64,000 nucleotides of DNA from Bacteroides stercoris ATCC 43183 (GTDB lineage: Bacteria > Bacteroidota > Bacteroidia > Bacteroidales > Bacteroidaceae): the NCBI RefSeq assembly GCF_025147325.1, contig NZ_CP102262.1:2542001-2606000 (forward strand), in the 5' to 3' direction. The position numbers and the translations under genes are program-made. Of the stretch, positions 1 to 64,000 are shown one piece after another. Under the pieces are notes generated by a model. That model was not told the origin of the DNA. It did no database searches and saw only the letters and a program-made list of their open reading frames with translations. How positions within the stretch are numbered: position 1 is the first letter of the stretch; each line of letters begins with the position of its first letter.

Positions 1-727
1 TGCACGATGCCTTGCAGTTGCGTGCGCAAAGTCCGCAGCCGTTGCACTTCTCGGTATCTATGACCGGTTTGAAAAGAGAATACCCGGACAGGAAACCGAG
101 CACCGTACCTACCGGACAAATCGTGTTGCAGTACGTACGTCCGCCTCGCCATGCCAATATGATGAGCACGACAAAAGTAAGGGTCGCAATGATGAAGGTG
201 GGCAGGCTTTTCATCCACACCTCCGTTTCATAAAAAGCGTAGCTGTCCGCCCGTTCCGCCAGATATGCCAGCAGGTTATTGCCCCACTGATAGACGGGAG
301 CGAAGAGACTGGAAGCGATGCGTCCGTAAGAGCTGTACGGTTCGAGCAGTGAGGCGACTGCATGAAAGCGCACGCCCGCAACGAGGGCCATGGCAAACAC
401 TGCCAACATTGCGTAGCGCAGCCATTTCCTGGCGGGAGAATAGCGGAAACGGTTTTTCTTCCGCTTGCCTGCAAACCGGGAAATGACATCCTGAAATACG
501 CCGAGCGGGCAGATAACGGAGCAATAGACGCGTCCGAACAGCAGGGTCAATGCAACAAGCAGCAGTACCACGCCTGCATTCAGTGCGAGCAGTGCGGGGA
601 GGAACTGTATTTTCGCCATCCAGCCCATCCAGCCGTGCAGCGTTCCGGTGAAATCGAGGAACAGGAGCGTGACGAGTGCAAAGAATACAATTGCAAGTGT
701 CAGTCTGATAGTACGTAACATAGTCAT
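1..727 (-). CDS. 4Fe-4S polyferredoxin-like membrane protein (3' end cut by window)
   Basis: The reading frame is open from an ATG at 727 (a second in-frame ATG lies at 721) to the window edge, so the C-terminus is missing. The 242 visible residues contain hydrophobic segments near residues 8-25 and 45-65, then a CSVICP motif (C69, C73). A later transmembrane segment is followed by CNTICP, and the visible part ends in a ferredoxin-like CNGCGLCARNC stretch. Paired CxxxCP motifs plus 4Fe-4S ligands are typical of NapH/CcoG-like electron-transfer membrane proteins. The redox partner cannot be told from what is visible. A TATTTTTG promoter element lies about 17 bases upstream of the start. Confidence 0.75.
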   Translation of the reverse strand, partial: MTMLRTIRLTLAIVFFALVTLLFLDFTGTLHGWMGWMAKIQFLPALLALNAGVVLLLVALTLLFGRVYCSVICPLGVFQDVISRFAGKRKKNRFRYSPARKWLRYAMLAVFAMALVAGVRFHAVASLLEPYSSYGRIASSLFAPVYQWGNNLLAYLAERADSYAFYETEVWMKSLPTFIIATLTFVVLIILAWRGGRTYCNTICPVGTVLGFLSGYSLFKPVIDTEKCNGCGLCARNCKASC

Positions 728-743
728 AATAGTTTTATCATTG

Positions 744-751
744 CAAAAATA
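744..751 (-). promoter_or_regulatory. Bacteroides -7 promoter element for the 4Fe-4S protein gene
   Basis: Read on the minus strand the sequence is TATTTTTG, matching the TAnnTTTG element. It implies a very short leader before the ATG at 727. No clear -33 TTTG was seen. Confidence 0.4.
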
Positions 752-802
752 AGGAGTTTATAATTAGTTTGTGTATATGGATTACGTTTGTTTTTACCGA
801 TT

Positions 803-2404
803 TTACAGAAAAAAGCTTATTTCTTGTTCAATTCCTGTTTCTTTCAGAAAATCCCGGTCGTGTGAGACTGCAAGTACGGTACCTTGATAGTTACGTATCG
901 TAGCTGTGATGATTTCAATACTTTCGATGTCCAGATTATTGGTGGGCTCGTCCAGAATAAACAGGTCGGGAGTGTTATCGGCAATCATCAGACAGCAGAA
1001 GGCAAGACGCATTTTCTCACCGCCGCTTAATTTGCTGCAAGGCTTGTTCCAGACGTCCTGCGGGAAAAGGTAACGGTTTAAGATGGTCTTTGTTTCATGC
1101 TCCGGCAGATGCCGCAGATTGAAGGCTTCCGCTTGTTCCGAAAGGGTATATTCATTTTGGATAAGGGAGTACTCCTGATCCAGATAAATATAGGTAAAGT
1201 CTGCACGCTCTATCGTTCCGCCGGTCGGTGTCAGTTCGCCGGTAATCAGTTTCAGCAGGGTTGTTTTGCCGCTGCCGTTATCACCTTTAATGCAGAACCG
1301 GTTGCCGCTGCGTAGCTGAAAGCTGAGCGGAACCGTCCAAAGGTTTGTGTTGCTGTCCGGATAATGAAAGTTGATATTCTGTGCCGTGACGAGTATTTTG
1401 CCTATATGCAATGCCGAAGCATTGAAGTCGGTTTTCAGCTTGTTTGTTTGCGGCAGGGAGCCTTTCAGGTTTGTTATTTCCTGTTGAATCTTGTCCGTTT
1501 TTTCGGCATGGACATTGCTGAGTTTGCTACTGCTGTTTTCGGCATGATTCTTCAGGCCGCCCAACAGGATACGTGGAATACCTTTCTTTATGGAAGCCTT
1601 TTCGCCTCGTGTGTTTTGTCTGGCTTTCCGTTCTTCCATTTCACGGGCGGTCTTGCGGGCGAGGCGCAAGGCCTTTTCTTTTTCTTCCAACTGCTGTTGC
1701 AGGGCATTGCGGTGCACTTCCTTCTGTTCTTTGTAAAAGTCGTAATTGCCGCCGTAGCAAGCCAGTCCGTTGCGGGAGAGTTCGCAAATGGCGGGTAACA
1801 GATTTAGCAGAGTACGGTCGTGACTGATAACGAGCACCGTAGCCGAAGTGCGGTGTACGAAATCATACAGACGTTTCCGCCCGGCAGTATCCAGGTGATT
1901 GGTCGGTTCGTCCAGCAGTAGGGTGTCCGGTTCTTTCAGTTCCATGCCGGCAAGGAACAGGCGTGTTTTCTCTCCGCCGCTAAGCCCCTCTAACGGGCGT
2001 AAAAGAGAGATACCGTCCAAATGCCAGGCGTGGAGAACGGCTTGGGTGCGCTCTTCGATATTCCAGTCGTCGTCGAGCCGGGCAAAGTGTTCTTCCGCTG
2101 CATCACCGTTCAGAATGGCATGGAGTGCAGTTAGCTTGCGGTCTATGCCTAATACCTGCGCAACCGTCCGGTCGTCATATTGTCCGAAATGCTGGGGCAC
2201 ATAGTAAAGATGTCCGGAACAATGCACACTACCGGTGCCCGGCGATGCTTCTCCCGCAAGGATACGCATCAGGGTGGACTTTCCGCAACCGTTATTGCCT
2301 GTCAGCGCGGTCTTTTCTCCGGAATTGATAATCAGATTGAGGTTGGAAAACAAAACTTCCTTATCAGTATGGGTATAGCTAAGGTCTTTAATAATGATAC
2401 TCAT
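803..2404 (-). CDS. ABC-F family ATPase (ribosome protection or translation factor)
   Basis: A 533-residue soluble protein with two ABC domains and no membrane segments. Domain one has Walker A GNNGCGKST, signature LSGGEKTR and LLLDEPTNHLD. Domain two has GDNGSGKTT, LSGGEKMR and FILDEPTNNLD. A lysine/glutamate-rich coiled linker lies between them. This is the ABC-F arrangement, whose members act on the ribosome (translation factors or antibiotic-resistance proteins). The start was set at MSIIIKDL (2404) because the first ABC domain begins there. The frame stays open upstream to an ATG at 2506, but those 34 residues lie in a structured leader. Whether it is a resistance protein cannot be decided from sequence alone. 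Confidence 0.85.
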   Translation of the reverse strand: MSIIIKDLSYTHTDKEVLFSNLNLIINSGEKTALTGNNGCGKSTLMRILAGEASPGTGSVHCSGHLYYVPQHFGQYDDRTVAQVLGIDRKLTALHAILNGDAAEEHFARLDDDWNIEERTQAVLHAWHLDGISLLRPLEGLSGGEKTRLFLAGMELKEPDTLLLDEPTNHLDTAGRKRLYDFVHRTSATVLVISHDRTLLNLLPAICELSRNGLACYGGNYDFYKEQKEVHRNALQQQLEEKEKALRLARKTAREMEERKARQNTRGEKASIKKGIPRILLGGLKNHAENSSSKLSNVHAEKTDKIQQEITNLKGSLPQTNKLKTDFNASALHIGKILVTAQNINFHYPDSNTNLWTVPLSFQLRSGNRFCIKGDNGSGKTTLLKLITGELTPTGGTIERADFTYIYLDQEYSLIQNEYTLSEQAEAFNLRHLPEHETKTILNRYLFPQDVWNKPCSKLSGGEKMRLAFCCLMIADNTPDLFILDEPTNNLDIESIEIITATIRNYQGTVLAVSHDRDFLKETGIEQEISFFL

Positions 2405-2407
2405 AAA

Positions 2408-2496
2408 TTTACTGTGTTTAGGGTAGATAACATAGGTGTCTGTACGACACACTTTCAACTCTTGTAAGGCTGTGGGGAACAGACAAACACAGTAAA
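2408..2496 (-). promoter_or_regulatory. RBS-sequestering hairpin in the ABC-F leader
   Basis: The 12-base sequence TTTACTGTGTTT (plus strand 2408-2419) is perfectly inverted at 2485-2496 (AAACACAGTAAA). In the minus-strand mRNA the distal arm lies just after the start of a short reading frame (ATG at 2506). The proximal arm ends three bases before the ABC-F ATG, so pairing would mask the translation start. Other short frames lie upstream in the leader. This resembles ribosome-stalling attenuators known for erm and ABC-F resistance genes. The regulatory role is inference. Confidence 0.5.
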
Positions 2497-2628
2497 GGCT
2501 AAACATATCCTTTTTGAGTGATGCTCAGCGTTCTGATATGAAAAGCATATATAAAGTGATGTTTACCGAAATGTGCTGTCTTTATTTGGATATTCTCATT
2601 GGTGGTGGTATTTGTTGGTTAGCGGTTG

Positions 2629-2636
2629 CAAAGGTA
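2629..2636 (-). promoter_or_regulatory. Promoter -7 element for the ABC-F gene
   Basis: The minus-strand sequence is TACCTTTG, a good TAnnTTTG element. It predicts a transcript start near 2622 and a leader of about 215 bases before the ABC-F ATG, unusually long for this genome. No convincing -33 element was seen. Confidence 0.55.
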
Positions 2637-2646
2637 GGTATTTGTT

Positions 2647-3129
2647 TTATAACATGGAAGACGCATCGAACGAAAGCGGCAGCAATGCGCCCACACTTCT
2701 CAATTCATAAATGCCTTTTTCGCCGGACAGCAGTATGCGCATGGGACGTTTGAAACGTTTTTCCGTTTCGAGCATTACCTGCCGGCAGGCGCCGCACGGG
2801 GGAATCGGTTCTTCCAGGAACTCGCCGCGTTCGTTGCGGGCGGCTATGGCAAGTGTCTCCACAGCCTGGTCGGGATATTGGGAGTTGGCATAGAACAAAG
2901 TGGTGCGTTCCGCGCAAAGCCCCGACGGATAGGCTGCATTCTCCTGATTGGTTCCGGTAACGATGATATTGTTTGCCAACCGGGCGGCTGCGCCTACCGA
3001 GAAGTGCGAGTAGGGGGCATAACTGCGGTAAGTTGCCTGCCGGGCGGCATCCAGGAGCTCGCGGTCGGCGGCATTCAACTCTTCGTATTCGTATATCTTG
3101 ATGGCAATCTGTATGTTCAGGTCCTTCAT
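2647..3129 (-). CDS. cdd: Cytidine deaminase
   Basis: A 160-residue zinc-dependent nucleoside deaminase converting cytidine and deoxycytidine to uridine forms in pyrimidine salvage. The motifs are complete: C72-A-E74 in LCAERTTLFYA supplies one zinc ligand and the catalytic glutamate, and C112/C115 in PCGACRQV supply the other zinc ligands. Length fits the tetrameric family. The frame is open far upstream, across the divergent glucosaminidase gene, but homology begins at MKDLNIQIA. The ATG at 3129 lies about 30 bases after a TATCTTTG promoter element, so 3129 was chosen. Confidence 0.93.
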   Translation of the reverse strand: MKDLNIQIAIKIYEYEELNAADRELLDAARQATYRSYAPYSHFSVGAAARLANNIIVTGTNQENAAYPSGLCAERTTLFYANSQYPDQAVETLAIAARNERGEFLEEPIPPCGACRQVMLETEKRFKRPMRILLSGEKGIYELRSVGALLPLSFDASSML

Positions 3130-3158
3130 AGAATAATGGTTTATTGTAATTAATGTTA

Positions 3159-3166
3159 CAAAGATA
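3159..3166 (-). promoter_or_regulatory. Promoter -7 element for cdd
   Basis: The minus-strand sequence is TATCTTTG, matching TAnnTTTG, about 30 bases upstream of the cdd start. It supports the short cdd start over the long upstream extension. Confidence 0.55.
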
Positions 3167-3228
3167 GGAAAGAGATTGGTTTTTTCAATTCTTTTGCAGA
3201 CTTTTGTGTCAAATTCAACACCCGAAGC

Positions 3229-4149
3229 ATGAAACCTATATTCAGACTGACTGCTATCATAGCACTTCTCCTTATTTGCGTGGCTGTGCAGGCACAACGC
3301 AGAAATTCCCGTTACAACGAATATATCAAACAATATGCCCCGCTTGCCGTGGAGCAGATGAAGGAACATAAGATACCCGCCAGCATCACACTGGCACAAG
3401 GCCTGCTGGAGAGCGGTGCGGGACAAAGCGCACTGGCACGCAAGAGCAACAACCACTTCGGCATAAAGTGCCATAGCGACTGGCGCGGGCGGAGAGTGTA
3501 CCACGACGACGATGCCAAAGGAGAGTGCTTCCGCGCCTATCGCCACCCGAAGGACTCCTACGAGGATCACTCGCTCTTCCTGAAACGTGGCGCACGCTAT
3601 GCTTTCCTGTTTAAGTTGAAGATTACCGACTACAAAGGCTGGGCGCGCGGCCTGAAAAAAGCGGGATACGCCACAGACCCTTCCTATGCCAACCGCCTGA
3701 TAACCATTATCGAGGACTACGACCTGTATAAGTACGATAGCCGCGGTATGAGCAAGCGCGAGGCCCGCAAGTGGGAGAAAGAACTGAAGAAGAAACCCTG
3801 GCTTGCCAACCCGCATCAGGTGTATATTGCCAACGACATTGCCTACGTTGTGGCCCGCGACGGCGATACTTTCCAGTTCCTGGGCAAAGAGTTCGACATC
3901 AGTTGGCGCAAACTGGTGAAGTATAACGACCTGCATAAAGAGTACACCTTAGAGGCAGGCGACATCATCTATCTGAAAGACAAGCGTAAGAAAGCCGCCA
4001 AACCTCATACCGTTTATATTGTAAAAGACGGCGATTCCATGCATTCCATTTCGCAGAAGTACGGCATCCGTCTGAAGAATCTGTATAAGATGAACCGCAA
4101 GGATGCGGAATATGTGCCCGAAGTAGGGGACAGACTGCGCCTGAGATAA
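3229..4149 (+). CDS. Secreted LysM glucosaminidase (peptidoglycan hydrolase)
   Basis: A 306-residue exported protein with a signal peptide (hydrophobic residues 8-20, cleavage near VQAQ). A FlgJ-type endo-beta-N-acetylglucosaminidase domain spans about residues 28-165 and includes the ASITLAQGLLESGAGQS block, whose glutamate is the likely catalytic acid. Two LysM peptidoglycan-binding repeats follow at about 207-252 and 261-305. It would cleave glycan strands of peptidoglycan in the periplasm. It is divergent from cdd, with the starts about 100 bases apart. No TAnnTTTG element was found upstream. The stop is followed at 58 bases by a palindromic repeat array. Confidence 0.88.
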   Translation: MKPIFRLTAIIALLLICVAVQAQRRNSRYNEYIKQYAPLAVEQMKEHKIPASITLAQGLLESGAGQSALARKSNNHFGIKCHSDWRGRRVYHDDDAKGECFRAYRHPKDSYEDHSLFLKRGARYAFLFKLKITDYKGWARGLKKAGYATDPSYANRLITIIEDYDLYKYDSRGMSKREARKWEKELKKKPWLANPHQVYIANDIAYVVARDGDTFQFLGKEFDISWRKLVKYNDLHKEYTLEAGDIIYLKDKRKKAAKPHTVYIVKDGDSMHSISQKYGIRLKNLYKMNRKDAEYVPEVGDRLRLR

Positions 4150-4206
4150 CGTTCCGGAAAGATTATCGTAAGTGCTTGATGCTCATAAGAAAGTATGTAC
4201 CGGGAA

Positions 4207-4355
4207 ATACCTCGGCTTGGTACGCGGAGTACCAACCGTTGGTATCTCTCGTACCACAGTGCGGTATTCGTAGTACCACAGTGTGGTACATGCCGTACCA
4301 AAGAGTGGTATGACAAGTACCAACGCGTGGCATGACAAATACCAAAGGGGGAAAC
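4207..4355. repeat. Palindromic 22-bp array 1 (seven units)
   Basis: Seven 17-bp units, each separated by exactly 5 bp, begin at 4207, 4229, 4251, 4273, 4295, 4317 and 4339. Consensus is RTACCAnnnnnTGGTAY with a single central base. Unit four, GTACCACAGTGTGGTAC, is a perfect 8-1-8 palindrome; the others have one to several mismatches. The array lies in the 491-base gap between the glucosaminidase gene and the efflux operon and has no reading frame of its own. The same unit type recurs at 29374-29544. Confidence 0.9.
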
Positions 4356-4463
4356 GGACGCTGAGGTGAGGAGTTTTCCCTGTTATCCCCTGTCGTTTAT
4401 ATTTCTTCCGCCGTACCATTGTGCTTTCTCTTCCGTCTGTTTCTTCTTTTCGTACAGTGCAGC

Positions 4464-4498
4464 TATCCGAAAATGTACAGAGTGTCCGAAAACGGACA
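4464..4498 (+). promoter_or_regulatory. Two enhancer-like palindromes for a sigma-54 activator
   Basis: TGTCCGAAAACGGACA (4483-4498) is a perfect 6-4-6 palindrome, extending to 4482-4499. Nineteen bases upstream, TATCCGAAAATGTACA (4464-4479) is a weaker copy. Tandem palindromes some 45-80 bases upstream of a -24/-12 promoter are typical binding sites for NtrC-family activators. No such activator gene is in the window. Confidence 0.6.
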
Positions 4499-4542
4499 CT
4501 CTTCTTTTTGCCTTAACGCTTGTTTTCAATGATTTATGTTTT

Positions 4543-4558
4543 TGGCACGGATTTGGCA
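4543..4558 (+). promoter_or_regulatory. Sigma-54 type -24/-12 promoter of the efflux operon
   Basis: TGGCAC-GGATT-TGGCA matches the sigma-54 consensus TGGCAC-N5-TTGCA with one mismatch and correct spacing of the invariant GG and GC. The start of transcription would be near 4569, about 70 bases before the membrane fusion gene. No TAnnTTTG element lies in this region, which strengthens the case. A caution: GGCACGGATT also occurs in a repeat family elsewhere in the window. Confidence 0.6.
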
Positions 4559-4640
4559 AGTATAAGGGCGAAGAATCGCAGGCTGTCCGTTTACGCAACA
4601 GGACGGCAGCAACGTAAAACGGTAAATAAAGACAGAAAAT

Positions 4641-5888
4641 ATGGATAGAGAGATTCCGAAAGAAGTTCGTAACAAAGAGCGTAACAAGAAAATCATTCGT
4701 TATGGCGGCATGGGCGCTGCGGGTATCGTCGTTATCAGTGTGCTCATCTCATTGATGCGCACGGGGGTGAAGGAGAAGGACATCGTATTCTCCCAGGTAA
4801 GTACAGGCACGATTGAAGTCAGCGTAAGCGCTTCCGGCAAGGTGGTTCCTGCCTTTGAGGAGATTATCAACTCGCCCATCAACACCCGTATTCTGGAAGT
4901 ATATAAGAAAGGCGGCGACAGCGTGGATATAGGCACGCCCATCCTGAAGCTGGACTTACAGAGCGCCGAAACCGACTACAAGCAGAAACTCGACGAGGAG
5001 CAGATGCGCAGCTACAAGCTGAAGCAGCTCAAGCTTGAGAATATGACCAAGCTGAACGACCTGGAGATGAAGATAAAAGTCTCCGCCATGCAACTGAACC
5101 GCAAAAAGGTGGAGTTGCGCAACGAGCAATACCTCGACAGCCTCGGTTCGGGTACTACCGACAAAGTGCGTCAGGCAGAGTTGAGTTATAACGTGGCGGA
5201 GCTGGAATACGAACAGTTGAAGCAGCAGTACGCCAACGAGAAGGAAGTGCTGGATGCCGAATATCAGGTACAGGAGCTGGACTTCAGCATCTTCAGAAAA
5301 ACGCTTGCCGAAACGAAACGCACGCTGGACGATGCGCAGGTCCGCTCGCCCCGCAAGGCAATCCTCACTTACATAAACAACCAGATCGGTGCGCAGGTGG
5401 CGGAAGGTTCGCAGATTGCCGTCATCTCCGATTTGAGCCACTTCAAGGTAGAGGGCGAGATAGCCGACACGTACGGCGACCGTATTGCCGCCGGCGGCAA
5501 GGCGATAGTCAAGATAGGCAGCGAGAAGCTGGAAGGTACGGTGAGCAGCGTCACTCCGTTGTCCAAGAATGGTGTTATTTCCTTCACCGTACAGTTGAAT
5601 GAGGACAACAACCGCCGTCTGCGCTCCGGCCTGAAGACGGACGTATATGTGATGAACGCTGTGAAAGAGGACGTGATGCGCATAGCCAACGCCTCTTACT
5701 ACGTGGGTCGCGGGGAGTACGAACTGTTTGTACGCAATTCCGACAAGGAGATTGTGAAACGCAAAGTGCAGTTGGGCGATTCCAACTTTGAGTTTGTGGA
5801 AGTTATTGGCGGCTTGCAACCGGGCGATGAGGTGGTGGTGAGCGACATGAGCCAATATAAGAACAAGAATAAGCTGAAACTGAAATAA
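4641..5888 (+). CDS. Periplasmic membrane fusion protein of an ABC efflux system
   Basis: A 415-residue HlyD/MacA-type adaptor. One N-terminal transmembrane anchor (about residues 22-40) is followed by a lipoyl/barrel-sandwich half, a long alpha-helical hairpin (about 105-225, rich in K, E, Q and L), the second lipoyl half (AQVRSPRKAILT, QIGAQVAEGSQIAVI) and beta-barrel and membrane-proximal domains. It would link the inner-membrane permeases to an outer-membrane channel. It is the first gene of the operon and lies 20 bases from the ATPase gene. No TolC-like gene is in this operon, so the channel must come from elsewhere. Confidence 0.87.
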   Translation: MDREIPKEVRNKERNKKIIRYGGMGAAGIVVISVLISLMRTGVKEKDIVFSQVSTGTIEVSVSASGKVVPAFEEIINSPINTRILEVYKKGGDSVDIGTPILKLDLQSAETDYKQKLDEEQMRSYKLKQLKLENMTKLNDLEMKIKVSAMQLNRKKVELRNEQYLDSLGSGTTDKVRQAELSYNVAELEYEQLKQQYANEKEVLDAEYQVQELDFSIFRKTLAETKRTLDDAQVRSPRKAILTYINNQIGAQVAEGSQIAVISDLSHFKVEGEIADTYGDRIAAGGKAIVKIGSEKLEGTVSSVTPLSKNGVISFTVQLNEDNNRRLRSGLKTDVYVMNAVKEDVMRIANASYYVGRGEYELFVRNSDKEIVKRKVQLGDSNFEFVEVIGGLQPGDEVVVSDMSQYKNKNKLKLK

Positions 5889-5907
5889 CAATTAAATACC
5901 TATCATT

Positions 5908-6573
5908 ATGATTAAGTTAACTGGCATCAACAAGATTTATCGTACCAACGAGATTGAAACCGTAGCGTTGGAGAATGTGAACCTCGAAGTGAACAAGGGG
6001 GAATTCCTCAGTATCATGGGACCTTCCGGTTGCGGTAAATCTACTTTGCTGAATATTATGGGTTTGCTAGATGCGCCTACCGGTGGCACGATTGAAATAG
6101 CCGGTACCAAGGTGGACGGCATGAAGGACAAGGAACTGGCGGCTTTCCGTAACCGGAAGCTGGGCTTTGTGTTCCAGTCTTTCCATTTGATTAACTCGCT
6201 GAATGTGCTGGACAACGTGGAGCTGCCTTTGCTGTACAGAAAGGTATCGTCCAAAGAACGTCGCCGCCTGGCAGAGGAAGTGTTGCAGAAAGTAGGCCTG
6301 AGCCACCGCATGCGCCACATGCCTACACAGCTCTCCGGCGGTCAGTGCCAGCGTGTTGCCATCGCACGCGCCATTATCGGCAATCCGGAGATAATCCTCG
6401 CCGATGAGCCTACCGGTAACCTGGACTCCAAAATGGGAGCGGAAGTGATGGAGCTGCTGCATCGACTGAACAAGGAAGACGGGCGCACCATCGTAATGGT
6501 AACCCACAATGAAGAGCAAGCCAGACAGACCTCAAGGACAATCCGCTTCTTCGACGGCCGTCAAGTAGAATAA
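5908..6573 (+). CDS. ABC transporter ATPase, MacB/LolD type
   Basis: A 221-residue cytoplasmic nucleotide-binding subunit. Walker A is GPSGCGKST, the Q-loop is VFQSFHL, the signature is LSGGQCQRVAIARA, Walker B is IILADEPTGNLD, and the switch histidine is in MVTHN. The LolD/MacB subfamily powers mechanotransmission-type exporters rather than transmembrane substrate channels. It is the only ATPase gene for the six permeases that follow, so it presumably serves all three permease pairs. Confidence 0.92.
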   Translation: MIKLTGINKIYRTNEIETVALENVNLEVNKGEFLSIMGPSGCGKSTLLNIMGLLDAPTGGTIEIAGTKVDGMKDKELAAFRNRKLGFVFQSFHLINSLNVLDNVELPLLYRKVSSKERRRLAEEVLQKVGLSHRMRHMPTQLSGGQCQRVAIARAIIGNPEIILADEPTGNLDSKMGAEVMELLHRLNKEDGRTIVMVTHNEEQARQTSRTIRFFDGRQVE

Positions 6574-6577
6574 CCCC

Positions 6578-6605
6578 CATAATCCATAACTTATAACTCA
6601 TAACT
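6578..6605. repeat. Heptamer tandem repeat
   Basis: Four consecutive 7-bp units, CATAATC, CATAACT, TATAACT and CATAACT, fill the gap between the ATPase stop and the first permease start. A longer heptamer array of related composition is at 23603-23693. Confidence 0.6.
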
Positions 6606-6610
6606 CAAAA

Positions 6611-7885
6611 ATGCAGACCATTCGCCAAGCTTTTATACTTTTACGGCAGAACCCGTTGCTGAGTACCATATTCATATTAGGTACGGCATTTGCCATTACC
6701 ATGATTATGGCGATTGTGATTACCTGGCAGATGAAATATGCCGACATCGAGCCGGAAGTGAACCGTAACCGCTCTCTCTACATAAGCAAGATGCATTTGC
6801 AGGGCAAGGAGAACAAGAACTGGAATAATTATACAGCCTGTTCGCCGGCTTTCATGAAGAACTGTGTGCAGCCGTTGCCCGAAGTAGAGGCCTGTACGGC
6901 ATTTGTTCCGGCAACGGTCGCCCTGGTTTCCATGCCCGACGGCACTAATGCGGTGAAAGTGGATGCTATGGAAACCGACCCGGGATTCTGGAAAGTGTTC
7001 CGGATGCAGTTTGTCGCAGGACGGGGATTCGATGATTCCGACCGGGGCGGTGATGTGTCCGCCATTGTCGTGGCTGCTTCTGTGGCGCGGAAACTGTTCG
7101 GCACTACGGATGCAGTAGGCAAGACGGTGCTGCTGAACCGTAACGAAGCGCGTATCTGCGGGGTGGTAAAGGATGTTTCGGTCATTGCGAAGGATGCTTA
7201 TGCGCAAGTGTGGCGCATGTATCCCGCCAAGTTGCAGGATGCCACTTCCATCTGGAGTTATGCCCAATCGCATACGGTGGTGGCGCTGGCACGTTCTTCC
7301 GAAGATATTCCGGCCATCAGGCAGGGAATAGCGAAGCGGGTGAAGGACATCAATGCCGTACAGGCCGAAACGCTGATGGACATTATGGAACAGCCCGATG
7401 AAATCGTGGCGCATGTCAACCATGTGTGGGCCAACGTGGGGCCGGATTTGCGGATGTTGTACATACAGTACGCTCTGGCATTGCTCATTGTTCTTTTAGT
7501 GCCGTCGCTCAATCTGTGCGGCCTGAGCAACAGCCGTATGCAGCAGCGCATCAGCGAACTGGGCGTGCGTAAGGCATTCGGAGCGACGCGCGGCGTACTC
7601 ATAAGGCAGATCTTGAATGAAAACCTCGTACTGACTCTGATTGGCGGAGCGGTGGGGCTGGTGTTCAGCTATCTGGCCGTGTACGGCATGCGTACGTGGC
7701 TGTTCACCAATAATCAGAACACCGGCACTTCCGGCGAGTTCGACCTGAGCATGTCGGTACTGTTCAGCCCTACGGTGTTCTGTCTGGCATTCCTTTTCTG
7801 TCTGGTCATCAACCTGCTGAGCGCAGGCCTGCCTACATGGCTTGCCGCACGGCACACAATTGTGGATTCTTTGAACGATAAATAA
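6611..7885 (+). CDS. ABC permease A1 (MacB/FtsX type)
   Basis: A 424-residue inner-membrane permease. One transmembrane segment near the N-terminus (about 18-40) is followed by a large periplasmic MacB-core domain containing an ARKLFGTTDAVGKTV block. Three C-terminal transmembrane segments carry the FtsX signature RISELGVRKAFGATRGVLI. It belongs to the A class, which begins with a short QAFILLRQNP-like cytoplasmic segment and shares the EPEVNRNRSLY motif with the A2 and A3 copies. It probably pairs with B1, which starts 13 bases downstream. The substrate is unknown; family members export peptides, lipids or drugs. Confidence 0.85.
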   Translation: MQTIRQAFILLRQNPLLSTIFILGTAFAITMIMAIVITWQMKYADIEPEVNRNRSLYISKMHLQGKENKNWNNYTACSPAFMKNCVQPLPEVEACTAFVPATVALVSMPDGTNAVKVDAMETDPGFWKVFRMQFVAGRGFDDSDRGGDVSAIVVAASVARKLFGTTDAVGKTVLLNRNEARICGVVKDVSVIAKDAYAQVWRMYPAKLQDATSIWSYAQSHTVVALARSSEDIPAIRQGIAKRVKDINAVQAETLMDIMEQPDEIVAHVNHVWANVGPDLRMLYIQYALALLIVLLVPSLNLCGLSNSRMQQRISELGVRKAFGATRGVLIRQILNENLVLTLIGGAVGLVFSYLAVYGMRTWLFTNNQNTGTSGEFDLSMSVLFSPTVFCLAFLFCLVINLLSAGLPTWLAARHTIVDSLNDK

Positions 7886-7898
7886 AGCGAGATTGATT

Positions 7899-9176
7899 AT
7901 GAAATTCATAGTACATAACTTACGTATGATTCGGGCGCGTCTCCGCAGTAACGGATGGGTGCTTGCAGAATTGTTTCTGGTATTTATCGTGATGTGGTTT
8001 CTCTGCGATTCGCTGGGATGCCTGAAGTATACGTTCTATCGCCCGTTGGGCTATAACATAGACCATGTGTACCAGCTTTCAATGATTAAGGGCGGTGAAA
8101 GCCGGGACAGCAGCATGACGAGTGCGGACAAATACCTGGGCATCCTGCAGAAGCTCGAAAGGGAGCCTGCGGTTGAAGTGGCCGCCCTGTCGTATTGGAG
8201 CCTGCCGATGAGTGGCAATAATTCCTATAACTCGCTGGCTGTGCAGGATACCATCGGCTGTGCAGTGCGCATAATAAACGCTACCGGGGGATATACGCGG
8301 GTATTCCGCATGAAGGAAGATGCCAAACGTCCGTTTGCGGCAATGCCTGTGAGGGGTGATGTCACATCCGGCAATTATGTGATGCTGAGCGAGGGTGCGG
8401 CCGACTATTATAAGGAAAGAGTACCCGGCTTCTCTTTGGATACTCCCTTGAGCTGGTACGGAGATTCCGCGAACGTGGTAACACAGTGCGGCATGATCGG
8501 CAGTTTCCGTTCCTATCGCTATGGGGCAGATGCAGAGTGGGCTTTCCGGAGAATTGACGAGAATGTGATACGGACCGAATTGCGGGATGATGGAGCGCAG
8601 ATTGTTTTCCGCGTGAAGGAAAACATGGACTCTCCCGATTACCGGAGCAAGTTTCTGAAAGAGATAGCCCCGCATCTGGACACCGACAATATGTTCATAG
8701 CCGACGTTGTGCCTTATACGGAGCAGCAATATCAGTTTGAAGTGATGAAAGGCGATGTGGATAAGGTGAATACGCAAACGGTTGTGGTGGTATTCCTGTT
8801 GGTGAATGTGTTCCTGGGGCTGATAGGCACTTTCTGGTTCCGCACCCGTAGGCGCCGCAATGAAATAGCTTTGCGGCTTGCCATGGGCAGCACGAAGAAG
8901 CAGATATTCTGCCTGCTCATGGGGGAGGGATTGCTGTTGCTGACTCTTGTTACGCTGCCCGCCATGATTGTCTGTTATAACGTGGGCATTGCCGAATTTA
9001 CAATGGGACATACGGAACTGATTACCACCTGGCCGGTGAAATGGAGCTTCCTGCGTTTTCTGCTGGGCTCGTTGGGTGCATGGCTGCTGATAGCGCTGAT
9101 GGTGGTGATTGGAATATGGTTCCCGGCACGGCAGGCTATCAAGATACAGCCGGCAGAGGCGTTGCACGAAGAATAG
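7899..9176 (+). CDS. ABC permease B1 (MacB/FtsX type)
   Basis: A 425-residue permease of the second class in this operon. An N-terminal transmembrane segment (LAELFLVFIVMWFL) is followed by a periplasmic domain divergent from class A. The C-terminal half has GLIGTFWFRTRRRRNEIALRL before the last helices, and the protein ends with IKIQPAEALHEE. The ATG at 7899 was preferred to the in-frame TTG two codons upstream. The B copies (also 11157 and 13708) share the GTFWFRT and PAEALHxE motifs. A heterodimer with A1 is inferred from gene pairing. Confidence 0.84.
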   Translation: MKFIVHNLRMIRARLRSNGWVLAELFLVFIVMWFLCDSLGCLKYTFYRPLGYNIDHVYQLSMIKGGESRDSSMTSADKYLGILQKLEREPAVEVAALSYWSLPMSGNNSYNSLAVQDTIGCAVRIINATGGYTRVFRMKEDAKRPFAAMPVRGDVTSGNYVMLSEGAADYYKERVPGFSLDTPLSWYGDSANVVTQCGMIGSFRSYRYGADAEWAFRRIDENVIRTELRDDGAQIVFRVKENMDSPDYRSKFLKEIAPHLDTDNMFIADVVPYTEQQYQFEVMKGDVDKVNTQTVVVVFLLVNVFLGLIGTFWFRTRRRRNEIALRLAMGSTKKQIFCLLMGEGLLLLTLVTLPAMIVCYNVGIAEFTMGHTELITTWPVKWSFLRFLLGSLGAWLLIALMVVIGIWFPARQAIKIQPAEALHEE

Positions 9177-9205
9177 AATGTGAAACAAAATAAAAAAGAA
9201 GAAAT

Positions 9206-9829
9206 ATGAGAACTGATATAGCGGGTGTTATCATTGCATTGGTATTGGCCTTTGCAGGTATGCTAAGTGTTTGTGCACAAGATGCAAAAGTAAGTGAAGT
9301 ACGTAAGGTGGATGCTTTCTCGTCCATTGAGATAACCTCTGTGGGGACAATTCATTTTACACAGAGTGATACTTATTCTTTCAGGATTGAAGGCAGGGAG
9401 AGGTACGTGAAGAATACGCAGACCACAGTGAAGGACGGCCGTCTGCTGATAGGTTTCAAGGACGGGAAAAACAAGCGCAGGAGCAATCAGAAGGATGGCG
9501 TGACTATCTGGATTTCGGCTCCCGACTTGAAGGAGGTGGAGTTTACCGGTGTAGGCGAATTCAAATGTGAGAAGCCCTTGAAGCTCGATGCCGTGTCATT
9601 CGAGATAAAAGGTGTGGGTGAAGTGAATGTCTCCGACTTGACGTGCAACGAGCTGAAAGTTGCCTTGCGCGGAGTAGTCAGCGCCGATATTCATGTAACC
9701 TGCGACTATTTGTCCGCCAAAATGGGTGGTGTGGGCAGTGTCACTTTGAGCGGAAGCGCCGGACGCGCTGATATTTCCAAAGGAGGCATAGGAGGCGTAA
9801 ATACAGATAATTTAAAAATAGGCCGTTGA
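9206..9829 (+). CDS. Exported GIN-domain (DUF2807) protein
   Basis: A 207-residue protein with a signal peptide (hydrophobic residues 6-22, cleavage after VCAQ) and one head GIN/DUF2807 domain. The domain is built of repeated beta-strand units such as EVEFTGVGEFKCEKPL, SFEIKGVGEVNVSDL and SAKMGGVGSVTLSG, which suggest a right-handed beta-solenoid. DUF2807 proteins are common in Bacteroidetes but have no assigned biochemical role. The gene sits between permease pairs one and two and ends one base before the A2 start region, so it is surely co-transcribed. A role at the cell envelope with the exporter is inference. Confidence 0.82.
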   Translation: MRTDIAGVIIALVLAFAGMLSVCAQDAKVSEVRKVDAFSSIEITSVGTIHFTQSDTYSFRIEGRERYVKNTQTTVKDGRLLIGFKDGKNKRRSNQKDGVTIWISAPDLKEVEFTGVGEFKCEKPLKLDAVSFEIKGVGEVNVSDLTCNELKVALRGVVSADIHVTCDYLSAKMGGVGSVTLSGSAGRADISKGGIGGVNTDNLKIGR

Positions 9830-9830
9830 G

Positions 9831-11123
9831 ATGATAAAGCAATATTTCATACAAGCATGGGCGCAACTTCGCCAGCAACCGCTGATTAGTGCGGTCAGTA
9901 TAGCCGGTACTGCGCTTGCCATCTTCCTCATTATGCTGGTGGTGATGATGCAGCAGGTAAAGGTTGTCCCTTTTGCACCCGAAAGTAACCGTGACCGCTT
10001 CCTGCACGTCAAGTGGATGAGTATCTCCAACTCAAATTGGGGAGACGGCACAAGTAACGGACCGATGAGCGCACAGACTGCCCGCGAATGTTTCCAGTTG
10101 TTGAAGACACCGGAAGCCGTTACTATTTATACTGTTTTTCCTATATCCACTCCTGTATCTCTGCCGGGCAGTCCGGCGATCAGTGTGGACTTGCGACAAA
10201 CGGACGACATCTTTTGGCGCGTATTTGACTTCTCCTTTATTGGTGGAAAGCCTTATGATAAAGCAACATTCGATGCAGGTCAACCGGTGGCTGTACTTAC
10301 GGAGAGTGTGGTGCGCAGCCTTTTCGGCACGACGGATGCCGTGGGGCGCGAGTTTCTTCTCAATCATGCGCCTTACCGCGTTGCCGGTGTCGTGAAAGAT
10401 GTGTCTACGCTGGCCGACTGCGCTTACGGACAGGTATGGGTCCCGTATACTTCTACGGGAATGGATAAGGAGGCTTGGAACGACCGGCACATGGGAATGA
10501 TGAGTTGTACGATGCTGGCGCGCAGCCGGGATGATTTCCCCGCTATACGCCAGGAAGCGGAACGCCGTAAATCAGAGTATAATACGCTTATCGGAGAGAA
10601 CGGCTGGAAGCTGATTTACCGTAACCGCCCTTACGACCAGGAAAAGAATGCCATTGCTTTCGGCGCCAATATCGAACCGGATGTGAATGCGGCGCGCCGT
10701 CAGCGGATTATCATCTTCGTCATTCTGCTGATAGTGCCTGCCATCAATCTTTCGAGCATGACACAGAGCCGCTTGCGTCAGCGGGTATCGGAAATCGGAG
10801 TGCGCCGTGCTTTCGGCAGTACACGGATGGAGCTGATTGGGCAGATTGTGGCGGAGAATCTGGTAATGACTTTATTGGCGGGTGTTGTCGGTTTGCTGTT
10901 GAGCGTGGCCTTTGCATACGTGGGCAACACGTTGCTTTTTGCGCAGGAATTCAGTCAGACTTTGAACCCGCCGGAAGTGGATGCTTCCATTCTGCTTCAT
11001 GCTTCCACCTTTGGGTGGGCGTTGCTGTTCTGCTTTGTGCTGAATCTGATGAGCAGCGGTTTCCCGGCATGGAAGGCTTCCCGCATCGGGATAGTGAACG
11101 CATTGGGAGGACGGTTGCATTAA
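9831..11123 (+). CDS. ABC permease A2 (MacB/FtsX type)
   Basis: A 430-residue paralogue of A1. It has the N-terminal transmembrane segment (about 20-42), a periplasmic domain with VRSLFGTTDAVGREF, and an FtsX block RVSEIGVRRAFGSTRMELI before the final helices. The N-terminal motif is diverged (APESNRDRFLH instead of EPEVNRNRSLY), making A2 the least conserved A copy. It starts directly after the GIN-domain gene and is followed 33 bases later by B2. Confidence 0.84.
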   Translation: MIKQYFIQAWAQLRQQPLISAVSIAGTALAIFLIMLVVMMQQVKVVPFAPESNRDRFLHVKWMSISNSNWGDGTSNGPMSAQTARECFQLLKTPEAVTIYTVFPISTPVSLPGSPAISVDLRQTDDIFWRVFDFSFIGGKPYDKATFDAGQPVAVLTESVVRSLFGTTDAVGREFLLNHAPYRVAGVVKDVSTLADCAYGQVWVPYTSTGMDKEAWNDRHMGMMSCTMLARSRDDFPAIRQEAERRKSEYNTLIGENGWKLIYRNRPYDQEKNAIAFGANIEPDVNAARRQRIIIFVILLIVPAINLSSMTQSRLRQRVSEIGVRRAFGSTRMELIGQIVAENLVMTLLAGVVGLLLSVAFAYVGNTLLFAQEFSQTLNPPEVDASILLHASTFGWALLFCFVLNLMSSGFPAWKASRIGIVNALGGRLH

Positions 11124-11156
11124 ACGCTTGTCGCTAACTATTAATTACGGAAAGAA

Positions 11157-12395
11157 ATGACTAAGAAACTTTTGGTACAGATAAAGAATGAATGGCGCAA
11201 TAACCTGTGGCTGGCGTTGGAATTGCTGGTTGTAAGTGTTGTGATGTGGTTTGTGGTGGACTATCTTTATACGCGTATGGCAACTTATCTGGAGCCGCGG
11301 GGCTTCGACATCAGCCATTGCTACCTTATCGAAATGGGAAAGCTTACCGATAAGAGTCCCGATTATATCCCGAACCAGACCGATGAGCAGGAAGATGCCG
11401 ATATTCTTGAACTTGTGGACCGTCTGTGCCGTCGTCCGGAGATAGAGGCGGTGAGTCTTTCGCAAAACTCATATCCATATAATGGCAGTAACTCCACAGA
11501 TCTGGTGCAGTACGATACGCTGGTCTCCGGTAATTGGACGATACGCCGTTTGGTGACTCCCGATTTTGTGCGTGTGTTCCGTTATCAGGGCACACGTGGC
11601 GAGACGCCCGAGCAGCTTGCCGGGATGTTGGAAAAGGGAGAGTTCCTTGCTTCCGACAACCTTTACCGGAAGTACGGCCATCCGCTGACGGAGTTCGTAG
11701 GCAAGAGCTTCCGGCTTTTCGGCGACACAATACAAACCTACCGGCTGGGAGCGGCCTTGAAGGATGTACGTTACAATGATTTCGAGCAGGCCCGCGATTC
11801 GTATACCTTTCTTTATAAACTCGATTGGTATGATACGGGATTGGAACTCTGTGTCCGTGTCCGCGAAAATCAGGACCATGATTTCATCCAACGCCTGAAA
11901 ACGGACAGTGAGAAACAGTTCCGCATCGGCAATATCTTTATCTCCGAAATACGTTCCTTTAAGGACATCCGCCGTAATTTCCAGCAGACATGGAGCAATG
12001 ACCTGCGCAATTACGTAATGGGTATGGGATTTCTGTTGCTGAATATATTTTTGGGACTGCTCGGCACTTTCTGGTTCCGTACCCAGCAACGCCGTTCGGA
12101 GATTGCCCTGCATAAGGTGCATGGAGCATCGGACATGAGTATTTTCACCCGTCTGATAAGCGAGGGGCTGCTTTTGCTGTTGCTTGTCACGCCTGTTGCT
12201 TTGCTCATAGACTATAATCTGGCAAGCATGGAACTGAACTCCTGGCGCAACGGTACGACCTTGGAGTGGGAGCGCCTATTGCTTTGCGCTGCCATCAGCT
12301 TCCTGCTGATAGGATTGATGATTGCGATTGGTATAGGCATTCCGGCACGCAGGGCGATGAAGGTACAACCGGCAGAGGCGCTGCATGATGAATGA
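11157..12395 (+). CDS. ABC permease B2 (MacB/FtsX type)
   Basis: A 412-residue B-class permease. It has an N-terminal transmembrane segment near residues 20-36, then a periplasmic domain with a GFDISHCYLIEMGKL segment also seen in B3. The C-terminal core contains GLLGTFWFRTQQRRSEIALHK, and the protein ends VQPAEALHDE. It is closer to B3 than to B1 in the periplasmic part, suggesting that pairs two and three arose from a later duplication. Confidence 0.84.
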   Translation: MTKKLLVQIKNEWRNNLWLALELLVVSVVMWFVVDYLYTRMATYLEPRGFDISHCYLIEMGKLTDKSPDYIPNQTDEQEDADILELVDRLCRRPEIEAVSLSQNSYPYNGSNSTDLVQYDTLVSGNWTIRRLVTPDFVRVFRYQGTRGETPEQLAGMLEKGEFLASDNLYRKYGHPLTEFVGKSFRLFGDTIQTYRLGAALKDVRYNDFEQARDSYTFLYKLDWYDTGLELCVRVRENQDHDFIQRLKTDSEKQFRIGNIFISEIRSFKDIRRNFQQTWSNDLRNYVMGMGFLLLNIFLGLLGTFWFRTQQRRSEIALHKVHGASDMSIFTRLISEGLLLLLLVTPVALLIDYNLASMELNSWRNGTTLEWERLLLCAAISFLLIGLMIAIGIGIPARRAMKVQPAEALHDE

Positions 12396-12423
12396 TTTTA
12401 GGAAGTTAAACAGATAACGGAAT

Positions 12424-13704
12424 ATGATACGTCTTTACTTTCAGCAAGCGCTATATCACTTGCGCGAGAATCCTATCATAACATGGGTTTCCGTACTGGG
12501 TACGGCATTGGCCATCTGTATGATTATGGTACTTGTCATCACTTTTCAGGTGCGGCTTGTGGACTGCGAGCCTGAGGTGAACCGCAGCCGTTCGCTGTAT
12601 GTGTCTGCCATGTCCGTCAAGAACAAGGGCGGGAGCGACGGCGATTCATCCAACGCCCGCATGTCGGTGCATACGGGGCGCGAGTGCTTTAAGAATCTCA
12701 CTACGGCGGAGGCAGTAACGTTGGTTTCCTTGCCCGAAAAGGTACGTGTGTCCCTGCCGGCAGGCAACAAGGTCACGGCCGACATGGTGCAGACGGACGA
12801 CGCCTTTTGGCATATCTTCCGGTTTCGCTTTCTCAGCGGCAAGGCGTTTACCAAGGCCGACAGCGATGCCGGAGTGCTATGCGCCGTGTTGAGCGCTGCG
12901 GTGGCGCGCCGCCTGTTCGGCACAACGGACGTTGCGGGAAAGACGGTGCAGTTGAACTATGTAGAGTACCGTATATCCGGTGTAGTGGCGGATGTGTCCG
13001 TACTGGCCACTTCCGCCTATGCGCAGGTGTGGATTCCTTATACGTCCACAGACATTGCCCGGTTGGCGTGGTGGGAGGAGACCGTAGGACAGATGAGGGC
13101 GGTTATCCTTGCGCGTTCCGCAGCCGATTTTCCGGCTATCCGTGAGGAGGCGGAGCAACTTCGCCGTAAGTATAACGACAGTCTGCGCGACTCGGAAGTG
13201 TTCTATCGCGGGCAACCCGATGAACAGTTTGCCAACCTTTACCGCAAGTGGAGCGAAACGCCCGATACCAAAGCCATTATCCTGCGCTATATGCTCGTTA
13301 TCGCCATCCTGTTGCTTGTGCCTGCCATCAACCTGAGCAGCATGACGCTCTCCCGTATGCGCAGACGTATGGCGGAGATAGGTGTGCGCAAGGCTTTCGG
13401 GGCTACGGGTGGCGAACTGATACGCCAGATATTCTTTGAGAACCTGTTGCTGACATTGTTTGCCGGCGTGTTGGGACTTGCGCTGAGTTACGCCGCCACC
13501 TTCCTGCTGAACGGTTTCCTTTTCAACAACAGCACCAATGCCTACCTCAGCGGGGAAACCGCCCTGACACCGGGCATGCTGCTTTCGCCCTGGGCATTCC
13601 TTGCAGCTTTCGGTTTCTGTTTGCTGATGAACATCCTTTCGGCAGGCATACCGGCATGGAGGGCTTCGAGAATGAATATAACGGATGCGATCAATCAAAG
13701 GTAA
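12424..13704 (+). CDS. ABC permease A3 (MacB/FtsX type)
   Basis: A 426-residue A-class permease. It retains the EPEVNRSRSLYVSAM motif of A1, a periplasmic ARRLFGTTDVAGKTV block, and the FtsX signature RMAEIGVRKAFGATGGELI. Four transmembrane segments are predicted, one N-terminal and three C-terminal. The stop lies three bases before the B3 start, so the A3-B3 pair is tightly coupled in translation. Confidence 0.85.
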   Translation: MIRLYFQQALYHLRENPIITWVSVLGTALAICMIMVLVITFQVRLVDCEPEVNRSRSLYVSAMSVKNKGGSDGDSSNARMSVHTGRECFKNLTTAEAVTLVSLPEKVRVSLPAGNKVTADMVQTDDAFWHIFRFRFLSGKAFTKADSDAGVLCAVLSAAVARRLFGTTDVAGKTVQLNYVEYRISGVVADVSVLATSAYAQVWIPYTSTDIARLAWWEETVGQMRAVILARSAADFPAIREEAEQLRRKYNDSLRDSEVFYRGQPDEQFANLYRKWSETPDTKAIILRYMLVIAILLLVPAINLSSMTLSRMRRRMAEIGVRKAFGATGGELIRQIFFENLLLTLFAGVLGLALSYAATFLLNGFLFNNSTNAYLSGETALTPGMLLSPWAFLAAFGFCLLMNILSAGIPAWRASRMNITDAINQR

Positions 13705-13707
13705 ACG

Positions 13708-14976
13708 ATGGTTATGAAAACGATATTGAAACAAATAAAGAACGAGTGGAACAGCAATCTTTTTCTCTTTGTGGAGCTGCTGCTGGTCTTTGTCGTGCTG
13801 TGGTATATTGTGGACTGGACGCTTGTCACCGCACGGGTCTATCACGCTCCGATGGGATTCGATACGGAGCACTGCTACAACATCACCGTAAGCAAGCTGG
13901 GAGAGGACTCGCCTCTTTATAATCCGGAGCTGACCGCTGATGATGATATGGACGACTTGCTCCGGCTTACGGACAGGCTGCGCCACTGCCCCGGCGTAGA
14001 GGCCGTTGCCATTTCGCAAAACTGCTTTCCGTACAATGAGGGCAGTAACGGTATTGATTTGGGTATTGACTCTGTGGCTGTCAATGTTCGTCTTCTTTGG
14101 GTGGAGGCGGACTTTTTCCGCGTGTTCCGTTATGCCTTTACGGAGGAAGCGGAGTTTGCCAAGGTAGAGGCTGCATTCCGCAATGACGAGCCGGTGGTAT
14201 CTTCCAATCTCACCGAAGGACATCCGGAATTGGGAGGCAGTGCGTCCTTGCCGGGGCGGGAAGTCTTGCTGTTGAACTACGGTAAGGACGTTCGCCGTCG
14301 CATCGGTGCGGTGGGCACGCCCGTGCGTTGGTCGCATTTCCATACTCCGTCGCAGTGGGGCGGGGCTTTTGCAGCCCTTCCGCTCAATGCGAAGAGGTTA
14401 CGGAATTTCGGCGATCCCCGTTATGTCACAGTCAGCCTGCGCGTTTCCGAAGATGCCGATAAGAACTTTGCCGAAAAGCTGATGAATGATGCCGACCGCC
14501 TTTATCAGGTAGGTAATCTGTATCTGCTGGACATTACACCTTTCAGCCATTTGCGCGAAATCTGTGAGCTGGAAGACATGAACGAATGGAAGACGCAGCT
14601 TTGCGTGCTCGGTTTCCTGCTGTTGAATATCTTCTTGGGCGTTATCGGCACATTCTGGTTCCGTACGCAGCAACGCCGTAAAGAGGTTGCGCTGCGGATG
14701 GCGCTGGGCAGTTCGCGCCGGGGGATTTTCTCCTGTCTCATGTACGAAGGGGTGTTGCTGCTTACGCTGGCGGCCGTACCGGCGGCTGTCATCGCTTTCA
14801 ACATCGGTTATGCCGAACTGGTGGATGTGGGCAAGATGCCTTTCGATGCCGGACGCTTTCTGCCGGCTCTTGCCTTGACATGGCTGCTTATGGCGCTGAT
14901 GATTGTTGCCGGAATCTGGTATCCTGCTTATGGAGCGATGAAAGTACACCCGGCAGAAGCATTGCATGATGAATAA
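13708..14976 (+). CDS. ABC permease B3 (MacB/FtsX type)
   Basis: A 422-residue B-class permease and the last gene of the operon. It opens with MKTILKQIKNEWNSNLF, very like B2, has an N-terminal transmembrane segment near 18-36, a periplasmic domain, GVIGTFWFRTQQRRKEVALRM, and ends VHPAEALHDE. The start may be ATG 13708 or the in-frame ATG at 13714. No terminator hairpin is visible after the stop; the sensor kinase gene begins 92 bases later with its own promoter element. Confidence 0.84.
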   Translation: MVMKTILKQIKNEWNSNLFLFVELLLVFVVLWYIVDWTLVTARVYHAPMGFDTEHCYNITVSKLGEDSPLYNPELTADDDMDDLLRLTDRLRHCPGVEAVAISQNCFPYNEGSNGIDLGIDSVAVNVRLLWVEADFFRVFRYAFTEEAEFAKVEAAFRNDEPVVSSNLTEGHPELGGSASLPGREVLLLNYGKDVRRRIGAVGTPVRWSHFHTPSQWGGAFAALPLNAKRLRNFGDPRYVTVSLRVSEDADKNFAEKLMNDADRLYQVGNLYLLDITPFSHLREICELEDMNEWKTQLCVLGFLLLNIFLGVIGTFWFRTQQRRKEVALRMALGSSRRGIFSCLMYEGVLLLTLAAVPAAVIAFNIGYAELVDVGKMPFDAGRFLPALALTWLLMALMIVAGIWYPAYGAMKVHPAEALHDE

Positions 14977-15016
14977 AGTTTTTTAAGAAAAGATGTATAT
15001 TCTCGATATAAGCTTG

Positions 15017-15024
15017 TATATTTG
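15017..15024 (+). promoter_or_regulatory. Promoter -7 element for the sensor kinase gene
   Basis: TATATTTG matches TAnnTTTG, 45 bases before the kinase ATG. No good TTTG is present at -33. It suggests the kinase has transcription independent of the upstream sigma-54-type operon. Confidence 0.5.
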
Positions 15025-15068
15025 CGTAGTTATAAAGAAGTTTACGCAGACAAATCAAAACAAACGGA

Positions 15069-17672
15069 ATGGGAAAACACTTTTTCTTAACATGTTCATT
15101 AGCTTTCTTATGCATGATATCGGGGACGCTTTCGGCTGCGGAAACCAATTATAATGTACTTTTCATACAATCATACACAAACAGTTCTTCCTGGCATAAT
15201 AACCTTATTGCCGGTTTGCAGGACGGCTTGGAAGAGGGCGGTGTAAAAGCAAACGTGGTTATAGAGTATCTGAATGCCGATTTTTGGACGTTTGCTTCGG
15301 AGTGTGTCATCATGCGCCGCATATGCGAACGTGCCAGACAGCGGAAAACGGATTTGATTGTGACGTCCAGTGATGAGGCTTTCTTTACCTTGACTCACTG
15401 CGGCGATTCTTTGCCGTATCAGATACCGGTAGTTGTTTCGGGCATTAAATATCCTGACAGGAAGTTGTTCGACCGTATGCCGAATGTCTCGGGCTTCACT
15501 TCAGTAACGGATTTTAATGTGTTGCTTGAGGAAGCCATACGTTTGTTTCCTGCACGTAAGGAGATTGTCTGCCTGTCGGACAGCAGTTTTTTGAGTGCTA
15601 AGGGAGTGGAAGCGGTAGAAGAAGCCTGGGAGTCTTTTCATAAGAAACATCCCGAATACAGTTTTAAGGAACTGAATGTGCAGAGAAAGTCCCTCAACTC
15701 TCTCATAACGTCTATTTGTTACGATTATCATGCCCATAAGTACATTGTTATCGCCCCTAAGTGGATTCCTTTTCTTTCCCTGAAATTGAAAGCTCCTGTA
15801 TTTGCCAATCAAAACCTGGCAATGACAAGTGGTGTTTTATGTGTTTATGATGTAGAACCGGCGGCAGATACTTATGCTGCGGGCATACAGGCGGCAAGTA
15901 TTCTGAAGGGGCGGTCGCCTGCTTCATTCGGAATAGGAGACCTGGGTGGCAAGTTATTGTTCGACTACAAACAGTTGGACTTCTTCCATGTAGATGTGGA
16001 TAGTGTTGAAAAACGGGGAATCGTTTTGAACATTCCTCTGATGGACCGCTATCAGGCCTGGTTTATTCTGTTCTATTCGGTGATAGTGGGTGCGTTGGCA
16101 TTTCTTGTAGTCTGGCTCTATCGGAGCAACCGGCGTGAATCGCGCAAGCGGATACATGCGCAGACCCGTCTGCTGATACAACACCGTCTGGTGGAACAGC
16201 GGGATGAATTCGATAAGATATTCTGTTCTATTCGCGACGGACTGGTTACGTATGATATGGATTTGAGAATCCATTTTGTGAACCGGGCTTTAGTGGAGAT
16301 GCTGGGATTACCTGCAGAAATGTATACGACACGTCCGTACGAAGGACAGGTTGCCGGTTCCATTCTCCATATTTACATGAATGGCGAGAACATCCTGCAG
16401 GCTCTGTTGAAACAGGTGATACAGGATAGGAAGCCTGTCATTATACCGGAAAAGGCATTCATGCAAGAGAATACCAAAGGTATTTATTTCCCTGTTTCGG
16501 GCGAGGTGGTTCCTATCTTTGCGAAAGACAAACTGACGGGTATGGCAATTGTCTGCCGTAATATATCCGAAGAAGAGATGCAGAAGCGTTTTTTCAATAT
16601 GGCTATTGAGGAAAGTTCCATTTATCCGTGGCAGTACAACACACGGTTGAAATGCTTCCATTTTCCCGACGGACTGCTGCAACGTTTCAATTGCTACGAC
16701 AATACGGACTATATCTCGAGGGAAGAACTGGATCGGATTGTCCATCCGGAAGACCTTTCCCGCACATGCAGGCATTTCGACAATATCATGCTGGGGCATG
16801 AGCCGAACTCGCGCATGAGTTTCCGGCTGCAAAACGCAGATGGCGGATATGAGTGGTGGGAGTTCCGGAGTACCGCTTATGAGGGGCTTACGGTAGATAT
16901 ACCTTATAGGGTATTGGGTGTATGCCAGAGTATCCAGCGTTATAAAGACACCGAAGAGGAACTTATCGCGGCCCGTGACCGTGCCTTGCAGGCTGACAGA
17001 CTGAAATCGGCGTTCCTTGCCAACATGAGCCATGAGATACGTACTCCGTTGAATGCGATAGTCGGTTTCTCCGATTTGTTGAAAGACCTGCAAGCCTTTT
17101 CTTCGGAAGAAGTACAGCAGTTTGTCGAGACTATCAATATAAACTGCACGTTGTTGCTGGCTCTGATTAATGATATTCTGGACCTCTCGCGCATCGAATC
17201 GGGCACAATGGATTTTCAGTTCTCTTCTTACAATCTTACGTTTATCATGCAGGAAGTTTACGACTCCCAGAGGCTGAGCATGCCGCAGGGAGTGGAATTA
17301 TGCACCGATTTTCCGGAAGGGGCCGACAAGTATATCACTACCGATGCCGTACGCTTGAAGCAGGTTTTGAATAATCTGATTAACAATGCCAAGAAGTTTA
17401 CCGTGCAAGGGAGCATCACTTTAGGATATAGAGTGGATGAATCCGGATATACCACCGTCTTTGTGGAAGATACCGGAGCGGGTATATCCGATGAAGACCA
17501 GAAGCATATCTTCGAGCGTTTCTATAAGGCGGACAGCTTTACGCAAGGGGCCGGTTTAGGGTTGAGTATCTGCCAGACAATTGTGGAACGTATACACGGA
17601 ACCATTACGGTGACTTCAAAGCCGGGCAGAGGAACCCGCTTTGAAGTCCGCATGAGTGATGATGTAATATGA
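15069..17672 (+). CDS. Sensor histidine kinase with periplasmic ABC-substrate-binding-like domain
   Basis: An 867-residue membrane kinase. A signal or anchor segment (residues 5-22) precedes a periplasmic domain of about 300 residues resembling the ABC_sub_bind family (NYNVLFIQSYTNSSSWHNN). A transmembrane segment lies at about 325-350, then two PAS-like regions (about 380-490 and 515-630). The HisKA domain has phospho-acceptor His655 in NMSHEIRTPLNAIVGFSDLL. The HATPase domain has NNLINNAKKF, DTGAGIS and GAGLGLSICQ. No receiver domain is fused and no response regulator gene is adjacent, so its partner lies elsewhere. Position suggests, but does not prove, a link to the efflux operon. Confidence 0.88.
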   Translation: MGKHFFLTCSLAFLCMISGTLSAAETNYNVLFIQSYTNSSSWHNNLIAGLQDGLEEGGVKANVVIEYLNADFWTFASECVIMRRICERARQRKTDLIVTSSDEAFFTLTHCGDSLPYQIPVVVSGIKYPDRKLFDRMPNVSGFTSVTDFNVLLEEAIRLFPARKEIVCLSDSSFLSAKGVEAVEEAWESFHKKHPEYSFKELNVQRKSLNSLITSICYDYHAHKYIVIAPKWIPFLSLKLKAPVFANQNLAMTSGVLCVYDVEPAADTYAAGIQAASILKGRSPASFGIGDLGGKLLFDYKQLDFFHVDVDSVEKRGIVLNIPLMDRYQAWFILFYSVIVGALAFLVVWLYRSNRRESRKRIHAQTRLLIQHRLVEQRDEFDKIFCSIRDGLVTYDMDLRIHFVNRALVEMLGLPAEMYTTRPYEGQVAGSILHIYMNGENILQALLKQVIQDRKPVIIPEKAFMQENTKGIYFPVSGEVVPIFAKDKLTGMAIVCRNISEEEMQKRFFNMAIEESSIYPWQYNTRLKCFHFPDGLLQRFNCYDNTDYISREELDRIVHPEDLSRTCRHFDNIMLGHEPNSRMSFRLQNADGGYEWWEFRSTAYEGLTVDIPYRVLGVCQSIQRYKDTEEELIAARDRALQADRLKSAFLANMSHEIRTPLNAIVGFSDLLKDLQAFSSEEVQQFVETININCTLLLALINDILDLSRIESGTMDFQFSSYNLTFIMQEVYDSQRLSMPQGVELCTDFPEGADKYITTDAVRLKQVLNNLINNAKKFTVQGSITLGYRVDESGYTTVFVEDTGAGISDEDQKHIFERFYKADSFTQGAGLGLSICQTIVERIHGTITVTSKPGRGTRFEVRMSDDVI

Positions 17673-17692
17673 TTGCCGGTCGGTTTTAGAGT

Positions 17693-18928
17693 TTATTCTA
17701 TCCTTTTGCATCCGTTGGATTGCAGGAACTCGTCGAGCATCAGTTCGTAGTTGCCATGCAGCATGATGTGATGGTTGCCCAACGGATTTCTCAGGAAATA
17801 TTCCGCCGGGGCGTTCATCTTGATACGTACCTGTGTGCGGCACATATTGATGTAGTTGGTGTTTTCGGTCAGTGTACCTGTGCCGAGGTAATATTCGTCC
17901 AGACATTCTCCGCCGCATTTCACGATTGTTACGTCTCCGGTAGGCAGTATTCCCTGTATGCCGATGCCGCTTTCCGTTTCAAAGTGGTTGCGGATGATGA
18001 ACTGCTCTGTCTGTGCGATGCCGATGGTGCAATGCGCCAGTATGATTTCGTTGGTGCGTGCATTAATCATGGAAGGATTGGCCATGAAAGCAGGTTTGCC
18101 TGTAAGCACTTTGGCAGCGAGCATGGTGAAGACGGACTGCAAATCGCCTTCGCATCCGGCAATGATGCCCTCGTCATTCAGCAGGGAAAGCGCCAGGCAG
18201 CCGGTAGTGCCCGTCTGTTCTATCAGGCGGAAACAACTCAGGGTGAGTGCGCTTAAACGGTCTTCGTCCACAATCTTCCGGATGGCGCGGTACAGGCGCA
18301 TTGCCTTTATCATATCTTCGGGCGACGCTTCCCGGCAGGCAAGCGCTTTTCCGGCAAGGCCGGCACATGCTTCGCCTACTTCATCATCCGTGATTTGGTT
18401 GTAATATTCGTACACGCGTTCCAGTGCGATGTCTGTGTATTCCACTCCCCAGCGTCGTTTGGCAAGCAGATAATCCACGTTGCTGGCAATGAGCCAGCTC
18501 GACGGAGTGCCTATCACGCCGATACGCATTCCGTAGAGGCCGCGTTGTGCCATGAAATTGCTGTGCAGTACAAAAATGCGTTTGATAATTTCGGACAGTT
18601 CGCCATGCAGGATTTCGCTTTTCATTCCCCGGCTGCGCAGCCAGGAAGATATTTCGAGGGCGGCGGCAAGCGAGTTCTGCATACCGTCTGCCAGGATGAT
18701 GGCAGGGCGGGGAAGAGCCTCGAAATGCTGGATAACCAGCCGTTCCACTCCGCCGGTGGCGATGAACAGGATGCTGAAATCGTCGGGAGACAGTTTGTTG
18801 ATATCTTGGTAATCTATGAAATTGACGGTGAAATATTTTTCCAGTTCGTTCAGGATTATTTCATGGGAACTGCGGACTGATGCTTGCTTATGTAGCAGTG
18901 AAGCAAAAGTTATTAGGTTGATGACCAT
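17693..18928 (-). CDS. Sugar-isomerase-like protein (fucose/arabinose isomerase fold)
   Basis: A 411-residue cytoplasmic protein. The N-terminal half has alternating strands typical of the FucI/AraA N-terminal fold. The C-terminal half has GCEGDLQSVFTMLAAKVLTG, FMANPSMINARTNEIILAHC and a late GNHHIMLHGNY stretch, resembling fucose-isomerase C-terminal domains. The E (CEGD), H (AHC) and H (NHH) residues could form a metal site, as in that family. No sugar operon surrounds it, so the substrate is unknown. It converges with the sensor kinase, 20 bases between stops, and has its own TACCTTTG promoter element. Confidence 0.65.
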   Translation of the reverse strand: MVINLITFASLLHKQASVRSSHEIILNELEKYFTVNFIDYQDINKLSPDDFSILFIATGGVERLVIQHFEALPRPAIILADGMQNSLAAALEISSWLRSRGMKSEILHGELSEIIKRIFVLHSNFMAQRGLYGMRIGVIGTPSSWLIASNVDYLLAKRRWGVEYTDIALERVYEYYNQITDDEVGEACAGLAGKALACREASPEDMIKAMRLYRAIRKIVDEDRLSALTLSCFRLIEQTGTTGCLALSLLNDEGIIAGCEGDLQSVFTMLAAKVLTGKPAFMANPSMINARTNEIILAHCTIGIAQTEQFIIRNHFETESGIGIQGILPTGDVTIVKCGGECLDEYYLGTGTLTENTNYINMCRTQVRIKMNAPAEYFLRNPLGNHHIMLHGNYELMLDEFLQSNGCKRIE

Positions 18929-18997
18929 AGCGTTACTTACTATTTTAAAAGTTGGTTTAAGATAAAACGGTTGTGGTTGCTCATTTGTTTACTATTT

Positions 18998-19005
18998 CAA
19001 AGGTA
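18998..19005 (-). promoter_or_regulatory. Promoter -7 element for the isomerase-like gene
   Basis: The minus-strand sequence TACCTTTG matches TAnnTTTG. It predicts a leader of about 60 bases before the start at 18928. Confidence 0.5.
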
Positions 19006-19078
19006 CAAGATTCTTTTTAAATAGCATAGTGTTTTTAATATAGATAAGGTTTTTAAAGTTTTTATGTCTTTGCTTCCC

Positions 19079-19106
19079 TTTGGTATCAAATAAATCACTA
19101 CATTTG
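19079..19106 (+). promoter_or_regulatory. Promoter for the aminotransferase gene
   Basis: TACATTTG at 19099-19106 matches the -7 element; TTTG at 19079-19082 is a possible -33 element with a rather short gap of 16. The ATG follows 31 bases later. Confidence 0.55.
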
Positions 19107-19137
19107 CAACTTAAATGATAAAATGATATAAAAACTC

Positions 19138-20337
19138 ATGCCAACAATTTCTATTCGCGGGATGGAGATGCCCGCATCTCCTATCAGAAAGCTGGCTCCC
19201 TTGGCAGATGCAGCCAAGCAACGGGGCATCCATGTATTCCACCTCAATATCGGACAGCCCGACCTGCCTACGCCGCAAGTCGCGATTGACGCCATCCGTA
19301 ATATTGACCGTAAGGTATTGGAGTACAGTCCCAGTGCCGGTTATCGCAGCTATCGCGAGAAGTTGGTGGGGTATTACGATAAGTACAACATCAAGCTCAC
19401 TGCGGATGACATAATCATTACATCCGGCGGTTCGGAAGCGGTGCTGTTCTCTTTCATGGCATGCCTCAATCCGGGTGACGAGATTATCGTGCCCGAACCG
19501 GCTTATGCCAATTACATGGCATTTGCCATCTCTGCCGGAGCCAGGATACGTACGATTGCAACGACCATCGAAGAGGGATTCTCGCTGCCTAAGGTGGAGA
19601 AGTTCGAGGAGCTGATAAACGAACGTACGCGTGCCATCCTGATTTGTAACCCCAACAACCCTACCGGCTACCTTTATACCCGCCGTGAAATGAATCAAAT
19701 ACGCGACCTTGTGAAGAAGTACGACCTCTTCCTCTTCTCCGACGAGGTGTATCGCGAGTTCATCTATACGGGTTCTCCATACATCTCCGCCTGCCATCTG
19801 GAAGGCATCGAGAACAATGTAGTCCTGATTGATTCCGTTTCCAAGCGTTATTCCGAATGCGGTATCCGTATAGGTGCGCTGATAACGAAGAACAAAGAGA
19901 TACGCGATGCCGTTATGAAGTTCTGCCAGGCGCGTTTGAGTCCACCGTTGATAGGTCAGATTGCCGCCGAAGCGTCTTTGGATGCCGGTGAAGACTATCT
20001 GCGCGATACCTACGACGAGTATGTAGAACGCCGTAAATGCCTGATTGACGGTCTGAACCGTATCCCCGGCGTATATTCGCCCATTCCGATGGGAGCGTTC
20101 TATACCGTGGCCAAGCTGCCCGTAGACGATTCGGACAAGTTCTGCGCATGGTGTCTTTCCGAATTCCAGTACGAAGGGCAGACCGTTTTCATGGCTCCGG
20201 CTTCCGGCTTTTATACCACTCCGGGTTCCGGCCGCAACGAAGTGCGCATCGCTTACGTCTTGAAGAAGGAAGATTTAATCCGTGCACTGTTTGTGCTTTC
20301 CAAAGCGCTCGAAGCTTATCCGGGACGTACGGAATAG
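19138..20337 (+). CDS. PLP-dependent aminotransferase, class I
   Basis: A 399-residue fold-type I enzyme of the aspartate/aromatic aminotransferase group. Visible motifs are the NPNNPTGYLY substrate/PLP loop, SDEVYREF with the PLP-binding aspartate, the Schiff-base lysine K236 in SVSKRYSECGIRIG, and a C-terminal GRNEVRIAYVL arginine for the substrate carboxylate. The amino donor cannot be assigned; aspartate is a reasonable guess. The next gene starts 19 bases after the stop and may be co-transcribed, though its function is unrelated. Confidence 0.85.
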   Translation: MPTISIRGMEMPASPIRKLAPLADAAKQRGIHVFHLNIGQPDLPTPQVAIDAIRNIDRKVLEYSPSAGYRSYREKLVGYYDKYNIKLTADDIIITSGGSEAVLFSFMACLNPGDEIIVPEPAYANYMAFAISAGARIRTIATTIEEGFSLPKVEKFEELINERTRAILICNPNNPTGYLYTRREMNQIRDLVKKYDLFLFSDEVYREFIYTGSPYISACHLEGIENNVVLIDSVSKRYSECGIRIGALITKNKEIRDAVMKFCQARLSPPLIGQIAAEASLDAGEDYLRDTYDEYVERRKCLIDGLNRIPGVYSPIPMGAFYTVAKLPVDDSDKFCAWCLSEFQYEGQTVFMAPASGFYTTPGSGRNEVRIAYVLKKEDLIRALFVLSKALEAYPGRTE

Positions 20338-20356
20338 AAGATATATAATACTACTG

Positions 20357-21601
20357 ATGAATTTATCCCGTTTCATAGCGCTGCGTATTTACCGCAGTTC
20401 CGATGTCGGAAAGCAAGTTTCCCGTCCTGCCGTGCTGATAGCAACTATCGGTGTTGCTATCGGGTTGGCGGTGATGATTATTGCCGTGTCGGTGATAATC
20501 GGTTTCAAGAGCGAGGTACGCGATAAGATAATCGGTTTCGGCTCGCATATCCAGATTAGCAATTCGGATGCGGCGCGTTCTTTTGAAACCCGCCCCATAG
20601 CCGTGACGGACAGTATGCTTGCTGCTCTTGCGGATAATTCCGGTGTGAAACACGTGCAACGCTATTCCACCAAGCCGGGTATGATAAAGACGTCCGATGC
20701 CTTTCAAGGCATGGTATTGAAAGGTATAGGGCCGGAGTATGGCAGTTCCTTCTTCCGCCGTCACCTGATAGAGGGAGAGTTTCCGCAGTTCAGCGACTCG
20801 GCTTCTACCAACCGGGTGGTCGTTTCAAAGGCGATAGCCGACAAACTGAAGCTGAAGCTCGGCGACAAGATAGACACCTACTACATACAGGACGATGTGC
20901 GTGCCCGCCGCCTGACAATCGTCGGCATTTACCAGACCAACTTTTCCGAATACGACAACCTGTTCCTGCTTACAGACCTGTGCCTGGTGAACCGTCTGAA
21001 CAAGTGGCATCCCGACCAGGTGAGCGGAGTGGAGCTGGAGCTGTACGACTACGATAAACTGGAAGAAACCACCTACCGGATAGCCGATGAAGTGGCCCGG
21101 CATCCCGACCCTTACGGGGCAGAATACTGTGTACTCAACGTAGAGCAGTTGAACCCGCAGATTTTTGCATGGCTCGGCATCTTGGATGTCAATATATGGG
21201 TTATCCTTATCCTGATGATTGGCGTTGCCGGGTTTACCATGGTTTCGGGACTGCTGATAATCATCATAGAGCGCACCTCCATGATTGGCGTTCTGAAATC
21301 TTTGGGAGCGAACAACCTCACTATCCGCAAACTGTTTCTTTGGCTGGCGGTATTCCTCATCGGAAAAGGAATGCTGTGGGGCAATGTAATAGGATTGGCT
21401 TTCTATTTTATCCAGAAGTGGTTCGGCTTGTTCCGTCTCGACCCGGAAACCTATTATATGGACACCGTTCCCGTATCTTTCAATCTTTGGCTTTTCTTGT
21501 TGCTGAATGTCGGCACGCTGCTGGCTTCAATCGCTATGCTGTTAGGACCGTCCTACCTCATTACACGGATTCATCCGGCAAATTCCATGCGCTACGAGTA
21601 G
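20357..21601 (+). CDS. LolC/LolE-like FtsX-family permease
   Basis: A 414-residue inner-membrane permease starting MNLSRFIALRIYRSS. The first transmembrane segment (about 25-48, VLIATIGVAIGLAVMIIAVSVIIGF) is followed by a periplasmic domain and three C-terminal segments with the FtsX block RTSMIGVLKSLGANNLTIRKLF. The protein ends IHPANSMRYE, as in lipoprotein-releasing permeases. LolC/E proteins extract lipoproteins for the outer membrane with a LolD ATPase, which is not adjacent here. The ATG at 20357 was preferred to an upstream frame extension that overlaps the aminotransferase. Confidence 0.85.
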   Translation: MNLSRFIALRIYRSSDVGKQVSRPAVLIATIGVAIGLAVMIIAVSVIIGFKSEVRDKIIGFGSHIQISNSDAARSFETRPIAVTDSMLAALADNSGVKHVQRYSTKPGMIKTSDAFQGMVLKGIGPEYGSSFFRRHLIEGEFPQFSDSASTNRVVVSKAIADKLKLKLGDKIDTYYIQDDVRARRLTIVGIYQTNFSEYDNLFLLTDLCLVNRLNKWHPDQVSGVELELYDYDKLEETTYRIADEVARHPDPYGAEYCVLNVEQLNPQIFAWLGILDVNIWVILILMIGVAGFTMVSGLLIIIIERTSMIGVLKSLGANNLTIRKLFLWLAVFLIGKGMLWGNVIGLAFYFIQKWFGLFRLDPETYYMDTVPVSFNLWLFLLLNVGTLLASIAMLLGPSYLITRIHPANSMRYE

Positions 21602-21614
21602 GGTAATTTCTCAT

Positions 21615-22787
21615 TTATTTTCTCAGGAATTCGCTTTTCTTTCTAAACAGACAGTAGAGCTTCCAGCGGAGAGATTGCAGCGGCTGGAGTACATCGAACA
21701 CGGGCAGCGACCAGTAGTATCTGCGCCGGTCGTTCAAATCCTTGGCAGTCTTGTTGACGATGATGGCTTGCAGGATAAACCGGAGTATCCAGACGAGGAA
21801 TGCAATGCCTGCCGCCAGCCAGTGGAAATGCAGTATGGCTGTTGTGAGCGTAGCCATCCATGCGGCATGGAACGCGAGGCGGGTAGTGGTTTCCAGTCCG
21901 GCAAGCCAGCGTTGCATGCCGTGATAGAGGCGGGCGGTAGATGCGTAACCGATTTTCTCTTCCCGCCAGTCTTTTGCGCGGAATACGGGTTGCATGCGTA
22001 CGGTGGCATCCGCATCGGTTTCCACGCGGGTATTTTCGGCAGTGGCTACATGATTGACGAACAGGTCGTCATCGCCGCGCTGAAGGTTGAGATGTGCAGA
22101 GAACCCTTTGTGTTCGTAAAACAACTCCTTGCGGTAGGCAAGGTTACGCCCGATGCCCATATACGGGCTTCCGGCAAGCGCAAAGCCGAGGTAGCGCATG
22201 GAAGTGAACAGATTGTCGAAAGCTACGCGCTTGTGCAGCCAGCCTTTACCGCGTTCATAGCCGCTATATCCCAAGACAACTTGCGTACGCGAGGTGAAGT
22301 TGCGTGCCAGCAGCCGCAGCCATTGGTTGCTTTGCGGGCAGCAGTTGGCTTCGGTGAAGACGAGCCAGTCGTATTTGCTGGCTTTCACGCCGAGGGTGGC
22401 GGCAAGCTTCTTCCGGCTGATGTAGCGGGAAGAGTCGGGGACAAAACTGTGGTAGAGGTGCGGGTATTTCTCTTCCAGCAAGGTGAGGTAATCTTCGCTT
22501 TCGTCCGTGTTTCCGTCATTGATGACGATAACCTCAAATTGCGGATAATCCTGCTCCAGCACAGCTTTCAGGTTACGCCGCAGGTTTTCGCATTCTTCAC
22601 GTGCGCAGATGATGACCGACACCGGCGGGAGCTCCTGCGAGAAGTGTACATTGCCGCGCTTCACGGCACGGCTGCGCAGGTGGATGCGGTTGTACAGGCA
22701 AAGGTAATAAAGGGCTTGAATGATAAAAAGAGTTCCCGTCGCTGCGAGTAATATCTGCTCGGTTGTATCGAATGTAAATGCTTCCAT
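21615..22787 (-). CDS. Membrane-anchored family 2 glycosyltransferase
   Basis: A 390-residue protein with an N-terminal transmembrane segment (about 10-30), a GT-A catalytic domain (VSVIICAREECENLRRNL, VIVINDGNTDESE) and two hydrophobic segments near 300-345. It lacks a textbook processive QxxRW pattern in the visible region. It has its own promoter element downstream of bioD. The acceptor is unknown. It converges with the LolC/E-like gene, 13 bases between stops. Confidence 0.8.
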   Translation of the reverse strand: MEAFTFDTTEQILLAATGTLFIIQALYYLCLYNRIHLRSRAVKRGNVHFSQELPPVSVIICAREECENLRRNLKAVLEQDYPQFEVIVINDGNTDESEDYLTLLEEKYPHLYHSFVPDSSRYISRKKLAATLGVKASKYDWLVFTEANCCPQSNQWLRLLARNFTSRTQVVLGYSGYERGKGWLHKRVAFDNLFTSMRYLGFALAGSPYMGIGRNLAYRKELFYEHKGFSAHLNLQRGDDDLFVNHVATAENTRVETDADATVRMQPVFRAKDWREEKIGYASTARLYHGMQRWLAGLETTTRLAFHAAWMATLTTAILHFHWLAAGIAFLVWILRFILQAIIVNKTAKDLNDRRRYYWSLPVFDVLQPLQSLRWKLYCLFRKKSEFLRK

Positions 22788-22812
22788 GTGTCCTATGACG
22801 TTTTATAACGTG

Positions 22813-22820
22813 CAAAGGTA
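22813..22820 (-). promoter_or_regulatory. Promoter -7 element for the 21615-22787 glycosyltransferase
   Basis: The minus-strand sequence TACCTTTG matches TAnnTTTG, 25 bases before the glycosyltransferase start and after the bioD stop. It suggests the glycosyltransferase is not simply the tail of the biotin operon. Confidence 0.5.
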
Positions 22821-22836
22821 CGAAATTCGTCACAGA

Positions 22837-23499
22837 TTACATGGTCTGATGCAGATTATTTATTTCCGGCACAACCTCAAACTTCGTTCCGGGGAAATGC
22901 CTGGAAAGATACTCCCGTATGTATTGCATCGTATCGTTCTGTATGGTCTTGTCCTCTACCGTGGGATAAAGGTTGTACAATACGGTGTCGAGTGTGATTC
23001 CCCGGTGCCCGATGGCTTCAAGGCTTAGCAGGGTGTGATTGATACTGCCCAGCTTGCCGGATGTCACGAAGATAAGGGGATAGTTCTTATCGGCAATGTA
23101 GTCTATGGTGAGATATTCTCCGGTCAGGGGAACCATCAGTCCGCCGGCTCCTTCCACGAGTACGGTGTCGTAGCGGCGGGCAAGCTCCTGTGTGGCGTTC
23201 TCTATTTTGTCGAAGTCGATAGGACGGTTGTCGATGCGTGCCGCAAGATGGGGAGAGCAGGGATAGGAGAAGATTTCGGGCATTGTAAGCCCCTCGTTAT
23301 CCTCAGGCAGATAGCCGGTGCCCATGATGCGGCGGTGCAGGTCGATGTCCTCGGAGTGTCCGGTATTGCCGGTTTGAATGAATTTCTGGGTGATGACGCG
23401 CTGTCCGTTCCGGGATAGCTGCTTGGCATACCAGGCAGTGCAATAGCTTTTTCCGGCATCCGTATCAATGCCGCTGATGAAATAAATATTTGGTTTCAT
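22837..23499 (-). CDS. bioD: Dethiobiotin synthetase
   Basis: A 220-residue ATP-dependent enzyme that closes the ureido ring of 7,8-diaminononanoate with CO2, the penultimate biotin step. The P-loop GIDTDAGKSY, the substrate-contacting KFIQTG segment and the VEGAGGLMVPL motif are all present. Length is standard. It is the last biotin gene in the minus-strand series, separated from bioC by a 182-base gap filled partly by a heptamer tandem repeat. Confidence 0.93.
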   Translation of the reverse strand: MKPNIYFISGIDTDAGKSYCTAWYAKQLSRNGQRVITQKFIQTGNTGHSEDIDLHRRIMGTGYLPEDNEGLTMPEIFSYPCSPHLAARIDNRPIDFDKIENATQELARRYDTVLVEGAGGLMVPLTGEYLTIDYIADKNYPLIFVTSGKLGSINHTLLSLEAIGHRGITLDTVLYNLYPTVEDKTIQNDTMQYIREYLSRHFPGTKFEVVPEINNLHQTM

Positions 23500-23602
23500 A
23501 ATTCTTTATATCTTTATGTAAATTAACTGATTAAACATCGGTGCTCATACCTCTTATCACCTATGTGTTTACCGTATTCCTCATCCTTTATTTTAAAATC
23601 TC

Positions 23603-23693
23603 TTATACCTCATACTTCATACCTTATACTTTACATTTCGTACCTTATGCTTCGTATTTTGTACTTCATCCCTTATGCTTCTTACTTTGTCCT
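23603..23693. repeat. Heptamer tandem array between bioC and bioD
   Basis: About thirteen consecutive 7-bp units run from 23603, for example TTATACC, TCATACT, TCATACC, TTATACT, TCGTACC and TTATGCT. The register is kept without slippage and the last units overlap the end of bioC. The rest of the gap from 23500 shows no gene or promoter. Confidence 0.7.
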
Positions 23694-24662
23694 TCCTCTT
23701 TTTCTCGCTATTACATAAATCGGGTGATAAGTCAGCGAAACACTACGGTCGTCCTTGCCGTACATCCGGATATATTCCTCGCAGAAACTTTGCAGGCGTC
23801 CGCGCGTCCAGACTCTCTTTTCCGTCCCGGTAACGCCGGTTTGTCTGAGGTGTTGCAACACTTCGAGCGGAGTGTCGAATGGCAGGGAGACAATCTCTTC
23901 TTCGGCATAAAGAACCTCGAAGCGGGAAGACAGCAAGGCTTTTAGTTCTTCGAGCGAGAAGTACTCCAGTCCGTGTCCGGTCAGGGTATGTATCTCCTGC
24001 ATATTCCTCTTGCCGAAAGTGCTGAATGCGAGAATGCCACCGTCCGATAGGAAGTGGTGGCAGCGGGTGAAGAACCGTTCCGTATCGGCAAACCATTGCA
24101 GGGTGGAGCAGGACGTTATCAGGTCTGTCCCTTGCGGGAAATCAAGAGTTTCCGCATCACACGGCAAAAAGCTGACGGCAGGGGATATAAGCGGGTTTCC
24201 GTAAAGTGGCACTTTAGCTTTCTCAAGTGGCACTTTAGCGCCGTAGAGTTCTACTTTATCATCGTAAAGTAGAGGTTTATGAGGCAGAGGTTCACCGGCC
24301 GGCAACAAATCGCAGATACACTCCCTCATTTCGGGACACAAGTCGTTGAGCAGCAGAGTTTCCGGTTGCAATGCGTGCAGCAGCAAACGGGAGTAGCACC
24401 CGGTTCCGCATCCGAACTCTACGATATGGCGGAAGGGGGAGGCGTTGCCTGACAAACTTCGCGTATTGCCCTCGCCGTTGTGTGCCGCAGCAGACGGGCA
24501 GGCATGTTTCGTGAGCAGGCGCAGCATTTTCTCCGCCACCTGCTGCTGCACAAGAGCTTCTCGGCCGTACGTATTCCGTGCATGGGCAAAGCGTCTTGCA
24601 ACGAGGGCTTTGTCGATGGATTGAATGGTACTGCAAATCATTTTCTGTTTCGTTTCATTCAA
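23682..24662 (-). CDS. bioC: Malonyl-ACP O-methyltransferase BioC with a repeat-encoded insertion
   Basis: A 326-residue SAM-dependent methyltransferase that masks malonyl-ACP as its methyl ester to prime pimelate synthesis. The SAM motif IVEFGCGTGCYSRLL, the post-I acidic residue region (LLLNDLCPEM) and SCSTLQWFADTERFF are typical of BioC. E. coli BioC is about 250 residues. The excess includes residues about 128-154, where the palindromic array at 24202-24279 encodes a heptad-like peptide with KVELYGA, KVPLEKA and KVPLYGN. The insertion lies between the DLCPEM motif and FLPCDAETL, probably a surface loop. The start overlaps the bioG stop by eight bases. Confidence 0.88.
   Translation of the reverse strand: MNETKQKMICSTIQSIDKALVARRFAHARNTYGREALVQQQVAEKMLRLLTKHACPSAAAHNGEGNTRSLSGNASPFRHIVEFGCGTGCYSRLLLHALQPETLLLNDLCPEMRECICDLLPAGEPLPHKPLLYDDKVELYGAKVPLEKAKVPLYGNPLISPAVSFLPCDAETLDFPQGTDLITSCSTLQWFADTERFFTRCHHFLSDGGILAFSTFGKRNMQEIHTLTGHGLEYFSLEELKALLSSRFEVLYAEEEIVSLPFDTPLEVLQHLRQTGVTGTEKRVWTRGRLQSFCEEYIRMYGKDDRSVSLTYHPIYVIARKRGRTK
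24202..24279. repeat. Palindromic 21-bp array 3 inside bioC (four units)
   Basis: Four 15-base units start at 24202, 24223, 24244 and 24265, a strict 21-base pitch: TAAAGTGGCACTTTA (perfect 7-1-7 palindrome), a TCAAGTG-type variant, TAGAGTTCTACTTTA and TAAAGTAGAGGTTTA. Twenty-one bases equals seven codons, so the gene stays in frame. Architecture matches the 22-bp arrays elsewhere in the window, but the arm sequence differs. Confidence 0.85.
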
Positions 24663-25428
24663 TATTTATGGTTTTGACATGATATCTGAATTCACTGGCA
24701 GTCATCTCCCACATATCTTGCAGCAGAAAGCGGAACATGGACTCGTCATAGTGTGCGTTGTCCGTCAGGACCGGATGGCAGTCTATCAGGTCGCAAAAGT
24801 TCATCTCCATGTTTTCGGGCGGGAAAATCCGGTCGTTCTTGCCGATGAAGGCGTAGTTGTATTCGTAGTTATACTTTTCGATGTTTGCCTCATACTTATC
24901 TTCCTTTTCCTCGTCGTAACTTTTGTTATTAGCGTCTCCGAACATATCGAAGTACCGCTCCAGAATGAGCCTCAGTTCTTCCTTTATTTCGTCGAAGTCC
25001 CGTCGGGGAGTCACTTCCATGAATGCCTTGTAGGCGTTGCTGTCCTTGCACATGCGGCGCAGGAACTTCTGGAGCGTTGCGGGGGTAAGCCCGTTGAGAG
25101 TAGCCTGAAAGGTGTTCACGGGGATACCTTCCAGATTGTCGATGGGGTATGTAGTTCCGTTGAACGCCAGGCTGAACACCTTGTCCCGGGAGACTTGGCT
25201 CAGTATGAGAGAGCCCATCCACACACCCATGGACCAGGCTACCACGTTTACTTGCCGGTAACGGTCGAAGATGGAATAGTCGAAGTCCAGCGTGCGGTAG
25301 TCGTAGCAAATCATGTAGTCCATGTTTTTGGGACGGTACTGCTTGAAGGGAGTTTCGTCCGCTGCCCAACCGGCAAAGAAAAGGAGTAACTGGGGATGGT
25401 TCTCGTTGATAATGTACACTTGTTTCAT
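24655..25428 (-). CDS. bioG: Pimeloyl-ACP methyl ester esterase, BioG type
   Basis: A 257-residue alpha/beta-hydrolase of the DUF452/BioG family, which removes the methyl ester from pimeloyl-ACP. Visible features are the oxyanion-region FFAGWAADE and the nucleophile Ser66 in AWSMGVWMG. BioG replaces BioH in many Bacteroidetes. Its place between bioF and bioC fits that role exactly. The stop overlaps the bioC start, indicating translational coupling. Confidence 0.88.
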   Translation of the reverse strand: MKQVYIINENHPQLLLFFAGWAADETPFKQYRPKNMDYMICYDYRTLDFDYSIFDRYRQVNVVAWSMGVWMGSLILSQVSRDKVFSLAFNGTTYPIDNLEGIPVNTFQATLNGLTPATLQKFLRRMCKDSNAYKAFMEVTPRRDFDEIKEELRLILERYFDMFGDANNKSYDEEKEDKYEANIEKYNYEYNYAFIGKNDRIFPPENMEMNFCDLIDCHPVLTDNAHYDESMFRFLLQDMWEMTASEFRYHVKTINIE

Positions 25429-25529
25429 TGTTCTTTTTTGTTAGATGAAGATGCCCTTCTGTATGAAGATGCATTTCGGTTAATATTCCAATGCCGTCTG
25501 TTACAGGCATTGCTTAAAGTATTTTCGGG

Positions 25530-26693
25530 TTATTTCAAGTTCTCCGTTCTTTTCTTCAGTTCTTCTATTTCCTCTTGTCTGATATCGGCTGTCAGCGAAA
25601 AACGGATGCGCGACGTTCCTTCCGGCACTGTAGGCGGGCGCACGGGCAGGGCGTAAAAGCCATGCCGTTGCAAGGCCTCTGCTTTCAGCACGGTATCCGC
25701 ACTCTGCCCGATAATCATCGGGACGATGTGGCTGGCGCCGGGGCAGGTGTATCCTTGTGCCTGCAGGGCTTCGCGAAGCGAACGACTGATGTGTGCCAGA
25801 TGCTCGCGCCGTTCCCGCATGTCTGCCAGCCGGCGCACGACAAACAGTGTCCAAGCGATGTTTACGGGGGGCAGTCCGGTGGTGAAGATAAGTGTGCGCA
25901 TGCGGTTGACGAGGTATTCCCGTATCACCTTCCGGCATACGATGTAAGCGCCTGCGGATGCTGCCGCCTTGCCGAACGTGCCGACAAGGAAGTCGATGTC
26001 TCCGGTGCAGCCGGACTCCTCGGCGCAACCGAGTCCCTGCCTGCCGCGCACGCCGAAAGCGTGGGCCTCGTCCACGTAGAGCAGCACATTGCCGTACCGG
26101 CGTTTCAGTTCTGCCAGGGCGGGCAGGTCGGCTTGGTCGCCGTCCATGCTGAAGATGCTTTCGGTGACGATGATGATTTGGCGAAAGGCGGAGTGGTGCT
26201 CTTTGAGCAGCCGTTCCAGTTGTGCCAAATCGTTGTGGCGGTAGCGGATGCATTTGGCGGCAGACAGGCGGATGCCGTCAATCAGGCTGGCATGGACGAG
26301 CTTGTCGGCAAGTATCAGCGTCTGTGCATCGCTTACGGCGGGCAGGATGCCCGTGTTGGCATGATACCCGCTGTTGAACACCAGTGCGGCTTCCGTGCCG
26401 AAAAGGTGTGCCAGTTCGGCTTCCAGCTCTTCGTAAACGGTGAAGTTGCCCGTCAGCAACCGGGAAGAAGAAGAGGTGGGCAGGAACGTGTCGGGGGTGA
26501 GTGTGCGCAGGAATTCCTCGCGCAAGGCCCGGTCGGATGCCAGCCCTAGGTAGTCGTTGGACGAGAGGTTCAGCATGCGTTTGCCGTTCACGATGACATC
26601 CCTGCCGTCGTGTACCATCCGGGGCAGGCGGCGCAGGTTGCTGTGCTCTTCAAGAAGTTGCAGCTCTTGCTGCATGTGCGATATAGTGCTCAT
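25530..26693 (-). CDS. bioF: 8-amino-7-oxononanoate synthase
   Basis: A 387-residue PLP enzyme condensing pimeloyl-ACP with alanine. Motifs include LNLSSNDYLGLA, the PLP-stacking region SGYHANTG, YVDEAHAFGVRG with the PLP aspartate and histidine, and the Schiff-base lysine K242 in GTFGKAAASAGAY. Length is standard. It lies 60 bases downstream of the bioBA fusion gene. A 101-base gap separates it from bioG. Confidence 0.93.
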   Translation of the reverse strand: MSTISHMQQELQLLEEHSNLRRLPRMVHDGRDVIVNGKRMLNLSSNDYLGLASDRALREEFLRTLTPDTFLPTSSSSRLLTGNFTVYEELEAELAHLFGTEAALVFNSGYHANTGILPAVSDAQTLILADKLVHASLIDGIRLSAAKCIRYRHNDLAQLERLLKEHHSAFRQIIIVTESIFSMDGDQADLPALAELKRRYGNVLLYVDEAHAFGVRGRQGLGCAEESGCTGDIDFLVGTFGKAAASAGAYIVCRKVIREYLVNRMRTLIFTTGLPPVNIAWTLFVVRRLADMRERREHLAHISRSLREALQAQGYTCPGASHIVPMIIGQSADTVLKAEALQRHGFYALPVRPPTVPEGTSRIRFSLTADIRQEEIEELKKRTENLK

Positions 26694-26753
26694 TGGCTAT
26701 GCTTGTTTTTGAAATATAAGGAAGTTTATTGTTCCCTTATTTCTTTTGTAACC

Positions 26754-29015
26754 TTAATTTCTTATTTCTTTTATAATCTTAATCAGTCCCTTCGTCAGTG
26801 TGCCGAGCTGTTCCGGTTTGATGATAAAGGGCGGCATCAGATACACCAGCTTGCCGAACGGACGCACCCAGATACCTTCCTCGACGAAGCGCCGTTGCAT
26901 CCATGCCATATCCACCGGACGTTTGGTCTCTATCACGCCGATGGCTCCGAGTACGCGCACATCCGCCACTTGCGGCAGTTGGCGCGCGGGTTCCAGCTCT
27001 TGCTTCAACTGCGCTTCGATGCGCGCCACCTTCTCCTGCCAGTTGTATTCGGGAGACGTGAGCAGGCGTACCGATGCACATGCCACGGCGCATGCCAGCG
27101 GGTTTCCCATAAACGTGGGCCCGTGCATGAATGCACCCGGGGCGTGGTTGGAGATGGTGTCCGCCACTTCGTTGGTGGCCAGTACGGCGGAAAGCGTCAT
27201 GTAGCCGCCGGTCAACGCCTTACCTATGCACATGATGTCCGGTTCTACTCCGGCATGTTCCCAGGCAAACAGCTTTCCGGTGCGTCCGAAGCCCGTCGCT
27301 ATTTCATCGAAGATAAGCAGCAGACCGTGTTCGCGGCATAGCTTTGCCGCTTCGCGCAGATACTGCGGATGATAGAACCACATGCCGCCTGCACCCTGTA
27401 CCACGGGTTCCAGTATCAGGGCGGCCAGCTCGTCGGCATGCTGTTCGATGGTTTCCTGTAGCGGGCGGATATCTTCTGGATTCCATTCGCCGTCGAAACG
27501 CGAGCGGGGCTGCGGAACGAAATACCGCACGGGCAGTGCCGAGCCGAACAGCGAGTGCATCCCCGTCACCGGATCGCACACCGACATAGCATTCCACGTA
27601 TCTCCGTGATAGCCGCTGCGGATGGTGACGAAGTTCTGCTTCTTGACGGAGGTACTCTGCGACGAAGCCCCTTGCCCTTTGGCATACCAGTACTGCACGG
27701 CCATTTTCAGGGCCACTTCCATGGCCACCGAGCCGGAGTCGGCATAGAATATCTTCTGCATGGACGGCGGAACCAGCGGCAGCAGCAGTTTGCCCAGCTC
27801 GATGGCAGGGTCGTGCGTCAGTCCGCCGAACATGACGTGCGACATCTTGCCGAGCTGCTCTGTGGCCGCCCGGTTCAGTACCGGATGATTGTAACCGTGC
27901 ACGGCGCACCACCAGGAGGACATTCCCTCTATCAGGGTCTGCCCGCTTTCCAGTGTAATCGTTGCCCCGTCCGCCTGCTTCACCTTATATACAGGCAGCG
28001 GATGGGTGGTCGAGGTGTATGGATGCCACAGGTGCTCGCGGTCGAATTGCGAACCGCAGAACTCGTATCCGGCTTCTTCTATCAGTTTCTTGTCATCGGA
28101 AACTTTGGAGCCGAGCGTCGTCAGCAGGTCGCCCACGATAGCCGAGTTGATACCTATATATAAGGACTTCTTCACCGCATCCTTGCTCAGTTGCGAGCGT
28201 CCGCCGGCAAAGCGCAGGTAGGCGGTGGGGTTGATGAAGCGGAACAGGGCGACGGTCACCAATACCTCTTCTTCCGTCAGCGGCGGGCGGTTCTCCAGCG
28301 GAGTGCCCGGAATGGGGCTGAGCAGGTTGATGGGAATGGATTGTACCCCCAGCTCTTTCAGGGTGAAAGCAAACTCAATGCGCTGTTCCATCGTCTCGCC
28401 CATACCGATGATGCCGCCGCTGCAAATGTCCATGCCTGCGTTGCGGGCTGCCTGCAAGGTGCGCAGCTTGTCTTCCTGCGTGTGCGTGCTGCACAGGGTG
28501 GGGAAGAAAGAGGGGGCTGTTTCCAGGTTGCAGTGGTAGCGGGTGACGCCGGCATTGTGCAGGGCGCGTAGCTCTTCTTCGGCCAGCAGGCCTAAGGATG
28601 CGCATAATTGTATGGATGAGTGGCGGCGCATGTAGCGCACTGTATTACAGAGTTGTTCCAATTGTTTGGGAGAGGGTTTCCGTCCGCTCGTAACGAGGGA
28701 GAAGCGGTTGACATCCTGCCGTTCATTGTATTGTGCCTGTTTGAGGCATTCTTCAGCGGAGAGTAGGTTGTAAACGTCGGCTTGGGTGTGATAGTGGGAA
28801 GATTGTGCGCACCATTTGCAGTTTTCGGGGCAGCGTCCCGACTTGGCGTTGATGATGGAGCACATGTCAAACTCATGCTGCGAGCATTGTACGGTAATCT
28901 CGTGTGCAGCGGCGTAAAGCGCTTCACGGTCGGCGGTATTCGCCAGCCAGGCGGCTTGGTCGGGCGATATGTCTATGCCTGCCAGCACCCGGGCTTTCAG
29001 TTCGTCGATAGTCAT
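26754..29015 (-). CDS. bioBA: Biotin synthase / DAPA aminotransferase fusion (BioB-BioA)
   Basis: A 753-residue bifunctional enzyme. Residues 1 to about 320 are BioB, with the radical-SAM motif C62, C66, C69 in CPENCKWC and conserved N and R residues for the [2Fe-2S] cluster. Residues about 324-753 are BioA, a class III aminotransferase using SAM as amino donor, with [23 protein letters not shown] and Schiff-base lysine K599 in [11 protein letters not shown]. The fusion joins the third and last biotin steps; such BioAB proteins are known in Bacteroides. The start at [10 protein letters not shown] is where BioB homology begins. The frame is open 60 codons further upstream (see the leader feature). 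Confidence 0.92.
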
Positions 29016-29195
29016 GGTGTGAATAGAATAGGGGATAGTCCGAACCGTGTCCTGCTTCCGTAGCGAACTGTCGGCCACGTTCTTGCGCAGACAACCGATT
29101 GTGACGCATCTGCCTATGCTGGCGAATGCGGCGTACGACTTCCGGCTCCAGCGGCGGAAGCGTATCGTCTGTGCAGGGGATTGATTGCGTTTCAC
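29016..29195 (-). other. In-frame leader peptide or N-terminal extension ahead of bioBA
   Basis: Sixty codons, opening with GTG at 29195, run in frame and without a stop into bioBA. The peptide is basic and aromatic at first, containing [18 protein letters not shown], and has no BioB homology. Similar RWSRKxYAxFxS peptides precede other genes in Bacteroidetes as I recall, but I cannot confirm this here. It lies about 40 bases after the promoter element at 29233-29240, so it would be the first translated part of the transcript. It may be an independent leader or an extension of BioB. Confidence 0.45.
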
Positions 29196-29232
29196 GGGTT
29201 CGGTATTTTGTTATAGATTCTTTTGACGGTGG

Positions 29233-29240
29233 CAAATGTA
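29233..29240 (-). promoter_or_regulatory. Promoter -7 element of the biotin operon
   Basis: The minus-strand sequence TACATTTG matches TAnnTTTG. It predicts a leader of about 210 bases before the bioBA ATG at 29015. No -33 TTTG is obvious. Confidence 0.5.
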
Positions 29241-29373
29241 GGAAATAAAAACGAGAAAGAATTTTATATGGCTGAAAATATATAAAGAAAAGTAGGCAGG
29301 GCGGTTGGAGAAACGCTTGCTTCCTTTTTGCCAGCGTAAGCAATCCTTTATGGTTTATAGGGGAGAACGGCGG

Positions 29374-29544
29374 ATACCTCTATGGGGTACGGAAAGTACC
29401 AAAGGCTGGTATGGGAAGTACCAATGTTTGGTACGTCGGATACCAACGTTTGGTACAACGGCTACCAACATAGGGTACGATGAATACCAACCGTTGGTAT
29501 TGTCGGTATCCCACGGTGATATTCATTGTACCCAACGGAGGTAT
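29374..29544. repeat. Palindromic 22-bp array 2 (eight units)
   Basis: Eight 17-bp units start at 29374, 29396, 29418, 29440, 29462, 29484, 29506 and 29528, each followed by a 5-bp spacer. They share the RTACCAnnnnnTGGTAY consensus of array 1. Unit six, ATACCAACCGTTGGTAT, is a perfect 8-1-8 palindrome; unit seven is the most decayed. The array lies between the nrdG stop (29589) and the biotin promoter, so it is downstream of nrdDG and upstream of bioBA. Confidence 0.9.
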
Positions 29545-29588
29545 AGGTTTATGTCTATGTAGAGAAAGATATAATACAGTGAAAGGAG

Positions 29589-30089
29589 TTATAACTTCGG
29601 GTTGTAAACGTAATCCACCGCTTTTTTGGCTTTCAGCGACGCTTGTACGTCTATCAGCCGTTGGTTGCTGCTGCCACGGAAGTAGAGATCTTCGTCGCGC
29701 AGTTCTTCTTTGAATTTGCCGTCCACCAGCACGTCGATGTACTCCAACAGTTTTGCCTGGCGGGGATTGTGCAGTAACGTTTCAAATGTATACCCCGTAT
29801 AGCACCAGATGTTCTTCCGGCTCTGCCGCTTGATGGCATGTGCCAGTTCGGTGAAGCCTTCGGGCTGGTACATAGGGTCGCCACCGCTGAATGTCACATC
29901 GGCAAAGCTGTCGGCAAGCACCTTTTGCAGTATTTCATCGGTGCTCATCCAGCGTCCGCGGTTGATGTCCCACGATTCCGGATTATGACAGCCCGGACAT
30001 CCGTTGGGACATCCGGCTGCGTAGATGGCGGTACGGAATCCCGGACCGTCCACCGTAGTATCTTCTATTATATCAAGAATGGAAAGCAC
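29589..30089 (-). CDS. nrdG: Anaerobic ribonucleotide reductase activating enzyme
   Basis: A 166-residue radical-SAM enzyme that generates the glycyl radical on NrdD. The cluster motif is C27, C31, C34 in CPNGCPGC, and the GGDPMY segment binds SAM. Length is typical. It lies 10 bases after nrdD on the same strand, the usual nrdDG order. It allows deoxynucleotide synthesis without oxygen, in line with an obligate anaerobe. Confidence 0.95.
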   Translation of the reverse strand: MLSILDIIEDTTVDGPGFRTAIYAAGCPNGCPGCHNPESWDINRGRWMSTDEILQKVLADSFADVTFSGGDPMYQPEGFTELAHAIKRQSRKNIWCYTGYTFETLLHNPRQAKLLEYIDVLVDGKFKEELRDEDLYFRGSSNQRLIDVQASLKAKKAVDYVYNPKL

Positions 30090-30099
30090 TATTCAACTT

Positions 30100-32310
30100 T
30101 TAATTTTCATGGATTACTCTGTCGTTCAGCTCGGCGAGCTTGGCTTGATTCCAGCGGTCGGTAGTACCTACCAGATAGCCGGTGATGCGCTGTAGCTTGT
30201 CGATGTGGGTGCTGCCGCACTTGGGACAGGCTTCCAGGTTGACGGTAGAGTTTTCGTATCCGCAGTCCAGGCAGCGGTTGCGGTTGTGATTTACCGAGCC
30301 GTAACCGATGTTGTACCGGTCCATCATGTCCACCACACGCATAATGACTTCGGGGTTGTGGGTGGCGTCGCCGTCAATTTCTACGTAGAAGATGTGTCCG
30401 CCACGGGTCAGGTCGTGGTAGGGGGCCTCGATTTCGGCTTTATGGCGGGCGCTGCACTTGTAGTACACGGGCACGTGGTTGGAGTTGGTGTAATAATCAC
30501 GGTCCGTAATGCCCGGCAGGCAGCCGAACTTCTTGCGGTCTACACGTGTGAACTTGCCCGACAGCCCTTCGGCAGGCGTGGCCAGTACGCTGTAATTATG
30601 CTGGTATTGGTCGGAGAACTGGTTGGCACGGTCGCGCATGTAAGTCACGATTCTGAGTCCCAGTTCCTGAGCCTCTTCCGACTCTCCGTGATGCTTGCCC
30701 AAAAGCGCCACAAGACATTCCGCCAGACCGATGAACCCGATGCCCAGCGTACCCTGATTGATTACGGACGAGATGTCGTCGTTCGGTTTGAGCTTGTCGC
30801 AGCCTATCCACAAAGCGGACATCAGCAGAGGGAACTGCTTGGCGAACGCTGTTTTCTGGAACTCCATGCGTTCATGCAGTTGGCGTGCGGTGATGTCGAG
30901 CATGGCATCCAGCTTGGCGAAGAAACGGGCGATGCGCTGTTCCTTATCCGTAATGCCCATGCACTCTATGGCAAGGCGCACAATGTTGATTGTGGAGAAA
31001 GACAGGTTGCCGCGTCCGATGGATGTCTTGGGGCCGAAACGGTTCTCGAATACGCGTGTACGGCATCCCATGGTGGCTACTTCGTGCTCGTAGCGTTTCG
31101 GGTCGTCGGCTTTCCAGTCGTCACTTTGGTTGAAGGTGGCGTCCAGGTTCAGGAAGTTCGGGAAGAAACGGCGTGCGGTGACCTTGCAGGCAAGTTGGTA
31201 GAGGTCGTAGTTGCGGTCTTCGGGCAGATAGCTTACGCCGCGTTTCTTTTTCCATATCTGAATGGGGAAGATGGCCGTTTCGCCGTTGCCCACGCCCTGG
31301 TACGTGCTTTTCAGCAGTTCGCGGATGATGCAGCGTCCCTCGGCGGAAGTATCCGTACCGTAGTTGATGGAGCTGAATACCACCTGGTTGCCGCCGCGCG
31401 AGTGTATCGTGTTCATGTTGTGGATGAACGCTTCCATGGACTGATGCACGCGGGCTACGGTCTTGTTCACGGCATGCTGGATGATGCGCTGCTCGCCGGT
31501 GAGGCCGTCCAGCGGCTGTTGCAGGTAATCGGTGAGCTCTTTCCGGTAGAGATGTGAGTAATCCTCACCGTTCAGCTCTTCCAGGTTCTTTACTTCCTCG
31601 ATGAAGCTGTTGCGCACGTAGGGAGCAAGGTAGAAGTCGAACGCGGGAATCGCCTGTCCGCCGTGCATTTCGTTCTGGGCGGTTTCCAATGAGATGCAGC
31701 CCAGTATGCTGGCGGTCTCAATGCGTTTCGCAGGGCGCGACTCTCCGTGTCCGGCAGAGAAGCCGTATGTAAGGATGCGGTCCAGCGGGTGCTGTACGCA
31801 TGTCAGGCTTTTGGTGGGGTAATAATCCTTATCGTGGATGTGCAGATAGTTTTGGCTGACGGCATCCAGCACTTCTTCGCTCAGTAGATAGTCGTCAACG
31901 AAAGGTTTGGTGGTTTCGCTGGCAAACTTCATCATCATGCCCGCCGGGGTGTCGGCGTTCATATTGGCATTCTCGCGGGTGATGTCGTTGGATTTGATGT
32001 TGATGATTTCCAGAAACATATCGCGTGTTTTCGCCTTGCGGGCAATGCTACGCTGGTTGCGGTAGGCAATGTATTTCTGTGCTACATCTTTACGGCTGCT
32101 CTTCATCAGTTCCATTTCCACCAGGTCCTGAATGGCTTCCACCGTCATCTGGGCATCGCCCTTAAAGGAGATGTGGTCGGTGATCTGGCGTATCAGTTGC
32201 ATGTCTTCTCCCTTGTCCGTATGGAGCATGGCCTTGCGGATGGCAGTTACTATTTTCTCTTCATTGAAGCCGACGATGCGCCCGTCACGCTTGAGTACCG
32301 TTTGTATCAT
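30100..32310 (-). CDS. nrdD: Anaerobic ribonucleoside-triphosphate reductase
   Basis: A 736-residue class III reductase. An N-terminal ATP-cone (about 1-95, KRDGRIVGFNEEKI) mediates allosteric control. The barrel core includes GGNQVVFSSINYGTD. The C-terminal zinc site has CLDCGYENS and CPKCGS. The glycyl-radical region is RITGYLVGTTDRWN, with Gly711 the likely radical site. It reduces all four NTPs to dNTPs. Its start lies about 50 bases after a TACCTTTG promoter element, next to a candidate operator palindrome. Confidence 0.95.
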   Translation of the reverse strand: MIQTVLKRDGRIVGFNEEKIVTAIRKAMLHTDKGEDMQLIRQITDHISFKGDAQMTVEAIQDLVEMELMKSSRKDVAQKYIAYRNQRSIARKAKTRDMFLEIINIKSNDITRENANMNADTPAGMMMKFASETTKPFVDDYLLSEEVLDAVSQNYLHIHDKDYYPTKSLTCVQHPLDRILTYGFSAGHGESRPAKRIETASILGCISLETAQNEMHGGQAIPAFDFYLAPYVRNSFIEEVKNLEELNGEDYSHLYRKELTDYLQQPLDGLTGEQRIIQHAVNKTVARVHQSMEAFIHNMNTIHSRGGNQVVFSSINYGTDTSAEGRCIIRELLKSTYQGVGNGETAIFPIQIWKKKRGVSYLPEDRNYDLYQLACKVTARRFFPNFLNLDATFNQSDDWKADDPKRYEHEVATMGCRTRVFENRFGPKTSIGRGNLSFSTINIVRLAIECMGITDKEQRIARFFAKLDAMLDITARQLHERMEFQKTAFAKQFPLLMSALWIGCDKLKPNDDISSVINQGTLGIGFIGLAECLVALLGKHHGESEEAQELGLRIVTYMRDRANQFSDQYQHNYSVLATPAEGLSGKFTRVDRKKFGCLPGITDRDYYTNSNHVPVYYKCSARHKAEIEAPYHDLTRGGHIFYVEIDGDATHNPEVIMRVVDMMDRYNIGYGSVNHNRNRCLDCGYENSTVNLEACPKCGSTHIDKLQRITGYLVGTTDRWNQAKLAELNDRVIHEN

Positions 32311-32355
32311 GTTGATTGTATTTTTAGATTTTACAAATAGGAGTTAATTGCGAAA

Positions 32356-32363
32356 CAAAGGTA
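32356..32363 (-). promoter_or_regulatory. Promoter -7 element of nrdD-nrdG
   Basis: The minus-strand sequence TACCTTTG matches TAnnTTTG. A leader of about 38 bases is predicted. The rest of the 363-base gap 32311-32673 is AT-rich and holds a palindrome, a short TTGATAATCAA inverted repeat at 32428-32438, and the promoter of the divergent gene. Confidence 0.55.
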
Positions 32364-32378
32364 TGATAGTTTTCTGTA

Positions 32379-32401
32379 AGTTTTCTGTTTTGGAAAACTT
32401 T
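32379..32401. promoter_or_regulatory. Candidate operator upstream of nrdD
   Basis: AAGTTTTC and GAAAACTT form a perfect 8-bp inverted repeat around seven bases, covering the expected -33 region of the nrdD promoter. A further GGAAAACTTT half-site lies near 32457. No regulator can be named; it does not match the NrdR box. Confidence 0.35.
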
Positions 32402-32565
32402 TGTTGGATTAAAAATGGTTAATGTATTGATAATCAAATATGCTTTGTTGTAAAATGGAAAACTTTATAGAATTTGATGCTTTTACAATTGTATCTTATT
32501 GATAATTATGAGATAATATATCTGTCAATCTATTTCAAAATGACAGATGAGAAATAGGGATTTTA

Positions 32566-32599
32566 TTTGTTGTTTTCTTAAATACTTTGGTTATATTTG
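32566..32599 (+). promoter_or_regulatory. Promoter for the MetE-like gene
   Basis: TATATTTG at 32592-32599 is a -7 element and TTTG at 32566-32569 a possible -33 element, with a slightly long gap of 22. The ATG follows about 75 bases after the -7 element. Confidence 0.5.
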
Positions 32600-32673
32600 C
32601 TTCTCTTTGTTCTTTGTATGAATAGGGTAAAGACTTGAATTTCTAACTATTATCAGTTAAAAGAAAAGTGAAT

Positions 32674-33642
32674 ATGGGAAAACTGTTTCCACCTTTTAAG
32701 GTCGATATTGCGGGAGCATTATGTGTACCTTTTACGTTGCGGGATGCAAGAAACCGATATCAGCACGGGCAAATCAGCCTGTCGGCATTGCGTGCCATTG
32801 AAAATAAGGAAATATGCAAATTAATGGAGCGATTGAAGCTGGAAGGTATAGAGGTTGTGACAGATGGCGGATTTCGGAGTTATGACTTTTTGGAAGGCTG
32901 GGAAGGTATCCGTTGCAGAGACAATGCTGATTCTTCATTGGAAAAGAAGCTGGAAGTGACCGGCAGAATCGGTTTGCTTCATCACCCTATCCTTGAAGAT
33001 TTTGTTTTTCTGCTAAAGAATACCGCGGAAAATGTATTGCCAAAGCAGCATATACCGTCGCCCGGCAAAATGTTGATGAGGATTCTTCGTGAAACGGAAG
33101 CCGGGTGCTTGAAGTCGGTTTATCCGGATTTGAACATACTGTTGGATGATTTGGCTGTCGCTTATAAGAAGTTGTTGGAAGGGTTGTATGAGGCGGGTTG
33201 CCGTTATGTACAGTTCGAGGGAGTCAAATCCATGCTGACCGATGAAGCTGCCCGTCTTAACAACCGGGTACTGCGCGAGCGTCCCGAAGGATTGTTTGTA
33301 GCGTTTCATGCCGCAACGGATATGTTGATACGGTTGCACGGGGCGGATGCTTACTTCTTGAATTACGATTGTGGAATTTGCGACCGTAGCCGTCTGCTGT
33401 GGTTTGTGCATGAACGGGAAGCTGTGTTTGGCTTCGTGCTTTCTTATTACCCCGATGAGGAAGAACTGGATGAATTGCAGGCCAAGATGGAAGAAGTGTT
33501 GAATTATATACCGATGAAGCATTTGACGCTCTGTCTGCCCGATGCGGATAACCTTCTCAATCCTTCGGAAGAGGATGAGGTGAAACAGTGGAAGACTGTG
33601 AGGTTGGCTAAGGATATGGCAAACCGTATATTCTCAGTCTGA
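32674..33642 (+). CDS. MetE C-terminal-domain-like protein lacking the zinc ligands
   Basis: A 322-residue protein with the fold of the cobalamin-independent methionine synthase catalytic domain (YxjG/YxjH-like). It has ADIAGALCVPF at the start, EVVTDGGFRSYDF, and a KWxxG-like C-terminal helix. The active-site zinc ligands of MetE are not conserved: the HxC motif reads FHAATDM, and the later PDCG motif reads PDADNLL. Homocysteine activation by zinc therefore looks unlikely, and the true reaction is unknown. ATG 32674 was chosen over the in-frame GTG at 32668. It stands alone between its promoter and a mini-element. Confidence 0.65.
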   Translation: MGKLFPPFKVDIAGALCVPFTLRDARNRYQHGQISLSALRAIENKEICKLMERLKLEGIEVVTDGGFRSYDFLEGWEGIRCRDNADSSLEKKLEVTGRIGLLHHPILEDFVFLLKNTAENVLPKQHIPSPGKMLMRILRETEAGCLKSVYPDLNILLDDLAVAYKKLLEGLYEAGCRYVQFEGVKSMLTDEAARLNNRVLRERPEGLFVAFHAATDMLIRLHGADAYFLNYDCGICDRSRLLWFVHEREAVFGFVLSYYPDEEELDELQAKMEEVLNYIPMKHLTLCLPDADNLLNPSEEDEVKQWKTVRLAKDMANRIFSV

Positions 33643-33741
33643 ATGCACACGCTGTTCATCTGAGCATGTTATTATGCCGGTTACGTATTTCAGTCTGCCG
33701 GTCTGCGTGGCCGCAAGTCAATTCTATAAAATCAACGAATG

Positions 33742-33900
33742 TGTGTCAAAACTAAAATCCGTTTATTATTTGTTTCTTTTTTAGGCACGGATTACGCGGA
33801 AAACACGGATTTCACAAATTTTCTTTATTCTTTTTCTGTGAAATCCGTGTTTTCCGCGTAATCCGTGTCTAAAAGAAATCGTCAAGTGTATTTTGACACA
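33742..33900. mobile_element. MITE-like element with 10-bp terminal inverted repeats and a long hairpin
   Basis: The ends are TGTGTCAAAA (33742-33751) and TTTTGACACA (33891-33900), a perfect inverted pair. Inside, a 38-bp stem at 33779-33816 pairs with 33837-33874 with only one G/T position out of register, around a 20-base pyrimidine-rich loop. The stem begins with AGGCACGGATTACGCGG. There is no coding capacity. It fills most of the gap between the MetE-like gene and the convergent TlpA-like gene. It may also end transcription from both sides. Confidence 0.65.
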
Positions 33901-33936
33901 TCTCCGTTGGTCTTATATTCTGCCGGCTTTCTTTGC

Positions 33937-35049
33937 TTATTTAAGAACCTCAGCCAATTTCTCTTGCAATTCTTCTCCGTGCAAGCCGCGTGCAAGGATG
34001 ATTCCGTCACCGTCAATCAGTACAGTGTGAGGAATGCTGCTTACGGCATACAACTTGGCGCCTTCGCAGTTCCAGTATTTCAGGTCGGACATCTGCGGCC
34101 AGGTGATATTCAGTTTCTTGATAGCCTCTTTCCAGGAATCACCGCTCTGGTCTAAGGAAACGCCTACAATCTCGAAATTCTTGTTCTTGTATTTGGCGTA
34201 TGCCTCTACCAGATTGGGCATTTCGCGACGGCACGGGCCACACCAGCTTGCCCAGAAGTCAACGAGCACTGTTTTGCCCTTGCCCACATAGTCGGACAGT
34301 TTTACCGTTTTTCCTTCGGGGGTCTGCATTTCAAAGTCCGTAAACTTTTGACCTACGGCAGTGGCTTTCATCTTTTCTACGTTCTCCTTGATGCGGATGA
34401 TGGTTTCGTCGTTGTTGTATGCTGCGGGGATTTGCGACATCAGCGGATCGAGTTCTTCCACATCCATGTAATAATGGTTCTTCTTGAGCAGGAATACTCC
34501 CACTGCGTTATTGATGTTTTGTTTGATTCCCTCTTTGGCGGTGGCGATATATTGCTCTTCCAGATCATTCATCTGCTTGGCTTTGGCTTCGCGCTGTTCG
34601 TCTGTCAGGGCTGTGTCGGACATGGACTGGTAGATAGCGTTCATCTGTTGGTTCAGTTCGTTTTGCTTGTCCCGGATGCGTTGGTAAATATCATTGTTGG
34701 CTGTACCGGTGGCAGAGTCGCCTTCGCCGGAAGTCAGTTTGATGTTGATTGCTCCGTTTTCGAGGAAGAAGTCCATCAGCACACCTTCTTTCCCGGAGGG
34801 TTGGCACGTGATATAGCGGTTCACAGCACTGTCCTGCGTTCCTTTGAAGGTGAAGGTTCCGTTGGTGATGACTGCAGAATCGAGTTTTACGAGCTGGCGG
34901 CCTTCTGCGGTTTGCAGATAAACGGTATCGCCATCGGCAGCGCCTTCTACTGTTCCGGTTACGGTGTAACCTTTGTTTCCGCTGTTACAAGCTGCGAATA
35001 CGGCAGCGGCAGCGAGCAGGTAAGTTAATTTTTTCATTGCTTTGTTCAT
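33937..35049 (-). CDS. TlpA/ResA-like thiol-disulfide lipoprotein with DUF4369 domain
   Basis: A 370-residue predicted lipoprotein with a signal peptide ending in the lipobox AAC (Cys21). A DUF4369 beta domain (about 28-120, TVEGAADGDTVYLQT) and a helical middle precede a C-terminal thioredoxin fold with FWASWCGPCRREMP (C270, C273) and the cis-proline loop VSSIPHTVLID. It would act as a thiol oxidoreductase at the periplasmic face of a membrane. This architecture is common in Bacteroides. The ATG at 35037 (MKKLTYLL) is an equally good start. A TATCTTTG promoter element lies just upstream. Confidence 0.87.
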   Translation of the reverse strand: MNKAMKKLTYLLAAAAVFAACNSGNKGYTVTGTVEGAADGDTVYLQTAEGRQLVKLDSAVITNGTFTFKGTQDSAVNRYITCQPSGKEGVLMDFFLENGAINIKLTSGEGDSATGTANNDIYQRIRDKQNELNQQMNAIYQSMSDTALTDEQREAKAKQMNDLEEQYIATAKEGIKQNINNAVGVFLLKKNHYYMDVEELDPLMSQIPAAYNNDETIIRIKENVEKMKATAVGQKFTDFEMQTPEGKTVKLSDYVGKGKTVLVDFWASWCGPCRREMPNLVEAYAKYKNKNFEIVGVSLDQSGDSWKEAIKKLNITWPQMSDLKYWNCEGAKLYAVSSIPHTVLIDGDGIILARGLHGEELQEKLAEVLK

Positions 35050-35070
35050 TTAATAAATAAATAGTTGCAG

Positions 35071-35078
35071 CAAAGATA
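35071..35078 (-). promoter_or_regulatory. Promoter -7 element of the TlpA-like gene
   Basis: The minus-strand sequence TATCTTTG matches TAnnTTTG, about 22-34 bases before the possible starts. It lies right after the rpsP terminator. Confidence 0.5.
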
Positions 35079-35085
35079 ATAATAA

Positions 35086-35118
35086 AAAATCCTCACCGGC
35101 ATAACCAATGAGGATTTT
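35086..35118 (-). terminator. Rho-independent terminator of rpsP
   Basis: AAAATCCTCA and TGAGGATTTT form a 10-bp stem around a 13-base loop. Read on the minus strand the stem is followed by a T run, 40 bases past the rpsP stop. Confidence 0.75.
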
Positions 35119-35157
35119 ATGTTTTTTGTCCCTTTTTTACAAGGATAGCTCTGCTTT

Positions 35158-35712
35158 TTATTCAGCAGCAGCTTCTGCTGCGGGAGCTTCTTCAGCCGGA
35201 GCTTCGGTTGCTTCTTCTGCAGGTGCTTCAGCGGCAGCCTTAGCAGCTTCTTCAGCAGCTTTCTTTTCGGCCAGTGCCTTAGCTTTCACTTCATTTACTT
35301 TCTTTTCAGCTTCCAGACGTGCTTTGGCTTCAGCTTTCTTAGCTTCTTCTTCCTTAGCTTTCAGAGCAGCCAAACCGCTTTGTTTGTTGTTCTTCCAAGC
35401 TTCGAATTTAGCTTCTGCTTCTGCTTCGCCGAATGCGCCTTTTGCTACACCGCCAAGAAGGTGTTTCTTCATGTAAACGCCTTCGCGAGAGAGGATGTTG
35501 CGAACAGTGTCGGTAGGTTGTGCACCTTTCAATACCCAGTCAAGTGCGCGGTCGAACTTCAAATCTACTGTGGCAGGATTGGTGTTAGGGTTGTAAGTAC
35601 CAATCTTCTCAATAAATTTACCATCACGTGGTGCTCTTACGTCTGCAATTACGATAGAGTAGAAAGCATAGCTTTTACGTCCATGTCTCTGCAATCTGAT
35701 TTTTGTTGCCAT
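35158..35712 (-). CDS. rpsP: 30S ribosomal protein S16 with alanine/glutamate-rich tail
   Basis: A 184-residue protein. Residues 1 to about 95 are S16 ([39 protein letters not shown]), which stabilises the 16S rRNA 5' domain. The rest is a charged helix of [12 protein letters not shown] repeats ending in a PAEE-type alanine- and glutamate-rich tail. Bacterial S16 is usually 80-100 residues; extended forms are frequent in Bacteroidetes. The gene is monocistronic, with a strong -33/-7 promoter upstream and a terminator downstream. Confidence 0.95.
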
Positions 35713-35771
35713 TTAAATAAATGTTTTTAGTTAATGATTTGAATTATGCTGCTATCTCGTAACAGCGGGCG

Positions 35772-35802
35772 CAAAGATACGCTTTTTCTTTTGATTGACA
35801 AA
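35772..35802 (-). promoter_or_regulatory. Strong Bacteroides promoter of rpsP
   Basis: On the minus strand TTTG (35802-35799) and TATCTTTG (35779-35772) are separated by 19 bases, the ideal spacing. The leader is about 50 bases. The remaining part of the 405-base gap up to 36117 shows only the promoter of the next gene. Confidence 0.75.
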
Positions 35803-36006
35803 GAGTTTGCCTGATATTTTCATTATCGTGCCATAAATGCGTTTCTGTGTGAAAGACGGATGTGATTGTGTCCTGTTCTTTAAAATGTCTCCCTGCCGTG
35901 CCCGGCTGTAATCTGCTTAAATTTCACTTTTTCAACAAATTAACCCTATAGGTATTATCCTCTTATTTGTCCCCCTCTCATTTTTCCCGATTTCATTGTT
36001 TCCACG

Positions 36007-36014
36007 TAATTTTG
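36007..36014 (+). promoter_or_regulatory. Promoter -7 element of the DUF3829 lipoprotein gene
   Basis: TAATTTTG matches TAnnTTTG and predicts a leader of about 95 bases. No convincing -33 element was seen. Confidence 0.4.
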
Positions 36015-36117
36015 CCTTATCCGACAAACGATAACATATCAGGAACAAACGGACCTATGTTGTCTTTGCCGGCAGACGAAAACTTTTAATACTAACACTA
36101 AAAACAGATTTGTAACA

Positions 36118-36996
36118 ATGAAGAAAATTACAGCAATTTCAGTTGTTTCCCTGCTTTTACTCGCTTCCTGCGGCGGCAAGGGAAAGGATGCCGCTTCCAT
36201 GGATTATGGATTGGAAGAAGCAAACGAGGTAATATCCTATTACAACACAAGCATCGACATCACCAAGAAAATGGTGGACATGGGAGAGATCTCCAAGATT
36301 ATCGATTATATGCAGAAAAACGGTAAGACTCTTGTAGCGCCCGTTGTTATCCGCACGCCGGTTTCCGCAACAGACACGACTGCTTTATTGAACCCCGGCG
36401 ATTGCTTCCCGTCCTCGGCTGCCGACAGTCTGAAGATGTACTACCGTCGTTTCTTCGATGTGTCCAAGCGTCTGTATGCCAATTATGATGCTTACCGCGC
36501 CTACATCAAGGCCGAAGACTATAAGGACGACAACTATGCCAAAGGTAATGAAATCTGTAAGGAAGAGAAAGAGTTGGCAGAACAGATTCCCGGACTTCGT
36601 TCCCAAATCTATGCCCTGCTTACTCCCTATGCCGATAAAGCCGAAGAGGCCACACTGATGGATAATCCGCTGAAGGACCATATCCTTGCCGGAAAGGCTT
36701 TGATTTTTGAGATAGAGAAGACTTTGGAACTCTATTCGCCCGAAGCCAAGAAGGAAGATTTGCAGGCTGCTTACAATGCTGTCAACGCCAAGAAAGAGGC
36801 AGCTTCGAAGTTGGAGAAGAAAGCGGATTTCCAGAGTGAGATGTCGAACTACGATAATTTGCTGAAGTATGTGGACAAGTTCCTGGGAGAACTCCGCAAG
36901 CAACTGCGCGACGGAAAGTTCACCGAGGATGGTTATAATGATTTAGTATCCGAATATAATGACGTAATCAGCCGTTACAATAGTTTTATAAACTGA
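36118..36996 (+). CDS. DUF3829 lipoprotein (YiiG-like)
   Basis: A 292-residue predicted lipoprotein with signal peptide and lipobox LLLASC (Cys18). The mature part is almost wholly alpha-helical, with repeated charged segments (EEANEVISYYNTSIDITKKMVDMG, AKKEDLQAAYNAVNAKKEAAS are written here only in part: EEANEVISYYN and KKEDLQAAYN). It resembles the DUF3829 family, whose function is not known. It stands alone between the rpsP promoter region and the convergent antiporter gene. Confidence 0.75.
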   Translation: MKKITAISVVSLLLLASCGGKGKDAASMDYGLEEANEVISYYNTSIDITKKMVDMGEISKIIDYMQKNGKTLVAPVVIRTPVSATDTTALLNPGDCFPSSAADSLKMYYRRFFDVSKRLYANYDAYRAYIKAEDYKDDNYAKGNEICKEEKELAEQIPGLRSQIYALLTPYADKAEEATLMDNPLKDHILAGKALIFEIEKTLELYSPEAKKEDLQAAYNAVNAKKEAASKLEKKADFQSEMSNYDNLLKYVDKFLGELRKQLRDGKFTEDGYNDLVSEYNDVISRYNSFIN

Positions 36997-37031
36997 TCGG
37001 CGTTCGGAATACAGCCGGTGTCCGGGAAGAA

Positions 37032-38390
37032 CTATGAGTATCTTCTCGGATACCTTATTAATATGGCGAGTACGGCGCAGGCTCCCATGCAGAACGGGTA
37101 GTACAGATTGCCTATGATGCTGAGCGGCGAGATGCCCGCCAGTCCTGCGGCTATCAGCATTTGTGCGCCGTAAGGGATAATGCCCTGAATGAGACAGGAA
37201 AATGTATCCAGTATGCTTGCTGTTTTCCGGCGGTCCAGGTGAAAGCGTTTGGCTATGTCTTTGGCGATGGGACCGGTGGTGATGATGGCAATGGTGTTGT
37301 TGGCGGTGCAAAGATTGGCTACACTCACCAGTGCGGCTATACTGAATTCCGCACCCCGCTTGCCTGTGACGTGGCGGGTGAGGCGGGTGATGATAAAGTC
37401 GATACCGCCGTTGTAGCGGATTGTTTCCAGCATTCCGCCTGCCAGCAGGGTGATGATGATAAGTTCGCCCATACCGGTGATACCTGTTCCCATAGCGCCG
37501 AACCAATCAAAGAAAGCGGTGCTTGCATTCATGTTTTCGGCAGGAGTGACGCCGAAGACGCCCGTTGCCGTGCAAATGCCGATGATTCCCGTAGAGACGA
37601 TGCCAAGTAGCAAAACCACCATCACATTGACTCCGGTTATTGCCGTACCCAGTACGATAAGGTAGGGGATTACCTTTATCCATTCAATCTCGTATATCTG
37701 CGGAACGGCGGATAAGGAAAGTCCCTGAATTACATAGATGCCCAGTACCACCAGTGCAGCCGGCACTACAATCATGAAATTTATTTTGAACTTGTCCCTC
37801 ATCACACAATCCTGCGTTTTGGTGGATGCAATGGTGGTGTCTGATATGAAGGAAAGATTGTCTCCGAAGAACGAACCGCCCACTACAATGGCTGTCATAT
37901 AAGGCAGGTCGATACCGGTTTTCTCTGCCAGTCCCACCGCTACCGGAGTCAGGGCAACGATTGTTCCCACGCTTGTACCGATGGATAGGGAGATGAAACA
38001 GGCAGCGATGAAAATACCCGCCAGCAGCAGGTTGTCCGGCAGGATATGCAGGGTCAGGTTTACAGTGGCGTCGATAGCTCCCATCTGTTTGGCGCTTTGT
38101 GCAAACGCTCCGGCAAGGACAAATATCCATATCATCAGCAATATGTTCTTGTTACCGGCGCCGACGGAGAACTGATAGATGCGTTGTTCCAGCTTCAGTC
38201 CCCGCGTAATGGCAATGGCGTAGCAGGACGACAGCAGAAAAGCTACCGTTATCGGCACTTTATAGAAATCATTTATAAGCAGTGATGTGATGAGGTATAA
38301 ACAAAGAAATACAGCCAACGGACTCAGCGACCACCAGCCGCCCTTTTGCTTGGGAGAGGTATTTGTATCTGCGGACATACTTTCTATCAT
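37032..38390 (-). CDS. NhaC-family Na+/H+ antiporter
   Basis: A 452-residue inner-membrane protein with about eleven to twelve hydrophobic segments. Conserved stretches include SIGTSVGTIVALTPVAVG, GGSFFGDNLSFISDTTIAS and GGMLETIRYNGGIDF, matching NhaC antiporters, including the DN and SDT residues in the transport core. Starts at 38390 (MIESMSAD) and 38378 (MSADTNTS) are both possible. It is on the same strand as the altronate dehydratase but has its own promoter element and is separated by a large inverted repeat, so a role in hexuronate use is uncertain. Confidence 0.82.
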   Translation of the reverse strand: MIESMSADTNTSPKQKGGWWSLSPLAVFLCLYLITSLLINDFYKVPITVAFLLSSCYAIAITRGLKLEQRIYQFSVGAGNKNILLMIWIFVLAGAFAQSAKQMGAIDATVNLTLHILPDNLLLAGIFIAACFISLSIGTSVGTIVALTPVAVGLAEKTGIDLPYMTAIVVGGSFFGDNLSFISDTTIASTKTQDCVMRDKFKINFMIVVPAALVVLGIYVIQGLSLSAVPQIYEIEWIKVIPYLIVLGTAITGVNVMVVLLLGIVSTGIIGICTATGVFGVTPAENMNASTAFFDWFGAMGTGITGMGELIIITLLAGGMLETIRYNGGIDFIITRLTRHVTGKRGAEFSIAALVSVANLCTANNTIAIITTGPIAKDIAKRFHLDRRKTASILDTFSCLIQGIIPYGAQMLIAAGLAGISPLSIIGNLYYPFCMGACAVLAILIRYPRRYS

Positions 38391-38427
38391 GAGTTTATAA
38401 GAACGATTGTTTTGAGTAAATCGGCTG

Positions 38428-38435
38428 CAAAGATA
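38428..38435 (-). promoter_or_regulatory. Promoter -7 element of the antiporter gene
   Basis: The minus-strand sequence TATCTTTG matches TAnnTTTG, about 38 bases before the start at 38390. Confidence 0.5.
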
Positions 38436-38468
38436 CAAAAACGGATGGAATTCTGGTCATATCTAAAT

Positions 38469-38560
38469 ATTCGGACAGAAGAACAAAAGAACAAAAAAGG
38501 AAAAATTTTATTTTTCTGGTAACATTACCTATTTTTATTCTTTTGTTCTTCTGTCCGAAT
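38469..38560. repeat. Perfect 23-bp inverted repeat between uxaA and the antiporter gene
   Basis: The 23-base arm at 38469-38491, beginning ATTCGGACAGAAG, is perfectly repeated in reverse at 38538-38560. The loop is 46 bases and AT-rich. The purine-rich arm could form a long hairpin in either transcript, but no T run follows as in a standard terminator. It lies 65 bases beyond the uxaA stop. Confidence 0.8.
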
Positions 38561-38624
38561 CATTGTGGAATACCCGTCAACATCAGACGGTAATTCCGTG
38601 CACTCGGGCTATGAGCGCTTGCCG

Positions 38625-40115
38625 TTACAGTGTCACCCCTGTCTTGAAAATGGCGATTTCTTTATAACCTTTCTTTTCATTGTTCACAAACTCGCCGCTT
38701 GCTACGCGGATAACGTAGTCGACGAAACGTTCGCAAGTCTTTTCCATCGGTTCGTTTTCAAGGATAACGCCGGCGTTGAAGTCAATCCAGCCCGGTTTGT
38801 TCTTGGCGAGGGTGGAGTTGGTGGAAATCTTCATGGTCGGTACGTACGTTCCGAACGGCGTTCCGCGGCCTGTTGTAAACAATACCATGTGGCATCCGCA
38901 CGAAGCCAGGGCGGTGGCGGCAACCAGGTCGTTTCCCGGAGCGGAAAGCAGGTTCAGGCCTTTTACTTTCAGGCGTTCGCCATAAGGAAGTACACCTTCC
39001 ACATAGCTCTTGCCGCACTTCTGGGTGCATCCCAAAGCCTTGTCTTCCAGTGTGGAGATACCACCTGCCTTGTTGCCCGGCGACGGATTCTCACCTACCG
39101 GTTCGCCATGCGAGAGGAAGTATTCCTTGAAGTCGTTAATCAGCTTTACGGTTTCTTCAAACAGTTCTTTGTTGCGGCAACGGTTCATCAGGATTGTTTC
39201 CGCACCGAACATTTCGGGCACTTCCGTCAATACACTCGTACCGCCTTGTGCAATGAGGAAGTCGGAGAACATGCCCAGCAGCGGATTAGCCGTAATGCCG
39301 GAGAATCCGTCGGAACCGCCGCATTTCAAACCTACACGCAATTCGCTCAGAGGCACGTCCACACGTTCGTCCTTGCTGGCTTTCGCGTAGAGTTCGCGCA
39401 GCAGTTTCATGCCTTCTTCGTATTCGTCGCCCACTTTTTGCGTCACCATGAACTTTACACGGTCGGAATCGTATTCACCCAAAAACTCGCGGAATACATC
39501 CGGCTGGTTGTTTTCGCATCCCAAACCTACCACAAGCACGGCGCCTGCATTGGGGTGCAGCACCATGTCGCGCAGTATTTTCTTGGTGTTTTCGTGGTCA
39601 TCGCCCAGTTGCGAACAGCCGTAGTTGTGCGGGAATGCCATGATTGCATCCACGCCTTTGCCGTCTGTCTCGCGGCGCAGGCCTTCTGCCAGTTGGTTGA
39701 CAATGCCGTTTACGCAACCCACCGTGGGGATAATCCATATTTCGTTGCGTACTCCCACATCGCCGTTTTTGCGGCGGTATCCTTTAAATGTCAGGTCCTT
39801 GTGCGGAATGTCCAGTTTCACTTCGGTGGGGTTGTACGTATATTCCAGCAGTCCGGCAAGATTGGTCCTGATGTTGTTTTCGTTCATCCAGTCGCCTTGT
39901 TTCCGTGCGGTGCGGGCGTGTCCTATGGGATAACCGTATTTAATTACATTCTCGCCTTCCGCAAAATCTTTCAGCGCGAATTTATGTCCGGCGGGGATAT
40001 CCTCGTTCAGGATGATTTCCTTGCCGTCTACTATGAGTTTTTCACCGGCCGGAAGTGCTGTGATAGCCACCGCAACGTTGTCGGCCGAGTTGATTTTCAG
40101 GTACTTTGTTTCCAT
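38625..40115 (-). CDS. uxaA: Altronate dehydratase
   Basis: A 496-residue UxaA-family enzyme that dehydrates D-altronate to 2-keto-3-deoxygluconate in galacturonate breakdown. An N-terminal SAF domain (about 1-90) is joined to the catalytic domain, as in full-length UxaA. Conserved motifs include RNEIWIIPTVGCVN, HNYGCSQLGDDH, GLGCENNQ, GLKCGGSDGFSGITANP and LEDKALGCTQKCGKS, with cysteines suited to an iron or cluster site. It lies 70 bases downstream of the LacI-type regulator gene, on the same strand. Its product feeds the divergent kdgK-kdgA pair. Confidence 0.92.
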   Translation of the reverse strand: METKYLKINSADNVAVAITALPAGEKLIVDGKEIILNEDIPAGHKFALKDFAEGENVIKYGYPIGHARTARKQGDWMNENNIRTNLAGLLEYTYNPTEVKLDIPHKDLTFKGYRRKNGDVGVRNEIWIIPTVGCVNGIVNQLAEGLRRETDGKGVDAIMAFPHNYGCSQLGDDHENTKKILRDMVLHPNAGAVLVVGLGCENNQPDVFREFLGEYDSDRVKFMVTQKVGDEYEEGMKLLRELYAKASKDERVDVPLSELRVGLKCGGSDGFSGITANPLLGMFSDFLIAQGGTSVLTEVPEMFGAETILMNRCRNKELFEETVKLINDFKEYFLSHGEPVGENPSPGNKAGGISTLEDKALGCTQKCGKSYVEGVLPYGERLKVKGLNLLSAPGNDLVAATALASCGCHMVLFTTGRGTPFGTYVPTMKISTNSTLAKNKPGWIDFNAGVILENEPMEKTCERFVDYVIRVASGEFVNNEKKGYKEIAIFKTGVTL

Positions 40116-40185
40116 ATACTATGTTTTAATTGGTTTCGTTTGATAGTGTCGTATTACAGTTCCATTGCCTGATTGCCCGGCACTC

Positions 40186-41262
40186 TTATCTGTTATAATA
40201 GAATTCTATATTTTCTTTTGTCAGCAAGTCAATCGGCATGAAGTTCTCCCTTGCGATTTCTTTTTTCAGAATCAGGTGGTCGCACAGCGCTTTGATGCCG
40301 TCGAAGCCCTGCAGGGTAGGCTGTTGGGCAATAAGGAAGAAAATGCTTCCTTCTTTCAGGCAGTCCACATTGCGTTTCAGCAGGTCGTACCCCATGAGGT
40401 TGAAATCCGTTTTCCGGTGTCTTTGCAGGTACTCTCCGATGATGTATGCTTTGGAGTTGAATGTGATGCCGTTTTTTACGGTGGGATGGGCGCGGAAGAA
40501 ATCATCCAGCATCTGTGCATCTTCACCGTCGCGTTTGGCGTGCAAGTCCAGTTCCCAGATGCGACAGCCGGGATGATGCTCGCGCATATATTCTCGGAAA
40601 CCGATTTCCCGCCGTTCCTGTTGGTTCGAACCTACAATGCCTTCGTTTATCTTGCGGAAGATAACGATTTCCTGTGCATCCTCACCGGCAAGCAGCATCA
40701 GCATACGTGCGGCAAAATACCCGCTTTGGTGTGAATTCTGTCCGAAGAAAGAGAGGGCGGGAGCTTCCTTGATATTCGAGTCTATATATATATAAGGTAT
40801 ATCCAGCTTTTCAAGTTCATCGGTAAAGGGAGTGGTGTACTGCGGGGCAGTGGGGGCAAACAACACACCGTCGGGCGTCATTTCCACGATACTGCGGGCT
40901 TCCCGGGCGAAGGAGCGGTAATCGTACGGGTCGTAGTACCTCAGCTTCACAGTGATGTTGAAATCCGAGTAGGTGGTCAGCGCTTCGTGTATGCCGCTTT
41001 CCACTTCGGTCCAATATTCTCCGGTTTCGTGCTGGGGTAGCAGGCAAGCAAAGGCGTACTTCTTGTTGGAAGCCAATGCGCTGGCGTACATATTGGGCTG
41101 GTAGTTCAGTTTCTCCAGAATTTCTTCCACGCGTTTGCGGCTGGCTTCCGACACTCCGCTACGTCCGTGGATGACGCGGTCTACGGTTCCTACCGACACA
41201 TCGGCCATCTTGGCGATGTCTTTGATTCTTATTCTTTCCGGCGTATTCATGGTTTTACTCAT
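40186..41262 (-). CDS. LacI-family transcription regulator of the hexuronate locus
   Basis: A 358-residue regulator. The N-terminal helix-turn-helix reads RIRIKDIAKMADVSVGTVDR, followed by the hinge ALASNKKYAF, and a periplasmic-binding-like sensor domain (about 65-350). Start MSKTMNTPERI at 41262 was chosen; ATG 41250 is possible. It is divergent from kdgK and first in line with uxaA, so it probably senses a hexuronate intermediate such as KDG. Candidate operators flank a shared divergent promoter palindrome. Confidence 0.88.
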   Translation of the reverse strand: MSKTMNTPERIRIKDIAKMADVSVGTVDRVIHGRSGVSEASRKRVEEILEKLNYQPNMYASALASNKKYAFACLLPQHETGEYWTEVESGIHEALTTYSDFNITVKLRYYDPYDYRSFAREARSIVEMTPDGVLFAPTAPQYTTPFTDELEKLDIPYIYIDSNIKEAPALSFFGQNSHQSGYFAARMLMLLAGEDAQEIVIFRKINEGIVGSNQQERREIGFREYMREHHPGCRIWELDLHAKRDGEDAQMLDDFFRAHPTVKNGITFNSKAYIIGEYLQRHRKTDFNLMGYDLLKRNVDCLKEGSIFFLIAQQPTLQGFDGIKALCDHLILKKEIARENFMPIDLLTKENIEFYYNR

Positions 41263-41268
41263 GGCTTT

Positions 41269-41284
41269 TTGTGCCCGTGCACAA
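41269..41284. promoter_or_regulatory. Candidate LacI-type operator 1
   Basis: TTGTGCCCGTGCACAA is a 6-4-6 inverted repeat with perfect arms, seven bases upstream of the regulator start. A related site lies at 41351-41367. The length and central CG resemble LacI-family operators. Confidence 0.5.
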
Positions 41285-41307
41285 TAATAATCTAAATATT
41301 TTCGATA

Positions 41308-41353
41308 CAAATATATAACAATTTTTGTAATTACGAAAATTGTTGTATATTTG
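41308..41353. promoter_or_regulatory. 46-bp palindrome carrying divergent promoters
   Basis: The 46 bases from CAAATATA (41308-41315) to TATATTTG (41346-41353) equal their own reverse complement except at two symmetric base pairs. The ends are -7 elements pointing outwards: TATATTTG at 41346-41353 for kdgK and the same sequence on the minus strand at 41315-41308 for the regulator. A TTTG at 41324-41327 is a good -33 for the kdgK side. The dyad centre is TAATTA. Confidence 0.75.
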
Positions 41354-41367
41354 TGCCCGCACACGAA
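41351..41367. promoter_or_regulatory. Candidate LacI-type operator 2
   Basis: TTGTGCCCGCACACGAA overlaps the end of the kdgK -7 element and shares TTGTGCCCG with operator 1, 82 bases away. Binding would block the kdgK promoter directly. Confidence 0.45.
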
Positions 41368-41495
41368 AGCTATGAAGAACGAGCTGTCTTTTAGTTTACT
41401 CTGCATGGTATCAGGTGTTTAGCTTTTTAATAGGAGCTGATGTGATAATTTGAAAGAAACAATTTAATCATAGTATTTAATAAAAACATAGAATT

Positions 41496-42521
41496 ATGGG
41501 AAAGAAAGTCGTTACATTAGGTGAGATTATGTTGAGACTGTCCACTCCGGGCAACACTCGTTTCGTACAGTCCGATTCTTTTGATGTAGTATATGGCGGC
41601 GGTGAGGCTAACGTTGCTGTCAGCTGTGCTAACTACGGTCATGATGCTTACTTTGTAACAAAATTGCCGAAACACGAAATCGGTCAGTCGGCAGTGAACG
41701 CTTTGCGCAAATATGGTGTAAAGACAGACTTCATCGCACGTGGTGGCGACCGCGTAGGTATCTATTATCTGGAAACCGGTGCATCTATGCGTCCCAGCAA
41801 AGTGATTTACGACCGTGCCCATTCTGCAATTGCTGAAGCCGATGCAGCGGATTTCGATTTCGACGCTATCATGGAAGGTGCAGATTGGTTCCACTGGTCA
41901 GGTATCACTCCCGCTATCTCCGACAAGGCTGCCGAACTTACCCGTCTGGCTTGCGAAGCTGCCAAGCGCCACGGCGTTACGGTATCGGTAGACCTTAACT
42001 TCCGTAAGAAACTTTGGACAAAGGAAAAAGCTCAGTCCATCATGAAACCGTTGATGCAATACGTAGACGTTTGCATCGGTAACGAAGAAGACGCCGAACT
42101 CTGCCTCGGTTTCAAACCCGATGCCGATGTAGAAGGCGGTAAGACAGATGCAGAAGGCTACAAAGGCATCTTCAAGGCTATGGCTAAGGAATTCGGTTTC
42201 AAATACGTTATTTCTACATTGCGTGAATCATTCTCGGCAACGCACAACGGTTGGAAAGCAATGATTTACAACGGTGAGGAATTCTACGAATCAAAACGTT
42301 ACGATATCAATCCGATCATCGACCGCGTAGGTGGCGGTGACTCTTTCTCAGGCGGTATCATCCACGGTTTGCTGACTAAGCCCAACCAGGGCGCTGCCCT
42401 CGAATTCGCAGTGGCTGCTTCCGCTTTGAAGCACACTATCAACGGTGACTTCAACCTCGTTTCAGTTGAGGAGGTAGAAGCGCTGGCAGGCGGTGACGCA
42501 AGCGGTCGTGTACAACGCTAA
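41496..42521 (+). CDS. kdgK: 2-keto-3-deoxygluconate kinase
   Basis: A 341-residue PfkB-family kinase that phosphorylates KDG to KDPG. Motifs are YGGGEANVAVSCANYG near the N-terminus and the C-terminal VGGGDSFSGGIIHG, with D282 the likely catalytic base. It is the first gene after the divergent promoter. A hairpin repeat element separates it from the aldolase gene 127 bases downstream. Codon use is biased to preferred codons, in keeping with high expression. Confidence 0.92.
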   Translation: MGKKVVTLGEIMLRLSTPGNTRFVQSDSFDVVYGGGEANVAVSCANYGHDAYFVTKLPKHEIGQSAVNALRKYGVKTDFIARGGDRVGIYYLETGASMRPSKVIYDRAHSAIAEADAADFDFDAIMEGADWFHWSGITPAISDKAAELTRLACEAAKRHGVTVSVDLNFRKKLWTKEKAQSIMKPLMQYVDVCIGNEEDAELCLGFKPDADVEGGKTDAEGYKGIFKAMAKEFGFKYVISTLRESFSATHNGWKAMIYNGEEFYESKRYDINPIIDRVGGGDSFSGGIIHGLLTKPNQGAALEFAVAASALKHTINGDFNLVSVEEVEALAGGDASGRVQR

Positions 42522-42525
42522 TGAT

Positions 42526-42604
42526 TTTTTTCAGGCACGGATTCCACGGATTCCGGTGTAATAATCACGCAAAGAACACGCTACTAATCCGTGTCTGAAA
42601 GAAC
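42526..42604. repeat. Hairpin repeat element between kdgK and kdgA
   Basis: TTCAGGCACGGATT (42530-42543) is inverted at 42586-42599 with one G/T position, and flanking T-rich and A-rich tracts lengthen the stem. The ends match the arms of the element at 33779-33874, so this is a shorter or deleted member of the same family inserted within an operon. Confidence 0.65.
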
Positions 42605-42647
42605 AGAAAAAGAGTTATTTCCATACATTAAATTACTGATTAATACA

Positions 42648-43316
42648 ATGGCAAAATTTGATAAAATAGCCGTATTGAACAAAATTGGTTCAACCGGTAT
42701 GGTTCCTGTATTCTACCACAAAGATGCAGAAGTGGCAAAGAAAGTAGTGAAAGCTTGTTACGATGGTGGTGTTCGTGCATTCGAGTTTACCAACCGCGGT
42801 GACTTTGCTCACGAAGTATTTGCAGAAGTTGTGAAGTTCGCAGCAAAAGAATGCCCTGAAATGGCTATGGGTGTAGGTTCTATCGTAGACCCTGCTACTG
42901 CGGCACTGTACCTGCAATTGGGTGCAAACTTCATTGTAGGCCCGTTGTTCAACCCCGAAATCGCTAAGATTTGCAACCGCCGTTTGGTAGCTTACACTCC
43001 GGGATGCGGAAGCGTTTCAGAAGTTGGTTTCGCACAGGAAGTAGGTTGCGACCTTTGCAAGATATTCCCGGGTGATGTACTGGGCACTAAACTTGTAAAA
43101 GGTCTGTTGGCTCCGATGCCGTGGTCTAAGCTGATGGTTACCGGCGGTGTGGAACCGACACAGGAAAACCTGACTTCTTGGATTAAAGCCGGCGTATTCT
43201 GCGTAGGTATGGGTTCCAAGCTCTTCCCGAGCGATAAGGTTGCTGCCGAGGACTGGACTTACGTTACGGAGAAATGTAAGGAAGCTTTGGCTTACATTGC
43301 AGAAGCAAGAAAGTAA
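42648..43316 (+). CDS. kdgA: KDPG / 4-hydroxy-2-oxoglutarate aldolase
   Basis: A 222-residue class I aldolase that cleaves KDPG to pyruvate and glyceraldehyde 3-phosphate. The Schiff-base lysine is K138 in CKIFPGD, the general acid/base glutamate is E46 in FEFTNRG, and GGVEPTQEN is the phosphate-binding turn. The start MAKFDKIA was chosen. An upstream frame extension of 19 codons overlaps the repeat element and lacks homology. It completes the galacturonate route with uxaA and kdgK and is followed by a terminator. Confidence 0.94.
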
Positions 43317-43357
43317 TTATTATATTTCATTTTGTTTAAAGGTGTTTAAAGGGGACA

Positions 43358-43398
43358 ACCATCGAGGTGCTACGGCACTTCGGTGGTTTGTTTTTTTA
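43358..43398 (+). terminator. Terminator of the kdgK-kdgA transcript
   Basis: ACCATCGAGGTGC and GCACTTCGGTGGT pair as a 13-bp stem (two G/T pairs) with a TACG loop, followed by a T-rich run. It lies about 40 bases after the kdgA stop. Confidence 0.8.
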
Positions 43399-43525
43399 TA
43401 CCCGGTGTAATGCTTTCGGCGGATAGTGTGTCACATTGGTAGCATTTTAACTGTTTACAAGTGTAAAAGAGACGCTTAATCTCTAAAACAATGTTATAAA
43501 ACACACACTTCTTTCCCCTCCTGTT

Positions 43526-43556
43526 TGCGCACACGGAAAAAAGTATTACCTTTGCA
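43526..43556 (+). promoter_or_regulatory. Strong orphan Bacteroides promoter
   Basis: TTTG at 43526-43529 and TACCTTTG at 43549-43556 are separated by 19 bases, the ideal spacing. No protein gene begins within 400 bases downstream. Confidence 0.7.
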
Positions 43557-43562
43557 ATGCAG

Positions 43563-43820
43563 TTGGGAAATTGCTCTTATAAAAGAATAAAAAGATAAAG
43601 TTTTCAGTATAGGTAATTAGTTAAGAGGTAAAAAGATTGAATTAATTCATAGGTAAAAGTTTTAGATTAAAGTAGGTAATTAGAAAAAGGTAAAAGTTAA
43701 ACATTAAGTGTTATTTAATAGGTAATTGAAGTTTGTTTTTTAGAGGTAAAAAGAAAGATTGATTTTCAGGTAACAAAAATTTGATGCAAGTAAAAAAAGA
43801 AAAGCCTTTGGGCTTTTCTT
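43563..43820 (+). ncRNA. Candidate non-coding RNA with eight AGGTAA motifs
   Basis: The region starts at the predicted transcript start of the orphan promoter and ends in a perfect 10-bp hairpin (AAGAAAAGCC, loop TTTG, GGCTTTTCTT at 43797-43820). It is AT-rich and lacks a useful reading frame. AGGTAA occurs at 43611, 43626, 43651, 43674, 43688, 43720, 43744 and 43768, often as AGGTAATTAG or AGGTAAAAG. Another TAnnTTTG element follows for the next gene, so this seems to be a separate transcript. It could instead be a long leader of the polysaccharide locus. Confidence 0.45.
43797..43820 (+). terminator. Hairpin ending the candidate RNA
   Basis: A perfect 10-bp stem with loop TTTG. The minus-strand reading is followed by seven T residues; the plus-strand reading by only a short U tract. 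It may work in both directions. Confidence 0.5.
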
Positions 43821-43919
43821 ACACGAGGCGAGGGGTTCGGAAGAGCTTGCTCGTTTTTTTATTTCTGTATTTTATGCTCACTTTTTTGTATATTCTGTCC
43901 AAACTCTTCCCGTTTTTTG

Positions 43920-43927
43920 TATCTTTG
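43920..43927 (+). promoter_or_regulatory. Promoter -7 element of the plus-strand polysaccharide arm
   Basis: TATCTTTG matches TAnnTTTG, about 64 bases before the first glycosyltransferase codon. No TTTG is at the right distance for -33. Confidence 0.5.
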
Positions 43928-43990
43928 TAACGAATGTCCGGCAGGCAGGCTTTCCGGAACATAGAACAACAGGCTTAAATTGCATGGATT

Positions 43991-45163
43991 TTGGAACACT
44001 TGTTATATACTCTTGATTGGTTGCTATACATTTTATTCGCGATAAATGTGGCATATCTGCTGGTGTGCAGTCTGGCATCGCTGTGCCGTTACAAGCCGTT
44101 CGTTACCGCACCGGCCCGGACAAGCAAGCGTTTTGCTGTGTTCATTGCCGCTTATCGCGAAGATGCGGTTATATTGCCTACCGTGCATGCCTGTCTGGCG
44201 CAGGATTATCCGGATGACAGATATGATGTTGTGGTTATTTCGGACCACATGCGGCCCGAAACCAATGCAGTTTTGTCTTCACTTCCCATAAAGCTGCTTC
44301 AAGTCGATTTTGAGAAGAGCACCAATACCAAATCCCTGCAAGCAGCCCTCGGATATTTGGACAAAGCCGCTTACGACATAGCATTGGTAATAGATGCGGA
44401 TAACATTATTGCTCCTTCCTACCTGTCCGAGCTGAACGATGCTTTCTCCGTGTCCGGCGTCCGGGTGGTACAGACACATCGCGTGGCCAAGAATCTGAAT
44501 ACCGGTATGGCCTATCTGGATGCAATCAGCGAGGAGATAAACAATTCCATATTCCGTTTGGGACATGTCAATTTGGGAATGTCGGCGGCTCTGATAGGTT
44601 CGGGGATGGCCTTTGAATATCCCTTGTTTTACGATGCGATGATGGATAACACTTCTGTGGGCGGTTTTGACCGCGTGCTGGAAATGAAGCTTCTTTATAA
44701 GAGCATACACATTCATTATCTGCCCGATACTATCGTCAGGGACGAGAAGATACAGAAAGCGAACAGCTTTTACAAGCAGCGTCGCCGTTGGCTGTCCGCC
44801 CAGTATTACAGTTTCTTTGAGTTTGCCAATCACCTGCTACCTGCCATTCGCAGCGGGAAGTGGGACTTCTGCGATAAGCTTTATCAGCAAATCTCTCTTT
44901 CCAGAGTGTTGCTGCTGGGCTTTGTGTTCATAATTTCCCTCGCACATTCCCTGTTCGCGTCTCCGTCGGCCTGTAAATGGTGGGGGATATTCATACTGTT
45001 GCTGTTGGCGCTGGCTCTCGCCATTCCCCGCAAATATTGGAAATGGCGTTTGCTGAAAGCGGTTTGTTGGGTTCCTTACTCTTTCCTGCTGATGCTTTTG
45101 AACCTGTTCCGGCTGAAGGAAGCGAACAGGCGGTTTATTCATACCACGCACGGAGTCGATTGA
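43991..45163 (+). CDS. Membrane family 2 glycosyltransferase (BcsA-like core)
   Basis: A 390-residue membrane enzyme. One N-terminal transmembrane segment (about 8-30) precedes a GT-A domain with VFIAAYREDAVILPTV and the DxD-like IDADNIIAPS. QRRRWLSAQ (a QxxRW motif) and three to four C-terminal transmembrane segments follow. It would extend or export a glycan chain. No in-frame ATG exists near the start; TTG at 43991 is the only reasonable initiator after the in-frame stop. It is the first gene of the plus-strand arm and a paralogue of the protein at 54008-55198. Confidence 0.82.
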   Translation: MEHLLYTLDWLLYILFAINVAYLLVCSLASLCRYKPFVTAPARTSKRFAVFIAAYREDAVILPTVHACLAQDYPDDRYDVVVISDHMRPETNAVLSSLPIKLLQVDFEKSTNTKSLQAALGYLDKAAYDIALVIDADNIIAPSYLSELNDAFSVSGVRVVQTHRVAKNLNTGMAYLDAISEEINNSIFRLGHVNLGMSAALIGSGMAFEYPLFYDAMMDNTSVGGFDRVLEMKLLYKSIHIHYLPDTIVRDEKIQKANSFYKQRRRWLSAQYYSFFEFANHLLPAIRSGKWDFCDKLYQQISLSRVLLLGFVFIISLAHSLFASPSACKWWGIFILLLLALALAIPRKYWKWRLLKAVCWVPYSFLLMLLNLFRLKEANRRFIHTTHGVD

Positions 45164-45174
45164 AAAATTATGCC

Positions 45175-46221
45175 ATGGAACGGAACATCCCCGAAATATC
45201 AGTGATAGTGCCTGTATATAACGTCGAGCAATACTTGGCCGAATGTATAAGCAGCATTTTATCGCAAACGTTTACTGATTTCGAGTTGCTGTTGGTAGAT
45301 GACGGCAGCCCGGACCGTTGCGGGGAAATCTGTGATGAATATGCGGGTAAGGATAAGAGAGTAAGAGTTTTCCATCAGGAGAATGCAGGGTTGAGTTGCG
45401 CCCGGAACAAAGGGCTGGAGCACGCATCGGGGACTTATATTGCATTTGTCGATTCGGACGATTACGTCACTTCCACCTATTTGCAGGAGCTTTACGCATC
45501 ATTGCCTGCCGATAAGTCTCAAAGAGGAACGGTAATCTGCGGGTTCGATAAACTGTTTCCCGACGGTTCTTTGCATACCGTTCATGTTCCGCAACAAACC
45601 ATCTTGCCGATGGACTGTTCGCGTGTGCTTGCAGAACTGGTTGGAAAGTACGTAATGTATGCCTGGGCAAAGCTGTATGACAACAGGCTGATAAAGGAAC
45701 ACGGTATCCGGTTTGTTCCTGCTGTGTCGGGATTGGAAGATATGCTCTTTATGCTCGACTATCTTCCTTATTCGGATTATCTGCTTATCCGCGATACTTC
45801 CACCTATATATATAGGGTGGGATATTCTATGGCTACATTATCCACTTGCATAAAAGATTTCCGCAGCGAATACGCCGCTTTTTCCAACTATCTGGAAAGA
45901 GTATGCCGATATAAGGAAACCTATCGGTTGGAGGATTCCTCTTTGGTCGGGGTATGGGATTCATTAACGGTGTTTTTTCATAAAATCCTGTTGGCAATCT
46001 ATAAGAAAGAGAATCATTATAGCCGAAAAGAGCGGATTGTTTTTTTGCGTCAGTTGCTTTCATCCCACAGGAGGTGGATAGAAGAATGCTTCTCTCCCCG
46101 GTATAAGGTGGATAAGTTCTCAAGGTTTTTGCTGGTCAATGTCGGTGCGGTTGCTTTTGATGTGTGGATGCGCTGCCTGTGGGGAATTAAGTTCAGGTAT
46201 ATGTTTGGAGCGGAAAGATGA
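45175..46221 (+). CDS. Family 2 glycosyltransferase
   Basis: A 348-residue cytoplasmic GT-A enzyme. ISVIVPVYNVEQYLAECISS binds the nucleotide, LLVDDGSPDRCGEICDEY and FVDSDDYVT give the DxD metal site. The C-terminal part is variable and probably sets the acceptor. The start MERNIPEIS was chosen because the frame upstream overlaps the previous gene by 66 codons without homology. It overlaps the next gene by four bases (ATGA), so the two are coupled. Confidence 0.87.
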   Translation: MERNIPEISVIVPVYNVEQYLAECISSILSQTFTDFELLLVDDGSPDRCGEICDEYAGKDKRVRVFHQENAGLSCARNKGLEHASGTYIAFVDSDDYVTSTYLQELYASLPADKSQRGTVICGFDKLFPDGSLHTVHVPQQTILPMDCSRVLAELVGKYVMYAWAKLYDNRLIKEHGIRFVPAVSGLEDMLFMLDYLPYSDYLLIRDTSTYIYRVGYSMATLSTCIKDFRSEYAAFSNYLERVCRYKETYRLEDSSLVGVWDSLTVFFHKILLAIYKKENHYSRKERIVFLRQLLSSHRRWIEECFSPRYKVDKFSRFLLVNVGAVAFDVWMRCLWGIKFRYMFGAER

Positions 46222-47258
46222 TGGAACAATGTGTCATATCTGTAATAATACCGGTCTATAAGGCAGAAAAATACCTTTCCCGTTGTATCGCAAGTCTGCT
46301 TGCCCAGTCTTTTACAGCTTTTGAATTGTTGTTAATCGATGACGGCAGTCCTGACAACAGCGGCAAGATATGCCATGACTGGGCTGAAAGAGACTGCCGC
46401 ATCCGTGTGCTGCATCAAACGAATGCAGGTGTCAGTACGGCCCGCAACAAGGGGCTGGATGAAGCGAAAGGAGAGTATATCGTTTTTGTCGATTCGGACG
46501 ATTATGTAGGTACGGACTATCTGAAACATCTCTATGAGGAAAGGCCTTTGAATCTGGACTCCATTGTTGTACAGGGATTTACAATTGTGTCGGAGCAGGC
46601 AGACAGGCAATATACAACCTCTTTTATTCCGTCGGTCTATACCGGTAGAGATGTCAGGGAGCTGTTTCTCAATGATGAGATGCGGGATATGCGGGGACCG
46701 GTTGCCAAACTTTTCAGCCGGGTTCTCATTGAGCGGTTGGGGTTACGCTTTCCAGCAGAGATTTCTTTCGGTGAAGATACGATATTCAATTTTCAATATT
46801 TGTTTCATTGCCGGCAGGTGGTTGTAGGCAGCCATGTAGATTATGTCTATTGCGACGTACCCGGTTCTTTGACAAAGCGTCTGAATGATTTTGCATCGGA
46901 GTATGCAACTTTCAAATTATATAAATCGATTACTGTACGGCTTGCCGGAAAGTTAGACTTGAATGTGGCGGATATGAGAACAGCTTTCTCCTTTGTCGTG
47001 CTGTTTTTCCAGCGTGCATTGATTGCCGACTATCGCTCTGCCGGGAAAGTTCCTTTCTCATTACGGACACAACATTTGCGCCGGTTGGCAGCGGAACAGC
47101 GCTCTTTTATGAAAGAGTTTTATCATCCCGGATATAAAGCGGACAAGTGGGGCAGGCAGTTCCTGTTGCATGGTTTCTGCTTTTGTTATAATCTCTATAT
47201 GTCCATACTTTGCAGTTGCCTGTTCAGGTACGTATTCGGTTATTCCGAAAAGGCATAG
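46218..47258 (+). CDS. Family 2 glycosyltransferase
   Basis: A 346-residue GT-A enzyme, close in its first 110 residues to the preceding protein: ISVIIPVYKAEKYLSRCIAS, LLIDDGSPDNSGKICHDW and FVDSDDYVG. The C-terminal regions are also alignable, suggesting duplication followed by change of specificity. The start may be ATG 46218 or 46221. The donor sugar cannot be predicted. Confidence 0.87.
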   Translation: MMEQCVISVIIPVYKAEKYLSRCIASLLAQSFTAFELLLIDDGSPDNSGKICHDWAERDCRIRVLHQTNAGVSTARNKGLDEAKGEYIVFVDSDDYVGTDYLKHLYEERPLNLDSIVVQGFTIVSEQADRQYTTSFIPSVYTGRDVRELFLNDEMRDMRGPVAKLFSRVLIERLGLRFPAEISFGEDTIFNFQYLFHCRQVVVGSHVDYVYCDVPGSLTKRLNDFASEYATFKLYKSITVRLAGKLDLNVADMRTAFSFVVLFFQRALIADYRSAGKVPFSLRTQHLRRLAAEQRSFMKEFYHPGYKADKWGRQFLLHGFCFCYNLYMSILCSCLFRYVFGYSEKA

Positions 47259-47291
47259 GGCAGGTCTGGTTTCATTTTACGATAAGAAGAA

Positions 47292-48188
47292 ATGGAAATT
47301 CTATATTCAATCATTATTCCCCATAAGGACATACCTTGCCTGTTGCAACGGTGTCTCGATTCCATTCCGCCCAGGGACGATGTGCAGATTATCGTGGCAG
47401 ATGATGACAGTTCCCCGGATGTTGTGGACTTTGCTCATTTTCCGGGCAGTGACAGGGCGGATGTGGAGATTCTCTTTACCAAAGAGGGCAGAGGAGCCGG
47501 TTATGCCCGTAATTGCGGACTTGCCAGAGCCAAAGGCAGATGGCTGGTATTTGCGGATGCCGATGATTTCTTTCTGCCCGGCTTCCTGAACGTATTGGAT
47601 ACTTACCGGAATACGGACTATGACTTGATTACGTTCCGTGCGGAAACAGTCGATTCGGATACACTGGCTCCGGTTCCGTCACGCCAGGTCCATAATGGGA
47701 AAATAGCGGAGGACATGGACCTTGAAATTCTGAAATACCGTAACGACGTACCCTGGGCTAAGATGGTTTCCGCAGAATTGGTGCGCAGATACCGTATTTG
47801 CTTTGATGAAACGGTTGCCGCCAACGATGCCATGTTTGCCGCTTATGTGGATTACCATGCCCGTAAAGTAGCGGCATGTTCCGGGTATGTTTATTGTGTC
47901 ACAGTCAGAAAAGATTCATTGCAGTATGGAGTGCGGTCAGACACTCTTCTTGCCCGTGTAAAGGTTGCTTGCCGTTACAACCGCTTTTTGCTGGATATAG
48001 GGCGTAGCGATAAGGTACTTTACAGTTATTCCCGTGTGACGGATTGCCGCAAGCACTTCGGCAGTAAAGGATATTGTAGAGCTTTGTGTATTTATCTTCG
48101 GTTTGAAAGTTGGAAAAACATATACAGGACTTTTGCAGAACTGTTGAAAAGTAAGTTTCATTGTACTTCCATAACCAAGGTTTTATAA
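47292..48188 (+). CDS. Family 2 glycosyltransferase
   Basis: A 298-residue GT-A enzyme of a different subgroup from the two before it. YSIIIPHKDIPCLLQRCLDS and IIVADDDSSPDV bind the nucleotide, and VFADADDFFLPGF holds the DxD. The C-terminal half is short. It lies 33 bases after the previous gene in the same transcript and 13 bases before the flippase gene. Confidence 0.85.
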   Translation: MEILYSIIIPHKDIPCLLQRCLDSIPPRDDVQIIVADDDSSPDVVDFAHFPGSDRADVEILFTKEGRGAGYARNCGLARAKGRWLVFADADDFFLPGFLNVLDTYRNTDYDLITFRAETVDSDTLAPVPSRQVHNGKIAEDMDLEILKYRNDVPWAKMVSAELVRRYRICFDETVAANDAMFAAYVDYHARKVAACSGYVYCVTVRKDSLQYGVRSDTLLARVKVACRYNRFLLDIGRSDKVLYSYSRVTDCRKHFGSKGYCRALCIYLRFESWKNIYRTFAELLKSKFHCTSITKVL

Positions 48189-48201
48189 ATAATGTTTTAC
48201 A

Positions 48202-49731
48202 ATGTCAGAATCCCGCCTCCATAAAAGCTATCTGAATGCGCGTGTCAATGTATTCTTTTACCTTGTCACCCTTTTCATCTCCTTTTTCTCCAGGAAGATA
48301 TTTCTTGAGAAACTGGGGGCGGACTTTGTCGGGCTGACGAGTACGATGCAGAACCTGCTTGGATTTCTCAATCTGGCGGAGCTGGGCATCGGAGCTTCCA
48401 TCGGCTATGTGCTTTACAAACCGATTTTCGACGGAAATCGGGACAGGATAAAGGAGATTGTCTCGGTACTGGCTTATCTCTATCGTAACGTAGGACTGCT
48501 GATTTTGGGTGCGGGACTGCTTTTGGCCTGCTTCCTGCCCTATATATTCGCCGATGCCGGCATTCGCCTTGGAGTAATCTATTTTGCTTATTTTGCATTT
48601 TTGACTTCCGCTCTCATCAGTTATTTTGTTAATTATCGGCAAACCCTGCTGGGCGCCGACCAGCGCAACTATGTAGTCACTGTTTATTTTCAAACGGCCA
48701 ATATCGTCAAGATTCTCCTGCAAATAGCATTGGTATGCTACGTGGGCAGTCTTTATCTGTGGATAGCCATTGAACTGACATTCGGCATTTTGTATTCGTT
48801 CATACTGAACTGGAAGATAAACCGGGTATATCCGTGGCTGAAGTGCAGTGTGTCGGAAGGCAGACTGAAATATCCGGAGAATAGGATTATTGTGCGTAAA
48901 GCCCGTCAGATGTTTGTGCATAAGCTGGCGGGAATGGGCAGAACGCAGCTTTTGCCTTTTCTGGTCTACGCATTTACTTCATTGAAACTGGTGGCGTATT
49001 ACGGTAACTATATGCTGCTGCTCACCAAGCTGAATCAGTTTGTCGATAACTTTCTGGGCAGTACCGGCGCAGGGGTGGGCAGTCTGATAGCCGAGGGGGA
49101 TATGAAGCGTATCCAGCAGGTATTTTGGGAGTTAAGCTCATTGCGCTTTTTGATAGCCTCGTTTCTGACGTTCGCGTTGTATCATCTGATGGACCCGTTC
49201 ATTACGGTGTGGCTGGGCGAGGAGTACATACTGCCCCGTTCCGTCTTGATTGTGATTCTTACCAACTTCTTTATCAGTCAGTTCAGGGGTACGAACGACC
49301 AGTTCATTTTCGGTTACGGACTGTTTCACGACACATGGGCGCCGGTTGCCACACTGGCGATAACAGTAGCGGTGGCATTGGCAGGCGGCTATTTGTGGGG
49401 ACTTCCGGGAGTATTGCTGGGAGATATAGCCAGTTCGATAACCGTTATCAGTATCTGGAAGCCTTACTTCCTTTACAAAGAGGGGTTTAAAATGTCCGTG
49501 AAGTCATATTGGAAAAATATATTCCGGTATCTGCTGCTTGCCGTTCTTGCATGGGGGCTGACGGATGCGGTACTTTGTTTCCTTCCGTTGGCGGAGCCGT
49601 CCCGGGGATATGGCATGTGGATTGTATATGCGCTGGTCTCCTCTCTGGTATTTCTGCTGATATTGTGCAGCAGCTTCTATTGCTGTTCGGCAGGGATGCG
49701 TTCGCTGGTGAAGCGTTTGCGGCGTAAATAG
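48202..49731 (+). CDS. Polysaccharide flippase (Wzx-like, MATE/MOP superfamily)
   Basis: A 509-residue polytopic protein with about 12-14 hydrophobic segments and RKIFLEKLGADFVGLTSTMQNLLGFLNLAE near the start (only the key GADFVGL and LNLAELGIG blocks are needed for recognition). It resembles the PST/Wzx transporters that flip undecaprenyl-linked repeat units across the inner membrane. It is the last gene of the plus-strand arm. The stop is followed at 26 bases by a palindromic array. Confidence 0.86.
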   Translation: MSESRLHKSYLNARVNVFFYLVTLFISFFSRKIFLEKLGADFVGLTSTMQNLLGFLNLAELGIGASIGYVLYKPIFDGNRDRIKEIVSVLAYLYRNVGLLILGAGLLLACFLPYIFADAGIRLGVIYFAYFAFLTSALISYFVNYRQTLLGADQRNYVVTVYFQTANIVKILLQIALVCYVGSLYLWIAIELTFGILYSFILNWKINRVYPWLKCSVSEGRLKYPENRIIVRKARQMFVHKLAGMGRTQLLPFLVYAFTSLKLVAYYGNYMLLLTKLNQFVDNFLGSTGAGVGSLIAEGDMKRIQQVFWELSSLRFLIASFLTFALYHLMDPFITVWLGEEYILPRSVLIVILTNFFISQFRGTNDQFIFGYGLFHDTWAPVATLAITVAVALAGGYLWGLPGVLLGDIASSITVISIWKPYFLYKEGFKMSVKSYWKNIFRYLLLAVLAWGLTDAVLCFLPLAEPSRGYGMWIVYALVSSLVFLLILCSSFYCCSAGMRSLVKRLRRK

Positions 49732-49756
49732 AATGCATACATGTGGAGTTTATTAT

Positions 49757-49841
49757 AGTTTATCCCCATTAAACTGAAAGTTTATTCCTATTGAACCGGA
49801 AGTTTATTCCTAATAAACTATGAGTTTAATGGGGATAAACT
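49757..49841. repeat. Palindromic 22-bp array 4 (four units) between convergent arms
   Basis: Four 19-bp units start at 49757, 49779, 49801 and 49823, separated by 3 bp. Consensus is AGTTTAnnnnnnnTAAACT. The first unit AGTTTATCCCCATTAAACT is the exact reverse complement of the fourth, so the array as a whole is also an inverted repeat. It lies between the flippase stop and the stop of the convergent glycosyltransferase, one base from the latter. Confidence 0.88.
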
Positions 49842-49842
49842 T

Positions 49843-50796
49843 TTATCGGTACTGAACGAACATTCCCCGATAAGTGCCGCATAGCGTTGCCTTGGCAAGT
49901 GTGCCTTGTCCGTGCAGCAGATATACGGCCGCTTTTTTAGGAGCGGCGAGGATGCAGAGGTAGGTGCAAGACAGGTATTTCCTGATGCCTTGCAGATTCC
50001 GGCGGGCGAAGAGCACGCGGGCGCGCGACAGGTAGAACTCCCGCATCGGACTGCCTCGCTTCGCCGTCATGCTCTCTTTGTGGTAGACTACGGCAGTAGG
50101 TTCGTACCATAGGCGGTAACCGGCTTTCCTAAGCTGTGCAGACCAGTCCAGCTCTTCGTAAAAAAGGAAATATATTTCGCTCATGGGGCCTGCATCCTGT
50201 AGCGCCTGCCGGCTTACCATCATGGCGGCTCCGTGCAATGAGGCGGTTTCGCAGGGAGTACGGAAGCGCGGGCCGTCCTGTTGCATGAATCCGATGGATG
50301 TGTTGCGCAGTGTAAGGGAACTTAGAGGAGTGAAGCCTGCATATTGCAGGATGTCCGGACAAGCAGCGAATTTCAACATGGGCGATACGCCGCCGTTACG
50401 TTGCGGGTCGCACTCCATGCGTCGTACCAACGCATCCAGTACCGGTTCTTTGATGAGGGTGTCGTTGTTGATGAAAAAGAGATAATCTCCTCCGGCGGCT
50501 TTCAGTCCGGCATTGTTGCCGCCGGCAAATCCGTTGTTGATGTTCCGCACCACTTTGACCGGAGGAAAGGAGGCGGGGTTGTCCGATGCAGGGCTGCCTG
50601 ATAAGGAGCCGTCCGGTACGAGGTTACTCCTGTATCGTTCCTGTATTTCTTCCGCTTCGGGCAGGCGCGAACCATTGTCCACAACGATGATTTCGTAGTG
50701 CGGATAGGTTTCGTGGTTGCGGAAAGAGTCTATCATTTCGCAGGTATCGCGCAACCCGTTATAGTTGACGGTGATGATGGAAACAAGCGCTTTCAT
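49843..50796 (-). CDS. Family 2 glycosyltransferase (rhamnosyltransferase-like)
   Basis: A 317-residue GT-A enzyme. VSIITVNYNGLRDTCEMIDS and IIVVDNGSRLPEAE bind the nucleotide, FFINNDTLI replaces the usual DxD, and FYEELDWSAQLRKAGY is the acceptor/base region, as in the rhamnosyltransferase-like subgroup. It is the last gene of the minus-strand arm, nine bases from the gene upstream. Confidence 0.86.
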   Translation of the reverse strand: MKALVSIITVNYNGLRDTCEMIDSFRNHETYPHYEIIVVDNGSRLPEAEEIQERYRSNLVPDGSLSGSPASDNPASFPPVKVVRNINNGFAGGNNAGLKAAGGDYLFFINNDTLIKEPVLDALVRRMECDPQRNGGVSPMLKFAACPDILQYAGFTPLSSLTLRNTSIGFMQQDGPRFRTPCETASLHGAAMMVSRQALQDAGPMSEIYFLFYEELDWSAQLRKAGYRLWYEPTAVVYHKESMTAKRGSPMREFYLSRARVLFARRNLQGIRKYLSCTYLCILAAPKKAAVYLLHGQGTLAKATLCGTYRGMFVQYR

Positions 50797-50805
50797 GGTC
50801 TTTTC

Positions 50806-51723
50806 CTATTTTTTCTTCAGCCAGAATACAGCCCAGTTTCTGAAGCTTACATATTTTCCGAGCCGCAGGCGTCTGAAGCGGCAGGCGGTTTCTGTTTTTT
50901 CAAGCAGCGACATCCGGTGTCCCGCCCAGATTACATCGTTCAGGGTGTAGGACAGGTATTTGCGGATGAGCGTTTTCCATTCGGGATGTTCTTGCCCGAG
51001 TGCCTGCATTTGGGTACATACGGTGGTGTATCCCTCGATGTTGCGCATTCCGAAGCGACTGGTCATAATGGAGTGGGGACGTATCCTTCGCCCGAAGAAA
51101 GCCTCGGGAACGTAGCACGTTCTTTGTGCATTCAGATAAATCATCATAGTGAAAGAATGGTCTTCGTGGATAATGCCGGGATGAAAGCAAGTGAAGCATT
51201 TTTTCAGGAACAGGCGATTGACCATGCACAGGTAAACGGGAGTGAGGAACAGGCGGTTGCTCAGCTCATAATCCAGCATTTCCATGCCGGAATGTACGGA
51301 TTCGTCTATTTTCCCTTTTCTGTCATAATTGGGAATATTCTGGCTGTCAGCCGACTCCGTCAGCGGTTTTGCATCGAAGAAGATGAAGTCCAGTTCTCTT
51401 TTCTCGCACAAATCATGGCAGCGCCGGAGGGCTTGCGTATCCAATATGTCGTCACTGTCCATAAAATATATGTACTTGCCGGTAGCATGCAGCAATCCTC
51501 GGTTGCGTGCAACGGATAATCCCTGGTTGGGCTGCGCGTACCACCGGATTCTTGCGTCGCGTTTCGCGTATTCTTCGATGATGCCGCGGCTTCCGTCGGT
51601 AGAGCCGTCGTCGATAAGGATTATCTCCAGTTCTTTCAGGGTCTGGCCGCAAATGCTGTCCAGCGCCTTGCGCAGGTAGGCAGCCGTGTTGTATATGGGG
51701 ATGATAACGGAAACTTCGGGCAT
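50806..51723 (-). CDS. Family 2 glycosyltransferase
   Basis: A 305-residue GT-A enzyme with VSVIIPIYNTAAYLRKALDS, IILIDDGSTDGSRGI and the DxD region YFMDSDDILD. The C-terminal part includes HEDHSFTMMIYLNAQ, a typical catalytic-base region. It is one of five glycosyltransferases in the minus-strand arm. Spacing to the neighbours is under ten bases, indicating one transcript. Confidence 0.87.
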   Translation of the reverse strand: MPEVSVIIPIYNTAAYLRKALDSICGQTLKELEIILIDDGSTDGSRGIIEEYAKRDARIRWYAQPNQGLSVARNRGLLHATGKYIYFMDSDDILDTQALRRCHDLCEKRELDFIFFDAKPLTESADSQNIPNYDRKGKIDESVHSGMEMLDYELSNRLFLTPVYLCMVNRLFLKKCFTCFHPGIIHEDHSFTMMIYLNAQRTCYVPEAFFGRRIRPHSIMTSRFGMRNIEGYTTVCTQMQALGQEHPEWKTLIRKYLSYTLNDVIWAGHRMSLLEKTETACRFRRLRLGKYVSFRNWAVFWLKKK

Positions 51724-51729
51724 GGTATT

Positions 51730-52857
51730 TTACTTTTTTATTCGGACAATCTGTTCATACACTTTTTTCATCTGTTCTTCCCAAGAAAGGTGTCGGATGG
51801 AATCTCTTATTTCCCGAGGCGTCACGGTCATGTGCTGGAAGAACTCTATCAGGGCGGGGATGCTGACGGGACTTTCGTCGGCGGGCACTTTCAGCGTGTA
51901 GGGCATGCGGTCGAAATCATCGTCCGTTTCGGAGTAGACGAAGCCGAACCCACGCGCCGCATATTCCCTGTTTTTCAGGGTCTTGATGTTGTATATGCCG
52001 CTGCGATGCCGTGCCAGACTGCCTATGGCAAAGTCTGCCCGGTTGAAAAGCGCGTCCAACTCCTCGCCATGCTTTGCTCCGTACAGGGTGACGAACGGCT
52101 GCAAGCAGTACCGGCGGATGAGTGTTGCAATGTCTTTCTCTTCCCGCCTGCCGCTCGGTTTGCCTATCAGATGGAAATAGACTTTATATTCGGGGTTGTT
52201 GCCGTAATATGCTCCCAGGCCTTTCAGCAACCGGTCGAAACCATGCCAGAAGTGGATTTCGGCAGCTCCTATCAGGTGGAGTTCCTTGCTCGTGCCGTGC
52301 CGGGGAGAGCGCAGGGGGATGCGGGCGAAATCTATTCCGTTGGATATGCGGATGGTGGGGCGACCGAATATCCGGTCATCGCTGGAGAAGGTTACAATGA
52401 AATCGACGTACCTGCAGAACGCATGGCGGAACAGCTTGTCCGTGTACAACTGTACTTTCTCCATGCCGGAAGAATATTCGTGGTCATAGGGATATGTGGG
52501 TATCTCCAGCAGCACTCTTACACCCTGCTTTTTCAGCATCCTCACGAAGTGTATGGTAAAGGGGTTGGCGTTGTGATAGGAGCGGATATATACGCATTGT
52601 ATGCCTTCCCGGCGAACGTATTGCAGGATAGGGGCGAACGACAGCCGTTTTTTTATTTTGGCGGGTATTCCTTTGCCCAAATCGGCAAGCACATCTTCGT
52701 CTATCATCCACTTCCGGCTGCCGTCGTTGCCAACCTCGTAGTGGCAGGTGCGTACATCTGTCCCGCATAGCCTGAGGGCGTCCGCCTGGTATCTGATTTT
52801 CTTACTGATACCGTTGTATTCCTGAAATCCGTAAAAGACAAGAAAAAGGGTTTTCAT
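51730..52857 (-). CDS. GT-B glycosyltransferase, family 4-like
   Basis: A 375-residue two-domain GT-B protein. The N-terminal domain has a GFQEYNGISKKIRYQADAL donor/acceptor loop; the C-terminal domain has VYFHLIGKPSGRREEKDI and a region around SGIYNIKTLKNREYAARG where the usual EX7E motif would be. Only the second glutamate is clearly present, so the donor-binding motif is divergent. It lies 13 bases from the next gene. Confidence 0.72.
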   Translation of the reverse strand: MKTLFLVFYGFQEYNGISKKIRYQADALRLCGTDVRTCHYEVGNDGSRKWMIDEDVLADLGKGIPAKIKKRLSFAPILQYVRREGIQCVYIRSYHNANPFTIHFVRMLKKQGVRVLLEIPTYPYDHEYSSGMEKVQLYTDKLFRHAFCRYVDFIVTFSSDDRIFGRPTIRISNGIDFARIPLRSPRHGTSKELHLIGAAEIHFWHGFDRLLKGLGAYYGNNPEYKVYFHLIGKPSGRREEKDIATLIRRYCLQPFVTLYGAKHGEELDALFNRADFAIGSLARHRSGIYNIKTLKNREYAARGFGFVYSETDDDFDRMPYTLKVPADESPVSIPALIEFFQHMTVTPREIRDSIRHLSWEEQMKKVYEQIVRIKK

Positions 52858-52870
52858 GGGCGGAGGTCAT

Positions 52871-53995
52871 TTATATGTCGAGTGATTGATATACCTGAAT
52901 CAGCTCATCGGCTGTCTTTTTCCACGAGAATTGCCGGGCGCGCAGCAGTCCGTATTCCCGTTGCTGCCGATAGAGCGCGTCTTCATTTTCGAGACGCAGC
53001 ACTGCACCGGCTATTTCTTCCGGTTGGCGGGGATCTGCGGCAAGTATGTCCGGACCGCCTATTTCGGGCATGGAAGAGGTGTTTCCCGTAATGATGGGAG
53101 TGCCGCAAGCCATAGCTTCCACCAGAGGGATGCCGAAACTCTCGCGCAGCGAGGGGTAGAGGAAAGCGAATGCTGCATTGTACAGCGTGGCGAGGTCGGC
53201 GTTGTGGATATAGCCGGGATAGAATAGGTGCCGTTTCAGGCGGTTACTGATGTTTTCCTGTTGCAGCAGCCTGTCTATATAGGTTTCGTTGAGGTCTGCG
53301 ATGAGCAGCGGACGCCTTACGGACGATTTTTCCAGATAAAGGCTGTAGGCTTTCAGCACCCGCGCCGTATTCTTTTTAGGGTCCGTGTTTCCCAGGAAGA
53401 ACAGGAAGTCTTTTTGGGGGATGTAGCGGTTTACTGTCTGCATGTCTATGTCGTCCATCGGACGGAAATGTCTGTTGTAGCCGTTGTAAATGGTTGTGAT
53501 ACGGTCGGCGGGAATGTTCAGGGCTTCGCGGATGCGGTTGCGTTCGAAGTGCGAAACGGTAATGATTTTCCGGCATTTCTTCAGAATCCGTGGTACGGTG
53601 AGGCGGCGGTAGTGCCGGCCCATTTCCTGATAAAGCGAGGGACTGCGCTGTTGGCGGGGTTCCAGATAGATGATGTCGTGGAGTGTCAGCACCAGCGGAA
53701 CCGGACAGCAGAGCGGGGCTGTGTTGGACGTGCAATGCAGCAGGTCCGCCCCTAAACGTTTCACCGCCAGCGGCAGGGCTATCTGTTCCCAAAGCGGGTA
53801 GGTGGGACACGCCACTTCCACAATGGAGAGGTTGGCAGATTCTTCCAGGCAATGGTCTTTGCCCGGAGCCACGATAATGTAGTATTCATTGCCGTCGTTC
53901 CGTTTCTGCAATTCGCGGATGGTTTCCAGTGCTACGAAATCCATGCCGTGCTTGTCGGGACGGAAAATCCGTTGGGCTTCTATGGCTATCTTCAT
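52871..53995 (-). CDS. GT-B glycosyltransferase, family 4
   Basis: A 374-residue retaining GT4 enzyme. It has the FLFFLGNTDPKKN block after the interdomain linker, and the donor-binding EX7E motif in RESFGIPLVEAMACGTPII. The N-terminal domain has HDIIYLEP and VSHFERNRI. It probably transfers mannose, glucose or a related hexose, but the donor cannot be fixed. Confidence 0.88.
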   Translation of the reverse strand: MKIAIEAQRIFRPDKHGMDFVALETIRELQKRNDGNEYYIIVAPGKDHCLEESANLSIVEVACPTYPLWEQIALPLAVKRLGADLLHCTSNTAPLCCPVPLVLTLHDIIYLEPRQQRSPSLYQEMGRHYRRLTVPRILKKCRKIITVSHFERNRIREALNIPADRITTIYNGYNRHFRPMDDIDMQTVNRYIPQKDFLFFLGNTDPKKNTARVLKAYSLYLEKSSVRRPLLIADLNETYIDRLLQQENISNRLKRHLFYPGYIHNADLATLYNAAFAFLYPSLRESFGIPLVEAMACGTPIITGNTSSMPEIGGPDILAADPRQPEEIAGAVLRLENEDALYRQQREYGLLRARQFSWKKTADELIQVYQSLDI

Positions 53996-54007
53996 GCTGT
54001 GTACTCC

Positions 54008-55198
54008 TTATTTCTTTTTATAGAAGAACCGTTTTATATGGCTGAATACGGCTGTAAACATAAGTACCGGGAGCGCCCAGATGGCTTTGCGGAGACGGCG
54101 GCTTACTTCTCCTTCGGGCAGTGCCATGAGGAAGGTGAGGATAAGCGTTGCAAGCAGTACGTACCACTTGGGAGCCCAGGTCCAGTTCAGCAGGGTGATG
54201 CCTGCCGTGCATAGCAGAATTAGTGCGATAAGCAGGAAACGGGAAGGCATCAGCCACTGAAAAAGTTTGAGGGCATAGTCCCATTCACCTTTCAGCAATA
54301 CCAGCGGGAGATACTTCAATGCAAAGAATGTGCTGGTATATTGCGAACGGATCCAACTGATGCGTTGCGTCTGGTAGCCGTCTGCATTATCTTCTTTCTT
54401 GCTGTAACATACCACTTCCGCCAGATATTCGGTGTAGATGTTCTGTTCCAGCAGTACGGTTTCCATCGCCTTGCTTATATCGGAGCCTTTCAGCTTGGGA
54501 GCACGTTCATGGAACATGGCGAAATCGAATGCCATTGCCGAACCTATGAGAGCCGAGGAAAAGCCCATGCGGGTATGTGCCAGACGGAAAAGATTGTTGT
54601 TGATTTCTTCGCTGGTGGCATTGAGAACAGCGATGCTGGTATTCAGGTTCTCCGCTATGCGGTGTGCCTGGATGGAATCGCAACCGGAGTAGTAGGCGTT
54701 GTTGAACATGCTGAGGGCGTTCGGCACGATATGGTTATCGGAATTGAAGATGACAATCAGGTCGTATTCGTCGGGAGCGTAGCGTTCCATAACCTGCTGG
54801 ATGGCGTAGACTTTGGTGCAGTATTCCTTGTCGGGCACTACGATGTTTACGGGCATTTGCAGCAGGGTGACAAGGTCCTCTTCGGGCAGTTGGGTGGCTG
54901 CTACGGCAACGTCGTATTTGTCGCGCGGGTATTGCTGGGTGTCCAGAAAGCGGTTGACGGATTCAATTACTTCTTTCCCGTTGCGCAATACGGTAAAAAG
55001 CACTAAGAAACGGTGCTGTACGGCTGCCGCCGGATAAGGGTTCTTGTACTTTCCGAGCGAGAAGAGTGCGCAGAGAAACAGGTAGGCTACCGGAATAGCC
55101 AGCAGCAGGAATAGGACGGAATCTGTCATTTGTAGCGCATTGTTGCTCTCATCCATCCACCAGTCTATGCTGAATATGTTAAAAATGTTGGACATCAT
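54008..55198 (-). CDS. Membrane family 2 glycosyltransferase paralogue with altered active-site motifs
   Basis: A 396-residue membrane protein, paralogous to 43991-45163: both contain an AHRIAENLNT/THRVAKNLNT stretch followed by SEEINN and SALIGSAMAF. N-terminal (about 25-47) and several C-terminal transmembrane segments are present. The catalytic motifs have changed: IDADN reads FNSDN, and QRRRW reads QRISW. It may be inactive or act as a partner of the intact paralogue. The start overlaps the polymerase stop by four bases. Confidence 0.8.
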   Translation of the reverse strand: MMSNIFNIFSIDWWMDESNNALQMTDSVLFLLLAIPVAYLFLCALFSLGKYKNPYPAAAVQHRFLVLFTVLRNGKEVIESVNRFLDTQQYPRDKYDVAVAATQLPEEDLVTLLQMPVNIVVPDKEYCTKVYAIQQVMERYAPDEYDLIVIFNSDNHIVPNALSMFNNAYYSGCDSIQAHRIAENLNTSIAVLNATSEEINNNLFRLAHTRMGFSSALIGSAMAFDFAMFHERAPKLKGSDISKAMETVLLEQNIYTEYLAEVVCYSKKEDNADGYQTQRISWIRSQYTSTFFALKYLPLVLLKGEWDYALKLFQWLMPSRFLLIALILLCTAGITLLNWTWAPKWYVLLATLILTFLMALPEGEVSRRLRKAIWALPVLMFTAVFSHIKRFFYKKK

Positions 55199-56673
55199 AG
55201 CATCGAATCTTTTTTAGTTGTGGTTAATAATGCCTGCTGTTTTTCAATCGTCAGACGTTCGTCTATATATTTTCCGTTCATCAGTATGCCCAGGAACATA
55301 ATCATCATAATGCCGGTGGGGAACTGGGTGAAGAATGCGTTCCCGTAGGCGCTGAGCATCATGCCGAATATGCCGCAGGCAAGTGCGGTGAGCAGGTGGC
55401 GCAGCTCGTCATTCCTTATTTTGAACATGATGCAGTAGCATCCCCATAGCAGGCTGCCCGCATAAATCAGCAGGTAAAGGAGAATGCCCACAACGCCCGT
55501 TTCCGTCCATATCTTGACGTAGGTGGAGTCATTGGGAATGGTGGTTGTCAGCCTGCTTCCGAATCTCCGGGCTTCCACACCGCCCAGGCCGATCCCCTCG
55601 CCGAACGGTCTGTTCCTGAGATACTCCGCCAGCTTTTTCTGGTTCTGCTTTCTTACCAGATAGGACGCGTCTTTATTGGGACGGAATGCCGTGCGCATGC
55701 GCCGTATCATGTAGTTGCTTTCTCCCACGTATGTAAATGCGAAGAAAACATAGATGCAAATTCCTCCCACTGCGGCAGCGCTCATCAGTTTGATGTTCTT
55801 GCTGATAAGCGCAAAAAGCAACAGACTGCCCAGGGGCACTACGATAGCTCCTCGGGTACCTGTAATGAACATCGAGTATAATGAGAGTGCGGAGATGGAA
55901 AAGTAATATACTTTCAGGCTGGACTTCTTGCTGAACAAGCCGGCAATACCGAACAGCGCGCAGGTGAATCCCATGTTGGAACCGTAATTCCCCGCATCGG
56001 TAAAGATGGAGAAGTAGCGGGTGATCTGGGGCAGCAAGTGCGTCTTGTACATGCCGCTTTCCATCATGGCATTGTATTCGACGGCGTCGAAACCGATGAA
56101 TTTCTGGCAGAGGCCTTTCAGTATGGCGATGAGCGTAAGTATGGAGAACAGGAATATCAGCCGGCTGATTTGTTTATAGGATGTTGCCAGCAGCACCGTG
56201 ATTAGAGACACGAGAAACGTATTGTAAATGAATCCCCTGGAATAAATCCATGCTTCCAGGGATGCGGTGGGGTTGACGACTTCCATAAGGCAGTACACCG
56301 CCAGTACGGCACCCCCTATGGTGAGAATGTTGACGGCCTGTTTCCAGGGAAAACGGTAGTGCAGCGCCGTCTGGACGATGACGATGAGAAGCACGCTCCA
56401 CCAGATGATGTCCGACAGTATGCTGAGTCCGTCCTGCCGGCTGTAACGCGCCAATGGGGTGAAGAAATAATTGAAAATGAATAGCAGGAATAGGAAGCGT
56501 TCCGGTTTGCGAAGATGAAAAATCAGAATACACAAGAGGGCGGGCAGTGCCGCCACCAGTCCTGCTATCGCTAAATTTTGCTTTAAAGTAGCTGCGACGA
56601 TACATCCTAAACCGATGCAGAGTATGGCAAAGGTTAAGGCGGGAGATGATATGTAACTTCGCTTGATACTCAT
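55195..56673 (-). CDS. O-antigen polymerase/ligase-like protein (Wzy)
   Basis: A 492-residue polytopic inner-membrane protein with about ten to twelve hydrophobic segments and a large periplasmic loop near residues 330-400 that contains RNRPFGEGIGLGGVEARRFG and a later TWTETGVVGILLYL-like stretch. This loop pattern is typical of Wzy/WaaL proteins. It would polymerise repeat units flipped by the Wzx-like protein. Start and stop overlap its neighbours by four bases each. Confidence 0.83.
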   Translation of the reverse strand: MSIKRSYISSPALTFAILCIGLGCIVAATLKQNLAIAGLVAALPALLCILIFHLRKPERFLFLLFIFNYFFTPLARYSRQDGLSILSDIIWWSVLLIVIVQTALHYRFPWKQAVNILTIGGAVLAVYCLMEVVNPTASLEAWIYSRGFIYNTFLVSLITVLLATSYKQISRLIFLFSILTLIAILKGLCQKFIGFDAVEYNAMMESGMYKTHLLPQITRYFSIFTDAGNYGSNMGFTCALFGIAGLFSKKSSLKVYYFSISALSLYSMFITGTRGAIVVPLGSLLLFALISKNIKLMSAAAVGGICIYVFFAFTYVGESNYMIRRMRTAFRPNKDASYLVRKQNQKKLAEYLRNRPFGEGIGLGGVEARRFGSRLTTTIPNDSTYVKIWTETGVVGILLYLLIYAGSLLWGCYCIMFKIRNDELRHLLTALACGIFGMMLSAYGNAFFTQFPTGIMMIMFLGILMNGKYIDERLTIEKQQALLTTTKKDSML

Positions 56674-58829
56674 TTTACAGCAGCTTTTTTAGCGGTCAGT
56701 CCCAGTTGGGACAATCGGCTGACGAAGCTGTGGAGAGGTGTCTTGGGCGGTAATTCGCCGGTGAACGATTCCACGACTTCACGGTCGGCATTGTTGAGAT
56801 AAAGCGATAACGGAGTGTCACCCAGCATTTCTTTGATGGATTTCAGGTTGATATCATCGTTTTTGCCCCATAAACGGCAGGCGTTGGCTATGAGCAGGTT
56901 GACATCGGCTTGTTTCAGTACGGTCAAAGGCAGGCTGGCAGTGCTTATGGACGGGTATTCCACAAGAATGATGTCCGGTATCTGCTCGGCGGAGTTCAGT
57001 TGCCAGAAATCGGATAGTTGTTGTGCCCGGACATATTTCTTGTCGTTGGTCTCAAAATCGACATCGTGTTTTACGATACGGGTGCGAAGTCCCACGGAAG
57101 CCCAATGGTCGGCAAAATATTTGGCCAGAAAACTTTTACCTTCCCGCTCTTCCATACTGAGCAGGTTGATGACGGTAGGGCGTCCTGTTGCCAGATACCT
57201 GTCGAGCTGATGGCAGGAATAGGCGGCGGCACGGCGGTTGCATACTTTCAGGAATCCTCGGAACTTCAGGTTGCTGATACCGTTGAATGCGGCGATGACG
57301 GGCAGGCCGCTAAGGCGGTGACTGCGTTCGGCATCCCGTAGCGTGCGGTCTGTCAGTTCAATGATGAGGAAGTAGAAAGTAATGAATATCAAACTGCCAA
57401 TCAGAGCAGCCACGACGTAGAGCAGGCGCTTACGGCCGTTGTCGGTAAGCGGGAACTCGGGTGGAGCGATGATTTGCAGGTTGGCAGTGGTCATTTTTAT
57501 GTTCTGCAGGCGGAGCCGCGCTTCGGACAGTCCGCGGAGCTGTTCACGGTAGGTGTCTTCGGCTATGCCGATGGCACGCTCCTTACGTTTTACTTGAGTA
57601 CCCACTGGAGCAAATTCCCGATATTGGTTCAGGATGTCGTTCCGGCGTTCCTGAAGGACTTTCAGTTCGGCCTTTGTCTTTGCCTCGTTGATACATGCCA
57701 TCAGCCATTCTGTTACCATATTATCGATACCGACACCCTCTTTGGTGAAATTGTATTCGTTGAGGTTGTCTGAAATCTGGCTGATTCTATTTTCCGAGTT
57801 TCGCAAATCGGTCCTGTTCTGTCGCAACTGTTCGTTGTCTTTTAGTTCCGTATCCGTTGAAAAGATTTCCTGCTCCAGGATATTCTGGTTCAGTTCCGTA
57901 ACTTTTTCAAGTTCTTTGAGCAGCTTCGTGTTATCGCGTATAATCTTGGCGCGGATGTCCATTTTATCTTCCAGCATCCGACGGAGAGCCACGGCACTTT
58001 TGTAGGTTCGTTGGGCAAGTTCCTCACGGTCGTCCAAATTGTATTTGGTTACCGCCAGCTCTTTACTCTGATTGTCGTAGTTGATTACCGAATGCTCTAC
58101 ATTATAGTGCATCAGGTTGTCTTCTTCTTTGTTGAGGTTGGTTTTGGCAAGTCTTACTTGCTCCTCAAAGTAAGCGATGGCACTGTTCGTGGCGCTGAAA
58201 CGGAGTATTTCGTATGCTTTGATAAGTTCGTCCTCTAAAATCTTGATGGTGTTTTGGGTGATACCCGGGTCGGGACTTGTGTAGGTGAAACTTATCAGGT
58301 CACTTGTGCCCAGACGTTTCACGGTTATCTGCTCGAGTGCGTGGAAACTGTAAAACTCCGTAGGACGGCTGAACATGGAGTATACAAAGTTGGCGGCACT
58401 TTCCTGACGGTATGCTTGCAGGTTCCCGACGGTTTTGTCCAACGAGGAACGGTCTACCAAAGCCAGCACTTCTTTGGGTGTATGCTGCAGGAGTTGGCGG
58501 TAGTGCTTTGCCTGGATGTACATATTATCCTGCCACTCCTCGCCATATACAAGGTTCGTGGCAAGCAAGCGGAGAGAGACCTTCTCCAATGTGCTTTTGG
58601 ACTTGGCTATGTTGATGAGATTGTCGAAAGTGCTGCTGATGTTTTCAATCTTACTGCCGTCAATATTGGTAACATTGGTTACACCGGCATAGATATTACT
58701 GTTTACAGTATAGCTGAACGGCAGGAACTGGGTGAAGTACGCCACCAGTGCTGTGACAATAAATCCACCCCACAACAGCCAGTAACGGATGCGGTAGAAG
58801 AATTGTGCTATAAACTGTATTATATCCAT
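56670..58829 (-). CDS. GumC/Wzz-like chain-length protein with degenerate tyrosine-kinase domain
   Basis: A 719-residue polysaccharide co-polymerase. Transmembrane segments near 15-33 and 475-498 enclose a long periplasmic coiled-coil region. The cytoplasmic C-terminal domain resembles a BY-kinase: a P-loop-like SMEEREGKSFLAKYFADHWA is near residue 560. The Walker B-like segment reads IILVEYPSIS rather than the D-containing DYPP type, and there is no tyrosine cluster at the end (TAKKAAVK). It probably sets chain length and binds nucleotide at most. Confidence 0.84.
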   Translation of the reverse strand: MDIIQFIAQFFYRIRYWLLWGGFIVTALVAYFTQFLPFSYTVNSNIYAGVTNVTNIDGSKIENISSTFDNLINIAKSKSTLEKVSLRLLATNLVYGEEWQDNMYIQAKHYRQLLQHTPKEVLALVDRSSLDKTVGNLQAYRQESAANFVYSMFSRPTEFYSFHALEQITVKRLGTSDLISFTYTSPDPGITQNTIKILEDELIKAYEILRFSATNSAIAYFEEQVRLAKTNLNKEEDNLMHYNVEHSVINYDNQSKELAVTKYNLDDREELAQRTYKSAVALRRMLEDKMDIRAKIIRDNTKLLKELEKVTELNQNILEQEIFSTDTELKDNEQLRQNRTDLRNSENRISQISDNLNEYNFTKEGVGIDNMVTEWLMACINEAKTKAELKVLQERRNDILNQYREFAPVGTQVKRKERAIGIAEDTYREQLRGLSEARLRLQNIKMTTANLQIIAPPEFPLTDNGRKRLLYVVAALIGSLIFITFYFLIIELTDRTLRDAERSHRLSGLPVIAAFNGISNLKFRGFLKVCNRRAAAYSCHQLDRYLATGRPTVINLLSMEEREGKSFLAKYFADHWASVGLRTRIVKHDVDFETNDKKYVRAQQLSDFWQLNSAEQIPDIILVEYPSISTASLPLTVLKQADVNLLIANACRLWGKNDDINLKSIKEMLGDTPLSLYLNNADREVVESFTGELPPKTPLHSFVSRLSQLGLTAKKAAVK

Positions 58830-58835
58830 AAGATT

Positions 58836-59675
58836 TTATTTCCCTTTGATTATTTTTACATTTGTCAGCATCTCAAGTAAAATGATGGCGTTATGCAGCG
58901 AAACGCGTGCTTCGGCATAGGAAGTCACCGCTCCGGAACGGCGCGCCCGCTCCAGTGAAAGAGAGATGATGTCTATTTTACCTTGTATAAAATTGTTCTC
59001 CGAGATTTTCATCTGAGCGTTGTAGAGGGCGGCATTCTCCGCTTTGGCTTTGATGGTTGCCAGTTGCGCCGTCACATTGTTATATGCTTCCAGCACTTTG
59101 AGCCGCCGTTCTTCCATTACTTCTTCCTGCGTGTATTGAAGCTGCTCGATGTTGTAACGATAGTTCTTCAGCCGGAGCGGACGGTTGAATAAATCGCCGA
59201 GACCTACACTGAAACTGGCTCCTACGTTGAAGGTGTACCGGGAACTGGCTGTGGTGGACTGATACCAGTCGTTGTAGGAATCGCTGTTGTCGTTCAATAC
59301 GTTGTAACGCCCGTATGCATAATTTCCGTTCAGCCGGAAGTAGTTCCACCAGTTTCTTTTTTCTATGCGGTATTGGTTCTTTACCTGCTCTACCTGGGAG
59401 TGTGCCCGCTTTACAGTGGCGTTTTCTATGACGGCATCCATAAATACGGAAAGGGGCGGCAGATCAAAACCTTCGATATAGTGTTGCGTTTCCGGTAGCT
59501 GGCTTCCTGAGATACTCTTCTCCAGAATGGCATCGCTTTCTTTCAGTGCCTCCAGAATTTTGATACGCTCTTCACGGGTCATGTCCGTCTGGGCATGGAT
59601 GGACTGGGACAACAGGAACAGAATAAATGTAGCTGTACAGAGATATGATAGGGGATGTGTATGGGCTTTTATCAT
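58836..59675 (-). CDS. TolC-like outer-membrane protein of the polysaccharide locus
   Basis: A 279-residue exported protein with signal peptide (about 12-28, cleavage near IHAQ). The mature part has TolC-type helices (VKRAHSQVEQVKNQYRIEKRNW, given in part: RAHSQVEQVKNQY) and a beta segment NWWNYFRLNGNYAYGRYN. TolC proteins are normally above 400 residues with two repeats; this is about one repeat, so it may form oligomers of different stoichiometry. It lies seven bases from the GumC-like gene, which suggests an export role. No canonical Wza-like protein is in the window. Confidence 0.72.
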   Translation of the reverse strand: MIKAHTHPLSYLCTATFILFLLSQSIHAQTDMTREERIKILEALKESDAILEKSISGSQLPETQHYIEGFDLPPLSVFMDAVIENATVKRAHSQVEQVKNQYRIEKRNWWNYFRLNGNYAYGRYNVLNDNSDSYNDWYQSTTASSRYTFNVGASFSVGLGDLFNRPLRLKNYRYNIEQLQYTQEEVMEERRLKVLEAYNNVTAQLATIKAKAENAALYNAQMKISENNFIQGKIDIISLSLERARRSGAVTSYAEARVSLHNAIILLEMLTNVKIIKGK

Positions 59676-59704
59676 TTGTCTGTTTGTTTTTTTAGTTTTA
59701 ATAC

Positions 59705-60871
59705 TTACACGTTCTCTTTCTGTACAAAAGCGGTGAACGTTTTTAGAAGTATCTTCATGTCCAGCCGGAAACAGAATTCTTGTGCATATTTAATATCCAG
59801 TTGCTTTCGTTCTTCCGCCGACATCTTACCGGCTCCGCCACGCTTTTCCACTTGCCAGAGCCCGGTCAGTCCGGAAGGAGCCATGAAGCGGTCTATGTAT
59901 GCGTCGCTGGTCAGCAGTTCGGCCTCATAGAGCGGAAGCGGACGGTTGCCTACGATGCTCATATCGCCTTTCAGGACGTTGAATAGCTGCGGAAGTTCGT
60001 CAATGCTGTATTTACGGATGAAACGGCCGATGCGTGTGACGCGCGGATCGTTTTCTATCTTGACAAACGGGCTTTCTTTGGATTGGGCCTTTTGCCGGAA
60101 AAAATCTTTTTCCGGTATGATGAAGTCATCAGAAATCAGTAAGTTTGCTTCTTCATCGGAAGAGCCTGTGAGGTCGTCGAACCGGATGTCGGGGGTATCG
60201 TCTGCCGCTTCTTCTTCCATTTTGTACTGGTTGAGGGCATTGAGTTCCTTCAGCTTCTTGTCCGCATTGGTGTACATGGAGCGGAACTTCAGGAAGTTGA
60301 ATATCCGGTAGTTACTGCCTACACGTTGCGACTTATAGATGACTTTACCCTTACTTTCGAGACGGATGGCAATGGCAGTGCCGATAAGTAACGGAGATAG
60401 TATTATCAGGGCGCATATGGCAAACAAAATGTCGAACGCACGTTTCCATGCGGGCAGATGAAATGTGTTAAGCATCTTTCGGTGGCTTTGGCTGAACTCC
60501 TGCATTTTATGCTTTTGACGCACTTGCAGGAACTGGGTCATTCGGTGGATGCTCGTTTCATCAGCTTGTGGCGGCAGTGTATTATTGACGCCTGCCTGCA
60601 GATAGGCTTTGCGGGCTTCTGCCGGCAATCCTTCGGTGATAAGTATTATGTATACGCGTGGAAACCTCTTGTGGAGGCAGGTGATGTCAAGGCAATCTTT
60701 TTCTGTGTCGGTTTGCTCGTAAAGGATGGATGTGTTATACCGTTCGCGGATGCCGTCTATGATTTTGGCAGCTTTACGGGCACCGGAGACAGTAACGAAC
60801 ATGCCATTGGTAACCTTGCTCAGGTGGTCGATGGCAGTCTGGCTGTTTCCTATGTAGATATAATATAGCAT
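59705..60871 (-). CDS. Initiating sugar-phosphate transferase with degenerate receiver domain
   Basis: A 388-residue protein. Residues 1 to about 118 look like a response-regulator receiver fold whose phosphorylation residues are lost: the acceptor aspartate position reads SILYEQ and the conserved lysine-proline reads LPPQ. A transmembrane segment (about 145-168) precedes a bacterial sugar transferase domain with [38 protein letters not shown] and GLTGLWQV. It would transfer sugar-1-phosphate to undecaprenyl phosphate, beginning repeat-unit synthesis. A stand-alone receiver gene lies 20 bases upstream. Confidence 0.87.
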
Positions 60872-60891
60872 ATCTTCCTTTCAGTTCTTTT

Positions 60892-61251
60892 TCAGATGTA
60901 TTTCTTGATGCGTGCCCTGAGTTCCAACGGGTTGAATGGCTTGAGTATGTAATCTGCTGCTCCGGCTTCGAGCAACTGGATGCGTTCGACGGTACTTTCC
61001 TCACTGGAGAGCATCACTACGGGGATATGTTTGAACAGCTCGTTCCCTTTCAGATAGTACAGGAATTCATTGCCGCGCATGTGGGGCATGTGAATGTCGG
61101 AGATGATAAGGTCGGGGACATTGCCTTCATTAAGCCACTCAAGAGCCTTTAGAGGGCTTTCAAAATATTCCAGGTCGTATTCTGTCCCTAAATAAATCTT
61201 AAGTACGCGGCCTATGGTGGCTTTGTCATCAACCAGTAAGATTTTTTTCAT
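60892..61251 (-). CDS. Stand-alone response-regulator receiver (CheY-like)
   Basis: A 119-residue single receiver domain with all conserved residues: acidic pair D8-D9, phospho-acceptor D52 in IISDIHMP, S82 and K104 in ILKPFNP. No output domain. It is the first gene of the minus-strand polysaccharide arm and lies next to the sugar transferase with a degenerate receiver, so it may control that enzyme through protein contact. The cognate kinase is not in the arm. No TAnnTTTG promoter is visible upstream. Confidence 0.88.
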   Translation of the reverse strand: MKKILLVDDKATIGRVLKIYLGTEYDLEYFESPLKALEWLNEGNVPDLIISDIHMPHMRGNEFLYYLKGNELFKHIPVVMLSSEESTVERIQLLEAGAADYILKPFNPLELRARIKKYI

Positions 61252-61382
61252 TGTTCTGTTTATTATAGCGTTGTTGCTTTGTTTGTTTACTATGCAGTAA
61301 TAAAAAAACTGTTGTTTTATTGAACTCGTCCGATTACTGACGACAATGAATATTTGCTAACCTGCTTTAACGCAAAATGAGA

Positions 61383-61426
61383 AAAAACGTGAGAATATGT
61401 TTGCCGGTGTATTTCTTCACGTTTTT
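61383..61426 (-). terminator. Terminator of the LruC-domain protein gene
   Basis: AAAAACGTGA and TCACGTTTTT form a 10-bp stem with a 24-base loop and a flanking T run on the minus strand, about 30 bases past the stop at 61454. Confidence 0.6.
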
Positions 61427-61453
61427 CGGGTTGCCGTATAGATTGGCCATATT

Positions 61454-64000
61454 TCAGTCTCTATTGAGCGGAGTCAAATTTTCAATAGGATATACGTCTT
61501 TGTTGTGTGACTGATACCAGTTGTTGTCTTGTTGTCCGCCGGTGGTAATCCACGACCGGAACTTGTCATATACCATAGTGACGTTTCTGTTCTCAAAAGG
61601 CCATGCAAATTCTTGAGGGATTACAACAGCCCAGGCAAGGTTTTCTTTGCTGAGATAGTATCTGTTTTCGGCAACGGATGAGTCGTCATTACCGCTATTG
61701 AAGTAATGAGTACCGCCCAAGTCTGTCGGAGCAAAGCCCGCTACGTGTACTTCCGTACGCCTCCTTTGGGTTGTGGCGGGAGCTGTGATGGCGAAAATAT
61801 CAATATTGTTGATGTTCAGGTCTTCCGGCTTTACATTGGCGGAGACGGGAAATTCCATGATGATGTTATATTCCTTGGTATCTTTTTTGAACGGACCGTT
61901 TTCAAGGGTGTTGATACGCTTTTCGGTATCGGTATACTGACTTCCCCACAATTCGGTGCATGCATCACTGAAGAGGAGATAAGTGGGGATGCTTTGCTTA
62001 TTCTCGAATGATACGTCTTTTCCATTGGTTCTGAACTTGTCGGGCTTCATAGCTTGAGAGAGTTTAGTGAAGCGGATACCGGCCCCCAATGTCTTGGCTG
62101 CACCTGCGGCTCGCAGTTCAAGAGTCATTCTGAGGCGTGTCACTATACCGTTTTTATCTACTTGCAGTTTTTTTCCGGACATTACGATTACAAGGTCGTT
62201 CATGTCAAAATCGCCATATGCAGGCCAATTGTCCTCAAAAGCAAACGTATACACGTCGCTGTCTTTGATTTCGATGGGGAAGTCGGGGTCTTTCTCTTCT
62301 TCACCCTTATTGCCTTCGTCATAGATTCCGCCGCAAGTCTCGATGGTGTATTTGGATTCATCATAACCGGTATTGACGCTTTCGTTCTTCTTAAACGGGT
62401 GATACTGGCTCAGACCCTCTATTTTTCCTTCTATGACCAGATTGTTGCTTAATAATTGGACGTTGGTGGGCTCTTCGAATTTAATTTTTTCGGCCTTAAT
62501 CATTGACTTGTCATTGTTGGTGACATTCACTGCCTGGAAAATGACGTCACCGCGTTTTACTTCGAACTCTCTGGCTTTAATCATGGAGCCGTCTATCAGC
62601 GTGAATTTGGAGTCGGTCAGGCTTTCTATTTCGGGTACAGGCAGCCACTCTGTGTCAGTTTCGTTGGCACGGCCGGCGGTAATGGCCCCCTTGTTTAATG
62701 TTACGTTTCTGAACTTGAATTCCTTTTTCACAATAACGGTGCAACTGTTGTATAGGACATCGGACGATGAGTTTGTAAATTTGGACGTTTCGATGAAGCC
62801 ATCGTTGTACACAGACAGGCCACCCTCTATTTCATAGCCGCTTATCCGGGCCTCATAATGGTTGATGATGACGGTTGCGGTGGAGTTGTTGGTTCTTGTC
62901 TTACCGTCAGTTTCATCGAATCTGACACTGCCGTAATTGAATAGCCTGCCGCCATTGAGTTTTATATTCGTAGCACTGTTTAAGTCGGCCTTATTCAAAA
63001 TCCTGGCATCGATGAAGTTGAGTTCATGAGCGTTTAATGTGCCGTGATTGATGACGTTGCTGCCGTTGATGGTGATTTTGTCGGCGACTTCGATTTTTCC
63101 TGCGTTGAATAGTTCCGGTTGCTTGCCAAGATTCATTGTCAGGCTTCCATTGGTTGAAATTGTACCGAAATTCTTGGTAGGACATCCTAAACTGAGAGAA
63201 GTGCATTCGAGGCTGCCGTCATGTTGCAGGGTAAGCGTGTTTTCATTACCGATGGTGAGATTATTTGCAATGATTCTGCCTCCACCCATTACATATATAT
63301 CGAGGTTTGAATTAAGGCTGCTCCAACCGCTTAATTTCCAGACGCCCTGTACGAATACAGTTGCTCTGCCGCTGTTTGTTTTTAGCTGGATGGTATAAGG
63401 AGAATCCGATGTGTATTCTTTTCCTATGATATACTTCGCTCCGTTGGCAAGTGTGCCTGTATTCCAAGGGTCAATGTAACCATCCGATACACTTGGAACG
63501 GCTGGTATCACTTCCGCTTCCTTATATTCTTTATCGGCGATTTCCGTTATGCCGGCTGCCTGTGCCGCTTCGAATGCCGAGTGGGAATTACCGGCAGTCT
63601 TGTTTGTGGCTCTTGTTCTTGTACCGGTTGAAACATTGTACAGTTTGCATTCCAATATACCTCCGTTTTCAGGGATACTGTATTCGTATATTTCTTTGCG
63701 TTGCTTGGGATCGGTTTGACGGATAAACAGTCTTGTTGCGGCTTTGGAGACGTTGATTTCCGCGTTGTAATTTCCGTTCTTGTTGGCAGTACCCACCGCA
63801 ATGGGGACAGCGCTTATGTCGGATATCGGGTTGGCGGTAAAGATTTCAATAAGATACTTATATCGCCCGTCAAATTCATCGTTTATCTCAACATTCAGAT
63901 TTACGGTGTTGACCATGGACCAGTCAAAACCATCGGGGGCGGTAAAGTCTTCTCCTAAGGGATTTTCTTTCGGTTTTGTCTGAATGCCCCTTTCAGGATC
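61454..64000 (-). CDS. LruC-domain surface protein (5' end outside window)
   Basis: The frame is open through the window edge, so the N-terminus (with any lipoprotein signal) is missing. The visible 848 residues start with GFDWSMVNTVNLNVEIN, a beta domain. A middle region of repeated right-handed beta-helix turns rich in N, S, T and G follows (about residues 180-500). A C-terminal LruC/DUF4842 domain has FEDNWPAYGDFDMNDLVIV, with acidic residues suited to calcium binding. Such proteins are cell-surface or adhesin-like in Bacteroides. It is on the same strand as the polysaccharide arm but ends at its own terminator, so it is a separate unit. Confidence 0.82.
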   Translation of the reverse strand, partial: DPERGIQTKPKENPLGEDFTAPDGFDWSMVNTVNLNVEINDEFDGRYKYLIEIFTANPISDISAVPIAVGTANKNGNYNAEINVSKAATRLFIRQTDPKQRKEIYEYSIPENGGILECKLYNVSTGTRTRATNKTAGNSHSAFEAAQAAGITEIADKEYKEAEVIPAVPSVSDGYIDPWNTGTLANGAKYIIGKEYTSDSPYTIQLKTNSGRATVFVQGVWKLSGWSSLNSNLDIYVMGGGRIIANNLTIGNENTLTLQHDGSLECTSLSLGCPTKNFGTISTNGSLTMNLGKQPELFNAGKIEVADKITINGSNVINHGTLNAHELNFIDARILNKADLNSATNIKLNGGRLFNYGSVRFDETDGKTRTNNSTATVIINHYEARISGYEIEGGLSVYNDGFIETSKFTNSSSDVLYNSCTVIVKKEFKFRNVTLNKGAITAGRANETDTEWLPVPEIESLTDSKFTLIDGSMIKAREFEVKRGDVIFQAVNVTNNDKSMIKAEKIKFEEPTNVQLLSNNLVIEGKIEGLSQYHPFKKNESVNTGYDESKYTIETCGGIYDEGNKGEEEKDPDFPIEIKDSDVYTFAFEDNWPAYGDFDMNDLVIVMSGKKLQVDKNGIVTRLRMTLELRAAGAAKTLGAGIRFTKLSQAMKPDKFRTNGKDVSFENKQSIPTYLLFSDACTELWGSQYTDTEKRINTLENGPFKKDTKEYNIIMEFPVSANVKPEDLNINNIDIFAITAPATTQRRRTEVHVAGFAPTDLGGTHYFNSGNDDSSVAENRYYLSKENLAWAVVIPQEFAWPFENRNVTMVYDKFRSWITTGGQQDNNWYQSHNKDVYPIENLTPLNRD

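Follow-up and report, generated by a model that had tools for sequence, protein, structure and literature searches.

Extragenic Palindrome Arrays with a Fixed 22-bp Pitch in Bacteroides stercoris and Related Bacteroides

The genome of Bacteroides stercoris ATCC 43183 carries extragenic arrays of 15-bp palindromes that recur at a fixed pitch of 22 bp, retain their half-sites in orthologous arrays of a close relative, and display no RNA strand bias. Among gut Bacteroides and their relatives, the letters of the many small arrays diverge between arrays as well as between species while the pitch is kept, which points to an undescribed structure or copying process acting on DNA. The best explanation, to which we assign a probability of roughly 0.46, is that these are phased half-site arrays in double-stranded DNA for a putative oligomerising DNA-binding protein. 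The window, that is, the whole stretch of DNA analysed, comprises 64,000 nucleotides (contig NZ_CP102262.1, positions 2,542,001 to 2,606,000) and contains four palindrome arrays (Table 1). No description of 22-bp palindrome arrays in Bacteroides was found in the literature covered, which included the accessible parts of PMC5771137 and PMC12306157 and in which subscription papers were mostly out of scope.

Table 1. Palindrome arrays and adjoining genes in the window
Feature	Position	Strand	Description
Glucosaminidase/LysM gene	3229..4149	+	Pfam; stop 58 bp before array 1
Array 1	4208..4354	.	Seven TACC-N7-GGTA units, last degenerate; 7-bp spacers, 22-bp pitch
BioC-like methyltransferase ORF, carrier of array 2	23682..24662	-	Pfam Methyltransf_11; TTG start as listed
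Array 2	24202..24279	-	TAAAG/CTTTA palindromes, 21-bp pitch, in frame inside BioC-like methyltransferase gene
BioG gene, neighbour of the BioC-like ORF	24655-25428		Pfam
Array 3	29375..29543	.	Eight TACC-N7-GGTA units, seventh degenerate; 7-bp spacers, 22-bp pitch
Radical-SAM/4Fe-4S (NrdG-like) gene	29589..30089	-	3' end 45 bp from array 3
Array 4	49757..49841	.	TAAAC-N5-GTTTA units, 22-bp pitch; flanked by two convergent genes
Glycosyltransferase family 2 gene	49843..50796	-	3' end at array 4

Palindrome arrays in the window

The observation of four arrays is confirmed. A scan of the window that assumed no arm sequence and covered pitches from 16 to 40 returned five matches, comprising all four arrays named in a preliminary description of this DNA (pitch 22, 22, 22, and 21) and one more at pitch 26. 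In a set of 20 second-order Markov windows there was a single match in total at any of these pitches, and a second set of 20 yielded none at pitch 21 or 22. An extra TACC half-site, its orientation unchanged, lies 10 bp upstream of array 1 (4198-4201).

The coding copy had been counted as one more array of the shared design, a view that is not borne out. Array 2 is an in-frame 21-bp-repeat insertion, not another array of the intergenic type. It translates into a 7-residue repeat (KVPLYGA-like), and among the 12 loci aligned the insert is common to B. stercoris and B. clarus only, being absent from the 10 other relatives in the alignment (10 of the 18 other loci fetched). Rickettsia palindromic elements are inserted in genes, and array 2 resembles them in that it is palindromic and inserted in frame into a metabolic gene; it differs in being a 21-bp tandem repeat, and the three other named arrays are extragenic.

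A recurrent 22-bp pitch across the B. stercoris genome

The B. stercoris genome has 18 distinct arrays, 118 units in all, built on the TACC/GGTA half-site, and every pair of adjacent intact TACC-N7-GGTA units (65/65) is set at a 22-bp pitch. The number of pairs was 65 with the spacer fixed at 7 bp and stayed at 65 when spacers of 0 to 20 bp were allowed, so that the absence of slippage previously described for the window extends to intact TACC units genome-wide. A second 22-bp family, TAAAC-N5-GTTTA, includes array 4 and accounts for at least 7 arrays.

The TACC unit has a symmetric 15-bp profile, TACCA-N5-TGGTA. The preliminary description had proposed arms of 7 to 9 bp around a central G or C; the centre is indeed G or C in 74 of the 90 intact units of the 18 arrays, but the near-constant part of each arm is about 5 bp (TACCA/TGGTA). 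Perfect 15-bp palindromes make up 21 of the 90 intact units, against 5.0 expected and a maximum of 12 in 500 shuffles, and this count alone stands out among the pairing measures within the genome. Pairing of unit and spacer ends looked high in 123 other arrays, a set that pools many genomes and in which species structure may be the cause. Extra half-sites in the same orientation are found one turn (11 to 12 bp) outside the arrays in 21/152 cases upstream and 25/152 downstream, compared with 0 to 4 at each of the remaining offsets from 4 to 31.

Constant pitch and changing sequence in other Bacteroides

An arm-free scan of unselected DNA stretches from five Bacteroides genomes placed 28 of 43 matches at pitch 22 with many different arm sequences, and the idea of a constant pitch with changing sequence, first put forward for the window, thus finds support far beyond it. 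The distance between half-sites ranges from 7 to 11 among these 28 matches. Four of them are plain 11-bp direct repeats (TACGGAG) of one genome (G188), which the dimer model presented below does not predict. Density in shuffled or unrelated DNA, proposed earlier as a check on chance, was compared on stretches rather than whole genomes: 2 matches (pitch 32 and 36) arose in third-order Markov copies, against 43 in the real DNA, and 200 kb of Escherichia coli gave none, although its composition is unlike that of some of the Bacteroides stretches.

Among intergenic tandem arrays of the five genomes, 32/54 have a period of 11, 22, 33, or 44 (24 of the 54 at exactly 22 bp), and some of these are free of palindromes; no intergenic tandem array with any of these four periods was found in the 200 kb of E. 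coli. Intergenic minisatellites (VNTRs) of bacteria are similar in that tandem units vary in number, as the Bacteroides units do between species, but here one period dominates across unrelated sequences.

Orthologous arrays in B. clarus and relatives

Eleven of 12 sampled B. clarus arrays lie at intergenic positions corresponding to those of B. stercoris arrays, and one of the B. clarus arrays (L210) occupies the position of array 1. At the position of array 3, no array above threshold was present in B. clarus or in two further genomes (G172 and G204), and G188 has a CACTTGTACAAGTG array with a 22-bp pitch.

Across the 11 orthologous B. stercoris/B. clarus arrays, half-site identity is 94% (501/532), a value inflated because the arrays were detected through intact half-sites; the comparison values are 86% for coding flanks, 84% for intergenic flanks, 65% for unit interiors, and 62% for spacers. 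After removal of the two possible detection-trigger units in the relative, half-site identity is 91% (325/356; interiors, 65%), and after removal of the trigger units of both genomes it is 89% (229/256; interiors, 64%). The corrected half-sites (89 to 91%) are therefore only slightly above the coding flanks. Orthologous arrays differ in unit number through 22-bp gaps. As for the covariation of arms anticipated by the preliminary description, arms do change together between families, but core changes in 42 orthologous unit pairs were not compensatory.

Genomic location

Of 153 arrays, not one shares more than 30 bp with a called ORF. Their flanking genes are convergent in 35 cases, on the same strand in 67, and divergent in 20, with an incomplete flank in 31. 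The 3' sides of genes are nearer (median, 84 bp) than the 5' sides (median, 187 bp), and 86/156 of the 3' sides lie within 100 bp of an array, compared with 23/119 of the 5' sides. The arrays are thus not promoter-like, given the excess of convergent over divergent flanks and stops that are nearer than starts.

A proposed model of phased half-sites and competing explanations

In the model that we prefer, one half-site of 4 to 6 bp would fall on each helical turn (about 11 bp), and pairs of half-sites would make up the 15-bp palindromes, which recur at intervals of two turns (22 bp). A putative dimeric DNA-binding protein would most likely occupy each palindrome, and neighbouring dimers may touch, presumably in a cooperative manner, on one face of the helix, bending or wrapping the DNA, by analogy with proteins of the Lrp/AsnC type. 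The several families per genome and the species-specific half-sites would imply either several such proteins or one with fast-evolving specificity. As to the role, our guess is that the arrays would fold the chromosome or act as insulators at the ends of genes, as opposed to controlling promoters.

Fifteen base pairs is a usual length for an Lrp-type site. In the accessible part of PMC2995911, such sites are described as palindromic and spaced by two or three turns along a single DNA face, with several per cluster, and the one cocrystal site of the Lrp/AsnC type that it names is 13 bp long. The Bacteroides palindromes share the spacing on one face, but the arrays are found at gene ends or between convergent genes as much as upstream, unlike operators in control regions. 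A broader formulation, which we offer tentatively as about a one-in-three prospect, is a lattice element of the Bacteroidaceae defined by its geometry, in which 22-bp arrays would sit at inherited intergenic slots and have their letters replaced as species diverge, the pitch being kept by a fast-evolving family of DNA-binding proteins or by a 22-bp copying ruler.

The rival that survives best, although somewhat unlikely, is that the arrays are a by-product of Bacteroidaceae replication or repair duplicating intergenic DNA in steps of 22 bp (or 11 bp), with palindromes promoting the process and no function needed. Similarity is higher among units of one array than between units of separate arrays, both in B. 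stercoris (0.45-0.48 versus 0.33-0.38) and in the stretches of the TACC scan described below (0.66-0.69 versus 0.32-0.38, the latter pooling many genomes), so part of the regularity is inherited through duplication. The 22-bp gaps between orthologous arrays and the preponderance of 11-bp multiples among intergenic tandem arrays agree with this, and growth of arrays through 22-bp duplication is strongly suggested. Even after correction, however, half-sites are better kept than interiors, spacers, and intergenic flanks, and the same half-site appears in 18 distinct arrays of a single genome, two facts for which local duplication by itself does not account.

Strings of RNA hairpins transcribed from gene ends, serving mRNA stability, termination, or as protein decoys, are an improbable alternative. 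The proximity of 3' sides would suit them, and each unit could form a short hairpin, but G-U mismatches are not in excess of A-C mismatches on the presumed sense strand of the 67 same-strand arrays (core, 15 versus 22; inner, 73 versus 69; outer, 45 versus 36), which favours DNA over RNA. The enriched perfect palindromes have a one-base centre, too small for an RNA loop. Divergent genes flank 20 of the arrays, and the window has no Rfam match at gathering score. Among the three mechanisms considered at the outset, a protein scaffold on DNA fits best, duplication appears to contribute to growth, and RNA hairpins are disfavoured.

We regard recombination sites, with 4-bp arms flanking a 7-bp crossover region whose variable core is the overlap sequence, as very improbable. 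The 4-7-4 layout, the 7 of 42 orthologous unit pairs that are closer to the inverted copy (an uncontrolled count), and the occurrence of TAAAC-family spacers in both orientations would be compatible with such sites; against this, given the usual size of such sites, two recombinase arms per site would hardly fit into a 22-bp pitch, and array position and flanks are kept between species. CRISPR arrays also combine short repeats with differing spacers, but their repeats measure 24-48 bp (PMC3733652, in the part available), whereas the Bacteroides repeat is 15 bp with a 7-bp spacer and occurs at 18 TACC loci in one genome.

Least probable of all is dispersal as a REP/BIME family through a RAYT (Y1) transposase: BIMEs are likewise extragenic palindromes in regularly spaced arrays (PMC2817692, available part), but REP sequences are stem-loops of 20-40 bp with GTAG or CGTC at one end (PMC3733652, same part as above), whereas the units here are symmetric, 15 bp long, conserved at the outer half-sites only, and without such a tag at conserved positions; their exact pitch is common to unrelated sequence families, 11 of the 12 sampled B. 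clarus positions are inherited, and PF01797 (Y1_Tnp) has no match at E 0.001 in the complete B. stercoris genome, compared with matches in 5 of 14 control genomes. This origin is disfavoured, and would become more likely again if the profile had overlooked a Y1-like gene or if such a gene had been lost since an ancient spread.

If the phased half-site reading is true, the arrays would represent an unrecognised class of extragenic element in gut bacteria that form a large and much-studied group, probably numbering in the dozens in each genome (an extrapolation from the 18 TACC arrays, the TAAAC family with at least 7, and the 6 pitch-22 matches found in 360 kb). Close species would for the most part inherit them at the same positions, with a fixed two-turn spacing and a sequence code that changes with the species. 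They would also provide a direct route to a protein or process acting on intergenic DNA in Bacteroidota, and would account for one origin of variable tandem repeats and, where the array is coding, of repeats that proteins carry in frame. To our knowledge, chromosome-folding factors are poorly known in Bacteroidota.

Chromosomal context and sampling of TACC arrays

A Pfam search of 14 among the 36 genes that border the 18 TACC arrays reveals no functional theme (gyrase A-type, MutS-type, trigger factor, class I [E and Q] tRNA synthetase, PhoU, UxuA, and others). Across genera, DUF6078-like genes are the family that most clearly recurs beside arrays (7 loci). GC skew, followed over 41 stretches, switches sign near 0.8 and 2.8 Mb, with two exceptions (L193 and L176). 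Ten of the 18 TACC arrays fall in the interval from 2.19 to 3.04 Mb; an arc test for clustering gave a P value of 0.019, but the arc was picked post hoc and we make no claim from it. The scan of named genomes for TACC arrays yielded at least 119 stretches (L016-L134), and the sample from outside the genus consists of few stretches because many contigs were short. The two-unit pattern also matched in 35 IMG/VR stretches.

Palindromic arrays of the window and the B. stercoris genome

The preliminary description had reported four arrays of short palindromes in the window. A scan free of arm and pitch assumptions (5-bp half-sites, three units, pitch 16 to 40) recovered all four among its five matches, and 20 second-order Markov windows yielded one match in total at all pitches; a further 20, counted at pitch 21 or 22 only, yielded none. 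The four arrays are real and fit that description, apart from minor corrections of the arm lengths.

Coordinates of the arrays and neighboring features (L-numbers, sequence stretches; G188, a compared genome)
Feature	Location	Strand	Pitch or period (bp)	Remark
LysM gene	window 3229-4149	+		adjoins array 1
Array 1	window 4208-4354		22	TACC; scan match 4284
Array 1 end	window 4340-4354			TTTC or GAAA half-site in place of TACC or GGTA
Heptamer-like tandem repeat	window 23602-23685		7, 14, 21	ATACCTC/ATACTTC; 3' end of BioC-like gene
Array 2	window 24202-24279		21	in BioC-like gene; scan match 24212
Array 3	window 29375-29543		22	TACC; scan match 29407
NrdG-like gene	window 29589-30089	-		adjoins array 3
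Fifth scan match	window 41281		26	
Array 4	window 49757-49841		22	TAAAC; scan match 49780
Palindromic arrays outside called genes, this genome	L170:1790-1900; L172:2060-2170		23	TGCAG/CTGCA and CGACA/TGTCG
Called ORF with TAAAG/CTTTA family, this genome	L191:6180-7427		21	
Direct, non-palindromic TACGGAG/CTCCGTA arrays, G188 (200 kb)	L291:9807; L294:4817; L296:12128; L299:13853		11	

In the single contig of this genome (4,007,931 bp), the self-complementary two-unit pattern TACC-N7-GGTA-N7-TACC-N7-GGTA has 65 matches on each strand, and its reversed control has none in the whole genome. The count of intact pairs stays at 65 when the spacer is freed to 0 to 20 bp, so all of them lie at pitch 22. 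Three units with up to 2 mismatches gave 79 matches (control, 0), and we defined 18 TACC arrays holding 118 units, 4 to 8 apiece. A second family, TAAAC-N5-GTTTA, includes array 4; its looser pattern (up to 1 mismatch) has 16 matches versus 3 for the control, and its tighter pattern (up to 2 mismatches) 17 versus 0. TTTC or GAAA replaces TACC or GGTA at array ends, and sometimes inside, in L172, L175, L178, and L180 to L184; one such unit of L180, TTTCTTAGGTTGGTA, is conserved in Bacteroides clarus. The core AACCGTT (either strand) recurs in 8 of the 18 arrays and TTACTAA in 5 (mean maximum by column shuffles, 2.7). Ten of the 18 lie within 2.19 to 3.04 Mb, near the terminus presumed from GC skew, which is suggestive only.

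One pitch, many sequences

That a fixed pitch accompanies changing arms was borne out by a palindrome scan across genomes and control sequences. Samples picked irrespective of arrays (360 kb of this genome and 200 kb each of G188, G205, G171, and G176) contained 7, 11, 6, 10, and 9 matches, of which 6, 7, 6, 7, and 2, respectively, had pitch 22 (28 of 43), versus two matches, at pitches 32 and 36, in third-order Markov copies and none in 200 kb of Escherichia coli. Other pitches included 23 (three matches of G188, one of G176) and 21 (one of G171). Four of the 28, all from G188, are 11-bp direct repeats, without which the proportion is 24/39. Arms among the matches include TGCC/GGCA, GTTTC/GAAAC, GTTTG/CAAAC, GAATG/CATTC, and TGTACA. 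When palindromes were not required, the five genomes yielded 54 intergenic tandem arrays with periods of 8 to 60; 32 of these had periods of 11, 22, 33, or 44, and for 24 the period was exactly 22. The Markov copies contained a single array (period 31), and 200 kb of E. coli contained one intergenic array (period 18).

Within the genus, the tighter TAAAC pattern matches 18 of 60 genomes (counting this one), at least three times in 12 of them; six genomes have one control match each, so those with one or two matches may reflect chance. Many of the 43 matches in G157 belong to the type TAAACTGACAGTTTA, likewise a palindrome of 15 bp at pitch 22. Beyond the genus, small samples were scanned (29 stretches of 16 genomes, nine of the same family and seven outside). 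Pitch-22 palindromes occurred in two of the nine (1 and 4 matches) and pitch 21 in three (G010, G015, and G043, Alloprevotella tannerae, the last having entered the sample through its TACC array); the palindrome scan found neither pitch in the seven outside. Within the family, G010 and G022 carry direct repeats with a period of 22 or 44; outside it, G231 carries them at period 22 and G221 has one of period 11.

Inherited positions and probable growth of the arrays

At least 119 named loci carry three TACC units. Among the matches listed, 90 are titled Prevotella or Prevotellaceae, and other hosts include Xylanibacter brevis, Hoylesella saccharolytica, A. tannerae, Parabacteroides, B. gallinarum, B. 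clarus, and B. propionicigenes. The two-unit pattern occurs in 6/60 genomes of the genus, 2/151 of the family, and 1/118 of the phylum, this genome always counted. It also occurs in 35 viral-contig stretches (L135 to L169), and two TACC arrays (L042 and L109) lie on contigs labeled Psychrobacter and Thermoanaerobaculia (bin), which could be mis-binned.

Eleven of the 12 B. clarus arrays fetched align, flanks included, to an array site of this genome; the twelfth (L221) matched by one flank only, at 69%. The L171 slot is common to B. gallinarum and B. propionicigenes, and the L173 slot to B. clarus and B. propionicigenes. Across the 11 B. clarus pairs, half-site identity is 501/532 (94.2%), a figure inflated because both array sets were detected by intact half-sites; interiors reach 308/471 (65.4%), which units misplaced in alignment could lower, spacers 250/401 (62.3%), intergenic flanks 1979/2366 (83.6%), and coding flanks 2388/2774 (86.1%). 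Removing the first exact unit pair of the relative gave 325/356 (91.3%), 65.3%, and 60.2% for half-sites, interiors, and spacers, and removing such a pair in either genome gave 229/256 (89.5%), 64.1%, and 61.6%. After correction half-sites are still better conserved than interiors and spacers, and their excess over the coding flank becomes small.

Alignments of orthologous arrays contain 22-bp gaps, and array growth through duplication is strongly suggested. In all six adjacent-unit comparisons, interiors and spacers are more alike within than between arrays; units therefore probably arose by local duplication and then diverged, half-sites changing least. A duplication ruler without function is the strongest rival explanation of the arrays.

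Slots beside two genes hold different sequences. A pitch-22 match at or above the threshold score of 28 adjoins the LysM gene in 5 of 30 fetched genus loci and the NrdG-like gene in 2 of the 21 correctly oriented loci, some loci being shortened by contig ends; of 150 segments of 700 bp drawn at random from this genome, one scored 33 and the rest at most 27. The LysM slot carries TACC arrays in this genome, B. gallinarum, and B. clarus, 11-bp TACGGAG repeats in G188, and CCGATATTAGTTTG repeats, just at threshold, in G205. The NrdG-like slot carries TACC here and CACTTGTACAAGTG in G188, and no match at or above threshold in B. clarus, G172, or G204. Past the LysM gene of B. gallinarum (L261), the TACC array is followed by a further, pyrimidine-rich repeat bearing AGGG/CCCT palindromes of about 22 to 24 bp by eye.

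Array 2 encodes residues about 128 to 154 of the 326-residue BioC-like protein, its pitch of 21 keeping the reading frame. The TAAAG/CTTTA family to which it belongs recurs, again at pitch 21, within a second called ORF of this genome (L191:6180-7427). At the site of array 2, the in-frame insert of B. clarus is longer and includes KVPSENA-like repeats. In ten other aligned relatives (18 other loci fetched), the conserved blocks are nearly contiguous there, one (G210) having a short unrelated insert.

Reading of the arrays and neighboring genes

We favor arrays acting as double-stranded DNA read on one face over RNA hairpins. The arrays are symmetrical at the DNA level: perfect 15-bp palindromes make up 21 of 90 intact units in this genome versus 5.0 expected (maximum 12 in 500 shuffles) and, more weakly, 11 of 49 in B. 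clarus versus 4.0 (maximum 11). The 67 arrays between same-strand genes have no sense-strand wobble (G-U) bias (A-C:G-U mismatches: core, 22:15; inside, 69:73; outside, 36:45). Same-orientation half-sites recur 11 to 12 bp beyond array ends (upstream TACC, 21/152; downstream GGTA, 25/152, after dropping the duplicate locus L085), which hairpins do not predict, and half-site distance differs from family to family at constant pitch. Together, these features argue for double-stranded DNA. The favored reading is a dimeric protein that would bind the arrays and oligomerize along one DNA face. The closest working analogue is the Lrp-type proteins, whose sites PMC2995911 describes as palindromic and placed on the same face, two or three turns apart, with wrapping of the DNA. 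Origin as REP elements, which go with a Y1 transposase (RAYT), is disfavored, since no such transposase was found in this genome.

Against the ORFs of a simple gene caller, which assigns 77 to 81% of the sequence to genes where checked, no overlap exceeds 30 bp for any of the 153 arrays (one a duplicate). The arrays lie between same-strand (67), convergent (35), or divergent (20) genes or have an incomplete flank (31). The median distance from the array is 84 bp for 3' sides of genes and 187 bp for 5' sides, an arrangement unlike that of promoter operators. Seven TACC arrays (L020, L037, L040, L061, L094, L096, and L119), each from a different genome of Prevotella, Hoylesella, or Bacteroides, lie 10 to 62 bp downstream of one clustered gene family, and the flanking genes of the two scanned, L040 and L119, encode DUF6078.
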